From positions 1-64,000 of the forward strand of contig CAMPDV010001753.1 in assembly GCA_946699065.1 (NCBI GenBank): a stretch of DNA of 64,000 bases, written 5' to 3'. Positions 1 to 64,000 of this stretch are shown piece after piece. The translations under genes were made by a program, and so were the position numbers. Numbering within the stretch: the stretch's first letter is position 1; each line of letters opens with the position of its first letter. A model generated the notes under the pieces. It searched no databases and was not told the DNA's origin. It saw only the letters and a list, made by a program, of their open reading frames with translations. Origin of the DNA: Loxodes magnus (Eukaryota > Ciliophora > Karyorelictea > Loxodida > Loxodidae).

Positions 1-667
1 TTAAATAGAAGTAATTAAAATTAATTGAATTTACATTTTAAATAATATATTAAGATTCATATTAGAAAGTTAAAAATGATCCTAATATATTTCTATTAAA
101 GTAAGTTATTAAATAGAATATAAACATTATAGAGATTTATAAAACATTTATATTTTATAAAAAAACTATTATTTTGCTTTGAAACTAAAACGGAGATAAA
201 ACAATAAATATTTCTTAAATAATATAAGTTTTAATATCTTTGTTATGCTTTATAATTTAAATTACAGCAAATAGTAAATATAAGCTTTTAATTTATTTAC
301 TTAGTAATTAATCTAAAATTATAATAATAAATCCATATTAAATTCTAAAAAGCAAGATTATTAGAAAGCTAGAAATTAAATAGATTTAAATATAAAGAAA
401 ATAATTCCCTGCTATATAAAATAATGGAATTTTATAAATTTATATATATCTTATATTTAATTTAACTTATGGAAAAATATTGTTAGAATAAGAATAAGAT
501 AGTAACTATTATTTTAGAAAATATTCAATTATAAACTATTAAATTATTTAAATTAATATAATAGGCATAAATTTTAAAGTTAAACTTAAGCATTATAACA
601 AGGATAATTAGCAGTTATAAATAGATATAAAGCAAAATAAGGTAAGTAAATATTATTATTTTAGGTT

Positions 668-1124
668 TAAATAAATAAATTTGATTTTAATCTCTTTCCA
701 TATCTCAATAAATGTCCATTTCTTCAAGTAAATCTTCAGGTAATAGAAATTTTTCTCTTATTAGTTGAATATCTTCATCATTTTCCTCTAAATTATCTCT
801 TGTTCTTCTGTCTTCTATCTATTTACGCTTTATTAGAATTTTATTGCAAACTTTCTTTATTTTTTCTTACATATCTTACTAATTTCACTTTTAATTCTTT
901 TCTTCTTAATCAATCTTTTAAAAAAGCGTAGAAATTATTCTTTTCCTCCTCTATAGTATTTTCCTATTTCTTCTTCTATTCTATTTTTTTTCTTTATATC
1001 CTTTTTTCTAGTATTTTCATATAATCTTTTATTATTAAGCCAGCTTAAGATCATTTTTACTCTTCTTAGGTTCAAATGAATTTCTCGAATTTGGCTGTTC
1101 CTCATATTATATAAAAAAGTTCCT
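668..1124 (-). pseudogene. LINE-2 ORF2 3' fragment
   Basis: Read on the minus strand, this matches 58965-59455, the C-terminal end of a LINE-2 ORF2, closely over its whole length. It is 5'-truncated near 1124, as expected for abortive target-primed reverse transcription. The last codons (reading IY then TGA at 705-707) agree with the other copy (TGA at 59038-59040), followed by a short remnant of the shared LINE tail ending in AAATTTATTTATTT. No catalytic domain remains. Its absence from the right arm of the duplication shows it inserted after the arms split. Confidence 0.7.
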
Positions 1125-2123
1125 TAATAAATTATTAATATTTTATTAATATTTAGGTTAAATAAAGCAATATTAGGAAAGGATTTCTTGATATTTGAAG
1201 GAATTAATGAATTAGTGGTAAAATAAAAGATTTTTGGAATAGTTTAAAATAGTTAATTAATATCTTTAATATAAAAATAAAAAATGTTCTAAAGTTAAAG
1301 AATATTTAAGTTAAATTAATTAGATCTAAAAATATAATTAATATCATTTAATTAAAATAATTTATACTTTCTAGAAATAAGAATCTAGCCAAATTACTTA
1401 ACAGATAAATAAGTTCTAATAAATTATTTCTTTATTTAGTAATTTCCTTATAATTAGTATTAATATTTAAAAGTTTAAAATAATTAGGCTTTTTCAAGTG
1501 AATTAAAATTAAGTAATGCATGCTATTATTTTAAGCATTCAATCTTTTAAAATAGATAAAAATATAAAATTCTGAAATTTAAATAAGCTAACATATATTT
1601 TTAAGAAAATCGCTAAGCAAAATATGCAAAGCTCTAGTAAAAACTAAAAATAAAAAGATTAAAAAAGACACTAAATTATGAAATTATTTAGAAGGAATTA
1701 ATAATTAAAATTTTAATTCATAAGAAAAATGAGAAATTTCCAACTTTGCTATTAAATAAACAAAGAACATTAATTATAACTTAATTAAATTAAAAAGATG
1801 TGTGATATAAGTACTTTATTATTTAATATAAAAATTAAAAATGTTACAACTTCTATTTTCACAACTAACTAATTTTTATAGAAATCATAAGTGAAATTTG
1901 TAACTTATAATATGAAAATTTTCGGAAATATTTATCTTAAAAATATCATTAATAATATATTAAAGTTATATAAAATAAAACCTATTTGTCAACAGTTATA
2001 TATTATCTAAGAAAGGAATAAAATAATATTAAAACTAATTAATTTTATTTAATTAAATAAATTTTATAATTTATTTAATTAAGTTTAAACTAAAATATTT
2101 TAATAATAAATCTATAAAATAAA
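1125..2123. other. AT-rich spacer of the duplication
   Basis: No gene is visible. The sequence is homologous to 36840-37480 and 38585-38910 in the other arm. The last 300 bases before the membrane-protein gene are shared by copies A and D and may include its promoter, but no specific element can be named. Confidence 0.5.
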
Positions 2124-4313
2124 ATTAATGGACTTACTAATTTCTTTGATATTTATCCAATTATTATTAATTTCTCATACAAGAGATAAAAAGGATTTCA
2201 TTCACTCTTAGGAATTATTTTGTCCATTTGTACTTATTTACTCTTTATACTATCTTTCATAAATATGGGATAAGATATGATACTCAAAAATAATCCAAGT
2301 GTCATTACTTAAACGATTAAATAAGATAAACGTCCTTGGCAATGAATCGGAATAAACAATTACACTTTTGCTTTCTTATTTACAAATGCTACCAATAATA
2401 TTATAGTTCCTCCTTCTTTTTTTATGATAGAAACTGGATATACTAAAGTTAATACTTCGGATTCTTTTAGTGACACATTTCTAACAACTTAATGTAATGA
2501 AAGTTTTTACTAAGGTTTTGAAGAGTAATTCAATAAAACTTTTCTGAATTATTAACAATCCACATGCTTCGCTTTAAATTCTTTTGAAATAGGAGGATGA
2601 TGAACTGAAATCAACATGAGCAGCATATGAATATAAGTTAAAGTGTGTAAAAACGAAACAAATTCAGAAATAAAATGTGCTCCAATAGATAAGATTGAGG
2701 AGTTAATCGCTAATTAACTATATTTAAATGTTTTATTCTCTGATAAAATAGTTGATGTCACTAATTACGAAAATCCAATTAAGAACATACTTAACACGTA
2801 TTATTGATCTCTAGATTTATATCAGAGTAAATATGCTTCCATTTTATTCAAACCTTTAGAAATAATAACAGATGATGGATTTTTGTTGGAGAATTAATAA
2901 ACGATTAAAGATGTCTTAATTGAAAAAACCTAAGTAGAAGCTATTTCAAATTAAAATTTACAATCTTCTTCCGTCTTTTTTCTTGAATTATATTCTTCTG
3001 ATAGCATACTTTAATATAAGAGACGATATAAAAAGGTTTAAGATGTGGTATCTTAAATAGGAGGTGTACTTAACATAATAATACTTTTAAGTTAAATTCT
3101 TGTAATAATATATTCTAAATATGCTTTCACATATAACTTTATAAATGATATCTTTGAATTTGAAGGTCTCTAAGAAAATATAGATTAAAGCTTAAAAGTA
3201 AAAAATAAACTGAATTAAAATACCTAGAATCAACAAACTTAAATTAATAATAATGAGAAAGAATCTAAGAGTTATTCTAAAGTGATCTAAATCTCTCAAT
3301 AACAAGAGTAAGATTGGAAAAAGGAACGAAAAAAGAAAACTAAAAGTAAATTACCTTAAATTACTCCTGAAAATAATTAAAATTAATTTATAAAAGAAGA
3401 ATAAAATGACATTTAAGAATAAGAAATTGGAATTCGATAGTTTATTAATAACTATTTAAGAAATAAATAAACTTAGATTATTGAGTCTAAGAATTATTTA
3501 GTTGACAAAAAATCCACTGCTAGTAATTTGAAAAATTTAAATTAAAATCCTACAAAGGAAAAAAATCCTAAAGAATAAATTAAATTTAAATTAAAATCGA
3601 TTTCATGCTAAAATGTAATTTCTTAACAAGAAATGGAAATATTTTCTAATACTTTAAACGAAAGTAATACTTAAGATCAAGAAGAAAATATTCAAGAATC
3701 TTAAGATAAAGAAAATATTGATTCTTTCAAGAATTTAGAACCTTTATAAACATCTAAGAGCTAAATAAATCTTCACATGTCTAGCGAATAAAAGAGTTAA
3801 TACTTTTAGTAAAAAGTAAAATAGAAAGATCATTTTAAAATTAACTTTTTCTAATTCTACTTTTATAAATTTCTTGGTCTCTTCAAAAAGAATTAACCTT
3901 TATTTTTAAATAAAAACCAGAAAAAACTTTTACTCTTAGAAAAAGCTAATGATACAATTCAAGATTATTTGTAAGCTGATTTTTTAGTAAAAAAGTTGAT
4001 AGAACTTGAGTAACTGAAAGCTATAATCTTCAATGAAGATTAGTTAACAGTTTTTAATTATGTCTCTAAACCTAAAATAAAGTTAAGTGAGATAAAATCG
4101 TAAGATAACTTCAATTTTGCGCTAACTCCTTCTTTAAAGCCGAATAAAAACTTTAAGTTCGAGAATAGTTAAGTTAATAAAGAACTAGATAAAGTAATAG
4201 AATTTTGTAGTTAAGTACTTAATAATGAAAGAGAAGATCCAAGAGACTTAAAGTTTTTTAATTTAATAGATGAATAGATTCTGAAGTATGTGGAGATGCA
4301 AAAGAGAGATTGA
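2124..4313 (+). CDS. Two-pass membrane protein, copy A (start codon lost)
   Basis: This is the first of five copies of a roughly 729-codon gene. The frame is continuous from 2124 to a TGA at 4311-4313 if TAA and TAG are glutamine and internal TGA is tryptophan. The codon aligned with the ATG of copies B, D and E is ATT here, and no upstream ATG exists in frame, so this copy may be silent or start further in. The predicted protein has a hydrophobic segment at about residues 28-46, then a roughly 260-residue lumenal or extracellular part with paired cysteines and N-E-T glycosylation-type sites. A second hydrophobic segment follows at about 315-333, then a charged glutamine-rich tail and a conserved C-terminal block (FLVKKLIELE). 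It resembles the large ciliate families annotated simply as transmembrane proteins; the function is unknown. In-frame TGA occurs at 2343, 2598, 2601 and 2805. Confidence 0.7.
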
Positions 4314-4488
4314 TAAGAGATTATTTTAATTTACTCAGTTAAAAATATGCTATTACAAAGAAATGTTATATAACATTATTTCTCTATCATAATAAAGAAT
4401 AATTGATTAATTTTAAATTTATTTTTAAATTAGTAATTTTTTATATTTTTTTACTTTAGTTTCCATTTATCTTTCAAAACGCGTAAAT

Positions 4489-4986
4489 ATGGAAAAGGGC
4501 ATTCGCAGAGATTTTCTCACAGATCCCAAAATGCTGAGACTATCAGCATCTTAGGAAGGATAGGATATGAAAAGAGCTCTAGAAAAATAATTCACTAAAT
4601 AGTGATCCGCCTCTTAAAAGAAGTCTAGAACTAAGAATATTATTCACTCGGAAATCTCTGACTTTACTGTGGAACAGCAGGCAAGCTATGAATAACTTAT
4701 TAAAGTAGTGTAAAGCCACCAGGAAGAGGTTAAATTTAAATAAATAAATAATAAATCTCTAATGGATAAACTATAGTCAGCAGAAAAATTGAATTTAGAC
4801 TAAAGTTCTAAGAAAGGGAACTTAATGCCTTCTAAAGCCTATTAAAACAATTAATCTTAAAATAAGCAATAATTAAAAAAGGATCTAATAGAAAAATAGA
4901 TGAAATAATAGAAATTAAAGAAAAAAAATTAAATTTCTCAAAAAAGCAAAGGATTAATGATGATAATAGAGGAAGATAAGATTTGA
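4489..4986 (+). CDS. Retrotransposon ORF1 (Gag-like), N-terminal part
   Basis: An ATG at 4489 opens a frame of 166 codons that contains one in-frame TGA (4603). The start (MEKGIRRDF) resembles those of the ORF1 at 61569 (MAEGFKSGF) and the fragment at 61705 (MPGFKEGF). A coiled-coil block (YEQLIKVVQSHQEEVK) matches QFIKVVLNLQEEVKRLKKDN in the 61.6-kb ORF1 and a similar block at 24.7 kb. A lysine- and glutamine-rich coil continues in other frames to about 5220, but no zinc knuckle is found. The start of this region is clearly richer in GC than its surroundings. I read it as a 3'-truncated or decayed nucleic-acid-binding ORF1 of a non-LTR element. Confidence 0.6.
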
Positions 4987-5639
4987 CTAACGAAAAATAG
5001 AAAAAGTTAATAAATGATATTACTGTAATTAAAGAGCATAACAATGAAGAAGACATAAGTAATTTATTAACTTTATATTAGAATATTAGAAAAAGCAAAA
5101 TAAAAACAAGAAAACAAGAAAAAATGAAAAGATAGAAGTAAATGTCCAAAATATTGAGTCTTTAAGCAAGTTGAATGTTTTATCTTCATCTTAATCTTAA
5201 AAAATGTTTGTTTAATTTTTTATTAAAAAACTAAAATTTCATTACTACTTTTAATTAAAAAAAGATGTAAATTCCTTATTAATATTTTAAATTAATTTGA
5301 TTGAAAGGTTTATTAAATTTATTGTTTAAATTATAATTAAAATTTGTATTTAAAAGATAATTTAATTCTTATTATAAAAATGTTAATTAATCTTATTTTA
5401 AAGTATTTTTCTCTATTATTTTAGAGTTTAAAATAAAATTATTTTAAAGCGTTTATATTTCTAATTTCCAAATATTTTATATATAATTTTTATAATTTTA
5501 GTATTTAATTTAATTATAAAAATAACTATTAAAGCAAATTATATTTTTAAGATAGTTTTTTTATTAATTGCATTAAATTATAATATAAATTATTTATACT
5601 AGTCTCTAAATTAATTGGCTTAGAAAATTAAGCAGAGAA
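4987..5639. other. Decayed ORF1 remainder and AT-rich spacer
   Basis: Up to about 5220 the plus strand still looks like degraded lysine-rich coiled-coil coding sequence. From there to 5639 the sequence is AT-rich and I see nothing in it. Confidence 0.4.
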
Positions 5640-6255
5640 ATAATGAAGGGCATGTAGAAATTTTATAAACAACAAGAAAAATCAAATTATTTATTTTGAA
5701 GGTAAAGCTTTGATAAAACCTGTTGAGATATAAGAATTTAAGAATTAAGCTGATTGAAACTATAAAATTAACCAGATTGAATGAAGAAAATAATCTATAA
5801 GTTTGAAGAAAGCTTTTAGAATAAAAGAGAAAAGATCAGAAAACTAATGAACAACATCGAAGATTTAAATAATAAATGAGTAATATTTATCTGGTAATTA
5901 ATCTAAAATAACTTAATTAAAGAATAGTAACTATATTAGCAATTACTACCCAAATTTAATTAAGAATAAAGCATAGCTATAGAAAATGAAAAATTTAAAT
6001 TAATTTATCAAGAAATAAAAAAGATGAAAAAATTGACGAAAATTTACAATAGAGAATAAACTTATTAGAAAATAACTATTTCAGAATAATATCAAGGAAA
6101 AAAGAACAAAAACTGCCATAACTACAATTAAATTTACCATATTTTATAGCAATAACGAATCTGGAAGGAATTAAAGAAAAATGAAAGGCAAAGAACTTGA
6201 AGGAATATGAATAAACTCTGAATAACTGAAAATGGAGTTTATAACAAGAAAATTA
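5640..6255 (+). pseudogene. ORF1 of X type, decayed
   Basis: The plus strand carries the X-type ORF1 signature KIRKLMNNIEDLNN (near 5830-5880), which matches RIRELMNNIEDQNN in the intact copy at 22.4-23.2 kb. A degenerate zinc knuckle follows near 6110: the first Cys and the His are kept and the other cysteines are lost. Next comes the block RTWRNMNKLWITENGVY, in which both tryptophans are written TGA, as in the other copies. Frameshifts separate these parts. The 290-bp GC-rich element begins directly afterwards. Confidence 0.55.
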
Positions 6256-6550
6256 ATAATTGAAAAGATGGAGGGAGCTGATATTGGCCTTCTTGACTAC
6301 ACTTTCTGGTTTTATGGTTAGGAACAAATTCCTTTCCTAAATCCCTGACAGAATCATTTTCTGAAAGAAACGCTGCTTTTGTGATTATCTGCTCTTGGTA
6401 GGGGCTTGAAGTCTGGTTGCTCATAGCGATGGAGCTGCTTAGCAGCTGTGCCTGGAGCACAACAGGATATCCCTGTTATTCCTTAAAAAGAGAGCGTTGT
6501 GTGGTCTAATCGGAAAGGAGTTTCTGGTCCCAAGAACTCTTTTAGTTAAA
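6256..6550. repeat. 290-bp GC-rich interspersed element, copy 1
   Basis: One of three copies (6256, 32056, 36284), all in the same orientation in this window. Each runs from AAAAGATGG..GGGAGCT to ..CTTTTTTAGTT and is near 45-50 percent GC in a genome of roughly 22 percent. It contains several short inverted repeats, for example GCTGCT..AGCAGC around 6425-6450. On the minus strand all three copies keep an ATG followed by similar codons (MSNQTSSPYQEQIITK here; MSSQASSPYQERIISK at 32 kb). It may therefore be the 5' end of a minus-strand ORF1 rather than a non-coding element. It is not similar to any RNA gene I know. Confidence 0.65.
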
Positions 6551-6659
6551 ATTAATTAATTAATCAGAGAATTATATCAAAAACTGAAGATAATTATTAG
6601 TGGTAGATTACCAGATATTAACAGACTAATTGATTGCCCTTCTGCTTAAAGGTAAAAGT

Positions 6660-6845
6660 TATTTGATTGTATTAAGTTCTTCTCCTAACTTCTCCCTATC
6701 TTGCATTAAATAAAAAATCTTACTTCTTTCTCCAGATTTTTCCAGTTCATTAGGGGTAAATTCAGTAACTATTTCTTTCAGTTCCTAGAAGCTTATATTT
6801 CGTCAGATGTTACTTCTTATTGAAAAAAAGATGGAAACTAATTAA
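6660..6845 (-). pseudogene. Short retroelement-like ORF fragment
   Basis: The minus strand has an open stretch with protein-like composition, including EIVTEFTPNELEKSGERSK and REKLGEELN. The TP-x-x-L pattern followed by a basic and helical region recalls the N-terminal modules of the LINE-1 frame at 8.85 and 9.75 kb and the fragment at 28.5-28.9 kb. It is too short to assign. Confidence 0.3.
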
Positions 6846-9740
6846 AAATCGCTAATTTAAACTCTTAACGACTCTTCTTTATCTAGCAATAAAGAAGCTA
6901 TGATCTTATAAAAGAAGCATAGGCATATGTTACACCTTCATAAATATAGAATTAGGAAACACTACAACTGAAGTAAATAAAATGAATAGCTAATTTAATA
7001 AGATAAATACTAAAAGAATGTAGCTAATAGACAATAAATACTTTTCTTAGGGTACCACTAAGATAACTTAAATATTCCTTGAAGCGATGTCTCCATTTAA
7101 ACCGTATTTTAAAAGTTGAGAAATATACTTATCAAAAGAAAAGGAATTTTACTGCCTCAGCTTAATAAAAGTGATAATAAATATGTTTAAGAAATGAAAA
7201 TAATAAGGAAAATAATAAAAATATTTAAGATACTAAAAATGTTTTAATTAATCAAATTAAAATAATAGCGGAAATATAGAATATTCCATATTTACTTAAA
7301 GTTTAGAGTATAATCAAGCATAATACTAAAATTAAAATTCAGTAATCTTTTAAACTAAGAGAATTAAGAAAATCTAAATCTAAAAAATCTAAATAATCTT
7401 GAAATCATAAGCATGTAACTTTAAGTTTAACTTATTGAAGTAAAGGATCAAATGTAACCCTAGGAATAAGAGTTTGAAACTAGTAAAAAATAGTTCTTAA
7501 ATTAGATTAAAGAACTTGAATAATAAATATAAAATCTATAAAATAATCCAATTATTCTTAATTAAACATTTCTATCAGCTTAAGAGAATCACGATTAAAC
7601 TAATTAACTGATTATAAGTAAGCATAAAGCAGTAGTAGAATAGTGTAAAATGTGTGTAAATAAAACTTATAAGAAATTAAAAATTAAAATTGAATACTAA
7701 AATCTAAATACTAAAAGTAATAGCAATAGTTGAAATATTATTTATTTATTTTGGAAAGAAGCAAAATAATTCTAAAGAGATAGGAATTTAAACAGATTGT
7801 ATCAATATAATAACTAAACTGCATAAACTGATTAAATTTATTAAATATATTAAATAGATTAATTTTAATAGTAGTTTAGAAGTCAATCATTAGTTAATTA
7901 AAAATCCAGTTAATCTACAGTAATCGTCTAAAATTCTTCGACATATACCAACTCTTATGAATATTTGTATATGTGTTAATCTAGTTTATAGGATATTTTA
8001 AAAGAACTTTGAGCTATATAAAAAATAATTATCTAAATTTGAATACATTTAGTAATTATATTACGAAATCTTAGTAAAAGAAGACTATTGAGCTTGAATT
8101 ATTGGAGGCTAAAGCCCAGAACCAATAGTTGATAATTTAAAAAGAATGATTTATAAATAAAGACTAAACAACTATAAAAACAGCTAATAACTTTAAATAC
8201 TCAGCTAAGAATATAAAATTAGTAGAATTTGAAATAAAACATGGAGCTTCAAGAAGAATTATAATAAAAAGATATAGAATTTCAAATATTGATATATTAA
8301 AAGCATAATGAAGTTGAACAATTAAAAAGTTGTAATATATAATAACTACTAGCCATAGAAAAATGTCATATAGATATATAAAAACAATATTATCTCAAAC
8401 TTTAATAATCACCAGATAATTCTACCTAAACAGAAATACTAAGCTAAAATAAATAAATCTAGACAGATTAAAATCTTTAAATGCAATGCTGAAAATAAAA
8501 TTATCTAGCTAATTAATTTATAATAAGATAAGAAAATTTAAATTTAATTATAACATTGAAAAGTTGAAGTTAACACTAAAAAATTGGAATAAAGTTAAAA
8601 ATGTTGTCAAACGAACTATATAGATATAAATTACTAAAAACTATAATAAACATATCATTAAATTAATATGGAATTTATTTTAAATATCTAGAAATAATTA
8701 AGAAAACTATAACAATTATATTAAGAAAATAAGAATTAAACAAATAATTTATTAAGCAAAAGACTCAACCTTGGAAAAAAGAATAGCAGACTTAGACAAC
8801 TATTATTTAAATCAAAATTGCAACTCAAACTACTAATAACAATTTTAATTAATTCAAGAGGAAACATGAAGAAGATAATAATAATTTTATTCCACCAGCT
8901 AAGCGCTCAGTGAAGTAGAAATTAAATTTGTAAGAGTCTGATAAAATAATAAGAGAATTCAATTTAACGACTCCTTAACTTTAAAATTTTATTAAATAAG
9001 GAACATTAAGAAGAAATTAATATGAAATGAAAAACATAAAAGGAAGATATGTAGAATAAGCATTAAATCATATCTAACAAGAACTTTAAGAAGCTTATTA
9101 ATAAAAAATAAACATTGAAGCTTAATTATAAAACTATTAATATTTAAATCAATAATCTACTGATTAGTGTTTAATGCTATAGAATAAAATTTTATATTTG
9201 AGTAAAGAATTAGAAAAGGAATATTAAAATGGAAATAAGTAATACAGAGTTACAATGAAAATAAAATATCATTTAAGATATATTTATATAAAAGCAAAGA
9301 GAATTAGAAAATAATACAATCATTTATACTAATCAGTTACAAATAAAAAAAATAATTCAAGTTAAAATGCAAACTTAAACGGAAATAAATCCACATAAAA
9401 TTAGTCAAACTTAAGCAGACAATATAGGATATATAAGTTAAAGTTTAATGTTCAAATGCTTCATCTAGTACAATAAAAATTGAATAATAAAATCAATTTT
9501 GCTAGACAAGTTTGCTTGATGAGAATTATATAAAACTCCAGTAATTCTTTCATTAGCTAAATATGAACTTCATTTGTAACAATTAAAAGTTTGAGTAAAA
9601 CTTAAGAAAATAATAAGAAATTAATGAATAATTAATGAAATAATTATTTTATCTAAAAACCAAGCCTTGATAGAAAGATTAAATGAGCTAAACAAACATT
9701 AATTAGGGTGAAAAATAGAATCGCACAGTTATCAAATAAT
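6846..9740 (+). pseudogene. LINE-1 ORF1-like coiled-coil region
   Basis: Long plus-strand open stretches in changing frames lie directly upstream of the LINE-1 ORF2. About 7330-8140, 8240-8790 and 8838-9560 are each open for 180 codons or more with at most a few TGA. All are rich in Q, K, E, L and N with heptad-like spacing (IKELEQQIQNLQNN), as expected of an ORF1 coiled coil. A pair C-x-x-C (KCKMCV region near 7650) could belong to a zinc site, but I see no full CCHC. At least three frame changes are needed, so the copy is dead. The segment 8846-9060 recurs at 9748-9960. Confidence 0.5.
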
Positions 9741-9960
9741 AAAATCCTTTCAAAAGAAAACATGAAGAAGATGGAATTTAAATTCCTCCAGTTAAATGTA
9801 CTATTGAATGAAAAAATGAAAGAGAAAGTGAAAAGATAATACGATAATAAAATTTTCAATCTCCTCAACTATAAAACTTTATCAGACAAAGTTTATGAAG
9901 GAGGAACTAATTTTAAATGAGTAATGTTCAAGGAAGGTATATAGCAATTAATAAAGAATT
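8846..9960 (+). repeat. Internal duplication of a LINE-1 module
   Basis: Two direct copies start near 8846 and 9748, about 900 bases apart. Both encode KRKHEED, then a proline pair with lysine, then PQLQNFI, RRNQ and a GRY motif, in the same order and spacing. The second copy runs on in frame into the endonuclease of ORF2 (ATG at 9917 lies in that frame). The first runs on for 200 codons of coiled coil. This may be two nested elements or a tandem duplication of the ORF2 5' end. Confidence 0.6.
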
Positions 9961-12900
9961 AACTCAAGGCACTATAGATAGTACCTAAAATGTTATTAAA
10001 ATAGACAATAAACTACTAGAATCTTATTCGATTTATGTAATTTACATTTTGATCTAATATTTCCACTAGCATCCTGAGTATAAAAAAGAACTGGTACATC
10101 CTTAAAGAGATTCATAAGGGACTAAATATATTTGCATATATTAGAGAGGACTCCCTGGTGGAGCGCAAGAATCTAAGAAAATAAAAATAGGACATGTAAA
10201 CATAAGTTCAATAGCTAGTAAACAAGAGGCATTATAATAATTCATCCTTGATAATGAATTTGACATTTTTTCAATAAACGAAACATGAACGTAATAAACA
10301 TATTGCCCAATTGTTATAGAGCAATATCATACCTATTACTAAAACACAAATAAACGAGCAGATGGAGTATGTCTATTAGTCAAAAAGTAACTTGATTCTT
10401 GTTAAAATGAAATTAGATTTCTCAAATCTTTATGGACATTTTATAAGCGTGAGGGTTGGAAATTTAATAATCGAATCATGTTATTTGCCTATAAATGAAA
10501 AGTCAAATATTTATAAGGACATTGCATATGAATACCTTAATAATATCATAGATAATAGTGGCCAGAACCCTACTATCCTTTGTGGCGACTTTATTGTCTT
10601 ATTTCCTAACTACGGTAATAATTAATCACAAATCAATAATAATACTTAAAGATTACTAGACTTTATAGAAACAAATGAATTAATAATTTTAAATGATAAT
10701 GAGTCCAATTCATTTATTCATAGAGCGAATAATTAATGATATTGAAATGACTACTTCTTGCAACTTAACATTTAGATTCTGATAATTTCGTTGACTATAA
10801 AGTTATCCAAGATCGGGTTTGCATACTGATCATTTTCCATTAAGTACTGCATTAAATTATAATTTAAAAAGAAGTGAATAAGATTAACAATAACGATTAC
10901 TCTTTAAAATTATAAACTATAGGATTTGGACACGAGAAGCTATTATTAAAATCTATTTTTGGGATAATTTTATCAATTCTAGTAATTTGATTAAAATGAT
11001 GTTGAAAATTAGTACTAATTCATCTGCGATCTTATTAGCTATAATGCTGAGATTGCGCTTGGATCTTAAAATAAAAGGAAAACTATTATCAATTGCCAAG
11101 TTACTCAGTTACGTTATTTTTCAAGCAAAAAAGGATAATATTGCAAATTAAAACGCATTAGCTTATTATGGACGTCATAATTAAGAAGTTACCAAACCTT
11201 ACTAGCTTAAATTTTAAACTTATAAGCGTTATCTTCACAAATTTTGGAAATTAAAAAATAAAAAGCTAAGGAAAAACATAAAGATCTTTACAAAAATGCT
11301 TAAATAATGTTTAAAAAGCTAAAAATCTAATAAACCCTAAAATTCATAATTAGATGAATTTTAACTTTAACTAACAACAGCAATTTATTGAAAATTGGGA
11401 AACTAACGTTTTTGATAAACATTCGAAAATAAGTAAGATAGAATTTGACTTCTCAAATAGAAAAATAGAGGGAATATTTAGAAATAAATCTTTTATCTTA
11501 AATTAGAAGTTAAGTCATTTATAAAATATGCCTCTTTTTACGTGATTTGAAATTAAAAAAATTATATCTTAGCTCGCAAATAATAAAGCTACAGGTAATG
11601 ATGGTCTAAAAACTGAACTTATTAAATATGGAGGTTAAGATTTGCATCAAATTATTGCAAGTTTCATCAATAATATGCTTAGAACATTTAAAATACCTAA
11701 TGCAATGAAAAAAATAAACATTCTTCCGATTTTCAAAAAGGGAAGCAAAAGTAATTGATGTAATTGACGACCTATCGCTTTATTGAACTGTCTACTTAAA
11801 ATTTATGATAAAGCACTAGCATAAAGACTTTATAATTATATTTATGAACGAAACATTTTACATCCAGCCTAATTTGGATTTATTCGTAAACGCTCCACTA
11901 CTTAGAAATTTGAACTATTTAGGCACCTGTACTTGCAGATTTATTCCATGATATTGTTATAAGATATTTAGAAGATAATCAGAAGAAATTAGGATTTCAA
12001 ATATTATCTAAAACTTTCGTAGTACGAGCCTTCGCTGACGATTTAATCCAATTGTTCTCTTCCTAGAAAAATGTCAAAAAATTATTACAAGCTACATCTA
12101 CAGTTTTTGATTGAGTAAAACTTACAATTAATGTAGCCAAATGTGAAGTAATAGAATTCTTGAAAAAAAATCAATGAAAAGAAAGCTAACCTTCTATTAA
12201 TATAAAGATCAACAGGATTCCAATTGCTTAAAAAGATGAAGTTACCTATTTAGGATATTAGTTAGGAATAAAGTAAAATTACAAATTACATTAAACAACA
12301 GTAGCTACCAAATACAGAGTAGCTATTTAAAAAGCTTCTGCAATACTTTCTAAATATGGATTAGTATCCCCTCTCAGCTTCAAAACTCTTTGTAGAACTT
12401 TTATTTTGCCTAAAGTTGAATATAGAAGTGATATTACTCCGTGAGCTACTATTTCTGGAATTAAAGGAATAAAAAGCAAGATAACAAAATCGTAAAGACT
12501 TATCTCAAGATAGGTGTTTAGATCTTAAGAATTCATATTCAATGAGTCATGTTTTATTGACCTAAACTGGCTTCCTTTTACACATATACCAACTAAAAAT
12601 TTAATGCACTTTTATTAAAAATTAATGTAATATAGCAAAGAAAATCCTAACTCAGATACTGCTTTTCTATTAGAAAAATGCACTAAATTTAATTTACCAT
12701 ACTAGAAAAATATAAAGAAATGTATAGATTTGTATAATTTTGACATGTCACATGTTTAGAGTAAGATGGATTTTTATAAACTCACAGAATAAAAAATAAA
12801 ACATAAATTCTTAATGGAATGTCTCTCTAGGAATACACTAATGCCAACAGCAAAAAGAATTATAGACTAAATAGAAAATAATTAAAGTGTATTTCCTGAA

Positions 12901-13373
12901 ATTACTTATACCAAATATAATAAACACTATATTAGAGAGACTATTTCTATTTATAAACTGAGGACTTTTTCTTATAATTTTCAATAAGAACTTAGTAATC
13001 GTCACATTAACGTTAGATATAGCATTATTTGCTTATGTGGCTAAGACTTTTATAAAACTGATCATATTTTTGATTTCTAATACTATGCAGACATTATTGA
13101 GGAACTTGAAAGTCATAAAGCTTTTAAAGAAAAAACAAGAAGAAACTAATTCTTTATGACTAAAACTATTTAAGCAAACATTTTTCAAAGAATCAAATTC
13201 CTAAAATAGACAAATTAATCGAAAGTTTTCATTCTAAATTACTAAAAAAGCTTATTGAAATGTTTAAACTACAAGATGAGCTTTTAGAAGATTTTCTAGA
13301 AGGAAAAAAAGACAAATTTCATCAAGACAATAAATAAAAACATATGATAGAGAAAGAACAAGAAGAAACTTGA
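9740..13373 (+). pseudogene. LINE-1 ORF2: AP-endonuclease and reverse transcriptase
   Basis: This is the largest retrotransposon gene in the window. It would nick the target and copy element RNA into DNA. The AP-endonuclease is seen as DIFSINET followed by TGA (10286), where the family has a conserved ETW, then ILCGDF near 10580 and a DHFPL motif near 10828. The reverse transcriptase shows ANNKATGNDGLKTELIKYGG (11575), INILPIFKKGSK, N-TGA-RPIALLN (11765), FGFIRKRST and the catalytic FADD (12031). The C-terminal domain has PKVEYR, a C-x-C-G..H zinc-like motif near 13035 and an acidic end closing at TGA 13371. It is frameshifted near 10388, 10745 and 11300. About 100 residues, including the first catalytic aspartate (motif A), are missing near 11925. 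It is therefore inactive. Confidence 0.85.
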
Positions 13374-13929
13374 TTGGCATTTACAAACTTTTATCTTTCA
13401 ACACACTTTTAATATTTATAGTCTAAGATAAATTTATTGCAACTATGTCTTAATATTCTTAAATAATGAAACTATTATATTTTAATTAATTAATTAAAAA
13501 TTTTTAAACTTTATCTTTTACTTTACTAAACTTAACATTTTTTTAATTGTCAATCACAAACTTTTAACTTTTCTTTACTTCTGCTTTTAGAAAATTAATC
13601 TCTTCGTTCAATAACTACTTAAATATAAAGTTTTCGAAATTTTACAAAAAATTTAATTTTTTAACTATTTTATACTTATTTTTTAACATTTATTTTTATT
13701 AATAGCACAAATTTTACTTTCAAAATACTCATAATATCTTTTTAATCTTATAAATAAATAAAAAATAAATAAATTAGCGTGACACTATTATTATTATGAT
13801 CACTACAATTAAAAAAACTAAATTTTATTTTTTTAATATTCTAGTAATATTCCTAGTTTCATTTGTCTCTTTTTTTATAATTTTTTCTTCCCTCGTTTTC
13901 GAAGTCAAAACTGATTACCCTTTTTCTCT
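13374..13929. other. LINE-1 3' flank, AT-rich
   Basis: The interval is T-rich with no convincing gene. A run of AAATAAATAAAAAATAAATAA at about 13748-13770 may be the 3' tail of the LINE-1 element. Confidence 0.35.
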
Positions 13930-14340
13930 AAATTATTGAAATTCTTTTCGAAGATCAAAGTTAGAAGAAATTAGGTATTTTTAAGGTTTCCGTTCTAAAT
14001 GGTACAACCGAATTCAAATTCTTCCAAGCAAAGATTATATGTGATTATATTTGGTCCCATTCATATCTTTAAATAATTTCCAACTCCTACTCAGATTAAC
14101 GACTCTTAAAGATAGGAGAATTCTGAGACTTTTACTTTAATTCTCTTAACTTCCAGCACTGATAATGAACCACTAATCAGCTTCTCGTACATCTAGAGAA
14201 AAGTATGGTTTAACATGCAAAGGACACGTCCATATTTATCCGTTATCACATTTATTACGAGAGTACTCGTAATGCAGTCTACACTGCACCAAATTACATG
14301 CAGGCTGTCCAATGGGTCATAACTCATTTTACATAAATAG
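13930..14340 (-). repeat. Z repeat, copy 1
   Basis: A moderately GC-rich block whose core (14250-14310) matches 45840-45900 (opposite strand) and, more weakly, 52740-52810. On the minus strand one frame reads GAVQTALRVLSQQM, against GAIYTALRVISHQM at 45.8 kb. Another frame reads VIWCSVDCITS against VIWCNIYCIAS. Differences fall slightly more often at third positions of the first frame. It is probably a decayed coding part of a mobile element; no family is recognised. The region resembles ribosomal RNA superficially but is not. Confidence 0.5.
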
Positions 14341-14419
14341 TAACTTAAATATTTTTATCCATAATTAATTACTTAGTAAATTTTTAAAAGTTTAAAAAGT
14401 TACAACGCTGGTAAACATC

Positions 14420-14584
14420 TTAGATATCACTTAAATATCTCTTCCTAGAGATTAATTTATTTATTTTAGATCTTAAACTTCTTTTGTTAGTTTATAATTG
14501 TCCAATTGTAGCATGTATAAATCATAACTTAAGTCTGCTTAATTATTATATTTTTGGAGAAGTCTGTTATTTCTTACTAGCCAT
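14420..14584 (-). pseudogene. ORF-A N-terminal fragment
   Basis: An ATG at 14584 starts MASKKQQTSP, matching the ORF-A at 47050 (MAIKKQQTSP) and a fragment at 50137 (MVLKKQQTSP). Similarity continues through a block ending LTKEV in the 47-kb copy, then is lost. The frame meets a TGA at codon 21. Confidence 0.55.
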
Positions 14585-14834
14585 TTTATTTAATCTATAC
14601 CAAAAATGCTATATTTAAACAAAGTAATTAAATATCATTAATAAATGAGAGTGTATAAATAAAGTTATTTTATTATTTAATAATGCCTTTTTATAAAATA
14701 CACTAAATTTTAATATCTCTTAATTGTAATTTTATAATTAAATTATAAATTTATATATGAAAAAATATTTATTTATAAACTCTAAAATTTGCTTGCTTGA
14801 ATATAATCATTTTTAAAAATTAAGTAGTTTTTAT

Positions 14835-15725
14835 TCACTGGAATTTTTTTTTACACCTATATCACGAAGGATGGCATTTTAAATGATTCTCCTCCTTTTC
14901 CATTAATCTGGATATTCGTGTTTGTTTCTGAATTTTCTTACTGAAATATTATCCGTCCAATGTTTTGCAATGAAAAGCTATTTTCTATCTTCTTATTCTA
15001 GTCCAAGTGCTTCCTTTAAACTTCTAGAAGGGTTGCAGAAGAGGTGCTAACTTCTTTAGAATTTCTAACTTTTTTCTTTTTTCAAGTCTTTTGCGACGGC
15101 CATCTCAGCTTCTATTTTTTTCAATCTCTTTATATAGGGGTTCTAAGCAGTTTTAGCTTAATTTTTATCCGCTAACACTTTCGAAGTATTGCTTTTTTGG
15201 ATGGTTTTACTTGCTCACGGGAAGTAGATTTAGTTACTAAGGAGTACACTTTTGTTTCAAATACATAGATTTTCAGGTCAGAGTTGGTAAAAGGACACTG
15301 TTCAATTTTTTTCGTTCTTCAAGGAAGCCAACTTCTTGCTCCAGATTGACTCTCTAAGATTATATAATTTTCTTGGTCTAGCTGACTACCCCAACAATCT
15401 CTAGATTTATCTCTTCAGATAAATCTTAACAAATTAATTTTTAATTAAAAAAAATATCCGCACTTGCAAATTTTCATATCTGATCAATTAGATTTCTTGT
15501 CACATTCTACAAACTCAAATGCGAAGTATTTCAAAAATCTGAAGTTAGACAAGCAGATCTCTTTGATATCAGGAGCAACGATTTATAATTTGTTGAATGA
15601 CTACTCTTATTTCTATTGAGTTCTAGAAGTTTGAGTCTCATTCTTTTTTGACTGTAAGAAAATAATTTACTCTTTTTATATTTCAAGATTTACAATTTCT
15701 TCCTTACCTTCGCCAACATGGTAGT
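14835..15725 (-). pseudogene. ORF1 of Y type, decayed
   Basis: The minus strand aligns for about 850 bases with the plus-strand ORF at 57477-58334. Shared protein pieces are IVAPDI.EI.LSN.RF near 15555-15600 and QKF..QHLFCN.SR near 15040. This copy has extra TGA codons and frameshifts. The Y-type ORF is helical, basic and tryptophan-containing, and its 57-kb copy ends in a WVKIQEELQ-like motif shared with other ORF1s. It is therefore read as the RNA-binding ORF1 of a non-LTR element. Confidence 0.55.
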
Positions 15726-16307
15726 TAAAAATAATTTTTGCAGGCCAAAATTTTTTTAATGAATGCATCCTAAGTATTGCTTAGTATTTTTTCGGATTAA
15801 TTCCTAGGAAAGTGTTTAATTTAAATATATATAATTTTGATAAAGCAAAAAGCGAAAAGAAGTAATAATTGCAAATGTTAAAATAAATAATTATTTAAAA
15901 AGCATTAAAATTTTTATTTTCATATATATAATAAAGGGAAAATACATTTTTTAATTGTTTTAAATTAAAAAAATTGTTTATACGTTAAATAAAATTAGCA
16001 CAGATGTGAGATAGTATAAGAATTTCTAACTTTAAAACAAAAAAAAGAAAACATCGTAGCTTCTAACTTTACAGCAGGAATAATCTTCATTGAATAAAAG
16101 TGAATGTAATCATTTACAATTAATTCAAGAGAAAATCAGCAAAAATATTAATATTATGATTATCTTTATTAAATTGAAAACTTAGAAAAAATAATATCAA
16201 ACTTTTACAATAAATCAACCAATTATCTAAAAAAGAATTTTAAATTTTGAACTATTTTTAATTCTAAATTATTTAAATTAAAAAGATTGGCAAATTAATA
16301 AAATAAA
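15726..16307. other. AT-rich spacer upstream of copy B
   Basis: No gene is seen. Unlike copies A and D, this upstream region does not match the other members of the family, so copy B may have been inserted or captured separately. Confidence 0.4.
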
Positions 16308-18496
16308 ATGAATGGACTAATTAATTTCTTTGATATTTACCCAACGCTTATTAATTTTTCTTACAAGAGATAAAAAGGATTTCATTCCCTCTTAGGAATT
16401 ATTTTATCCTTCTGTACTTATATTCTCTTTATACTATCTTTTATAAATATGGGATAAGATATGATACTCAAAACTAACCCAAGTATCATTACTTAAACTA
16501 TTAAATAAGATAAACGCCCTTGATAATAAATTGGAACAAACAATTATACTTTTACTTTCGTATTTGCAAATGCAACCAATATAATAGTAGTTCCTCCTTC
16601 TTTTTTTACGATAGAAGCTGGTTATATTATGCTTAATTCTTCAGGCTCTTATAGCGATATAATTCCAACGATTTAATGCAATGAAAGTTTTTATAAAGGT
16701 TTCGAAGAGTAATTCAGTAAACCTTTACCAGAATATTATCTGACAAATTGCTTCGATTTAAAATCTTTTGAAATAGGAGGATGATGAACGGAAACTAGCA
16801 TGAGAAGCATATAAATTCAAATTTCGATGTGTAAAAATGAAACAAATTCAGAAATAAAATGTGCCCCAATAGATAAGATTGAGGAGTTAATCGCTAATTA
16901 ACTATATTTAAATGTTTTATTCTCTGATAAAATAATTGATGCCACTAATTACGAAAATCCAATATAGAACATACTTAACACGTATTATTGATCTCTAGAT
17001 TTATATCAGAGTAAATATGCTTCTATTTTATCCAAACCTTTAGAAATAATAACAGATGATGGATTTTTGTTGGAGAATTAGTTAACGATCAAAGATATCT
17101 TAATTGAAAAAACCTAAGTAGAGGCTATTTCAAATTAAAATTTACGAATTTCTTCCGTTTTTTTTCTTGATATTTTTTCTTCTGATAGCATACTTTAATA
17201 TAAGAGGCGATATAAAAAGATTCAAGATGTGGCTTCTTAAATAGGAGGTGTTCTTAATATAATAATACTTTTAGGTTAAATTCTTGTAACAATATACTCT
17301 AAATATGCTTTCACATATAACTTTATAAATGAAATCTTTGAATTTGAAGATCTCTAAGAAAACATAGGTTAAACCTTAAAAGTAAAAAATAAACTGAATT
17401 AAAATACCTAGAATCAGCAAACTTAAATTAATAATAGTGAGAAAGAATCTAAGAGTTAATATTAAGTGATTTCAATCTCTCAATAACAAGAGTAAGATTG
17501 GAAAAAGGAACGCAAAAAGGAAACTAAAAGTAAATTACCTTAAATTAATCCTGAAAATAATTAAAATTAATTTATAAAAGAAGAATAAAATGATTTTTAA
17601 GAATAGGAAATTGGAATTCGAGAGTTTATTAATAACTATTTGAGAAATAAATAAACTTAGGTTATTGAGTCTAAGAATGACTTAATTGACAAGAAATCCA
17701 ATGCTAGTAATTTGAAAAATTTAAATTAAAGCCCTACAAATGAAAAAAATCCTAAAGAATAAATGAAATTTAAATAAAATCTATTTCATGCTAAAATGTT
17801 ATTTCTTAGCAGGAAATGGAAGTATTTTCAAACACTTTAAGAGAAAGCAATATTTAAGATAATGAAGAAAATATTCAGAAATTTTAAGATAATAAGGTTA
17901 TTGATTCTTCTAAGAATTTAGAACATTTATAAACATCTAAGAGCTAAATAAATCTTCATATGTCTAGCGAATAAAAGAGTTAATACTTTTAGTAAAAAGA
18001 AAAAAAGGAAGATCATTTTAAAATTAACTTTTTCTAATTCTACTTTTACAAATTTCTTAGTCTCTTCAAAAAGAATTAACCATTATTTTTAAATAAAAAC
18101 CAGAAAAAACTTTTACTCTTAGAAAAAGCTAGTGATACAATTCAAGATTATTTATAAGCTGATTTTTTAGTAAAAAAGTTGATAGAACTTGAGAAACTGA
18201 AAGCTATAATCTTCAATGGAGATTAGTTAACAGTTTTTAATTATATCTCTAAACCTAAAATAAAATTAAGTGAGATAAAATCGTAAGATAACTTCGATTT
18301 TACGCTGACTCCTTCTTTAAAGCTGAATAAAAATTTTAATTTCGAGAATAGTTAAATTTATAAAGAACTAGATAAAGTAATAGAGTTTTGTAGTTAAGTA
18401 CTTAATAATGAAAGAGAAGATCCAAGAGACTTAAAGTTATTTAATTTAATAGACGAACAAATTCTGAAAGGTATGGAATTGGAGAAAAATGAATGA
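16308..18496 (+). pseudogene. Two-pass membrane protein, copy B
   Basis: It keeps the ATG (16308) and the family layout: first hydrophobic segment, cysteine-bearing ectodomain, second hydrophobic segment, charged tail and conserved C-terminal block ending at TGA 18494. A single-base deletion between about 17766 and 17790, where copy A reads TTTAAATTAAAATCG and this copy TTTAAATAAAATCT, shifts the frame before the C-terminal third. TGA occurs in frame at the RP-W, GG-W-W and YY-W tryptophan positions. At two further positions, where copy D has TGA, this copy has TAA. Confidence 0.75.
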
Positions 18497-21016
18497 TTCA
18501 ATACAATTTTAATTTACAAATTTAAAATTATAATTAAAAACAAATTATTTTTAAGATTATATAACTATTTCAAAAATTATAAAGTGGCTTAAATATAAAG
18601 GAGATTTCTGTTTTCTTAAATAATATTTTATACAGATATTAGTCTCCAATAAATTTTAGATTTTACGTTATGCTTTTTTTCCAATTTTTTAGTTGTTAAA
18701 ATTCTTAGAAATATTTATAACCTGTACGTTGTTCTTATTCCGATTTTTAAGTGAATAATGGATAACTTTTTTCTATATAATTGAGTCTTGCTACATATAT
18801 TTAAAAAAATAAAGCGAATTAAAATCTGAGTTCTTAGTAGTCTATTTTAATTCTTAATCTTACAAAATTAGCATATTTAGCAAATTTTCTTTAATTTTAA
18901 AACTGTTTTAATTTGGTAATTTAATATAGTTAAATTTTATTAATCTTAATATCTAACTATAAACTAATATTATATTTATATTTATTTTTAGATTATAATT
19001 TAAAATAACTTTTCTATTTTTATAATTTTCTTTAAATGTATTCAATTAAAATAATTTTCTAATTTTTTATTTTCTATATTAAATTTTTGCTTATTTAAAT
19101 CCATCATAGACATGCAAATTTTTTTAATTTATGAAGATAAAATAAATGTTTGTAAAATAATTTAAGTTTAATTTCTTATTTTATTATTAAATTATAATCT
19201 TTTTTATTTTATACTTTTAATATTTTTAATAATTAATTAACTTTTGTTTTTCATTTTTTTAAATAAATGAATTGCTCTTGGTTTTAATTATTAATAAAAA
19301 ACTTTTATTTTAATTAAAAATTATTAAAAAAGAGATTTCTTCTAAAAATATTTTAAATTTTTTATTATAATATAACTTTTACTAAGAGATTTTTTTAATA
19401 GTCTCCAAGATTGTAATTTATTATAATTATATGAAGTGTAGAGATATAGTAATAAATTTAAATTCTTATTTTCTTTTTTAATTAATTATTTTAACTCTTA
19501 ACACTATAAGCACAATTAGATCTTTTCTTTGTATAAATTTTATAAAAATATTATTTAATTTTTCAAAATAATTTTGTATTTATATAAAATATGCTTAATT
19601 TTTTCTATTATTTTTAAAATTTGTTTAATTTTTTAATTTTTATAAATGAATATGACTAATTTAAGTTGATCAAGATTTTTAAGGAAAAATGGATAAAAAT
19701 GATATTTTTTAATCTAAATATGATATTTGATTAGAATAAATTAATTTTTCTTACTAATAAAATTAAAAAATTATAAGCATAAATATCTTAAAAATATAAT
19801 TTATTTAATAAATTTATGTTTATTTTAGTGATAATTTTAATATTTTGTGGAAAAAGCAAATAAAAAATGATTAAATACATTATATAAATGTAGATAATAA
19901 AAGTAGTTTAGATAATAATAAAGATAAGAAGATATAAAGATAGAAAATATCTCTATAGCATAATTATTTACTTACTGCAATTATACTTTCTCATATCTTT
20001 ATTTTAATTATTTAAACTAGTTTATTTAAATATCTTAAGAAGAGTTTATTAATATCATACATATATAATATTAAATATAAACATTTTAAATATTAATTTT
20101 CTAATACTGTTAATGCTCTGTAAATATATAATCAAAGAATTAATTTATACTATATATATTATGAATATAGTTTTAAAACGTCTTAAAATATCCAAATAAT
20201 TATAAAATAATTGAAGTAATAGAAATATACTAGAGCTATATAATTTTAAATAAAAGCAAACATAACTTAGTATTGCATTAAGTTATTAATTATAATTTAA
20301 TAGCTTTTCATTAATATTTTTTATTTTTAAATATATTTAAATTAAGTATAATTAAATGATGCTTTATAATAGTATCTAAATTTAATTATTTTTATCCATC
20401 ATAATGTAATTAAATAACACTAAGTTAAAGAAATAGTAATAAAATGAATATGCTAATATCATATAACTTAAACAATAAGCAAAATTATAAATTTAATTTA
20501 AATTTTAAAAATTTTTTAATAAATTAACAAACTAATGTTCATTTATCAAATAAACAGAAGCTGAATAATCTGCTGAAATAACTAAAGACAAAAACTAAGG
20601 CAAGTAATTTAAAATTATAATAAAAGTAAAATTTAATATTAAGTATGAAAATATTTATTAAATAAAAAAAAGAAAGCTTATTAAAAAATAAGAATAATTT
20701 CAAAGTAGTAAATATAATTATAATTAAAATATAAAAAATATATACTAATTATATATAATTAGTATTATTAATATTTTTAAAACCAGTGATAAAAGATAAA
20801 AATATATTTATTATTTAAAAAAATTAAAATTTGCTAATAAAATTAATATTATAATAATACATATTATATATTATTAAACATATAAATTTAATATCTATTT
20901 TAAATTAAGTAAATAAAATTCATTAATACTTTACGTGCAGTAACTGCAATATTTTAATGCATTTAATTTTTATTATTTAATTTCATCAATATGAATGTTA
21001 AAAATAAGAGTTTTTG
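18497..21016. other. AT-rich region without genes
   Basis: Over 2.5 kb of very AT-rich DNA. I read both strands and found no homology to the repeats in this window, no protein-like frame and no structured RNA. Confidence 0.5.
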
Positions 21017-21967
21017 TCAAATAAGATTTGAAGTATATACTTTAGTCCAAATTCCCTTCTTTATTTCATAAATATACAAATCGCATATATGGTTAAATTG
21101 ATATACAAAATCTTCTTGCTATATAGGATTTGATATCAAGCAACAATTGTTTGTTTCAAACTAACTTCCATGTTGGCTGCATTACTCTACTGAAGTATCA
21201 AATATTTAAGTCTCTAACTTTGATGTCCAATTATTGTAAATTAAAATTAATTATTTCTTTTATAAATCTACAGACATAGTTGTTCCTGTAGCAGGTAATA
21301 TTTCATTAATCTCTTCCCATTTATTATTTTTTATTTAAAATCTTTGGATTTTGTTAGTATAACTCATTTAAGTATATAAGCCTCCAAAAGCATAGACATA
21401 AGGAAATTTAATATTTGCACCAAATCCTCTTAAGCTATCTTATTTTTATACTATTTACTAGATTGGAACTAGCTTTTATCTTTCTTTTAAATTAAGCATT
21501 TCGCATGTGCTTTTATAAATTCCACCTAGAAAATAGATTTATGTTTTATTAAAAGCAATTCCATGCATTCCTCTTTCATCACTCAATTTACTTTCATCAC
21601 ATTTTTGAAGATTGTAAAAAGTTAATCTGTTTGAATTTAATCCTCCAGAAATAAACAAATCATTTTAATTTATTTGTGTTACTCTTGAATAATTTGATCC
21701 TATTTTCTCTATTTCTTTATTACTTAAATTAGTTCTTTTTTATTTAATATCGTATTCGTACATAGTGCTAGAAGAATAACGAAAAGTTTTATAAACTTTT
21801 ATAGCATTATAAGCGAAATTAGGACAAATCTCATATTTTATATTTCCTAATCCTAACTTTTAGAAACTATATAATTTATTTTAGTATCTTTGTCTTAGGA
21901 TTTTTCTGAGGAAAAGAATCTTAACAATGTTATGCTATTTGCTTACTTTAAGACTTTCTAAATCCAT
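21017..21967 (-). CDS. Kelch-repeat protein
   Basis: A clean 316-residue frame runs from ATG 21967 to TGA 21019-21017 with TAA and TAG as glutamine and no internal TGA. From about residue 80 it shows repeated kelch units: FISGGLNSNRLTFYNL, then IYFLGGIYKSTCEMLNL, then VYAFGGLYTQMSYTNKI followed by NNKWEEI, and a last degenerate unit with WTKVYTS. The paired glycines and following W or aromatic residues are the kelch blade signature. Kelch propellers usually bind proteins; the partner is unknown. The protein is shorter than a full six-blade propeller plus N-terminal domain. Its three tryptophans are all TGG, unlike the neighbouring elements. It is the only gene here that looks like a normal host gene. 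Confidence 0.8.
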
Positions 21968-22398
21968 TTATTTTTATTTTTATTTTTATTTTAAGTTGAA
22001 TAATAAATATTTATTTTACATCAATTTATATAGAATTAAGTAGATTTTATTAAATGAAAACATTAATTCTATAAACTAAGTATTATTATGTAGAAAATAG
22101 AAAATCCTCAATAATTTAAGATTATATCTTTATTTAAATAAATTTTATGGTTTATTTATATTATTTATGAAAAGCTATGTGATAGAATATAGATTGAAAT
22201 AATTACTAGTAAGTTACTAATGCTTTTTAATTATTTTAAAATTTTATTTTTTCAAATTTTTTTGTTAGTTTTTATATTTTTTAATATTTATAAATTATAA
22301 TTATTTATTTATTATCTAAATATTTTATTAATTTTAAAGCATTAAAAGTGAATCAATAAATAATGATAATTAATAATAATAATAATAATGTAAACTAA
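21968..22398. other. Spacer with (TAA)n microsatellite
   Basis: AT-rich, with a trinucleotide run at about 22366-22391. On the minus strand this run follows the 3' end of the X-type ORF1, as similar runs do at 24787, 27679 and 49063. It may therefore be the element's 3' tail. Confidence 0.45.
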
Positions 22399-23190
22399 AT
22401 GTTAAGAGTTTTGGAGTTCTTCGGGATTCCAACCGATTTCGCTCCGCCTTTTTTTTAACGTGGATGTATACCACGGCCTTTTTTTGAATGTGGGTGGCTA
22501 CCACAATGAATTTTCCATGTTATCACTTAATAATTTCTATTTATAAATTCCTGAGTCGGTTATTCAAAGTTTGTTTAACATCCTTCATGTTTTTATTTCT
22601 TCTCTTTTTTTCAATTTTTATCATTTTTAACAATTTTTTAATAAGTGATATTTCGACCTACAACATCAACAATTTTTTGTCTATTTTTTTTTATTCAACT
22701 AAGGCAAAATTAATTTTTCTATTTGTTCTATTCTTTTAATTAAACTTTTATCAACATTTTATTCTATATTTATTTCTTAATCTTTTGCTTAAGAAGGGAG
22801 GACTTCAATACTCATGTTTACCCCTTGTTTGAAATTATTTTAAGACTGAGTATAGAGCTATTGTTCTGTCACAATATTGTTTTATATAAGCTATTTCCTA
22901 AGAATTAATAGTTCGTTATTTTGATCCTCAATGTTATTCATAAGCTCTCTAATTCTTTCTCCTTGATTATATGTTTCTTCTTCATATTTAGAAATTAATT
23001 TTTTCATCTTTTCCATTTTAATTGAAAGCGAAGTGCTCTCATTTACTTGTCCAACCATTACTTTGCCTTCTGAAGAGGAGCTTGATAAGTGTTCCATTGA
23101 TTTCTACTTCTTCTCTAGTTCTTTGTTAGCTCTTCTTCTTGCGTTCCTTGCCTAATTTTTAGATAGTCGAATATTCTATTCCATTTCCAT
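22399..23190 (-). CDS. X-type ORF1: zinc-knuckle (Gag-like) protein, best copy
   Basis: From ATG 23190 the minus strand is open for about 264 codons if TGA is tryptophan. In order it has a basic start (RLSKNQARNARRR), a serine-acid stretch, a coiled coil (residues 55-100, RIRELMNNIEDQNN), a CCHC knuckle NCWCCRSKYHLLKNC (near residues 174-187), then KTWRMLNKLWITDSG and a C-terminal part ending IGWNPEELQ. The knuckle identifies it as a Gag-like nucleic-acid chaperone of a retroelement. Four tryptophans are TGA (for example 22666) and three are TGG. Homologues lie at 5.6, 24.8 and 27.7 kb. The exact end is unclear because the frame runs on into the AT-rich tail. Confidence 0.7.
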
Positions 23191-23991
23191 TTTTTTCTTA
23201 ATTATAAATAATGATAATTATTAGACTGAATTTCTTTAATCTTAATCTTAAACTAAATTTAAATCTTATTTTAAAAATAATAGACTTTATGAAATCTACA
23301 TTTAATATACTTTCTTTTATAAATTCTTAAATATTATATTTAATCTTAAAAGACTAAAAGTTCTTTAAGATGCTTATAAATAAATATTTATAAAATATAA
23401 AAATGCTATTGTATTTTATAAGAAATATCAAAATAGAAATATTTAATTACTAGTTTTTACTTTAAATTAATAAAATTAAAATTAATGGATAGCTTTTTTA
23501 CTAATATGGAAATAAAACATATTATTTTATTGCTATAATTTGATATATTAATTTAATAAATATCAAGTTATTTTATTAAAATTACATAAAATTAGAATAA
23601 AAATTATAAATTTTAATTATATACAGTTTAGCTTATTTTATTATAAAAAGCATAATAATTAGCGTTGTTATATCTATTTATTTAATTTAAAACTAAATGG
23701 TTTCTATTTTAAGCTTTCGAAATTTACCTTTTAATCAAAATGAATTAATATTTTGATTTTTATTATTAGATTATTAAGCTTTAAGCTATTTAAATAAATA
23801 TAATTTTAAAATAACCTTTTTTGAGATATTTTATTACTTTCAAGCAAGCAACTGACACATTTTTAAAAAATATAACTATCGTAATATTCTAGAATATTTA
23901 AAAAAGAATCAAAGTTACTTTCTCTATTTATTTATAAAAGTAAACATAAAACTTCAATAGTAAAAATAAAAGTTTACAGACTACGAGTAGT
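23191..23991. other. AT-rich spacer
   Basis: Nothing is recognised on either strand. Confidence 0.4.
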
Positions 23992-24621
23992 ATGAAAGAG
24001 GAATCGGTTTTAGCTAGCATGATTAGCTAATATAAAATCATTTAGGGAAAAATAGCTTATTAAATTCAATTAAGTGATTGAATTATTAACATCATACCTA
24101 ATAAAGAATTTGTCCAAAAAAGTCTTAATATAAGAACAGTTGCAATTAAATCTAATTCGATTGAGAAAGATTCAATGATAACTGAATAATTAAGAATATT
24201 TTATATTTATTCAAATAAATAATAGGAAAAAGCTTTAATGCAAATACTAAAAAATGAAGAAACCTAGAGATATATTCTTCCTTAAAAATCAATAATAGAA
24301 GTTAAAGAGATGATGATATTGCACATTGATTAAACGTCCATTAAAACGCTATTTAACTTTAAAAGGATATAAAGATTAAGAGGATTATAGATCGTAAAGA
24401 AAATTAAAAATTCTATTTTAAATATTAGCATCTTTTACCTACATTAGTCCATACTTGGACCTGTCTTATAAGAAAGTAGGAAGTTCTTTAACTGTTTAAC
24501 TATTATGTCTATTTAAAGTTTACTATTCTATTTTCTGCGACTGGATGTTAGATTAATTGTTCTAGCTTTATTACAAGCTTTGGAAGAAATTAAAATTTAT
24601 ATCCTAAGATGTAATTTTTGA
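23992..24621 (+). CDS. Unrecognised ORF, 209 residues
   Basis: The frame is open from ATG 23992 to TGA 24619-24621 apart from one TGA at 24079 (codon 30). After that codon about 180 codons are open. The product is hydrophobic to helical, with no signal peptide, zinc motif or family I can name. The 3' end abuts an inverted ORF1 fragment. Chance frames of this length are possible in this code, so it may not be a gene. Confidence 0.3.
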
Positions 24622-24735
24622 GTCAATTTCTTCCTTTTTGTTAAAGTGCTCTATAAAGTTAATGTTGTCCTTCTTTAGTCGCCTTAACTCTTCTTGCAAG
24701 TTGAATGCTACTTTAATTAGCTACTAAAAAATAAA
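24605..24735 (-). pseudogene. ORF1 coiled-coil fragment
   Basis: The minus strand encodes QQLIKVAFNLQEELRRLKKD, closely matching QFIKVVLNLQEEVKRLKKDN of the ORF1 at 61.6 kb. Nothing else of that gene is present here. Confidence 0.6.
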
Positions 24736-24824
24736 TTTTTCAGTTATTAATATTTCAAATCTATAACAATTAGTAATATAAAAATAATAATAATATACTT
24801 AAGAGTTTAATTTTTTAATTCCCC

Positions 24825-25592
24825 TAGACTTTCAACCAGTTTGCTGCTATTATTTTTCATGCAGATGAATATACCATGACTTTTTTTATATGTGGTAGGC
24901 TGCCACTAATAGATATCTTCATTTGTGGATAAAATTCTCTATTTAAGCACTCCATTTTCCTATATTTAAAGCTGATTATGTGTTCTCTATGTTCTTAGTT
25001 CTTCTCTTGTCTTGACTTTTTCTAAAGCTCAGTATTTTCATTGAACATGATCATTTGCTTAAATACCAACATTTTGTATTCTAGTTTTTCTTTATCTTTT
25101 TTTGATTATTTTTTTTAGTTATTCTATTCTCTTTTACAAATTTAATTCAATCTGATCATCTTGTTTCAAATCTTGATCAATTGATTTTACTTTTTGTTTT
25201 CTATAATAATATTTTATTATTGAATAAATATCGAATGTGATTATCATTATAGTTACTTTTCTTTTACTAAATTATTTTAAATTAACTATCGACGATTATT
25301 TATATTTTTTAATTGATCTTCAATGTTATTCATTATTTCCCTGATTTTTCTCCCTTCATTTTAAATTATTTCTTCATATTCTTAGATTAGATTTTTCATT
25401 TTGTCTAGTTTATTATAGAATTTCCAATCAGCAAATTTTTAGGTTCTTTTATTTCAATAGATCCAATAATAACTTTACTTTCAGATGAAGAGTTTGATTC
25501 CTCATGAAGCTTCTGATTTTTCAACATTTCTTTCGCTTCTTTATCTTTAAATTTCTAAATTAGATCTTAAAGAGGTGTATATATTACTCCAT
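24825..25592 (-). pseudogene. X-type ORF1, decayed copy
   Basis: An ATG at 25592 aligns with the start of the X-type ORF1 (MEQYIHL against MEQSIRL at 28.5 kb). Further on come a serine-acid stretch (SNSSSESKV), the coiled-coil motif KIREIMNNIEDQ, a damaged zinc knuckle (KCWYLSK, second Cys lost) and WQPTTYKK near the end. The frame changes at least twice. A short (TAA)n run lies past its 3' end at about 24787. Confidence 0.6.
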
Positions 25593-27704
25593 TTAACTTA
25601 TAATTTAAAATCTCATTTATGTAGTTTTATCTTCAAAAATAGGTCGTGTTTTTCATGAATGCTTATATGGAATATCTATTTATTATCTTGAACTTAAATT
25701 TTTGATGGGTAAAAAACCATTTTAATATATATTAGTATGTTTTTTTACAAGAATAAATAAATAAAACCTTAATATTCGCAAAAAGAAACGAAATAGTAAG
25801 AATGTCAGCAAGAAATAGTCCCTAATCACATAAAAAATTGATATGAAATTAAACTAAAATAAAATAGTATAATTAAGAAGAATAAAAAATAGATTTTATA
25901 ATATTTACACTTTTATTTAATAATATTAAATATTTAAAAGTATGTTCAATTTTAAAATAGCAGTTTATAAAATAAAATAAATATTAATAAATTTTAATTA
26001 CTTAAAATATCTTAAATTTGACTTATATTGTATTTTAAAATAAAATATATTTCTTGTTTTTATATTTAATTTATTTAATAAAATTTTGTGAACAAATTAA
26101 CTAAAAAAAGATTAAGATTTAAGATAATATTTGAGTTAATTTAATTTTATATAAATATGCTTAAAAATAATTATTTTATATAAAGGCTTAAGTAAAACAA
26201 TAATAACTATACAAATTTTAATTAAGTAGCTAAAAATTATGAAAAAGAGAAAAATACTTTAAATAAAATATTAGCAAAAAGAATTTTATTTTCAAAATTT
26301 AACAATCTCATTAAAACATTTTAGAGAAGGAAAAATAGTTTTACTTATAATTTTAACTTAATCAATAAAAATTTTTAGAAAATGAAGATAGAATTTATTT
26401 TAAATTATTTTTGAAACTAATATACATATTCTAAAAATAAATTTATTTTATTATAAAAGGAATAATTTTGGTATAATTAATAATAAATAAAAAAGAGCAA
26501 AAGACTATTTTAATTGTTACTTTTATTTTTATAAATAAGTTTAATTAAAAATTATTCTTTTTATATATTTTTAATTATATTTTTATCTAGAAAGTTAAAA
26601 ATTAAATTATGTTACTTTAATAATATTATGCTTATCTTTTCTATTATTTTTTATCAGCATTTTTTCATACAATAAGAAAACGGCAACTTTTATTTGTAAG
26701 TCATTTAAAAACAATATAAGGAGAAATTAGTAAAATACCTTTATGAGTATATATTCCTTAAAATATATTTGATTATAAAGATAATATACTTATTAGCATA
26801 TCAAACCTATCTTGCTTTTAAAGTGAAAGAAATTAAATATAAAAATGTTAAAGGAGATTTATTTTTAACTATTTTTAAAAGCTGAAAACGAAGAATTATT
26901 AAGTTTTAAATATTTAAATATATTATAATTATTTAATTTACATTTTTATTTTAATATTAGACTTCATTTTAAAATCCCAGTTAAAATTAACCAAAATATT
27001 TTAAATTAAGCTAAAGCTCTTTTTCATTCTTGTTTTTTACTTTAACTTAGATAAATTTATTATTAAAATTATATATAAATTTAAAAAGTTTGCTTATATT
27101 AAAGAAATATTTATTTAACTTTTTATAAAATTTTAAGGATAATGATTTTGTTTTAATTTGTTTTTAGATATAACAATTTATTTTAATTTTTAAAGATATT
27201 TTTTATAATTTAAGCAATTTTGGACAATCTTATTTTATTTTAATTAAAATACTAATTATATTTAAGATATTAAAAAGTTTTAATTTAAAAGTTATAAATT
27301 TTCTTATTTTTAATTCGCAAAAAAATATAAATTTAATTTCAGAATTTTTTCTCTTGCTAATTCCTTCTGATGATTTCTCACTTAATATGTATTTATTTTT
27401 ATTAATTTTATTTTTGTTTTTAAGTATTTTTTAACGATAAAATCTTTTAACATCTATTACAAAAGTATATCATCAAATTGCGATAATAGTAAGTATTTTG
27501 GACTTTTATATTTGAACCTGATTATCTTCTAATTTCAATAAACTCTTTTACTATTTTTTAATTATTTTGCAAATTTTAATTGAATTACAATTTGCTCTAT
27601 TCATGTATTTTGGTATTAAACTTTATGAGAATTTAAGTTAATTTAAGTGAGCTTATTTTACTACAAGCTTCTGCAAACATTATTATTATTATTATTATTT
27701 AACT
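25593..27704. other. AT-rich region without genes
   Basis: About 2.1 kb of AT-rich DNA with no gene or repeat that I can match inside the window. The exception is a (ATT)7 run at about 27679-27700, beside the 3' end of the next ORF1. Confidence 0.45.
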
Positions 27705-28509
27705 AAATTTAAAATAAATATTTGCGTACCCTGGGTTTTCAACTAGGTAGCAGCGGACAAATTTTTTCCGTGGTTGTATTCCACGTCCTTTTTTATAAGT
27801 GGGTGGTTACCACAAAGGAATCTCTTAGTTTTTATGAGTGATTTTTATTTATAAACTCCGAATTCAGTAATTCAAAGCTTATTTAGGTTTCTTCAGGTTC
27901 TTTGCTCTTCATTGTGCTTGAGTAGCCTTCATTCTTTGTAATGTCTTAGTAGGTGATATTTAGATTGACAGTACCAGCAATTTTTATATTACTTCTCAAC
28001 TTTCTTCTTTGGATAAATCTTTCTTTCTTATATCCCATCTCCTTTGCTTAGGTTTGAATCAAATTGTTCTTAACTTTATTTTTCTTAATGCACCTTTTAA
28101 TGTAAATCTTATTCAATAATCATTCTTTGTGATTATTTGAAGTTGGATTAAAACATTTCGTAATGTTAATTTTCTGTTATTAAACTATTTTTTATCAGTT
28201 TACTTTTAAGGATTGCAATTCGTTATTTTAATCTTCTAAGCAGTTCATTAGCTCCTGGATTTTTTCTCCTTGATTAAAGAAAATTTCTTCATATTTTGCA
28301 ATTTATGCTTTCATTTGTTCAATTTAATTTTAGAGAAATTTATTATTTTGAATTCCAGGATTAACTTATTCAGTAAGACTGACCATTACTTTTCCCTCTG
28401 AAGATGAGCTAGACTCTCGATTCTGTCTTTGTTTTTTTAGTTTCTCAGTAGTCGCTTGCTTCCTTGCTTTTTTTTAAAAATTCTTTGAAAGACGGATGCT
28501 CTACTCCAT
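27705..28509 (-). pseudogene. X-type ORF1, frameshifted copy
   Basis: From ATG 28509 the protein reads MEQSIRLSKN, then SSSSSEGKVMV and the coil KIQELMNCLEDQNN. A frame change before 28000 leads to a zinc knuckle NCWYCQSKYHLLRHY whose last Cys is Tyr, then RTWRNLNKLWITEFGVYK and TWNTTTE, ending near PSWKPRV. The first knuckle tryptophan is TGG (27974-27976), where the 22.4-kb copy has TGA. Confidence 0.65.
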
Positions 28510-28519
28510 TTTTGAATAT

Positions 28520-28870
28520 AAGTTTCAGCAAACATTTAAATCACTTTATTAAGTAAAAGTTTTTAGTCTATTTTCCATATTCACGTGAATACTCCATCAA
28601 TTTTTTCACTTTCATTTTTTAAGCTTTCTAACTTACCTTAAAAGTTTATTATTACTAAAATCAACTGTAAAATTCTCAATTATTCAGGAGTAAAAGAACC
28701 AGATATATGTTAGATCCAAATAGATTAGTTCTATTTTCTAAGTTTTTTCCCCAATATATAAGTTGTATGTGCTTGAATGCTTTTCTTATGATATTTTTCT
28801 ATTAAAAATTGTTGAGTTTCGCTGAGCTAGCAAATTCCATTAAGTATTCGCGCTTAAATTTTTAGATAAA
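28520..28870 (-). pseudogene. Retroelement coding fragments upstream of X ORF1
   Basis: Two minus-strand stretches look coding in different frames: KREYLMEFASSAKLNNF near 28840, and FTPEQLRILQLILVI followed by GKLESLKNESEKIDG near 28660. The second has the TP-x-x-L module also seen at 6.7 kb. They probably belong to the 5' part of the same decayed element. Confidence 0.35.
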
Positions 28871-29060
28871 GAAAATAATTTTTAAATAAATAGAAAAAAT
28901 CTTAAATGATAAGCACTAACTTAATAAGTTTCAAAATATAGTAAGAAAAGTACTTTATTCTAGCAATGTTTAATATAAATGCTTATAGTTATTTAATAAA
29001 CTTAAATTTAAAGAATTATTAATTGTATCTTTAACTTTTAGATTAAATCTATAAAATAAA

Positions 29061-31260
29061 ATGTCCTAGTGCCTTATAAGTTTACTAGATTTTTATCCTA
29101 CATAAATCTGTTTTAATACAAAGGAGCAAGAGGATTTTATACATTGATAGGAGTTATTTTTTCTATTTTAACATGAATTCTCTTTGTGCTGGCTTTTATT
29201 AACATGAGTTATGATATGATGCAAAAGAAAAATCCAGAAAATTTATCTTAGACTTTAAAATAAGAACATCGTCCTTGGCAATATATTGGAATAAATAATT
29301 ATAGCTTTTCTTTCGGATTTTCAACCCTAAAAAATATTGTTGAAATTACGTCTTCTTACTTCACCTTTGAAGCTGGATATTATTTATAAAATGGGGAGAA
29401 CCAATCATAGATACCAATTAAAATAAAGTAATGTGATATAAAATTCTTTAAAGGATTCGAAGATTATTACAATGATAGTTCTCTAAATTTTTAATTTAAT
29501 TAATGTTTAGATCTGGATACTTTCGAGTTGGGAGTAATATTGAAATGAAGAAATAATGAAAATTCTGTTTATAAAAGTAAAAATGTGCTAGAACTCGACA
29601 GACTCCGACATAACATGTGCTCCGCTAAGTGATATCGAAAATTTGATAGCTAATTAACTCTTTTTTAGTGTCTTTTTCACTGATAAATCTATAAATATTT
29701 CTGATTATGAGAATCCAATAAAGAATACACTAAATTAATTTTCATGGATGCTCGATACTTAATCCTTAAAATATGCTAATGTGTTATTCTAGCCTATTGA
29801 AATAGAGACTGACGATGGCTTTTTATTAGGAAATTCTAAAACTACCCGTGATGTTACTCTAGTCAAAGATAATATAGACTTTATCTCTAAAAATAAATTT
29901 TCTAATTCTGATTCTTTTATACTTTCTATCCAATCCTCTGACAGTTTTCTCTACTACTAGAGAAGATATAAAATATTTAAAACGTTGTTTCTTAAGTAGG
30001 TGGAGTACTTAATATAATATTTTTAGTATTTAAGATTCTTATCAGAATATATTCTAAATATGCTTTTGCTTATAGCTTTGTAAATGATATTTTTGATATA
30101 GAAGATCTCTAGGAAAACTAAAATAAGATTAAGATAAAAGATATTTCGCAATATTATTCTTATTAAAGCCAGAAAATAGAAGATTCTAGTTAGAATTTAA
30201 GGCATAAATCTTAAGCTGAGGAGATAGAAAAATCTTTTGAATAAAATGAGCTCTAAAAAAATACTCACTAGAAAGCGAGTAAATAAACTAATGTATTTCC
30301 TTATTAGGAAGAGAAATAAAACTAATCATTCTAAGAAACCTAAAATAAAAACAAAATAACTGAAATTGTAGATTTAGTTAATAAATAACTAAGCAACTAA
30401 GATCAAAAAGTAATTGACATTTATTCCAAGGACAATTTTAATTAATAAAAGAAAATTGAAGATAATTCTGGAGCTTAATTTTAGATGAAATTACTTGAAG
30501 GAGAAAATCCAGATACATATCGAAAATCCAACGAAACGGAAAATTTAAATTGTTCTAGCTTTCTTTAGTTAGAAGAAAGTAAATTGTTTTAAAAGTAAAA
30601 GCAAGAAATCAATAAGAAGAATAGCTAAAAAGAATTTAAAAGGCAAATTATAAATATCACTTAAGAAACTCCTATTTCTTAAATAGAAACGAAGAAAAAA
30701 GATAGTATAATAAAGTTTAAAATGTCATAAGAATAGAAGTAGAAATATATTAAATCAAATTTACGAACTGAAGATCCTTTAAAAATAAATTTTTTTAATA
30801 TTATTTTTTTAAACTTTTATATATTTGTAGAAATAAGGGAACAAACATAAAAGTAAAAAAATATTACAGAAAAAATTGAAATTTTTGATAAAGCATATGA
30901 AATCTTTTACAGCTATTTGGAAACAGATTTTTTGGTTAAAAAATGATAGAACTTGAAAAATTAAAAGCAATTATATTCAACGAAGAATAACTGGCAGTTT
31001 TTAATTTTATATCAAAACCAAAAATTAAAATTGATGAAGAAGCATTATAATAAGGATATGAAATTGCTTTATCTCCTTCTATTAAACTTTAAAGAGAAAG
31101 CTAAGTAACAAATTCAAGGAATTATAAAGAATTGGAAAAAATTCTTGACTTTTGCAATTAGATAATAAACAAAGAAAAAGATAATGAAATAGATATAAAA
31201 TTATTTAACTTGATAGATAAAAAGATTCTCAAGTATGTAGAAGTAGAAAAAGTTAAATGA
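29061..31260 (+). pseudogene. Two-pass membrane protein, copy C (divergent)
   Basis: This is the most divergent family member: same length and layout, low identity in the ectodomain and tail, conserved second membrane segment and C-terminal block ending at TGA 31258. Single-base shifts near 29105, 29590, 29985 and 30945 break the frame. It is informative because it keeps TGG at two positions where copy D has TGA (RP-W, and the YY-W position at 29745). Its sequence distance suggests the family duplicated long ago. Confidence 0.7.
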
Positions 31261-32055
31261 AATAATTTAAAATATTTATTTAAAAACAATTAATTTACTA
31301 TATTGAATATTACGAAGATATCTATTTTAAGAAACACTTCAAAAAAATATGCATATTATAATTTTAAAATTATTATAATTTTCTACTCTTTTAAAATATA
31401 AATAAATTAGGAAATCTTCTATATTTAAGAATGCCATTAATTTTGATAAAGAAAGAAATAATTAAAGATTGAAAGAACAAAATAAATAAATTATAAATAT
31501 TAAAATCTTCATAGTTCTAATTAAAGTATTAAAATTATTTAACCTTAAATAATTTTTAAAGTGCTTTATAATCTAAAATTACTTATCTGATTAAAATAAT
31601 AAAAATAATTATTTTAATATTTAAATTTCATGCTTCTTTATCAATTAAAGTTAATACCTTTTTTATATAAAATTAATTAATAATTTACTTATAAATGTTT
31701 TTATATTTACAAAATTTAATTAATTTTTTTTCCTTTTTTATTGTTTTTTTAATTTAAATATTTATTTTAATTTATATATACATTTCATTATTTTAGAAAA
31801 CTGAAATAATAAAAAAAAGAAGTTGAATTAAAAATTAATTAAACATATAAATAACATATTTTCTATTAAATATTAATTATTATATTTATTAAAATGGACT
31901 AAAAAGTTAAGTATAAGTTTGATTTAAAAAGAAATTAATAAATATTAATATAAATAATTCTTATTATGATTCAATATTAAATACAATTTTTGATTTTATT
32001 ATTTTAATGTTTTTTATATTTATAATTTTAAGTAATATGAAAATTATTTATTTAT
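31261..32055. other. AT-rich spacer
   Basis: No gene, repeat or structured element is seen. Confidence 0.4.
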
Positions 32056-32350
32056 ATTAAAAAGATGGTGGGAGCTGAAATTGGCCTTCTTTACTAAACT
32101 CCCTGGTTTTATGGCTAGGAAAAAGTTCCTTTCTTGTCGCTGAGAAAGTTCCAGATCAGAGTCATTTTCTGAAGGGAACATTGTCTTTGAGATTATCCGC
32201 TCTTGGTAGGGACTTGAAGCTTGGCTGCTCATAGCGATGGAGCTCCCTAGCAGCTGTATCTAGAACAAAGGATATCCTCGTTATTCCTTAAAAAGAGACC
32301 GTCGGGTGTTCTAACCGGAAAGAAGTTTCCTATCCAAAAACTGTTTTAGT
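32056..32350. repeat. 290-bp GC-rich interspersed element, copy 2
   Basis: Full-length relative of the elements at 6256 and 36284, here inserted in plain AT-rich DNA with no ORF1 beside it. The minus strand carries MSSQASSPYQERIISK followed by a further 40 or so codons. Its boundaries agree with the other copies, which supports a discrete mobile unit. Confidence 0.65.
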
Positions 32351-33561
32351 TAAAATTAATAAAAAAATGATTTATTATAATAATGTAATTTTTATTATAG
32401 AAAATAAAATAATCTTTAAGTGTTTTAACTTATATTTAAATTAATTTAAAATAACTTTTATTCAGCTCAAAAGTGTTTTTACTTATTTAGTCTCTTCTTG
32501 ATTGTTATAAATATTTGATAACTAGCTTTTTTAATTTTTAAATCTTGCAAGTTTTTTATAATAATTTGTTTGTGTTCTTTTAAAAAATTCCTTTTTTGCT
32601 GTTTAAGCATACAGAACTTTTATATAATGAATAATATCTTTGTTTAAAAAGTTCTAGATTATAGAATAAATAGATAATACTTTGATAATAAATAGAGATA
32701 TGCTTTAATAAGCTTAATCTTTAATAAATTTAAAGTTAATTTTAAAAAAGTAAGCATAAATTAGTTAAAATAGTCCTAAAACAATTTAAGTAGTTTATTA
32801 GATTTCAAGTTAGTTTTAAAAATAAAGTTATTATAAGTTAAAATCTTGAAAGTTATAAATTACAAATTTAAAGGAAAAATAGAAATAAATAATTAAAATA
32901 AAGTCTTCTTCATTATGAAAATCAATTAAAAAATTAAAGATAAAACTCAACATTTCACAAAAAAGTATAAAAATACAATATAAAAATGTGTTAATGAATC
33001 TTTTTAAAAATTGTTTTTTGGTAGAATTGTGAATAATAGTTTTTTCAAATAAAAATATATTATATAAAAGAAATAAAGTATATTGATTTTATTGTTTTAT
33101 AATTAGATCTTCATAATTAAAAACAATTATTTAGAATTTCTGAATAAATTCTTTGGAAAAATAAAAGAAGGATTTTAATATTAAAAGAGAAATAAAGGTT
33201 AATAAGAAAGGATATAGATCAACCGATTCAAAAGATAAAAGGGTTAAATCTTAAGGAATATATACTTTTAATTATAAAAAATTATAAATCAAACAATTAT
33301 TTTTTGTAGTAAAATAAAATTGAGAAAATCTTTTAATTTTAAGATTTATATTAATAAAAACTCGTTAAATAAATTTTAAGTTTGATTAAAAAATTTAGTA
33401 ATTAATTAATTTATTTTATTTAGTGTTTCATTTTTAGATAGAAAAAAATTCCCTCCTCAAATTAAAGACTATAAAATTTATTGTTACTCTTTGCCCAACT
33501 GTACATGTCTTTATCTTAGTCAATTTCAAACTGTGATTATTCTTCTTTCTCTTCAATAAGA
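32351..33561. other. AT-rich spacer
   Basis: Nothing is recognised up to about 33440. From 33440 to 33561 the minus strand holds lysine- and glutamate-rich coil sequence (KLEKNYKKMEEQFYDLIEEK) in another frame, probably the displaced end of the ORF that follows on that strand. Confidence 0.4.
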
Positions 33562-34236
33562 TCATAGAATTATTCTTCCATCTTCTTGTAATTTTTCTCC
33601 AGTTTCTCTAAATAAATTATAATTTTATTTTTGTCCTTATGAAGCTATTTATATTGCTGCAATTAGTAACTAAGAATCTTTTGAGTATTGTCTCACTTAA
33701 ATCAATAATGCCTGTTTCTTTCTGTGAATACTTTCAAAACAGTTACAATATAGCTTTCTCGATGTTCTGAATTCTTTTGCGATACTGCTCAATTACTCTT
33801 TTTCACTTAAGATATTACCTCCCTAACGTGAGTTAGCCTTTTTTGTCTCAAATTAAGTTAAAAAAGGACTTTAAATTTTCTCTTGATTACGTCTTATTTC
33901 TTACATCGATCCCGAAACATCATATTTCACCAAATTGTAATAATCGTATATTCTAATATCTTAATTCTGGTTTAAATTAGCAAATCTCTAAATTAGATAC
34001 TTCTAAATAAAAGTCGACTAGTACTCCTAGCCATTTTATCCTCCTCTTGCTATTCTCCTTTTTATTTACATGTTAGGCAGGAGATATGAGTCCGAATCAG
34101 GAGCTTTAGAATTGAACTCACCATCAGTTGAACCTTCATCGCTGTCGAGAATCCTCGATTAAATTGGGCTTCTCCCATAAATCCATCCACCCTTATCAAT
34201 GGCGACTTTCAGCTTGAAGGATCTACCTACAGGCAT
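33562..34236 (-). CDS. Unrecognised ORF, 224 residues
   Basis: ATG 34236 to TGA 33562-33564 is open over 225 codons with no internal TGA, and its 5' part is unusually rich in GC. The product starts MPVGRSFKLKVAIDKGG, has an acidic serine stretch (residues 35-55), and is basic and glutamine-rich later, with a C-x-C pair near residue 170. No family is recognised. The start loosely recalls the ORF1 starts (M..GFK). After the stop a coiled coil continues in another frame, so an ORF1 with a late frameshift is the best guess. Confidence 0.4.
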
Positions 34237-35389
34237 TACAATCCATATTTTAAAAATATATTATTTCTAAAATAAAGAAACAAAGCATTTACTGATTAAA
34301 ATTAAGATAATTAACTAATTAGAAAAAAATACAAACAGGAAAATTAAATAAAAGCAAAGGAGATATTTTGAGTTAAAATAGTTAGAATAAAAATGTTATA
34401 AAATTAGATTAGTTTTTGAACTTTAAAATAATCTAACTGCTCCTATTATTAATTTATATCTTAAAAATTATAGAAAAGTTATCCAAATATTTGTATATCC
34501 AGATAAATTAAGAGAAAAAGCTTCAAATAATAATTAAGACTAATCAGTCAAAACAAAATGAAAGTTTTTATAAAATAAATGGATATAAAATTAGAACTTA
34601 GATATTATCTTTTAATATTTCTGAGGAAAAGAGTCTTAGCAATGCTATATTATTTACTTAGTTTATTATTCTTAATTTATTTATTTTAAACAATAAATTT
34701 TCTTTTATGCTCAAGAGCGAACATTTATTTAAATTAATTAATTAATTATTACTATAGCTATATTAACTCTTTAGTCTAATTATTTTATTGTTTTTTAATA
34801 TTTGAATTTTTCATTTCTTTAGTATTGCAATTTTTTCCGTTTAAGTTAATTCTTCAACATATTAGATTTTCTGCAATTTAATTTTAATTTAATTTGCAAT
34901 GATTAATATGAAAAATTTAAAAGGGAAGAATCGTAATAATGAAAGTGATTTAAAATGAATGCTATATTTCTATAATTTTATGAATAAATGAATTTTTTAA
35001 TCCTACAATAAGTTATTTATTTCAATAAAATAAAAAGGATAATTAAGGAATAAAAATTAAATTTAAAGTATCTAAAATAATTAAATAAGCAAATTAAAAT
35101 ATGATGCATATAATTTGCAAGCTACAAATATTTAATCTAATCAAAATATTCAAGTTTTACGTAGTTTCTATTACTTAATATTTAAAAATTAGAATAATTT
35201 TTTAAATCTTTTAGAAATATAAAGTTTCCTATAAGCTTCTTTTAATAAATAATAATTGCATTATTTCATAAAATAAAAGTAAATATGTTTATTTGTTTAT
35301 TTCTGCTAAAGTTAATATTTTATTAAAAATTTATGTTTTAACTACTCTTAATTATGTTAAAAACTAATATAAAACATTTTAGGATATCT
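34237..35389. other. AT-rich region with a kelch-gene fragment
   Basis: Mostly featureless. The interval 34598-34665 matches the N-terminal region of the kelch gene (minus strand, 21895-21960), including the stretch TTCTGAGGAAAAGA.TCTTA.CA and the codons around it. No kelch repeats follow. This is a small duplicated or orphaned piece. Confidence 0.5.
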
Positions 35390-35830
35390 AAGTTTTCACC
35401 GTGAAGTTTATACTAAATAGCTCTTAATGGATATATCTGAGATTTTCTAGTGATCCGTTTCTGAAAGCAAGGACTATCATGAATAATGAATGAAATTTCC
35501 ATATGCATGTACTTAAATTTCTTAACAAGGTTGAATAATCGGACTGAAGAAAGATGTCAGATATTAAGAGAGCATTCTGATCTCGGTTTTATTGAAGATA
35601 AGACTCACAAAAGAATGTTTGCACTGTGGAAGACTTCAGAAAAAAAAAATTTAGCTTTAAAACTCTTTGTTAAAGAGCTGCACGTCATTGAGGTGCTATG
35701 CACTCTCCACTCTTATTTATTAACTACTCTTTTATTTATATATGCTTATATTATTAAAATTATAAAAATAGAATATTTTATATATAATGAACATTTTAAG
35801 ATAAGAGAACATCTAATACTTATATTTTAG
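35390..35830 (+). pseudogene. LINE ORF2 C-terminal fragment with shared 3' tail
   Basis: A 114-codon frame starting at ATG 35486 has no TAA, TAG or TGA inside. Its middle (ERCQILREHSDLGFIEDK) and end (KELHVIEVLCTLHSYLL) align with the minus-strand reading at 44.3-44.6 kb (ERCQTIRFLGASL; KELHTIENSARSIIEFIYLL). The end also carries the DNA tail shared by the LINE-2 copies. It is likely the 3' end of a 5'-truncated LINE relative. It sits just outside the right arm of the duplication. Confidence 0.5.
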
Positions 35831-36283
35831 TAATTCTAAATAAAATAAATAGATTTGTACATTTAAAGAGATTAAGATTCATATTAGAAGTATAAATGTG
35901 ATCTTAATATATTTCTACTGAACTAAGTTATTAAATAGAATAACAATTATAGATATTATTAAATAATCATATCTAATAAAAACAATTATTTTGCTTTTAA
36001 ACAAAAATAGAGATAAAATAATAAATATTCCTTAACTAATATAAGTTTTTAAGTATTATGTCTTTAATAAGATATAACAAATAGAAAATAAGATTTTTAA
36101 TTTATTTACTTTTATAATAAAAACTATAATAAAAATAATAAGCTTAAATAAAATTATAAATTTAAATAATTAGAAAGTAAGAAAGTAAACTATTTATTTA
36201 TAAGAAAGTAATTTCTTTTTATTTAAAATAACTTTATTTTTTTAATTTATATCTATCTAATGATATTTATATATATTATCATT

Positions 36284-36580
36284 GAAAAGATGGTGGGAGC
36301 TAAGAATGACCCTCGTGACTAAACTTACTGGTTTTATGGGTAGGAACAAGTTTCTTTCCTGTCGCTGAGAAAGTCACTGGTCAGAGGCATTTTCTGAAGG
36401 GAACGCTTTCTTTGAGATTATCCGCTCTTGGTAGGGACTTGAAGCCTGGCTGCTCATAGCGATGGATCCCTAGTAGCTGTGCCTGGAGCACAACAAGATA
36501 TCCACATTATTCCATAAAAAGAGAGCGTCGAGTCGTGTAATCGGAAAGGAGTTTCCGGTCCAAAAACTTTTTTAGTTGAG
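36284..36580. repeat. 290-bp GC-rich interspersed element, copy 3
   Basis: Same boundaries and orientation as the copies at 6256 and 32056. The corresponding site in the left arm (about 440-480) lacks it. The minus strand reads MSSQASSPYQERIISK, as in copy 2. No clear target-site duplication is visible in the AT-rich flanks. Confidence 0.7.
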
Positions 36581-37673
36581 ATTAATTAATTAATATTTCT
36601 ATATATTTTAGAAAATAATACTTAGTTATATTTATGTAAAATAGTGCTAAAATAAAAATGAGATAACTTTAAGTCTTTAGAAAATATTTAATTATAGACT
36701 AAATTATTTAAATTAGTATATAAGCATAAATTAATTATAATTAAACCTAAACATAAGAATAGTTAGCATTTATAAATGGGCATTTAGAAAGATAAAGTAA
36801 ACTATTACTACTAATTCTTAATTTAATTAATTTTTTATATTTTTGTATAAACTAAACAATTTAAGCAAAGCAATTTATGATACTTTAAATAATTAATTAG
36901 TTAGAGTGCTAAAGCTAATTATTTTGAATTTTCTTAAATATTGATTTAATAGTTTAGTGATAGAAATATAAAGTTAAATTAATTAGATCTAATCTATTAA
37001 AAGATAAATAATCTATTTAATTAAAATAATTTAGACTTTTATAGAAATAAGAAGTTAGTAAAGTTAAAATTAACAGACAATTAAGTTCTAAGAACTAATT
37101 TATTTAATTTAATACTTTTCTTTATTAATGAGCATTAATCTTTAAAATTGAAATAATTATACTTTTTAAATTAATGAAACTTAAATATTTTATAATTTTA
37201 AACATTTATTCTTTTCAAAAATATAAAAGTCTCTAATTTAAATTAATTTATATATATTTTTAAGAAAATTGCTTAACTTAAAGAAAATATAGCTACAATA
37301 AAAGTAAAAATGGAAAGATAAAAATTGCAGTATGAAGTTATTTAAAAAGAATGGATATTTAAAATTTTAATTCCTATGAAAAAAAGTGACAAACTTTTAA
37401 ATTATTATTAAAAAATCAAGAACGTTTACCATAAATTATATGAAACGAAAACATTTGTAATATAAGTATTTTCTATAATTTTATAAAATATAATACAAAT
37501 AAAAAATATATATAAATAAGTAATTTTATAAATAAATAAATTAAATTAAAAAAATATGTATAAACAATAAATTAAAATTAAATTAGAAAAATATTAAAAA
37601 AAGTAAAAAAGAAATTAACTAATAAATAAAAAAAACTTAAATTAAAAAATAAATAAATAAATAAAAAATAAAA

Positions 37674-38560
37674 ATGGTAGAAAGATTTAAAAATCTCCTA
37701 TGCTGCTCCTGAAGTGATTAAGAAATAAGTGGCGGGTAGACAATAGAAACAGCAACAGACCTAAGAAAAGCCTCTAAAAAAAACAGAAGTAGCGTATAAA
37801 AGGTAAAAAGTTACATTGATCAACGAAGAACAAAGAAAAGGGCTGGAGTCGTAAGAAGCAGCTGCTGCAAGAGAATTTACTAAGCCGTAGTATCAAGAGA
37901 AACAGGTTTAAATTCTAATACATTTTTTCAGAGTTTAAACAGGAAATAAAGTAGTTCAGGATCGAAAACAGAAACCCACAAGACTTAGATTGCAGATATC
38001 TTGAAAAGGTAAGAGATTTTCAAGAAGATTTATGGTTGGAAACAAAATTGTGCCTTCAAAAATAGTCTCAGTAGGAAAATCTGTTCACTCAATACGACTA
38101 GCTCTTGGAATTCCAGATGAAGCAGATGCTGAAGTTTACTCCCATTAGTTAGCATCTAGTTAGCAGCTAGTTAGAAGCTCTTATTCAAATAAAACTCGTC
38201 AAAGGATATGAGCCGAGGAACTAGCAAACGCATCTTCAGATTTAGAATAAAAAAGCCAAGATTCCTAAACTTAAATGTTAATTAATGGAAATATGTATCC
38301 CAAATAATGATAAGATTAAAAGCCATAAAAAATAAAATAATTTTAATGGAGAAATTAGAAATAAGAAAAAAAATAGTTACTTTAATAGTAATAATAACGA
38401 TACTATTTTTAGTCAGTTCTATTAAACGCTTAAAGGATATATTTAAAAGCCGAAATTATATAATATGCAAGGAGGATGGTAGAAGAGTAGCAAGGAGATT
38501 GATTCTGGTCAATTCAAATAGGTCCTGAGTTCACGAGGTTGAAATTCCTACAAGATCTCT
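37674..38560 (+). pseudogene. ORF1 inserted in the right arm
   Basis: ATG 37674 opens MVERFKN, like MAEGFKSGF of the 61.6-kb ORF1. After an early shift there is a glutamine- and lysine-rich N-terminal part (QEKPLKKTEVAYKRQKV). A further shift leads to a helical region (DFQEDLWLETKLCLQKQ, QYDQLLEFQMKQM) that stays open to about 38560. A TAATAATATTATTATA run follows at 38580, similar to the tails of other ORF1 copies. No complete zinc knuckle is found. It interrupts the duplication and has no counterpart in the left arm. Confidence 0.5.
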
Positions 38561-38911
38561 AAATATTAAACGTTTAAATTAATAATATTATTATATAAAA
38601 AATAAAAATATTACAAAATTCTATTTTTACAACTAACTAATTCTTATCGAAATCATAAGTCATATTGATCACTTAGTAATATGAAAATTGGCGGAAATAT
38701 TTATCCCCGAATGTCATTAATAATGTTATAAATTTATATAAAATAAAATTTGTCTACCATTCAGTTTATCATCTATCTAAAAAGGAATAAAGTATTTCTA
38801 AAGAAAATTAAAAGCACTTTGTAAAATAATTTTAAACTAATTTTTATTTAAAATTAAGTTTTTAAAATTAAGTTTAAATATAAATATTTATTAATAAATT
38901 AATAAAATAAA

Positions 38912-41098
38912 ATGAATGGACTTATTAATTTCTTTGATATTTATCCAATGATTATTAATTTCTCATACAAAAGATAAAAAGGATTTCATTCACTCTTAGG
39001 AATTATTTTATCCATTTGTACTTATTTACTCTTTATACTATCTTTCATAAGTATGGGATAAGATATGATTCTCAAAACTAATCCAAGTATCATTACTTAA
39101 ACGATTAAATAAGATAAACGCCCTTGATAGTGAATAGGAATAAATAATAACACTTTTGCTTTCGTATTTACAAATGCTTTAAGTAATATTATAGTTCCTC
39201 CTTCTTTTTTTACAATAGAAGTTGGATATAATATAATTAATTCTTCGGGCTCTTTTGGTGATATAATTCCAACAACTTAATGCAATGAAAGTTTCTTCAA
39301 AGGTTTCGAAGATTAATTTCATAAATCTTTTGCAAATTATAAAATATCAACATGTTTTGATTTAAAATCTTTTGAAATAGGAGGATGGTGAAATGAAGCC
39401 AACATGAAAAGCATATGAATACAAATTAAATCATGTAAAAACGAAACGAATTCGGAAATATAGTGTGCTCCAATAGAATAAATTGAGAAAATGATTGCAA
39501 AGAAACTATTTTTAACTGTTTTCTTCTCTGATAAAGTAGTTGATGCCACTAATTATGAAAATCCAATAAAGAGCATACTTAACACGTATTATTGACCTGT
39601 AGATATATATCAGACTAAATATACTTCTGTTTTATTTAAACCTTTAGAAATAATAACAGACGATGGATTTTTGCTGGAGAATTAATAAACAATTAAAGAT
39701 GTTTTAATTGAGAAAACATAAACAGAGACAATTTCAAATTAAAATTTACAAGTTCCTTTTATTTTTTTTCTTGAATTGTTTTCTTCTGATAGCATACTTT
39801 AATATAAGAGAAGATATAAAAAGGCTCAAGATGTGGTTTCTTAAATAGGAGGTGTACTTAACATAATAATACTTTTAAGTTAAGTTCTTGTAATAATATA
39901 CTCTAAATATGCTTTCACATATAACTTTATAAACGACATCTTTGAATTTGAAGATCTCTAAGAAAATATAGATTAAACCTTAAAAGAAAAAAGTATTCTG
40001 AATAAAAATACCTAAAAAAGCCAAAATTAAATTAATAATAGTGAAAAGAAATCTAAGAGTTATTCTAAAGTAGTTTAAATCTCTTAACAAGAGTAAGATT
40101 GGAAAAAGGAACGCAAAAAGGAAACTAAAAGTAAATTATCTTAAATTACTCCTGAAAATAATTAAAATTAATGTATAAAAGAAGAATAAAATGACATTTA
40201 AGAATAAGAAATTGGAATTCGTGATTTCATTAATAATTATTTGAGAAATAAATAAACTTAGATTATTGAGTCTAAGAGTGACTTAATTGACAAGACATAG
40301 ATTGTTTAAAATTTGAAAGGTTAAAATTAAAGTTCAAATGATGAAGAAAATTAGAAAAACTAAAATAAATAAAACTAAAAATCTATTTCATGTTAAAACG
40401 TTATTTCTTAGCAAGAAATGGAAGTTCTTTCTAATACTTTAAACGAAAGTAATATTTAAGATAAAGAAGAAAATATTCAGGAATCTTAAGATAAAGAAAA
40501 TATTGATTTTTCTAAGAATTTAGAACCTGTATAAACATCTAAGAACTAAATAAATCTTCACATGTCTAGCGAATTAAAGAGTTAATATTTTTAGTAAAAA
40601 GTAAAAAAGGAAGATCATTTAAAAATTAACTTTTTCTAATTCTACTTTTATAAATTTCTTAGTCTCTTCAAAAAGAACTAACCACTATTTTTAAATAAAA
40701 ACCAGAAAAAGCTTTTACTCTTAGAAAAAGCTAACGATACAATTCAAGATTATTTATAAGCTGATTTTTTAGTAAAAAAGTTGATAGAACTTGAGAAATT
40801 GAAAACTATAATCTTCAATGAAGATTAGTTAACAGTTTTTAATTATATTTCTAAGCCTAAAATTAAACTGAGTGAGATAAAATTTTAAGATAACTTCGAG
40901 TTTATGCTGTCTCCTTCTTTAAAGCCGTAGAAAAATTTTAAGTTCGAGAATTTTTAAGTTTACAATGAACTAGATAAAGTAATAGAATTTTGCAGTTAAG
41001 TTCTTAATAATGAAAGGGAAGATCCAAGAGACTTGAAGTTATTTAATTTAATAGATGAACATATTCTGAAGTATGTGGAATTGAAGAAAAGAGAATGA
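38912..41098 (+). CDS. Two-pass membrane protein, copy D (intact if UGA = Trp)
   Basis: ATG 38912 to TGA 41096-41098 is 729 codons in one frame. Hydrophobic segments lie at about residues 28-46 and 315-333. Between them is an ectodomain with several cysteines and N-E-T sites. The C-terminal tail carries TIQDYLQADFLVKKLIELEK near residue 610 and ends KYVELKKRE. Internal TGA occurs at RP-W (39125), Q-W-IG (39131), GGW-W (39389), SI-W-IQ and YY-W. Other copies have TGG at several of these. Under the ordinary Tetrahymena code the gene would stop at codon 72. The family looks like the expanded ciliate two-pass surface or membrane proteins; no function is known. About 110 bases upstream are shared with copy E. 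Confidence 0.75.
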
Positions 41099-41883
41099 TA
41101 AAACGATTATTTAATTTACTTAATTAAAATTTTATTATTATCTAAATTTTATTATTTAAAATTTATAAATATCAAAAAATGAAGTCTAATTGATTAATTT
41201 TAATTTGTTTTTTTCGATTTTAAATCTTTTAATTCTGCTAAATTTATTTTATTTTATCTTTCTCTCTTCTATATTTATTTTTATCATAAATTTATCTAGT
41301 TCAAACTGATTTAAAAATAAAAAATAAACCTTTTATATTCTTATGAAATTTTATATTTAATTTTTATGATTAAAAATTGGTACTATTTTTTATGTAAAGA
41401 TTTAAAGCGAAAACTCTATATTCCTAATTAATCATTTATATTATAAAAATAGTTTACCTTTATCAATAACTTTCTTAAATCTATTGCTTTCATTATCGTT
41501 AATAGATTTTTAATAAATTTAAAGCTTATTTTTAAAATTTGTGGGTAATCTTATTTTTAATTTTTAATTTATTTATTAAAGTTTAAAGATAATATTTTTT
41601 TAAAATTCTTATATTTCTAATTTGCAAATACCTTATATGTGATTTTTATATTTCAATTTATTTATTAAAATTTTAATGTAACTAATTTTTTTAATTTTAA
41701 TCTATTAAGTTTAAATATATATACTTAGCTTTACTTTATTTAAATAATATATTTTCTTTATTTTTTAATTTTATTTTATTCCTCTAAGCTTATTAAAATC
41801 AGTTAAAGTTAATTTTAGGTTTTTAATAATTTTTTTAATTTCTTTTGGTTTAGACAATAATTTTATGAGTAACTTTATATTTT
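41099..41883. other. AT-rich spacer
   Basis: No gene is seen. The first 60 bases still resemble the downstream flank of copy A. Confidence 0.4.
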
Positions 41884-42300
41884 TCATAAAAGTTATATCA
41901 ATATAATAGATAAAATTACATTTTAGATTTTAGGTATTTCAGCCTCATCACGTCCTAACAGATATATTTCTTGGTTAGTAATTAAAAGTTTAAAACGTTG
42001 ATCAATTACGAAATTTGTTCTTTACTGTAACATACTCCATTTTCGCTTCTACAACTTCTTAATTACAAAACTTAAATCTAATCTTGTTTCATTTATTAAT
42101 TCTGTCTTTTTTAATATATCGTTTAAGTTTGACTTCAAGCTTTTATCAACATGTATTTTTTAATTCTCGAAACTTTCAAAGATTATATTTTTTAATTTGA
42201 TCTAACTTTATCGCTCCAATTCTTAAAATTTTCATGTGCCACCACATAATGTTTTCTTTATTTACAATGTAACAACATTTCTTGAATTTTGATTAAGAGT
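41884..42300 (-). other. Possible ORF, unrecognised
   Basis: The minus strand is open for about 140 codons to TGA 41884 with one TGA at a GGT-W-KFQ position. The product includes FELKK-free helical stretches such as INETRLDLSFVIKKLQ and QEIYLLGRDEAEIP. No family is recognised. Its length is within chance for this code, and its 5' end overlaps another open frame on the plus strand. Confidence 0.2.
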
Positions 42301-42939
42301 AAATAAAGATATGCATAAACAATATTTCCTCAAAAACTAATAGGAATTTATCATAGAGCTGGTTTTAATTAACATGTTCGATTATATAATGAATTATAAT
42401 AAGTAAAAAAGCAAAAATTTAGTCAAGAACTGCTAATATAATTCCAAAATAAGAAGGAAATTAAGAAATAGCAAAAATAGATTAATAGATTGATAGATAG
42501 AAAAACCATAAGAAACTACTAGTATTTCTTTGATATATAAAAAATTAAACCTAACCAAAATTTTCTGTAAATAAAGGTAATTTTATATATAAAAAATATT
42601 GATGGAGACTAATTACTCTAGCAAATAGTAGAAACTCAAAAAGAAGAGCAAAATAAATGTTTGAAAAAGATTTAAATTGAAAAAATATCAGTATTTAAGC
42701 TAGAATAGATTAGAAGCCATTTATATTTTATTCAAAATCACGTATCTGTAGAACTAATGTGTGATTTCAATGAATTTTAAGATTATTTAGAAGATTTTTT
42801 ATAAATTAATACATGATATCCAAGTAAAAGCGACGTCACAATAGATTATGAGTTGTTGAGCTATGTTATAAGAATTTTAATTGAATTTTAAATTTAAATT
42901 TTAAATTTAAAAACTTAATAAATCCAATTTCTTTTTTGA
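42286..42939 (+). other. Possible ORF, unrecognised
   Basis: Open after a TGA at 42283 to TGA 42937-42939, 218 codons with one internal TGA (42814, reading INT-W-YPSK). No ATG lies near the start. The sequence is glutamine- and lysine-rich with helical stretches (IVETQKEEQNKCLKKIQIEK) and an acidic part (DFNEFQDYLEDFLQ). It could be the end of a larger signalling-type protein, but nothing specific supports that. Confidence 0.25.
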
Positions 42940-43129
42940 ATGATTTTAAGCATTTGTAATGTAAACTTAACTAAAATATATAAATATTTTAAATATTTTT
43001 ATTTCTTTAATGTAATATATTTTATAAATAAATTTTAAAATTAATTAGGTTATTCGTTTAACTAAACTTTTAAGAAGAAGAAACTATTTTAATAAAAATG
43101 TTAATGAAATGAAGTAACTGATATAAATC

Positions 43130-43500
43130 AGATACCCCATTTTAAATATGTTTGTAAAGTTCAAGCATCATTCTTTTCATCTTCAAACTTTTCTCCGTCT
43201 CTTTTGTTCTTCTTGTTTATCTTCTTTAGGCTTGAATTATTTATTCGTGTCTTTTCCATAAAATTAATTTCTTTTTTAGTAGATTCATGTGAAATTATTT
43301 TATTTGAAGGACTATATCTGTTTATTTTTGAGAAGTTAATTGTTAATTTATGAAAAGTTTAAAATAATATTTTAATTTTTCCAGGAAATTTATTAGAAAA
43401 ATTCCTATGTGAGTCCAAATAGTAGATGCATTCGAAGATACGTTTAAATGAATTTTTACTTCCGCATGGACAGAACACGCTTTCCACTGGATATTGATTC
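43130..43500 (-). pseudogene. LINE-1 ORF2 C-terminal fragment
   Basis: Minus-strand reading FCPCGSKNSFKRIFECIYYL (43490-43420) matches the C-x-C-G motif of the LINE-1 C-terminus (HCICGELDKFQHIIDYNCY at 63.4 kb; CLCGQDFYKTDHIFDF at 13.0 kb). A charged tail of K, E and D follows, as in the other copies. Only the last 120 or so codons remain. Confidence 0.55.
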
Positions 43501-44261
43501 GTATAAAAATTATATTAAAAATTATAAGATTAAATATACAATTTAAAGATAGAAATTATTTTTTAGTATTCTTTGTTAAATTTAATTTTGATTTAATGCA
43601 GGAAATTCAAAACTTTTAAGTTTTCTCGAAATTATAAGAACTAAATTGCAGTTTTTTTGTTGCTTTTTTCTGTAAATTTTGTATGGAGTAGAAGAATTAT
43701 ATTTTTTTCATTTTTATATTAAATCAGTATTTCCTTAACATCAAACAATATGTCTTTAATATTTTGCAAAAATCGAAAGATATAAGGATTTTTAGTTAAT
43801 ATCTGTTCTTCAATCAAGAACCTTTATTGATAAATATAAAAAAATTATATTTTGTTTGGATAAAGCAATTACAAACGATTTGGCATTTTAATTGGATAAA
43901 TATCTTATTTAGCATGTTTTAGCTTAAAATTACTTTTTTATTAGTTGGATTTAAAAATTAAGCTCTTAAATATGTAAAAAAATAATATTAATTTAATTAT
44001 AACTCTTCAATATTAATATATATTTTGAAATAATTAGCTAAATAATTTTATTTATATTATAAGTTTTTATATTAGTTTTAATTTTTTTAACGGTAGGCAA
44101 GTAGGAAAATTATTATTTTAAGTTAAGTAAATAAATTATAAAATTTAATAGATATAATAAGGCAAGAGAAAGAAATAGTATTTGGAGTAATTAGATTTTG
44201 CTATTCATATAGTCTTTGTATATGCTTTTATATTTACTCTATTCTAATAGTTTACAATAAT
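43501..44261. other. AT-rich spacer
   Basis: Nothing is recognised. Confidence 0.4.
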
Positions 44262-44590
44262 GAATAAATAATAAATAAATAAACTCGATTATAGAGCGTG
44301 CAGAATTCTCGATGGTATGCAGCTCTTTAAATTAATTTTATTTAAAGTTAATAAATCTTCTCCTTAGAAATTTCCTCCGGTACTTCACTCCTTTGAACAT
44401 TCTGTCTTCTATATGGCATGATCAGAGTGATGCCCCAAGAAACCTAATTGTCTGGCATCTTTCAACAGCCATTACTCAATGCTTCTAGCTTTTTCCTCTT
44501 GGTTCCTGCAAGACTCTTGCTCAGTTTGTCGCTTTTGGAGTACTTCCTGATACTTGTGTTAAGTTAATCTCAGTTGAATGATTATTCCTC
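44262..44590 (-). repeat. LINE 3' end with shared tail
   Basis: On the minus strand a GC-richer body encodes ERCQTIRFLGASL and KELHTIENSARSIIEF, homologous to 35.5-35.74 kb. It is followed by GAGCTGCATACC..GCACGCTCTATAATCGAG and an A/T tail of TTTATTTATT units. The tail is the same as that of LINE-2 at 58965-59032. Either a 5'-truncated LINE copy or a SINE that borrows the LINE tail fits. Confidence 0.5.
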
Positions 44591-45295
44591 CTTATTTAAA
44601 ATTTATATAATAATATTATTTAAATTTTAGCTAAAAATAAATTTTTTAATAATTTTATCTTTTAAATTCTATTTTAATCCTTAAAAGCAATCTCTTAGCG
44701 AAGATACTAATATTTAAAAATTGAATCTATAATTTTAATTTTTTTACTTATTTATTGATAATATGAACATCTGAATTTTTGCATCATTTTATTAATAAAA
44801 TTTTATGTATTGGATGACTATCAAAATTTAGAATTAACTGCTTTGTCTAATTTTTCATTTGCTAAAAAAGTTTTAAATTTGCATTTTCTAACTCTAATTA
44901 AAAATAAAAAATAAATATTAAAATTAACATTTTTATTTTGTAGATATAATCAAAATATGTATTATATAATAGTCAGAATATTTAAATTAAATAATTTTTA
45001 TTGTAAAACTTTATTTTTCTTGAAATAATTAAATGTTAATAAATTTAAATATTTTTCTCAATTAAATCATAAAGTTTCTAAACTTGTTTACATAATTATT
45101 TTAATAATAAAAATAATATTTATATCATAAAATAATATAATAAAGTGATATACCTTTATTTTATTTACCGCGAATTAAAGAATTTTATTACTTTACTGAA
45201 AATTTTGGAAATATACCATTTTTACTATGTTTCCCCCATTTCTTCTTCTGTATCAACTTATTCTTCATTCAGTTCCATTAATTCTTCACTTATTT
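44591..45295. other. AT-rich spacer
   Basis: Nothing is recognised apart from a short CT-rich stretch near 45230-45290. Confidence 0.35.
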
Positions 45296-45360
45296 TATAA
45301 ATAATAAATAAATTTGATTATAGAGCACGTAGCACTCTCGTTGGTGCCCAGCTCATTAAA
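45296..45360 (-). repeat. Isolated LINE-2 type 3' tail
   Basis: The minus-strand sequence GGGCACCAACGAGAGTGCTA then CGTGCTCTATAATC and AAATTTATTTATTATTT matches the tail at 59.0 and 44.3 kb. No coding body is attached. It is an extremely truncated insertion or the end of an unrecognised short element. Confidence 0.55.
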
Positions 45361-45479
45361 AAAATGTTTCATACTGACAAGAATGTTTCTTACTGATAAA
45401 CCTTGTTCAATACTGGTATAATTATTCAGTAATGAAAAAAAATGTTCAATATTGATATAATTTTAGAATACTCGTAATC

Positions 45480-46235
45480 TTTATTACTTGCTGGAGGTCC
45501 AAGGACATAGCAGGATTGCGTCTCATTGCATCACCAAACCAGAGGACGACATGTGTCAATTATGGGTACTTAATTCCCCACCTCTGATGAAGCTCGCAAT
45601 ATTATTTCTTTTTCGTTCCAGAATTAAATCCAAAATAAGCCAGTACCGAAGGTCTAAATATCTTATGTCTCGAGGTCAAACCAAAGCAGAGGAAGACATA
45701 AAGTCGATTATGGGTACTTAACTTCCCCAACCTTTGATGAAGATGACCTTGTTGTTCGCTTTCGAACAACTATGGTGGTTTAAAAAAAAATGAATATATT
45801 TATTTTATTATATATAAAATATGGATGTCGGCCGTGGTCAGAAGAAATAGTAGGTAATCTGGTGCAATATATACTGCATTGCGAGTAATCTCACACTAGA
45901 TGCCACCACGATGAAGAGTGGACAAGTTTGGAAGAGATATACCTAAATTATCTGAAATTTATGGACATCAGTATGAATGTTTGACTAATATCATTATTTA
46001 CTAATTTTAATTGGATCTTATTTAAGAAGACTGGAGTATTTGCATCAAGAATAATTTTTAAAAAGTAGATTCCTCATTTGGAGAAGTTGACGTGACTTAA
46101 TGTACAGCTAGAAAGTCACATGAAGAATAAGAAAACTTATATTAATATTAATAATAATAATATTGAAAGAACTGCGCACCAATAATATGCTACACGCTCT
46201 ATAATCAAATTTATTTATTATTTATTTACTTATAT
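45480..46235 (+). repeat. Z repeat with internal direct repeat and LINE tail
   Basis: A GC-richer block. Near its start a segment of about 50 bases (45541-45592) recurs at 45691-45743, both containing ATTATGGGTACTTAA and GATGAAG. An open frame of 100 codons begins at TTG 45488, not ATG, and spans both repeats. The region 45840-45900 matches Z copies at 14.3 and 52.8 kb. The block closes with a (TAA)n run at 46150 and the LINE-type tail ACTGCGCACCAATAATATGC at 46175, ending in TTTATTTATTATTT. It is read as one composite mobile element on the plus strand. Confidence 0.5.
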
Positions 46236-46483
46236 TATTTTAAATTAAATTAAATCTACTTTCATTTTACATCTTTCTTTAATTTTAAATTTTTTTCTTA
46301 GGTTAATTAATCTTCTACTTTTTTAGATAAATTTCAGTTTTTACTCAATATTTTTTAGAATTAAATTAAACATTTAATAGCATAACATATCCTAATTTAT
46401 TATTTTAATGTCACCTTTATTTGGTTTACCACATATTAGAGTTTGTAAAAGTATTTTCTTATCAAAAATCTTCGATGTTTTAT

Positions 46484-47050
46484 TCAATTGACTTTTCTTG
46501 GTTTGAGGTGTAATAATTTGTTTCTTCTCTCCTCTTGATAATGCTTGCAAGTTAAATTCTAATTTTCATGTCTCGAATCAACTCTGTGTAACTTAAAATT
46601 TTTGAGATTCTAAGTAAGGTTAAAATATTTTTTCTTATATAGACTTTCGTTTGATATGCAATAAAGTTCAAATTTTTTTAAAATCTCTCTTTTGTTAAGG
46701 AATATTATTTCCTCTTGAATCAATATTACTAGTTTACTTTATATCCATTTTTTTACAATATCATCATCTTATTTCTATTTTCTAATAGAAGAAGCCAAGA
46801 ACGGATTCTATTCTACTCTTAAACTTGGATTCGCTTGTTTGCATCTCTTAAGAAAAGGTCTGCTAGTATAATTTTTATTTAGGTTCTATTCATTCGTCAG
46901 TTTGCTAGCATAAGAGAATGGGTTATTTATTTATATCTTAACTTCTTTTGTTAGCTTTAAATTATCCAATTGTAATAATTAGAAGTCGTTAGAAAGGTCT
47001 TACTGATTATTAGGTTTTGCTGGAGAAGTCTGTTATTTCTTAATTGCCAT
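46484..47050 (-). CDS. ORF-A, likely retroelement ORF1
   Basis: ATG 47050 to the first TGA at 46484 gives 188 residues without interruption. If that TGA is tryptophan the frame runs about 45 codons further. The start MAIKKQQTSPAKPNNQ is shared with 14584 (minus) and 50137 (plus), followed by QLDNLKLTKEVK. The rest is basic and helical (KREILKKFELY, KYFNLTQNLKNFKLHRVDSR). There are no membrane segments and no zinc knuckle. Three copies with conserved N-termini argue for a real mobile-element gene. It lies at the 3' side of a LINE-2 ORF2. Confidence 0.45.
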
Positions 47051-47059
47051 TTTTTTTAA

Positions 47060-49040
47060 TTATATAGCCTGATTTTTGTTTTTACCTCTTATAAGAAGAT
47101 TATAGTTTCAAATGTGCTCATTTTATCCCACTTTGTAGTATTTTCTAAGTATGGAAGTATTCTTTGCATTTAACCATATTTTCTTTTGGTCAATATATCT
47201 CTTATAGTATCTTAACAAAATTATCAATTTTCTCTCTTATCGTTTCCTAAAAGATCACACTAAATTTTCGAACCTGTAGCTACCTCAAATTGTTTCTACT
47301 AAACCAAGATTTAGGAGTGTAATTTTGACCTTTATATATTTTAGATTATGATTCTCTAAATTTATATAAATTGTTATTTTCTTCATATTATTATTAGCAT
47401 AAATTTGTAATATGATTAGCATCTTTTCTTCTCTATTTCAATATTTTCAGGTTTTCTTATTTTATTGGAATCTTTCATGTAAAGTTTTTGATGTTCCACT
47501 CAGCATCCATATAATATAAAAAGATATAATATTTCTTATTTCCGATGTTATTGTACATTATGTGGTTATAATATAAAGGATGCAATGCAATAACTTCTGT
47601 ATCACATAAAAGTCTGTATATCTTACATTCTTTCTATTGCGTGTATATTTTTGGAACTTTATTATTTCATTTATCGCTGTTCTTATACCTTCGATTTAGT
47701 GTTCTAGGTATTAAAAATTTCCTTACTCTTTCTATATTCATCCCATTATATATATCAACTCTCGATTTAACTTATAATTTTCATTATATAATATCCATTT
47801 CATTCTTCTGCAGTTTACATTTTTTGTATAAATTAACTTATTTCTATAATACGACTGCTATATCCTGTAAATAATCTGGATTAATAGAATTGTTATATTA
47901 TTGCATACGCTTTATTATCTCAATATTTATCAAATATGATCTTATTACCTGAATTTAAGGCAATATCAATAATTTACTGTTATTTTTAATCTGTTTTAGT
48001 GAGCTCATTCTTATATAGTTCTATTATTAAATATTACTATGAGCAGGATTTGCCTGTCTTGAATTCATATTATAATTCGTATTCACATCTATATAGACAA
48101 ATACAAATAGCCATCCTTTATTTATTTTAAAATATGATTAATCAGTGATATTGGCCAATAATTAATAGATTCCTTAATATTTCCTTATTTATGTATTATT
48201 ACTACATTGATTCTTTGAGTTAGCATGCTATTTTTCCTAATTTTATTATATTTATTTCAAATTACATCGTTAGATTTACAGTTACTTCCTCAAGCTTTCT
48301 AGCACCTGCTTATATCTGATACATCCTGCAGTTTTTCAACTAGATATCTTTGCAATATATTTTTTTATGGCTTCTTCTTTTAAATATAAATTATTTTCAT
48401 TCTTAAAAGCTAAATAATGTTTTATCTCCATTTTTATTTAACCCTTTTCAGCTTTCTTGAAATCTCTATATATTCTCTTCATTAACCAAATTTCATGGTA
48501 CATTTTTTCTCTTATTTATTCATTGTAACAAGCCTTTCAGTTTTCTTCAAATCATCTTTATTGATTTAATCCAAGATAATTCTAAATAATGTTTTCTATT
48601 GGTTTTCTCCTGCTTTATATATTTTCTTTAAGCTTTTTATTTTATACTTATGTAGTATTCAATATTTTCTTTACTTTATCTAATTAAATTTTTTGCCATT
48701 TATTTAATTATTTTCTTAATCGCTTTGCTTTTTCTATATATTTATATTTTCTTAAAAAATTAGCAAAGTATACACAAGTTTATTTAATTTCTGCTTAGAT
48801 TAATTTTTTCATTTCATTTTAGGTAATATGATTTCTTATCTAGCTTCTGTGACTTCGAAGAATTATTAATGTAACTATTGATTAAATTTTTCGAATTTTT
48901 TTGCTTTTTTAAAAATTTTTGTAATATAATCTTCTTAGTTGCAATCTTTATCAATTTTCAACTTTTTAACTAATAACTACCAAGATTAAATAACACCTTA
49001 TATCCTCTACTGAAAAAAAGTTATGCTAATTATACTTTAA
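47060..49040 (-). pseudogene. LINE-2 ORF2, decayed reverse transcriptase region
   Basis: On the minus strand, 48650-48350 reads WFEENWKACYNEQIREKMY then AIKKYIAKISS-TGA-KTAG, typical of the segment before the fingers of LINE reverse transcriptase. Then VVIIHKQGNIKESINYWPIS followed by LINHILK near 48150 matches the family motif h-h-h-h-K-x-G..NYRPISL. Downstream the frame breaks and I could not find a clean YADD box. The ORF1 copies at 49-52 kb lie upstream on the same strand, so this is probably the ORF2 of that element. Confidence 0.6.
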
Positions 49041-49084
49041 ATGATTCATTATTTTGTTAAAAATAATAATAATAATAGATAAAA

Positions 49085-49930
49085 TTGTTTAGAGGTCTTC
49101 TTGGATTTTACCAATTTCTCTCTTCCCAACCAAGATAATCTGGTGGATAAAAAGGAAAGTTTATAATTTCATTTCTATTTTTCTTGTCTTAAATCTTGAT
49201 TTATCATCTCTCTCCATCTTTCATCCATCTACCTTGCTACTATTCTTTTGGCACTTGTCTCTTTAATTTGATAAATAGATCCTCTCTCAGTAATATAAAT
49301 TCTTTCTGTCAGTCTGTTAACCCTCTAATTAAATTCATTCTTGAATAAATATAAATTTTTTCACTTTTGTATTAGTGTCCTTTTTTCTTGCAGAAATAAC
49401 ATTTTCTACTATTTTTGTATTCTGATAAATTTTTGGTTTTTTTTTCAATTTCCATTTGACAAACTTGCTAATTGTTTTAAGACTATTCTTGAATTTGATT
49501 TTACTCCAATATCACAATTGGTTCTAGTTATTATGCCCGTTCAATTTATTTAATCAATTATGGCTATGAGTCTAATTTTATTTACTATATTTGCTAAGAG
49601 CAGTCAGTTTGAATTTTTTCAATATGTATCCATTTCTCTTTCTTATTTCATTTATCTGTCTTCAATGTTTTCACAATTCTCTTTCAATATAAGAATTTAA
49701 TCCTTAAACTTTTTAACTTCATTAAGTAAAATTTGTACTAATTCTGTAAGTTATTCAATGCTATATTGATCTTCATTGAGATTAATTTTTGAAAGATCTT
49801 AATCAACTAGAATTTCTTATTACTTTGGAAGTGCGAATATTCTCTTCTTCGATTTTGATTGCTTCTCCTTTTTCTCTTCAGTTTCATATTAATTTTACTT
49901 TTCTAATTTTATTTGATAAAAAACTGGGCT
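49085..49930 (-). pseudogene. LINE-2 ORF1, coiled coil plus knuckle
   Basis: The minus strand has the coil SIEQLTELVQILLNEVKKFK (near 49760) and then ENIEDRQMKQ. A frame change leads to a zinc knuckle KCYFCKKKGHQYKSE near 49400 that keeps C, C and H but has lost the last Cys. It ends EIGKIQEDLQ-like at about 49110, the ORF1 terminal motif, followed by an (ATT)n run at 49063. Confidence 0.6.
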
Positions 49931-50136
49931 TCATTTTTTTAAAAATCTGTTAAAAATTAGACAAATTTTAATTTTCTTTTTCCTGTTATAGTAATATAGG
50001 TTGTGTCTTATATTAAGTCATTACATTCTAGTTTTAATTCTTTTATTGTATTTAATATTACTATTTGGTTGGGTTTAGTTGATTAGATAGAAATTATTGC
50101 ATAAGCACATTGAAATCTTCTAATACTAATATTATA

Positions 50137-50290
50137 ATGGTACTTAAGAAATAGCAGACCTCTCCAATAAAACCTAATAACTATGAGTGGGATATAACTA
50201 ACGACCTTATCCTCCTTTATATGGAAAACTAAAAATTAACAAAAATTATTAGGAAATGGGGAACAGTACTCGTTTTTATGACCTTTTTAC
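50137..50290 (+). pseudogene. ORF-A N-terminal fragment
   Basis: ATG 50137 starts MVLKKQQTSPIKPNNYEWD, followed by NDLILLYMENQKLTKII, matching the ORF-A at 47050. It lies on the strand opposite to the surrounding LINE-2 pieces and stops being similar after about 50 codons. Confidence 0.5.
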
Positions 50291-50394
50291 TGTCACAATA
50301 GATTTTCTGTTCTCATGAATACAACTTTCTCATTCTTAAAATTCCGTTTTAGAAACCCCCTATATAAATTTCCTCGTCATCAGAACGAAAAATT

Positions 50395-51893
50395 ATTTTT
50401 ATTAATTTAGTTCTTCTTGGATTTCTTTTAATTTCTGTTCATTAATCCTATTTTATCTTTTAGAGTTAGATTCTCTAGTTCATTATTTCTATTTTATCTT
50501 GTCTTATCTATATTTGACTCTGTCATCTCTGTTGTACCTTATATATCTTACGCCTGTAAATTCTGTTAGAATAGCAGTAAAACTTATTGATTTCAGTAAA
50601 TCCTTAACGTGTTTCTTCGAAGTTAATTTATATTTGCTATATTAATATTGTAAATGGCCAGATTTGCTGCAACATCAGCATAATTTAATTATTTTTTTGA
50701 GAATAACTGTTTGTTCATTTTTCATAGATATCGACGTTTCTATTTGCTTAAAGTTAATTTATTTAATTTTTTTGAAATTTATTCTCTATCTATTTCCTAA
50801 TTCATTTCGGTTATTTAATTTTTTGTAATATTTCCTATATTCTCTCTTGTAAAGTTTACATTTCATCTCAAGTTTTTAGGGGCTATGCTTCTATGCTTAT
50901 AAAAGTTCATCTCTATCAGGAAATTTTAATTTCTTTTGAGCTTAATCCAGAAAGCCTACCTTCATTCTACAATGTTATAAACGATTTCGTTCAGTACTTG
51001 GTTCATTGAAAGGAGAAAATTTCTTTTTTTAAACTAACTATTCTTATTATTAAATTTTTTCTTCTATTTCTTCGAGAGTATAATGTCTTAATTTTGATAT
51101 TTTTTTTTCTTCTAAATATAATAATAATTAATTATAATGGATCTAAAATTATTAGGTTAATCTCTTTTAAGTTCAATTGTATTTGCTTTTGTGGAAATTC
51201 TGTTGCTTCTTTTGAAAATGCTCAAATATATCTTGCTCTTCTTTTTCTTAAAATCTTTCTCTAAATTTCAGCTCTCTTCTTCCTTTTTGTCACTACACGT
51301 CCTTTAGTTACTTCAAATATTTTTTTCAATATTATATTATTTACTTCCGTTAATAATTAGTGTAATTCAGTCTTTAATACAGTTTTCTTCTATAAAAATT
51401 ATTTTCTCTTGAGCATTTTATTTATATCAGTTTGGTCTATAGTCTTGTTTCCTCTATTCTCTATCTTTATTTGAAATATTAACATTATCCTACAAAATGT
51501 CTTTTATTCTTGCAGAATCAATATCTTAATATATTTCTCCGATTATAGATATAAATTAGCTTTTTGGTTTTTCTCAATGTTCATAGGATATTTATTTAGT
51601 TTAATTGAACTATTGATTATGTCTATAAGATATACTGGTTTAGTCTCTCTTCTATATATTTTAGTTAGAAATTTATCTGATCCACTTCCGATTTTTTGCT
51701 AATTTACTTTTTTTAATTAATTATTTGTTTGTTAAATCTTCACCACTGTTTATAACAAGATCTTAATTTTTTCGTTTAATTCCAGGATTTAAATTTTTAA
51801 GGTCTGATTTTGCAAAATAGTTGCTATTTCTCTTTTAACATTCCATAGTTATCTTTATCTTTTGTCTAGGTCTAAATCATTTTCTATTATAAA
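50395..51893 (-). pseudogene. Second LINE-2 ORF1, long coiled-coil region
   Basis: The minus strand is open for several hundred codons with few TGA, rich in K, E, I and Q (NKMLKRKQFLQKKTVLKTEL; EEIEEKIQQQEQLVQKKK). Near 50670 a knuckle LCWCCSKSGHLQYQY appears in a shifted frame with a TGA-coded tryptophan after the first Cys and a Tyr in place of the last Cys. It ends KEIQEELNQ near 50415, the ORF1 terminal motif. It is separated from the ORF1 at 49.1-49.9 kb by 450 bases, so two copies lie in tandem. Confidence 0.5.
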
Positions 51894-51913
51894 TAAAGTA
51901 CGAAAAGAAAGAT

Positions 51914-52255
51914 ATGCTGTTACTGTAAGAATATGACACAAAATAAGAATTACAATTTTTTCAAGAAAAAGAAAAACTTAAAAAAGAAGATTAAATTTCA
52001 GTGACATGCAATAAATGACAAGCTATATATAATAATGCAGATTTCAGAGGGGAATTACCAGAAATCACGATAAAAGAAAAGAAATATAAACATCTAATAC
52101 TTGGAGGTTTGCTTGGATAGAGAACGGTAATATTTGAAGATAATAAAAAATCAAAAAAAACTAGAAATTTTTAATTATCTAATAAATAATATATAATCTC
52201 TGGAAAAAAAGATGAGAAGCATTTAGAATAAACTTTGAAAGGGTTTACCTTCTGA
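51914..52255 (+). other. Possible ORF fragment, unrecognised
   Basis: ATG 51914 to TGA 52253, 114 codons with one internal TGA (52016, reading TCNK-W-QAIYN). The middle (ADFRGELPEITIKEKKYK, HLILGGLLGQRTVIFED) looks like a folded domain rather than low-complexity sequence. No family is recognised, and chance is not excluded. Confidence 0.25.
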
Positions 52256-52569
52256 ATTTGAAACCAGTTTTATCAACTTTTTATTTAAAATTAAATGTTT
52301 GATTATATAATATCATATACTAATATGGAGTCATCTTTATTTAATTTTTCACTAATTAATTTGTTTAATTTATTATCAATCTTGCACATATTATGATTAA
52401 AAATGATTCCTCTTCTTTTCTATGTTTTAAAATTGGAAATTCATTATCCCCTTATTCTTAAATATTTAAATTTTTCTGAAGGCTGAAATAAGAAGGAAAT
52501 AGAGGAAATTCAGGTGTTTGTGATAAGTATGCATCTAAATAAAGTTTTTCCAAAAATTATTAAAGCATC

Positions 52570-52830
52570 TTATTCAATCATTTGATACTTCTCCATCTTC
52601 TTCACGGTTAGCAATATGTGAAGACAGGAAAAATCTTAGGCTTGGACTTCAGCTTCCAAGTACGGATACTGAATCATTGGAAAGTCTTTTTACTGCTATA
52701 AAGAACTCTCGAATTAAAAGTCTCTTCCTATAACTCTTACGCTCTTATCCATGGTTATATTTATTGCAAGACGAATACTAATATAGTTTATACTGTATCA
52801 GATTGCCTATTAGAATTTAATGATTAATTG
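52570..52830 (-). repeat. Z repeat, copy 3
   Basis: GC-richer than its flanks. The minus strand near 52800-52740 reads NRQSDTVQTIL, against RQSGAIYTALRV at 45.85 kb and FGAVQTALRV at 14.3 kb, and later a shared W-KL pattern. It is the most diverged copy. Confidence 0.4.
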
Positions 52831-54165
52831 TCTGTTTTTTTTAAACTTTTATATAAAATAAAAAATATTAGAAAATAAATAGATTAAATATAATTTAGCG
52901 ACTAAAGAAGGAAAATATTTAAATAGCCAGAAATACAAATGTTATATTCATACAAGCAACTAAAAATTAGTAATTTTATTAATTATAACAAAATTTATAA
53001 GAGAACATCTTATGAAATTTTAAAATTTATATGTATAAAAAAATCTTTAAAATTGAGAAACTTTTAAACATAATATAATAAAATATATTCATAAAAAGCA
53101 AAATTATTTTAAAAATTAAAGAAAATTCTCTTAAAAATACATAGAGAAAATCTAATAATGTTAAGTGCTAAAAAAACTAAATGGAAAAAGAAACTAATAA
53201 TTAAAATTATTAGATATTTCTATATTTCCAATGATTAAGATAAAATACAAATTTGGACATAGTAAAAGAAATCTTAGAAAAAATTTGCTATGAAAAAATT
53301 AAAACCCCTTTGAAGAAATCCCTTTTAGAACTCCTTTCTAATTAAAATAGAATTTGGTTATTAATAATTATAAAATGAACAAAACTTTTAAATTAAAAAT
53401 AAGAAAATAAAATTTAATTTTATTAATGGTTAAATATATTTAAAGTACCAAATAAAAAAATATTAAAATTTAAGAAATAAGAATAATGAAAAATAAATTT
53501 TAAACTTAAATAATTTAAATCATTGTGTGAAAATTATCTTCTTCTAAATAAATTAAAAATTTAAATTGCTTGTTTATGCTAAATTTAAGCATACAAAAAT
53601 TTAATATAAAATATACTAAAAACTAGCAAATTTTTATCTTTATTTAAATTATTTTAAAATTATAAAGTAGAAAAGTAGTTTTAAATTAAAATCTTAAAAA
53701 TAAATGCTACTCCAATATCAGTTTATAGACTAGATAATAACTTTAAAAATATTTAACTATATTAAATTTAAGAATTTAAGCAATTTTAAAATAAAATAAA
53801 TTTACTAAACTTGCTAAGTTAAGATTAATAATTAAAATAAATTACTCAGATTTCAGATTTTAATTCATTTTATTTTTAAATATGAGTAACAGAACCCAAT
53901 TTATAAAAAATTATCCATCACCTCCTTATCTATCAGAATAAGACAACGTACAAGTCATAGACATTTCTAAACATTTTTAACAACTAAAAATTTAATAAAA
54001 TTAAAGCAAAAAATAAAATTTTAGGGAGAATAATCTCTTTATAAAAATATTTTTTAAGAAAACCGAAATTTTATCTTTTGTTATCTTTTAGCTATTGAAA
54101 TAGTTATAAAAACTTAAAATTATCTTATTTTAAATATTATATTTTTAATTAAAATTGTTATTAAA
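52831..54165. other. AT-rich region without genes
   Basis: Thirteen hundred bases with no gene, repeat or structure that I can support. Confidence 0.45.
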
Positions 54166-56342
54166 TCATTCTCTTTTCTTCAATTCCACATACTTCAGAA
54201 TATTCATCTATTAAATTAAATAACTTCAAGTCTCTTGGATCTTCCCTTTCGTTATTAAGTACTTAACTACAAAATTCTATTACTTTATCTAGTTCATTAT
54301 AAACTTAACTATTCTCGAACTTAAAATTTTTATTCAGCTTTAAAGAAGGAATCAGCGTAAACTCAAAGTTATCTTAAAATTTTATCTCACTCAGTTTAAT
54401 TTTAGGCTTAGAAATATAATTAAAAACTGTTAACTAATCTTCATTGAAGATTATAGTTTTTAGTTTCTCAAGTTCTATCAACTTTTTTACTAAAAAATCA
54501 GCTTACAAATAATCTTGAATTGTATCATTAGCTTTTTCTAAGAGTAAAAGCTTTTTCTGGTTTTTATTTAAAAATAATGGTTAATTCTTTTTGAAGAGAC
54601 CAAGAAATTTATAAAAGTAGAATTAGAAAAAGTTAATTTTGAAATGATCTTTCTATTTTACTTTTTACTAAAAGTATTAACCCTTTTATTCGCTAGACAT
54701 GTGAAGATTTATTTAACTTTTAGATGTTTACAAAGGTTCTAAATTCTTAGAAGACTCAATATTTTCTTTATCCTAAGATTCCTGAATATGTTTTTCTTTA
54801 TATTAAGTATTATTTTCTCTTAAAGTGTTTGAAAGAACTTCCATTTCCTGCTAAGAAATAGCATTTTAGCATGAAATAGATTTTTATTTAAATTTAATTT
54901 ATTTTTTTCTAATTTTCTACATCATTTGAATTTTTCATATTACTATCAATTTATGTCTTATCAATTAAGTCACTCTTAGACTCAATAATCTAAGTTTATT
55001 TATTTCTCAAATAATTATTAATGAACTCCCGAATTCCAATTTCTTATTCTTAAATGTCATTTTATTCTTCTTTTATAAATTAATTTTATTTATTTTCAGG
55101 AGTAATTTAAGATAATTTACTTTTAGTTCCCTTTTTTTTGCGTTCCTTTTTTCATTCTTACTCTTGTTAAGAGATTTAAACTACTTAAAAACAACTCTTA
55201 AATTTCTTTTCACTATTATTAATTTAATTTTGGTGTTTTTATGTATTTTTATTCAGAATATTTCTTGGTTTTAAGGCTTAATCTATATTTTCTTAGAGAT
55301 CTTCAAATTCAAAGATGTCATTTGCAAAGTTATAAGTGAAAGCATATTTAGAGTATATTATTACAAGAATTTAACTTAAAAGTATTATTATGTTAAGTAC
55401 ACCTCCTATTTAAGAAGCTACATCTTGAACCTTCTTATATCTTCTCTTATATTAAAGTATGTTATCAGAAGAAAATAATTCAAGATAAAAAACATCAGAA
55501 TTTTTTAAATCTAAATTTGAAAAAGTTTCTAATTAGGTATTTTCAATTAAAACATCTTTAATTGTTTATTAATTCTCCAGCAAAAATCCATCGTCTGTTA
55601 TTATTTCTAAAGGTTTAAATAAAACAGAAGTATATTTAGGCTGATATAAATCTACAGGTCAATAATACGTGTTAAGTATGCTCTTTATTGGATTTTCATA
55701 ATTAGTGGCATCAACTACTTTATCAGAGAAGAAAACACTTAAAAATAGTTTTTTTGCAATCAGTTCCTCAATTTATTCTATTGGAGCACACTATATTTCG
55801 GAATTTGTTTCGTTTTTACAAAAGTTAATTTGTATTCATATGCTTTTCATGTTAGCTTCATTTCACCATCCTCCTATTTCAAAAGATTTTAAATCGAAGC
55901 ATGTTGATACTGGTATATTTATAAAAGATTTATGAAATTAATCTTCGAAACCTTAGTAAAAACTTTCATTACATTAAGTTGTTGGAATTATGTCACTAAA
56001 AGAGCCCGAAGAATTAATTATATTATATCCAGCTTCTATTGTAAAAAAAGAAGGAGGAATTATAATATAATTGGTAGTATTTGCAAATACGAAAGCAAAA
56101 GTGTAATTGTTTTTTCCGATTCATTATCAAGGACGTTTATCTTATTTAATCGTTTAAGTAATGATACTTGGATTAGTTTTGAGAATCATATCTTATCCCA
56201 TACTTATGAAAGATAGTATAAAGAGTAAATAAGTACAAATGGATAAAATAATTCCTAAGAGTGAATGAAATCCTTTTTATCTCTTGTATGAGAAATTAAT
56301 AATCATTGGATAAATATCAAAGAAATTAATAAATCCATTCAT
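54166..56342 (-). pseudogene. Two-pass membrane protein, copy E
   Basis: Minus-strand copy starting at ATG 56342 and closely related to copy D, including about 110 bases of upstream flank. It is intact over the ectodomain and both membrane segments. It is frameshifted near 54885, in the same AT-rich spot that is damaged in copy B, and again by a two-base loss near 54200. At the position where the plus-strand copies A, B and D have TGG in D-W-KK, this copy has TGA (55152-55154). It is the only member in inverted orientation. Confidence 0.75.
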
Positions 56343-57476
56343 TTTATTTTATTAATTTATTAATAAATATTTATATTTAAACTTAATTTTAAATACTTAA
56401 TTTTAAATAAAAATAGTTAAAAATCTTTTAAATTTACGAAGTATTTTGAGTTAAAAATTTTAATCTTTTTTCATATAATGTTTTAATTTTTTTTAAAGTG
56501 ACTAATCTTTATAAATTTTTATTTTAATAAGGATGATAGAAAGGAGTATATTTTTGCTGATTTTCTCATGGCTTAAGCACAAATTATTGGATTCGGTTTT
56601 AATTTGATAAGAATAATCCTGCTTTAAAATTAGAAATTTGCAATGCTTCCGTTCTTATTTTAAAGATATAAATTTTTTAATTATCTCATTTTTGTTAACT
56701 TAATTTAATATATAAATGAATTTTTTTATTTTATTTAAAACAATAAAATAATTTTTTCTCGTTTTTTTCATGCACATGAAATTTAAAATTCCCATGCTTT
56801 TAATTAACATTTTGTTTAAAATTTGGCTATTTTTTATTTAATTCCACTTTTTTGTTGTTGTCAAAGTTAAATATATTAAAAGTAAGTATTTTCCTTGAAA
56901 GGAAATCCGGAAAGACGCAATACAATACTTAAGATGTAAAGATAGAAAATATAGAGTTTTTATTTTAAGATACAAATGTTAATTTTAAAATAATATTAAA
57001 TAAAATAATTTTATTTCTTCTAGTTTTAATTTTATTATTCTTTTGATTTAAAAATATTTTAATTTTAAATTAAGTATTATTTGTTTATACTTTATAATAT
57101 TCTATTTAATTCTAATTTAGTAGAGTCTTATACCTAAATTAATACTTTTTACTTAAATTCTTAATTGAAAACTTTAAATAGCTTAAAAAAAATGTTCACT
57201 AAATATTTTATTTTAAAATCTAAAGTTATTCTGTTGAAAGTACTTGGCTTTGCCAACAAATTAACTAAATCTTAAATGCATACTATTTTAAATAAAGCTT
57301 GCTTAATTTTTATTAATATTATGCTAATCTTTAATTTTATGTTTTTTTTATTTATTATAATAAAATATTCAGCCTACAAAAATTATTTTTAATTACTAAA
57401 TCGACGAAGAAAGGGTAAGAAGGTGCAAAACTCAAAGAAAATAAAATAGAGTAAATTCTCGTCATACAGTTAAAGA
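56343..57476. other. AT-rich spacer
   Basis: After the upstream flank shared with copy D (to about 56450) nothing is recognised until the GC content rises at 57400. Confidence 0.4.
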
Positions 57477-58334
57477 ATGGAATCCTTACTTCTAAAAATC
57501 AATAGGAATAAGAGCAGCCCTTCAAGAAACTATAAATCGTTGCCCCTGATATTCAAGAAATCTCCTTATCTAACTCCAGATTCGAGTAATAGCTTGCTCT
57601 TGAGTTAATTGAGATGTGACTAGAGGCCTAGTTACTCAGATCTAAAATCTTTCAAGTGCAAAAGATTTTTGAGGATTTAATTTAGGAACTTTATTTTTTA
57701 GGATTGATCTAAAGAGAGAAGTCTAAAGAAACGATGGGAAAACCCTCTTAGCCAAGAAAACTATATAATCTTAGAAAGAAATTCTGGGGTAAGGAATTTA
57801 CTTCCTAGCGTAGCTAAAAAACCTTTAACGGGATCCTCCAAAAAAATCTAGCATGAAAATTTAGCGAGTTGGAATGAGAAACATTCCTTTGTAGCTAAAC
57901 CCCCAGTAGGCTAATAAATCATCCAAAAAATAATTCTTAGAAAAACCTAGGGATGGAAACCCTACTGAAACTGTAAGGGATTCTTCTCTTAATAAATAGA
58001 TTTCTGGCGATAGTTAGAGGCTGAGAAGGCACGTCGCGAAAGGAAGTAAAGAAGGAGCAAAACTAGAAATTCTACTGAGGTTAACATCTCTTTTGTAACT
58101 TTTCTAGGAGGTTTTATGGGAAGCGCTTGTACTAGAATAGAATAAGAAAGTAGAAAATAACATTTTAGGGAAAAACATGGAACATATACTAACTGAGAAA
58201 TGAAGTTTCAGCAACATACAGGAATATCTAGACAAATAGGAACGGAGGAAAAATCATTACAAAAAAGATCCAACATGAGTAAAGATTTAAGAAGAGCTCC
58301 AATGAAGCAAAACTACTTAACTTTTAAAAGTGAT
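57477..58334 (+). CDS. ORF1 of Y type
   Basis: ATG 57477 opens MGILTSKNQQEQEQPFKK, then IVAPDIQEISLSNSRFEQQ and a helical region (LELIEM-TGA-LEAQLLRSK), then a long basic region. With TGA as tryptophan it stays open for about 285 codons, containing five in-frame TGA. In the frame next to it, the last 20 codons read YLDKQERRKNHYKKDPT then TGA-VKIQEELQ, the ORF1 terminal motif, so a late frameshift is likely. Protein and DNA align with the decayed copy at 14.8-15.7 kb (minus). The block is much richer in GC than its flanks. The end coordinate is good to a base or two. Confidence 0.45.
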
Positions 58335-58964
58335 TAAATATTAAAAAAATATTAGAGCTTATAAATAAATATTTTTCATACATAAATTGATATAATTTAA
58401 ATAGAAATTACAAAAAAGAGATATTAAAATTTAATGTTTTTTATATAAAAAGGCATTAAAAAAGAAATAAGCTAACTTTATTTATTTACTCTCAAATATT
58501 AATGATATTTATAATTTAATTTAATAAAATGTTTTATTTATAATTTATAATTTTTATTTTTAAGTTAGTAAAATAAAAATTATTTTTTGTTAGGAGTAAT
58601 AATTTACAATAACAATAATAGAGAAATTTTAACTTATCTAAATTAAGGAATAATTATTATTTAAGAGTATTTTTAAAGCAAAAATCTTAATTTCGAATAG
58701 CTAATTTTACTTTATAAATCTCAAAATTTTAGATTAAATCATACTATTTTTCTATCATTTTAAATAGAACAGGAATTCATTAATATACTTATTAAATTTT
58801 TTAAAATTATCTATTAAAAGGATTTAAATATTTTATTTATTTTAGATAAAATAAATAAATAAATATATAATTTTGGCTATTTAATGGATATTTGTAATTA
58901 TTTTTAATCCTAAAATATTTTTGGAAACTAATTTAAAAGATTATTCTGTTTATTAATAAAATTA
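58335..58964. other. AT-rich spacer
   Basis: Nothing is recognised. Confidence 0.4.
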
Positions 58965-60600
58965 AAAAAAATAAATAAAAAATAAATTCGATTATAAAGC
59001 GCTTAGCATCTCGTTGGTGCGCGACTCTTACAATATCTCAATATATATCCTTTTCTTCAAGTAAGCCTAAAAGTAATAGAAATTCTACTCTTATTAGTTA
59101 CATATCCTCATCATTTTCATCTATATTATCTGTTATTCTTCTGTCTTCTATATATCTACCTTTATTAGATCTTTATTGTAAACTTTCTTTATTTTTTCTT
59201 ACATATATTACGAATTTTCATTTATAATTTTTTCTTCTTAATCAAGCTTTTATAAACTCATAAAAATTATCCTTTTCCTCCTCTATAATCTTTTCTTATT
59301 TCTCTTTCCATTATATTTTTTTTAGATATCATTTTTTCTAGTATATTCATATAATCTTTTTTATCAATTTAACTTGAGATCTTTTTACTTTTCTTAGGTT
59401 CTAATGAATTTATCGAATTTGGCGTTACCTCATATTTTATAAAGTAGTTTCACTCCTTATCTTTCTACTCCTATTACTCTTAGATTTCAAATACATATTA
59501 TCTTTCTTCTTTGTATTCTGAACATTTTCCATGATATATCTTTCATCTTCACTTGCATCATTACAGAAAGAGCATTGGCTTGACATGACTAGGTGTCATT
59601 CTTTTAAGCAATCCTAGATCTCATTAATCTCGTTCTTATTCTAAATATGTAGCATATTTCTTCTGTTCTATTTTTATTGTATCTCAGTTAGTTGGGTCCT
59701 ACTACATATTCATCAAATCAAGTCTTTCTATACTGTAATCTTGTTATCATTTACTCCATATTCTTTCTCTATCTTCTACGTATACTCTATATTTTCAAAT
59801 TGTACGATTAATGTTTTCTTCCCTTTTTAATTATTATTACCATCATCTATAAATATATCTTTTTCCTCAATTCTTAATTCTAATTTTATTGCCTTTTAAT
59901 ATTTTTCAAATATAAATATCTTTTTATTACATAGGTAAAACATTAATCCTTCTACTGTTTTTCTTTAGTTACCTATTAGTTTGCCTCTTAAATGTTTTTT
60001 GCTATAGGAAATGTTTGAATTTCATAAACTATAGTTCATGTTCTAACATCTAATTTTGCCCTTAAAAAGGAACATCTATGATTGTTCGAAAAGATCTTCA
60101 CTTTATTTTTTCTAATTACTCGATTACTTATTTTTGCATAAATTATTCGTAATATGGGATCATTTCTATCCCATAAATGAAAACTGAGTTTACGAAAATT
60201 TTTTTCATTATTCCTACAATGTATGGTTTTAATCGCTTATTAATTGTTATTTTTCCCATTATTTATGTTAACATATTTTAAGCTGATTCTAATCTATTCT
60301 CCATGTTTTTTATCAAAACCTATGTTCTCTTTCATTATATGACCTAGATACTAAAAGGTATTTACTCTTTATATCCTTAAATTTTCCACATCGATAATAT
60401 TTCCAATATTTTCTCAGTCACTATTTTCTGCCGCTTTCTATATCATTCATTTTGCTTATCTGCAATTTCCAATTTATACTTTTCTGCCCATTAATTAAAT
60501 TTTCGATTAATTCCTACAATTATTCCTATTCATTTATTAAGGTTAGGTTTAATATTTTAAAAATACCAAAGAATATAATATATTAAGTTATAAAATTTAA
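58965..60600 (-). pseudogene. LINE-2 ORF2 C-terminal domain and 3' tail
   Basis: The minus strand shows QYLGHIMKEN near 60345, the motif that follows the reverse transcriptase palm in LINEs. It continues through RLKPYIVGIMKKIF, FIYGIEMIP and RTIIDVPFQ to R-T-TGA-TIVYEIQ (TGA at 60036). The remainder is charged and reaches a TGA at 59038 after LEEKDIY. The palm and endonuclease are missing, so the copy has an internal deletion. The tail GCGCACCAACGAGATGCTAA with AATTTATTTTTTATTTA ends the element near 58965. ORF1 lies 60 bases upstream. Confidence 0.7.
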
Positions 60601-60657
60601 TCTTATATAATAATAATATTAATTTTAATTTTTCCGTTTTAGGGATTTCCAACCCCG

Positions 60658-61569
60658 TCAGGAATACAGCAGTTCATGCTCCCTGGTGTTAAATATAAAA
60701 GTTCGGGTCGCCCAATTTTAGCGAGATTGGGAACATGGATTTTTCCAGGTTTTCCCTCCTTTAACTTGCCTTGGTTCCATCTTAATCTTGTATATTGAAC
60801 CATCCAGGTTGCAATATATTATTTTCATTCTTGCTTCTTCTTTTTTCTTCTTTTGTTGTTTTTTTATCCAATAGTTTCTTTATTTTTATTAGAATTTCTA
60901 ACACTTCCGATAAAAATGTCATACGCTTCCACAGTAGAAACATTTCTTTTTTATTTTGAATTATTTTCCTTGATTTGTTTGCTCTTTCTAGGCTTCGATT
61001 TCCATTTGTATAGCTCCAGTTTCACTTTACTCTTTCTTAAAAGTTTACAATTTCTCTTCTACTTATCCGAGTCTGTTATTCAGTTCAGTCTGTTTCTAAA
61101 GCTAATTTTAGGATTCGTTAGTCTGACTTTGTGAGATATTCCAAAAGGCACTAAGATCTCTTTCCTAGGACATAAGTCTTGACTCATCTCCTTCTGCTAG
61201 GTCTAGCTTTGCCATCAGCATATCATTGTCCTTCTTCAATCTCTTGACCTCTTCCTGGAGGTTCAGTACCACTTTGATGAACTACTCCATGCTCATCTGG
61301 CCAGAAGGGTTGAACTCTGATACCTCCTGGTGGAGAGCAGATTTCATCTGTTTCCTCGGTTTCTCGCTTGAGGTTGGAGTTTCTGTGTGTATATTCTTCA
61401 AGGTTGGCTTTCGTTCGTTTTGTTGGATTCCAAGTTGTTAGTTCAGTGTTGGTTAAGGTTGTGATAGAGAAGATTGTTAAGATTATTAAAACTTTGTTTC
61501 TTGCTTCCTCTCTTCCTTTTTGGCTTAGGAAGAGGTGGTATAGAAGCCTGACTTGAAACCTTCAGCCAT
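60658..61569 (-). CDS. LINE-2 ORF1: coiled-coil, CCHC zinc-knuckle protein
   Basis: ATG 61569 to TGA 60658-60660 is 304 codons in one frame. The order is a Ser/Gln/Lys-rich start (MAEGFKSGFYTTSS), a coiled coil (residues about 94-135, QFIKVVLNLQEEVKRLKKDN), a second coil (about 150-205) and a zinc knuckle with Cys210, Cys213, His218 and Cys223 (CFYCGSVWHFYRKC). A basic tail with CNLDGSIYKIKM follows. The knuckle and coil are typical of ORF1/Gag RNA-binding proteins of non-LTR elements. Trp217 in the knuckle is TGA (60919-60921) while the other four tryptophans are TGG. It is the cleanest ORF1 in the window and lies directly upstream of an ORF2 remnant. Confidence 0.8.
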
Positions 61570-61704
61570 TTTTTTTATTTTTATTTAATCTTATATAAAA
61601 CTTATTTATTTATATATGCTAAATTATTTCTATATTATTTAGTTTAATTATAAAATATATATGCTATAAAATTAAAAACTTTTTATATAATTATTATATA
61701 TATA

Positions 61705-61836
61705 ATGCCAGGCTTCAAGGAGGGTTTTTTACTATCTCCTCAGAGTAGAAAAAGAAAAACTGAAGCATCCTCTTCAGCACATCTTAGCTTCAATTGGACA
61801 ACTCTTATTTAGATAAAATAGATTATCATAAATTGA
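61705..61836 (+). CDS. Short ORF1-like N-terminus
   Basis: ATG 61705 to TGA 61834, 43 residues, starting MPGFKEGFLLSPQSRKRK and continuing TEASSSAHLSFNWTT. The start resembles MAEGFKSGF of the gene diverging from it on the other strand; the two ATGs are 135 bases apart. It is probably the 5' remnant of a second, inverted ORF1, cut off after 40 codons. Confidence 0.4.
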
Positions 61837-62544
61837 TTATCGAAACCTCCTAGATATACGAAAATAAAATAGCCAAATATCCATATAATTTATTCTTAAA
61901 GAATAAATTTAATACTTTATAAATAACTTTAATATATTAAGATATTAAAATAGTAACTTCAAAATCGAAATTAGCAATCATCTTAAGCTATTAGAGTTTA
62001 ACTAGAGAATTGTGCAGATAGAAGAAAGTTAAACTAATTCACTGAGATTACTGAGAGATTGTTTCTAAAAAGTCTTTCTCACAACAATCCAATGGATAAA
62101 GAGTTAGCAATGTAAACAAAAAAGGAAATAGAATAAATAAAAACTTAAATGCTGATTTTACCAAAATTTTGGGTGTTTTGTAAGAAAATGTTGTAAATTC
62201 TAAAATAAAAAAAATGCAGAGAATGTGAAACTTCAAAAAATATGAAATAAACTAATCAGATTGTATGTTACCACAAAAGGGTAAAATTTATAAACTTAAG
62301 ATAACAAACAAAAACATTAGCAATCAAGTTGTAAAAATAAAAAAACTTGATTCTATAATTCTTAGATTATATAAACTAGCTTTTCATTTAATTTATATAT
62401 ACTTATTGTTAATTATTTAAAAACATAAAATTATAATTTGTTATAAAAAATGAACAATATAAGACTAGGAAAACTTAAAATATATTTAATATTTCTAAAA
62501 TTAAAAAAATTTAAATTAATTGGTTTTATATTTTAATATGAGAA
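61837..62544. other. AT-rich spacer with a 3'-UTR-like direct repeat
   Basis: No gene is supported. About 62133-62212 matches 63921-64000 (AAATGCTGATTTTACC against AAATGCTTGATTTTCAT, then TTTTGTAAGA and AATTCTAAAATAAA). Because the second copy directly follows a LINE-1 end, the first may be the 3' untranslated remnant of another LINE-1. Confidence 0.45.
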
Positions 62545-62765
62545 TAAGATTAATATTAGAAAGTTAAAAATTATCCTAATATATTATATAGTATATAAAC
62601 ATTACAGAGATAAAGTATATACGTATGATAAAAAAAGATTAATATTATTTATAATTTAAATTATAGCAAATATTACTTTCTTAATTTATTTATCTTACTA
62701 ATCATCTTGTATAAGTATTAGTTTAAATTAAATTCCTTATTAGAAAGTTAAAAGTAAATAGATTT
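62545..62765. repeat. Third copy of the duplication's first block
   Basis: Matches 55-300 and 35870-36110 (ATATTAGAAAGTTAAAAAT.ATCCTAATATAT and following bases). The match stops where the LINE-1 fragment begins at 62766, so the LINE probably inserted into, or was joined to, this block. Confidence 0.6.
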
Positions 62766-63940
62766 CACGCTCCCTAAAGTTGAATATGGAGGAGAATTAA
62801 TACCTTGAGCAATCTAAAATGGAGCTACTAGAACACTAAATAAAATTGACAAAAGTATGAGATTAATAGCAAGGAAAGCCTTTTAAGCACCTGAAAAAAC
62901 TTTTAATGAGTTCTGTTATATAGATCTTAACTTAATGCCATTTAATCTTATTATGGCTTGTAAGTTTTTTAGATTTTTTTATAAAATACGATAAGAAAGT
63001 ATTAACCTTCCATAATCAACATTAGGGACTCTGTTTATGAATAATTGATAGGAAGGATATTAATATAGAGATTAATTAACAAGATTATCTGAATACTACG
63101 AAATTGACTTTAATAATTAGGAACATAATAGTAGCTTAACTACCTTTACGAAATATGTAAAGAACTATATTCTACATAAATTCTATAAAGTAACTTAGTA
63201 AAGACTTAACAGTATGCCAACTGCAAAGATTTTTATAGAATAATTTTGTAACTAACGATAATTCCCAGAAATTACCTATCCTAAACTAAATAAATAATAT
63301 AGAAAAGAAATAATTAGTATATACAAACTCAGAACTTAAACCTGCAACTTTCAGAAAGATTTTCAAGACAGACATTACCTTATCGAGAATCCTCACTGCA
63401 TCTGTGGAGAATTGGATAAATTCCAACATATTATTGATTATAATTGTTACATAGATATAAGAGAATGGCTAATAAAAAAGATTGAATAAGGTGATATAAG
63501 AAGATTAATAACCTATAATTAAAATTATATCAATTAATTCCAAAAAAAAGATAGAATATATAGATTTACAAGATAAAATTTTCCGTAGAATGCTGCTCAA
63601 AAGGAGATTGGAATTATTCAAACTGGAAAAAGATGAATGATTGGAAAGTCTGGATTCTAAGGAAGAGGAAGTAAAAGGCCAAGAAAATAGCGAAGAGGAT
63701 GAGGAAGATAATGAAGAAAAAGAAGAGCTAGAAGAACTAAAAGAGTAAGTGGAAGATTAGAAGGAATAAAATGATAATTAATATGATCAAGCTGAAGTAG
63801 AAGATGAAGATGAAAGGGAGATGAAAAACTTATTAATAATTCTATAACATCTTTAATTGAAGGAAGTAATTCTAACAATTAAAAATGTCACAAAACTATT
63901 TTAATTTAGTTTAAGTTTAAGGAAAAATCTAAATGCTTGA
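62766..63940 (+). pseudogene. LINE-1 ORF2, 3' half
   Basis: Starts within the thumb region at LPKVEYGGELIP-TGA-AI, matching LPKVEYRSDITP-TGA-A at 12.4 kb; both copies write the tryptophan as TGA. It continues through FNEFCYIDLNLMPFN, MPTAKIFIEQ, FPEITYPKLNK, IISIYKLRT and the zinc-like HCICGELDKFQHIIDYNCY, with few breaks until about 63580. A frame change then gives a strongly acidic tail (DSKEEEVKGQENSEEDEEDN) ending at TGA 63938. The acidic tail is longer than in the 13.3-kb copy. No catalytic domain is present. The 3' flank reaches the end of the window. Confidence 0.75.
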
Positions 63941-64000
63941 TTTTCATAAAACCTGTTCATTTTGTAAGATAATGCTTAAAATTCTAAAATAAACAAAATG

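Follow-up and report, generated by a model that had tools for sequence, protein, structure and literature searches.

Mobile elements and a multicopy membrane-protein family of Loxodes magnus almost certainly follow the ambiguous UGA code of their host

The window, by which we mean the whole 64,000-nucleotide stretch of DNA analysed here, holds five copies of a membrane-protein family (c1 to c5), a decayed LINE, a second LINE and ORF1 copies with zinc knuckles (Table 1). A codon-usage scan picked out mainly the membrane-family copies; a Pfam search with the membrane protein gave no match, and on the LINE Pfam returned Exo_endo_phos_2 alone, below its cut-off. Neither Rfam (run at its gathering thresholds) nor ARAGORN returned a hit in the window, and no telomere-type tandem repeat was seen with the strings searched. 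A preliminary description of this DNA had proposed that UGA is read as tryptophan in retroelements and in the membrane family; all 16 of its cited codons that were checked read as it stated.

Table 1. Features of the window and codons compared across copies; columns are those of the membrane-family codon alignment, and P0002 is the outside relative.
Feature	Position	Strand	Observation
Membrane copy c1	2124..4313	+	ATT as first codon, ATG lacking at that point; terminal TGA preceded by five internal ones; TAA/TAG translated Gln
Membrane copy c2	16308..18496	+	Second half frameshifted
Membrane copy c3	29061..30946	+	Divergent, 69% identity to c4; frameshifted; limits approximate
Membrane copy c4 (reference)	38912..41098	+	Single frame, ATG to terminal TGA under table 27
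Membrane copy c5	54160..56342	-	Second half frameshifted; lower end approximate
Column 72 (RP-W)	TGA 39125..39127	+	TGA 23, TGG 4 of 27; c1 TGG at 2337; P0002 Trp
Columns 159-160 (GG-W-W)	TGG TGA 39386..39391	+	Column 159 TGG 16, TGA 11; P0002 Phe
Column 160 (GG-W-W)	TGA 39389	+	TGA 24, TAA 3 of 27; P0002 Trp
Columns 159-160 in c1	2598, 2601	+	TGA TGA
Column 228 (YY-W)	TGA 2805..2807	+	TGA 22, TGG 5; c3 TGG at 29745; P0002 Trp
Column 397 (D-W-KK)	TGA 55152..55154	-	TGG 20, TGA 7; c1 TGG at 3315
Column 729, terminal TGA	41096..41098	+	TGA in 26/27 copies, TGG in none; stop
Decayed LINE ORF2 (endonuclease + reverse transcriptase)	9902..13100	+	Broken over several frames; limits approximate
ETW, endonuclease	TGA 10286..10288	+	TGA in 6/9 fetched copies; other 3 no match
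N-W-RPI, reverse transcriptase	TGA 11765..11767	+	TGA in 9/9 fetched copies
FD-W	TGA 12112..12114	+	TGA in window and 20/20 fetched copies
RT-W, second LINE	TGA 60036..60038	-	Read in window copy
ORF1 zinc knuckle, residue after first Cys	TGA 22666..22668	-	
ORF1 zinc knuckle, same position, another copy	TGG 27974..27976	-	

To compare the membrane family by codon, we aligned 40 copies (5 from the window and 35 fetched), of which 27 non-redundant copies were kept once 12 with a codon identity of 98.5% or more to a retained one had been dropped, with the divergent c3 shown apart. TGA or TGG makes up the bulk of seven internal columns, which together hold 135 TGA, 45 TGG, 7 TAA and 2 TTA in 189 cells, a concentration that exceeds chance. 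Four of these columns (72, 159, 228 and 397) are filled by TGA or TGG alone, which agrees with the exchange noticed in the preliminary description, while columns 74, 160 and 169 each carry TGA in 24 of 27 copies, the remainder being TAA or TTA and never TGG. Outside these columns a lone TGA precedes the stop in three others, 392 and 659 (among TAA) and 452 (among ATT), and a lone TGG stands in column 702. The outside relative P0002 shares Trp with three of these columns, 72, 160 and 228. At the other four its residues are Phe (159), Tyr (169), His (74) and Gln (397), the last in a poorly aligned stretch. A membrane tree, built by crude unweighted parsimony with ties broken arbitrarily and the c3 branch left out, yields 13 changes between TGA and TGG; all 6 changes from TGG lead to TGA, and the 13 changes from TGA lead to TGG (7), TAA (5) and TTA (1). 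The approximate dN/dS of about 0.31, calculated under table 27, indicates that the family is, as judged from its codons, under purifying selection.

The LINE carries TGA at three conserved sites, ETW, N-W-RPI and FD-W (the counts for the last taken from alignment columns), and TGG was found at these sites in no copy, so that the exchange seen in the membrane family offers no test here. The ORF1 copies give weaker evidence for a tryptophan reading of UGA: among window copies the knuckle position is TGA in one and TGG in two, and at two nearby columns two copies have TGA where the remaining one has TAG or TAA.

The exchange extends to host genes. In tubulins of the same assembly, TGA and TGG swap at two Trp columns: among 15 fetched of 150 scored matches, 13 of which were picked for holding TGA, column 19 has 9 TGA, 5 TGG and 1 Leu, and column 99 has 9 TGA, 1 TGG and 5 Leu, Tyr or Phe. 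These two columns account for 18 of the 26 tubulin TGAs, the other 8 lying elsewhere, and TGA is absent from the best 30 of the 150 matches. Together with the aligned membrane copies and the Trp residues of the outside relative, the tubulins bear out the reading of UGA as Trp, although its earlier restriction to retroelements and one membrane family does not hold. They also bear on another explanation, that dead copies have lost TGG to TGA through G-to-A decay and that this TGA is never translated. Such decay has some footing in the data, since many membrane copies are frameshifted, the LINE copy is split among several frames, TGA does arise by decay (one Arg CGA is replaced by TGA in 4 of 21 aligned LINE rows) and the membrane tree has five steps from TGA to TAA. 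However, decay predicts TAG as often as TGA, whereas the inferred changes from TGG run only to TGA and seven run back; the membrane dN/dS is that of a family under constraint; the tested LINE TGAs are common to all copies with an identifiable site; and the tubulins show the same exchange. Decay confined to dead copies, which the preliminary description had set against a tryptophan reading, thus misfits both the membrane family and the LINE, and we consider it very unlikely.

Reading of the ends of genes drew on the membrane family and on eRF1. For the latter we used the genes on C196, the first eRF1-family match (C2) presumably being a Pelota relative on the strength of its motifs. Both eRF1 copies end in TGA and encode Trp by TGG only, and the protein is altered around its codon-recognition motifs, with GRAQNIKS and FLCENTF vs GTASNIKS and YLCDNKF in the best-matching solved eRF1. 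TAA and TAG occur throughout the conserved reading frames of the membrane family, tubulins and eRF1, and in eRF1 those translated as Gln line up at several places with Q of the solved protein. In the membrane family the terminal codon at column 729 lies a few residues beyond the point at which P0002 ends, and its TGA, like that of the two eRF1 copies, supports UGA as stop in the two families examined. Under a table 28 code of the Condylostoma type, UAA and UAG would be terminators as well. Internal decoding would look identical, but every terminator in these two families is TGA save in one of the 27 membrane copies, and this alternative has very little chance of being correct. The codons ahead of the stop are also distinctive: across the 20 final codons of the membrane copies TAA fills 0 of 529 cells vs 1237 of 16902 in codons 1-629, and TAG fills 16 of the 529, the cells coming from 27 related copies and so not being independent. 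UGA and UAA, and not UAG, are depleted ahead of the stop in this one gene family of related copies. The Loxodes magnus paper reports that TAA but not TAG is depleted just upstream of stops, and the membrane-family depletion is the pattern given there.

To characterize the tRNAs available for these codons, we performed pattern searches. The tRNA-Trp pattern gave 130 matches (control 0), 100 of them listed, and 73 distinct genes were read. The stem pairs were read by position; RNAfold draws no cloverleaf for these tRNAs. On C67 and C148 the 27-43 pair is missing in 69 of 70 genes, the single intact pair being in a C67 gene, while on C110 it is present in 3 of 3; most of the tRNA-Trp(CCA) genes read thus have a 4-bp anticodon stem. 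One typed pattern for tRNA-Trp(UCA), which a differently shaped gene could escape, found no exact match, and with one mismatch it found 127 matches, of which the 100 listed are CCA genes. The tRNA-Gln pattern gave 367 matches (control 0), with TTA or TTG anticodons among the 100 listed; tRNA-Gln genes run in tandem on C214.

These genes weigh on a further alternative, in which UGA is the sole stop of a Tetrahymena-like host and is read as Trp in germline-limited elements only. The window is AT-rich, reads TAA and TAG as Gln and contains a LINE, as that account would have it; nevertheless, it is contradicted by tubulin TGAs at Trp columns and by the presence of 4-bp-stem tRNA-Trp genes, and is exceedingly improbable. 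UGA specifies Cys (as in Euplotes) or selenocysteine in some organisms, yet this precedent hardly applies here, as the seven membrane columns exchange TGA with TGG, TAA and TTA rather than TGT or TGC, and in P0002 the residue is Trp, Phe or Tyr at all but two of these columns, leaving such a reading next to no likelihood.

We conclude that the window is almost certainly Loxodes magnus nuclear DNA (from a MAC assembly) that uses NCBI table 27, with its mobile elements and multicopy membrane family following the host code. Both the code and the LINE content speak for this organism. From the codon comparisons, UAA and UAG appear to be read as Gln and UGA as Trp within coding sequences and as stop at their ends. 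The Loxodes magnus paper assigns table 27, in which UGA is either Trp or stop, and the UGA-as-Trp pattern is true, already known and expected for Loxodes. The karyorelict code of Loxodes magnus and Parduczia matches the window in its Gln codons, in internal and terminal UGA and in the lack of TAA, not TAG, directly before the stop; we found no difference from it, and the pattern recurs here in a multicopy gene family, in a LINE and in tubulins of the host. The Tetrahymena code (table 6) likewise reads UAA and UAG as Gln and UGA as stop; unlike this genome, however, it never reads UGA as Trp, and is a poor fit. The preliminary description had called UGA as Trp unexpected because it assumed the wrong host, Tetrahymena, whereas Loxodes magnus has table 27 as its published code. 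The idea that germline mobile elements of Tetrahymena have their own code is thereby removed as a false lead, and the host's ambiguous code is seen to cover a LINE as well as a large repeated gene family.

By analogy with papers on related cases, internal UGA would be read by the 4-bp-stem tRNA-Trp(CCA) through near-cognate pairing, and eRF1 would win at UGA only close to the mRNA 3' end. According to published work, the tRNA-Trp form discussed for UGA decoding is already reported from Loxodes. Blastocrithidia nonstop and Condylostoma magnum have a 4-bp-stem tRNA-Trp(CCA) that resembles the Loxodes one in its CCA anticodon and its broken top stem pair 27-43; a UCA gene was not matched exactly in Loxodes by the one pattern used. 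The Loxodes 4-bp genes form two tandem arrays beside a few 5-bp-stem genes, a layout that the available parts of those accounts do not mention for either organism. It is possible, though doubtful, that Loxodes magnus amplified a UGA-reading 4-bp-stem tRNA-Trp(CCA) into two homogenised arrays (units of ~187 and ~241 bp) while keeping a few 5-bp copies, and that the dosage helps the tRNA against eRF1 at internal UGA; this reading is weakened because the tandem tRNA-Gln run indicates that arrays are not special to Trp. The 4-bp arrays and 5-bp singletons of tRNA-Trp(CCA) nonetheless offer a clean comparison for UGA reading.

To characterize the codon usage of the membrane-protein family, we searched the assembly (705,730,643 bases in 7843 contigs, in which the window is C1753:1-64000) with the first 1089 bases of the reference copy c4, which returned 291 candidates, 40 of them scored. 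The Loxodes magnus MAC assembly is described as 706 Mbp in the available text of PMC11441545. Forty copies were compared (5 from the window and 35 fetched); removal of 12 near-identical copies and separation of the divergent window copy c3 left 27. Comparison with the Pfam library used here gave no match for this large family, whose database relatives carry PF27811; copies in opposite orientation occur within several contigs among the 291 candidates genome-wide.

Coordinates of the membrane-family copies and tandem tRNA genes
Feature	Location	Repeat unit	Fetched stretches
Membrane-family copy	window:2124-4313		
Membrane-family copy	window:16308-18496		
Membrane-family copy	window:29061-30946		
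Membrane-family copy (c4)	window:38912-41098		
Membrane-family copy	window:54160-56342		
tRNA-Trp(CCA) tandem arrays	G000:C67:482293-491400; G000:C148:157282-173068	~187 and ~241 bp	L010-L029, L067, L069-L071
tRNA-Gln (TTA anticodon) tandem run	G000:C214:232598-237602	~275 bp	

The preliminary description placed TGA at Trp positions of LINEs, ORF1 zinc knuckles, and this family, and all 16 of the 16 codons checked read as claimed. Seven internal alignment columns are dominated by TGA and TGG (72, 74, 159, 160, 169, 228, and 397), and their 189 cells in the 27 copies contain 135 TGA, 45 TGG, 7 TAA, and 2 TTA. The proposed exchange of TGA with TGG holds at columns 72, 159, 228, and 397, where the codon alignment contains these two codons exclusively; it is not seen at columns 74, 160, and 169, where TGA is accompanied by some TAA or TTA and by no TGG in the 27 copies, which tells against a simple story there. 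Elsewhere, single TGA codons occur in each of columns 392, 452, and 659 and a single TGG in column 702, while the terminal column 729 is TGA in 26/27 copies and TGG in none.

The alternative raised at the outset was decay of TGG in dead copies. Decay does generate some TGA, since a LINE Arg codon is CGA in 15/21 aligned rows and TGA in 4. In the membrane family, however, simple G-to-A decay is a very unlikely fit, because it would yield TAG as often as TGA: the tree of copies contains 13 TGA↔TGG changes, and all six changes from TGG lead to TGA and none to TAG, while the 13 changes from TGA lead to TGG (7), TAA (5), and TTA (1). A dN/dS of ~0.31 (crude parsimony) also reflects reduced nonsynonymous change. 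The outside relative P0002, with an identity of 39% in the alignment and 45% over the local match, carries Trp at three of the seven columns (72, 160, and 228). At the other four it has Phe (159), Tyr (169), His (74), and, within a poorly aligned stretch, Gln (397); its C-terminal end falls a few residues short of column 729. The column exchange, the tree, and P0002 together indicate that the family is read with Trp at internal TGA and termination at the last TGA.

Such a reading had been called surprising by comparison with Tetrahymena, in which UGA serves only as a stop; however, the genetic code itself is already published, and the available text of PMC11441545 assigns karyorelicts, including Loxodes, to table 27, with UGA as the sole stop and also Trp. 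The same text describes depletion of UGA and UAA, but not UAG, in the ~20 codons upstream of the stop. The membrane family matches this pattern for TAA (0/529 cells in the last 20 codons vs. 1237/16902 in codons 1-629), with TAG in 16/529 of the final cells, a signature of one family whose copies are related.

The LINE is abundant, with 1594 candidates in the genome search (40 scored) and thousands of copies according to the available text of PMC11441545. TGA occupies the FD-W codon in the window copy and 20/20 fetched copies, the NW-RPI codon in 9/9, and the ETW codon in 6/9 (the remaining 3 lack a match); because these TGAs are common to the copies, the source element already carried them. 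The three sites lack TGG in every fetched copy with a match, and the LINE therefore offers no exchange test. The window LINE is split across several reading frames; ~250 bp between its NW-RPI and FD-W regions (11860-11930), present in other copies, are missing. ORF1 offers less support: at the knuckle codon one window copy has TGA and two have TGG, but TGA exchanges with TAG or TAA in two nearby columns.

Trp-encoding TGA is seen in the mobile elements and membrane family, as first described, but is not confined to them. The 150 matches scored in a genome search for tubulins contain in-frame TAA or TAG and in many cases TGA as well, although TGA is absent from the 30 best rows. Among 15 fetched tubulins, 13 of which were picked for containing TGA, two columns account for 18/26 TGA and 6/8 TGG, and the remaining 8 TGA are dispersed, one per column. 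We take these two columns to be Trp21 and Trp101 of beta-tubulin; both are TGG in one gene (L106) and TGA in its close relative (L095). This pattern indicates that the code change is general rather than a property of mobile elements. Tubulin domains occur in many copies per contig on C64, C441, and C237, including a regular run on C441 with a spacing of ~3.3 kb.

A tRNA-Trp pattern matched 130 sites in the assembly and none in the control, and the 100 matches listed all have the anticodon CCA, 3 lying on C110 and the others on C67 and C148. One pattern for the suggested tRNA-Trp(UCA), with its matches ranked from the fewest mismatches upward, gave no exact match in the assembly; of 127 one-mismatch matches, the 100 listed are CCA genes. 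The C67 and C148 genes form tandem arrays that both terminate within the contig, and one extra copy in reverse orientation adjoins the C148 array. Stems were examined in 73 distinct genes within the retrieved sequence: 28 on C67 and 42 on C148, a subset of the array copies, and 3 on C110. In 69/70 genes on C67 and C148 the 27-43 pair is replaced by A.C or T.C, which shortens the anticodon stem to 4 bp; the pair is intact in one C67 gene, and all three C110 genes have a 5-bp stem.

Two near-identical eRF1 genes lie on C196 (L108 and L109), with only TGG as Trp codons. They carry RAQNIKS and FLCENTF, compared with the best-matching solved eRF1 around TASNIKS and YxCxxxF, and Ala in place of the Ser of its VNRLSVLG. 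According to PMC13092985 and PMC12005148, UGA is decoded in Blastocrithidia and Condylostoma by a 4-bp-stem tRNA-Trp(CCA), which is also present in Loxodes; the Condylostoma/Parduczia paper (PMC4967479) proposes termination near transcript ends and reports no tRNA-Trp(UCA) found in the Condylostoma nuclear genome. We infer that internal UGA may be decoded here by the 4-bp-stem tRNA-Trp(CCA), with eRF1 outcompeting it at UGA only close to the mRNA end.

We do not claim that the tRNA-Trp arrays were previously unreported: the term tRNA is absent from the main text of PMC11441545, as distinct from its supplements, and a literature search on tandem tRNA genes in Loxodes returned nothing apparently related, judged by title and abstract. 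A tRNA-Gln pattern matched 367 sites in the assembly; the 100 listed have the anticodon TTA or TTG and are scattered, except for one tandem run on C214, and tRNA arrays are therefore not unique to Trp.
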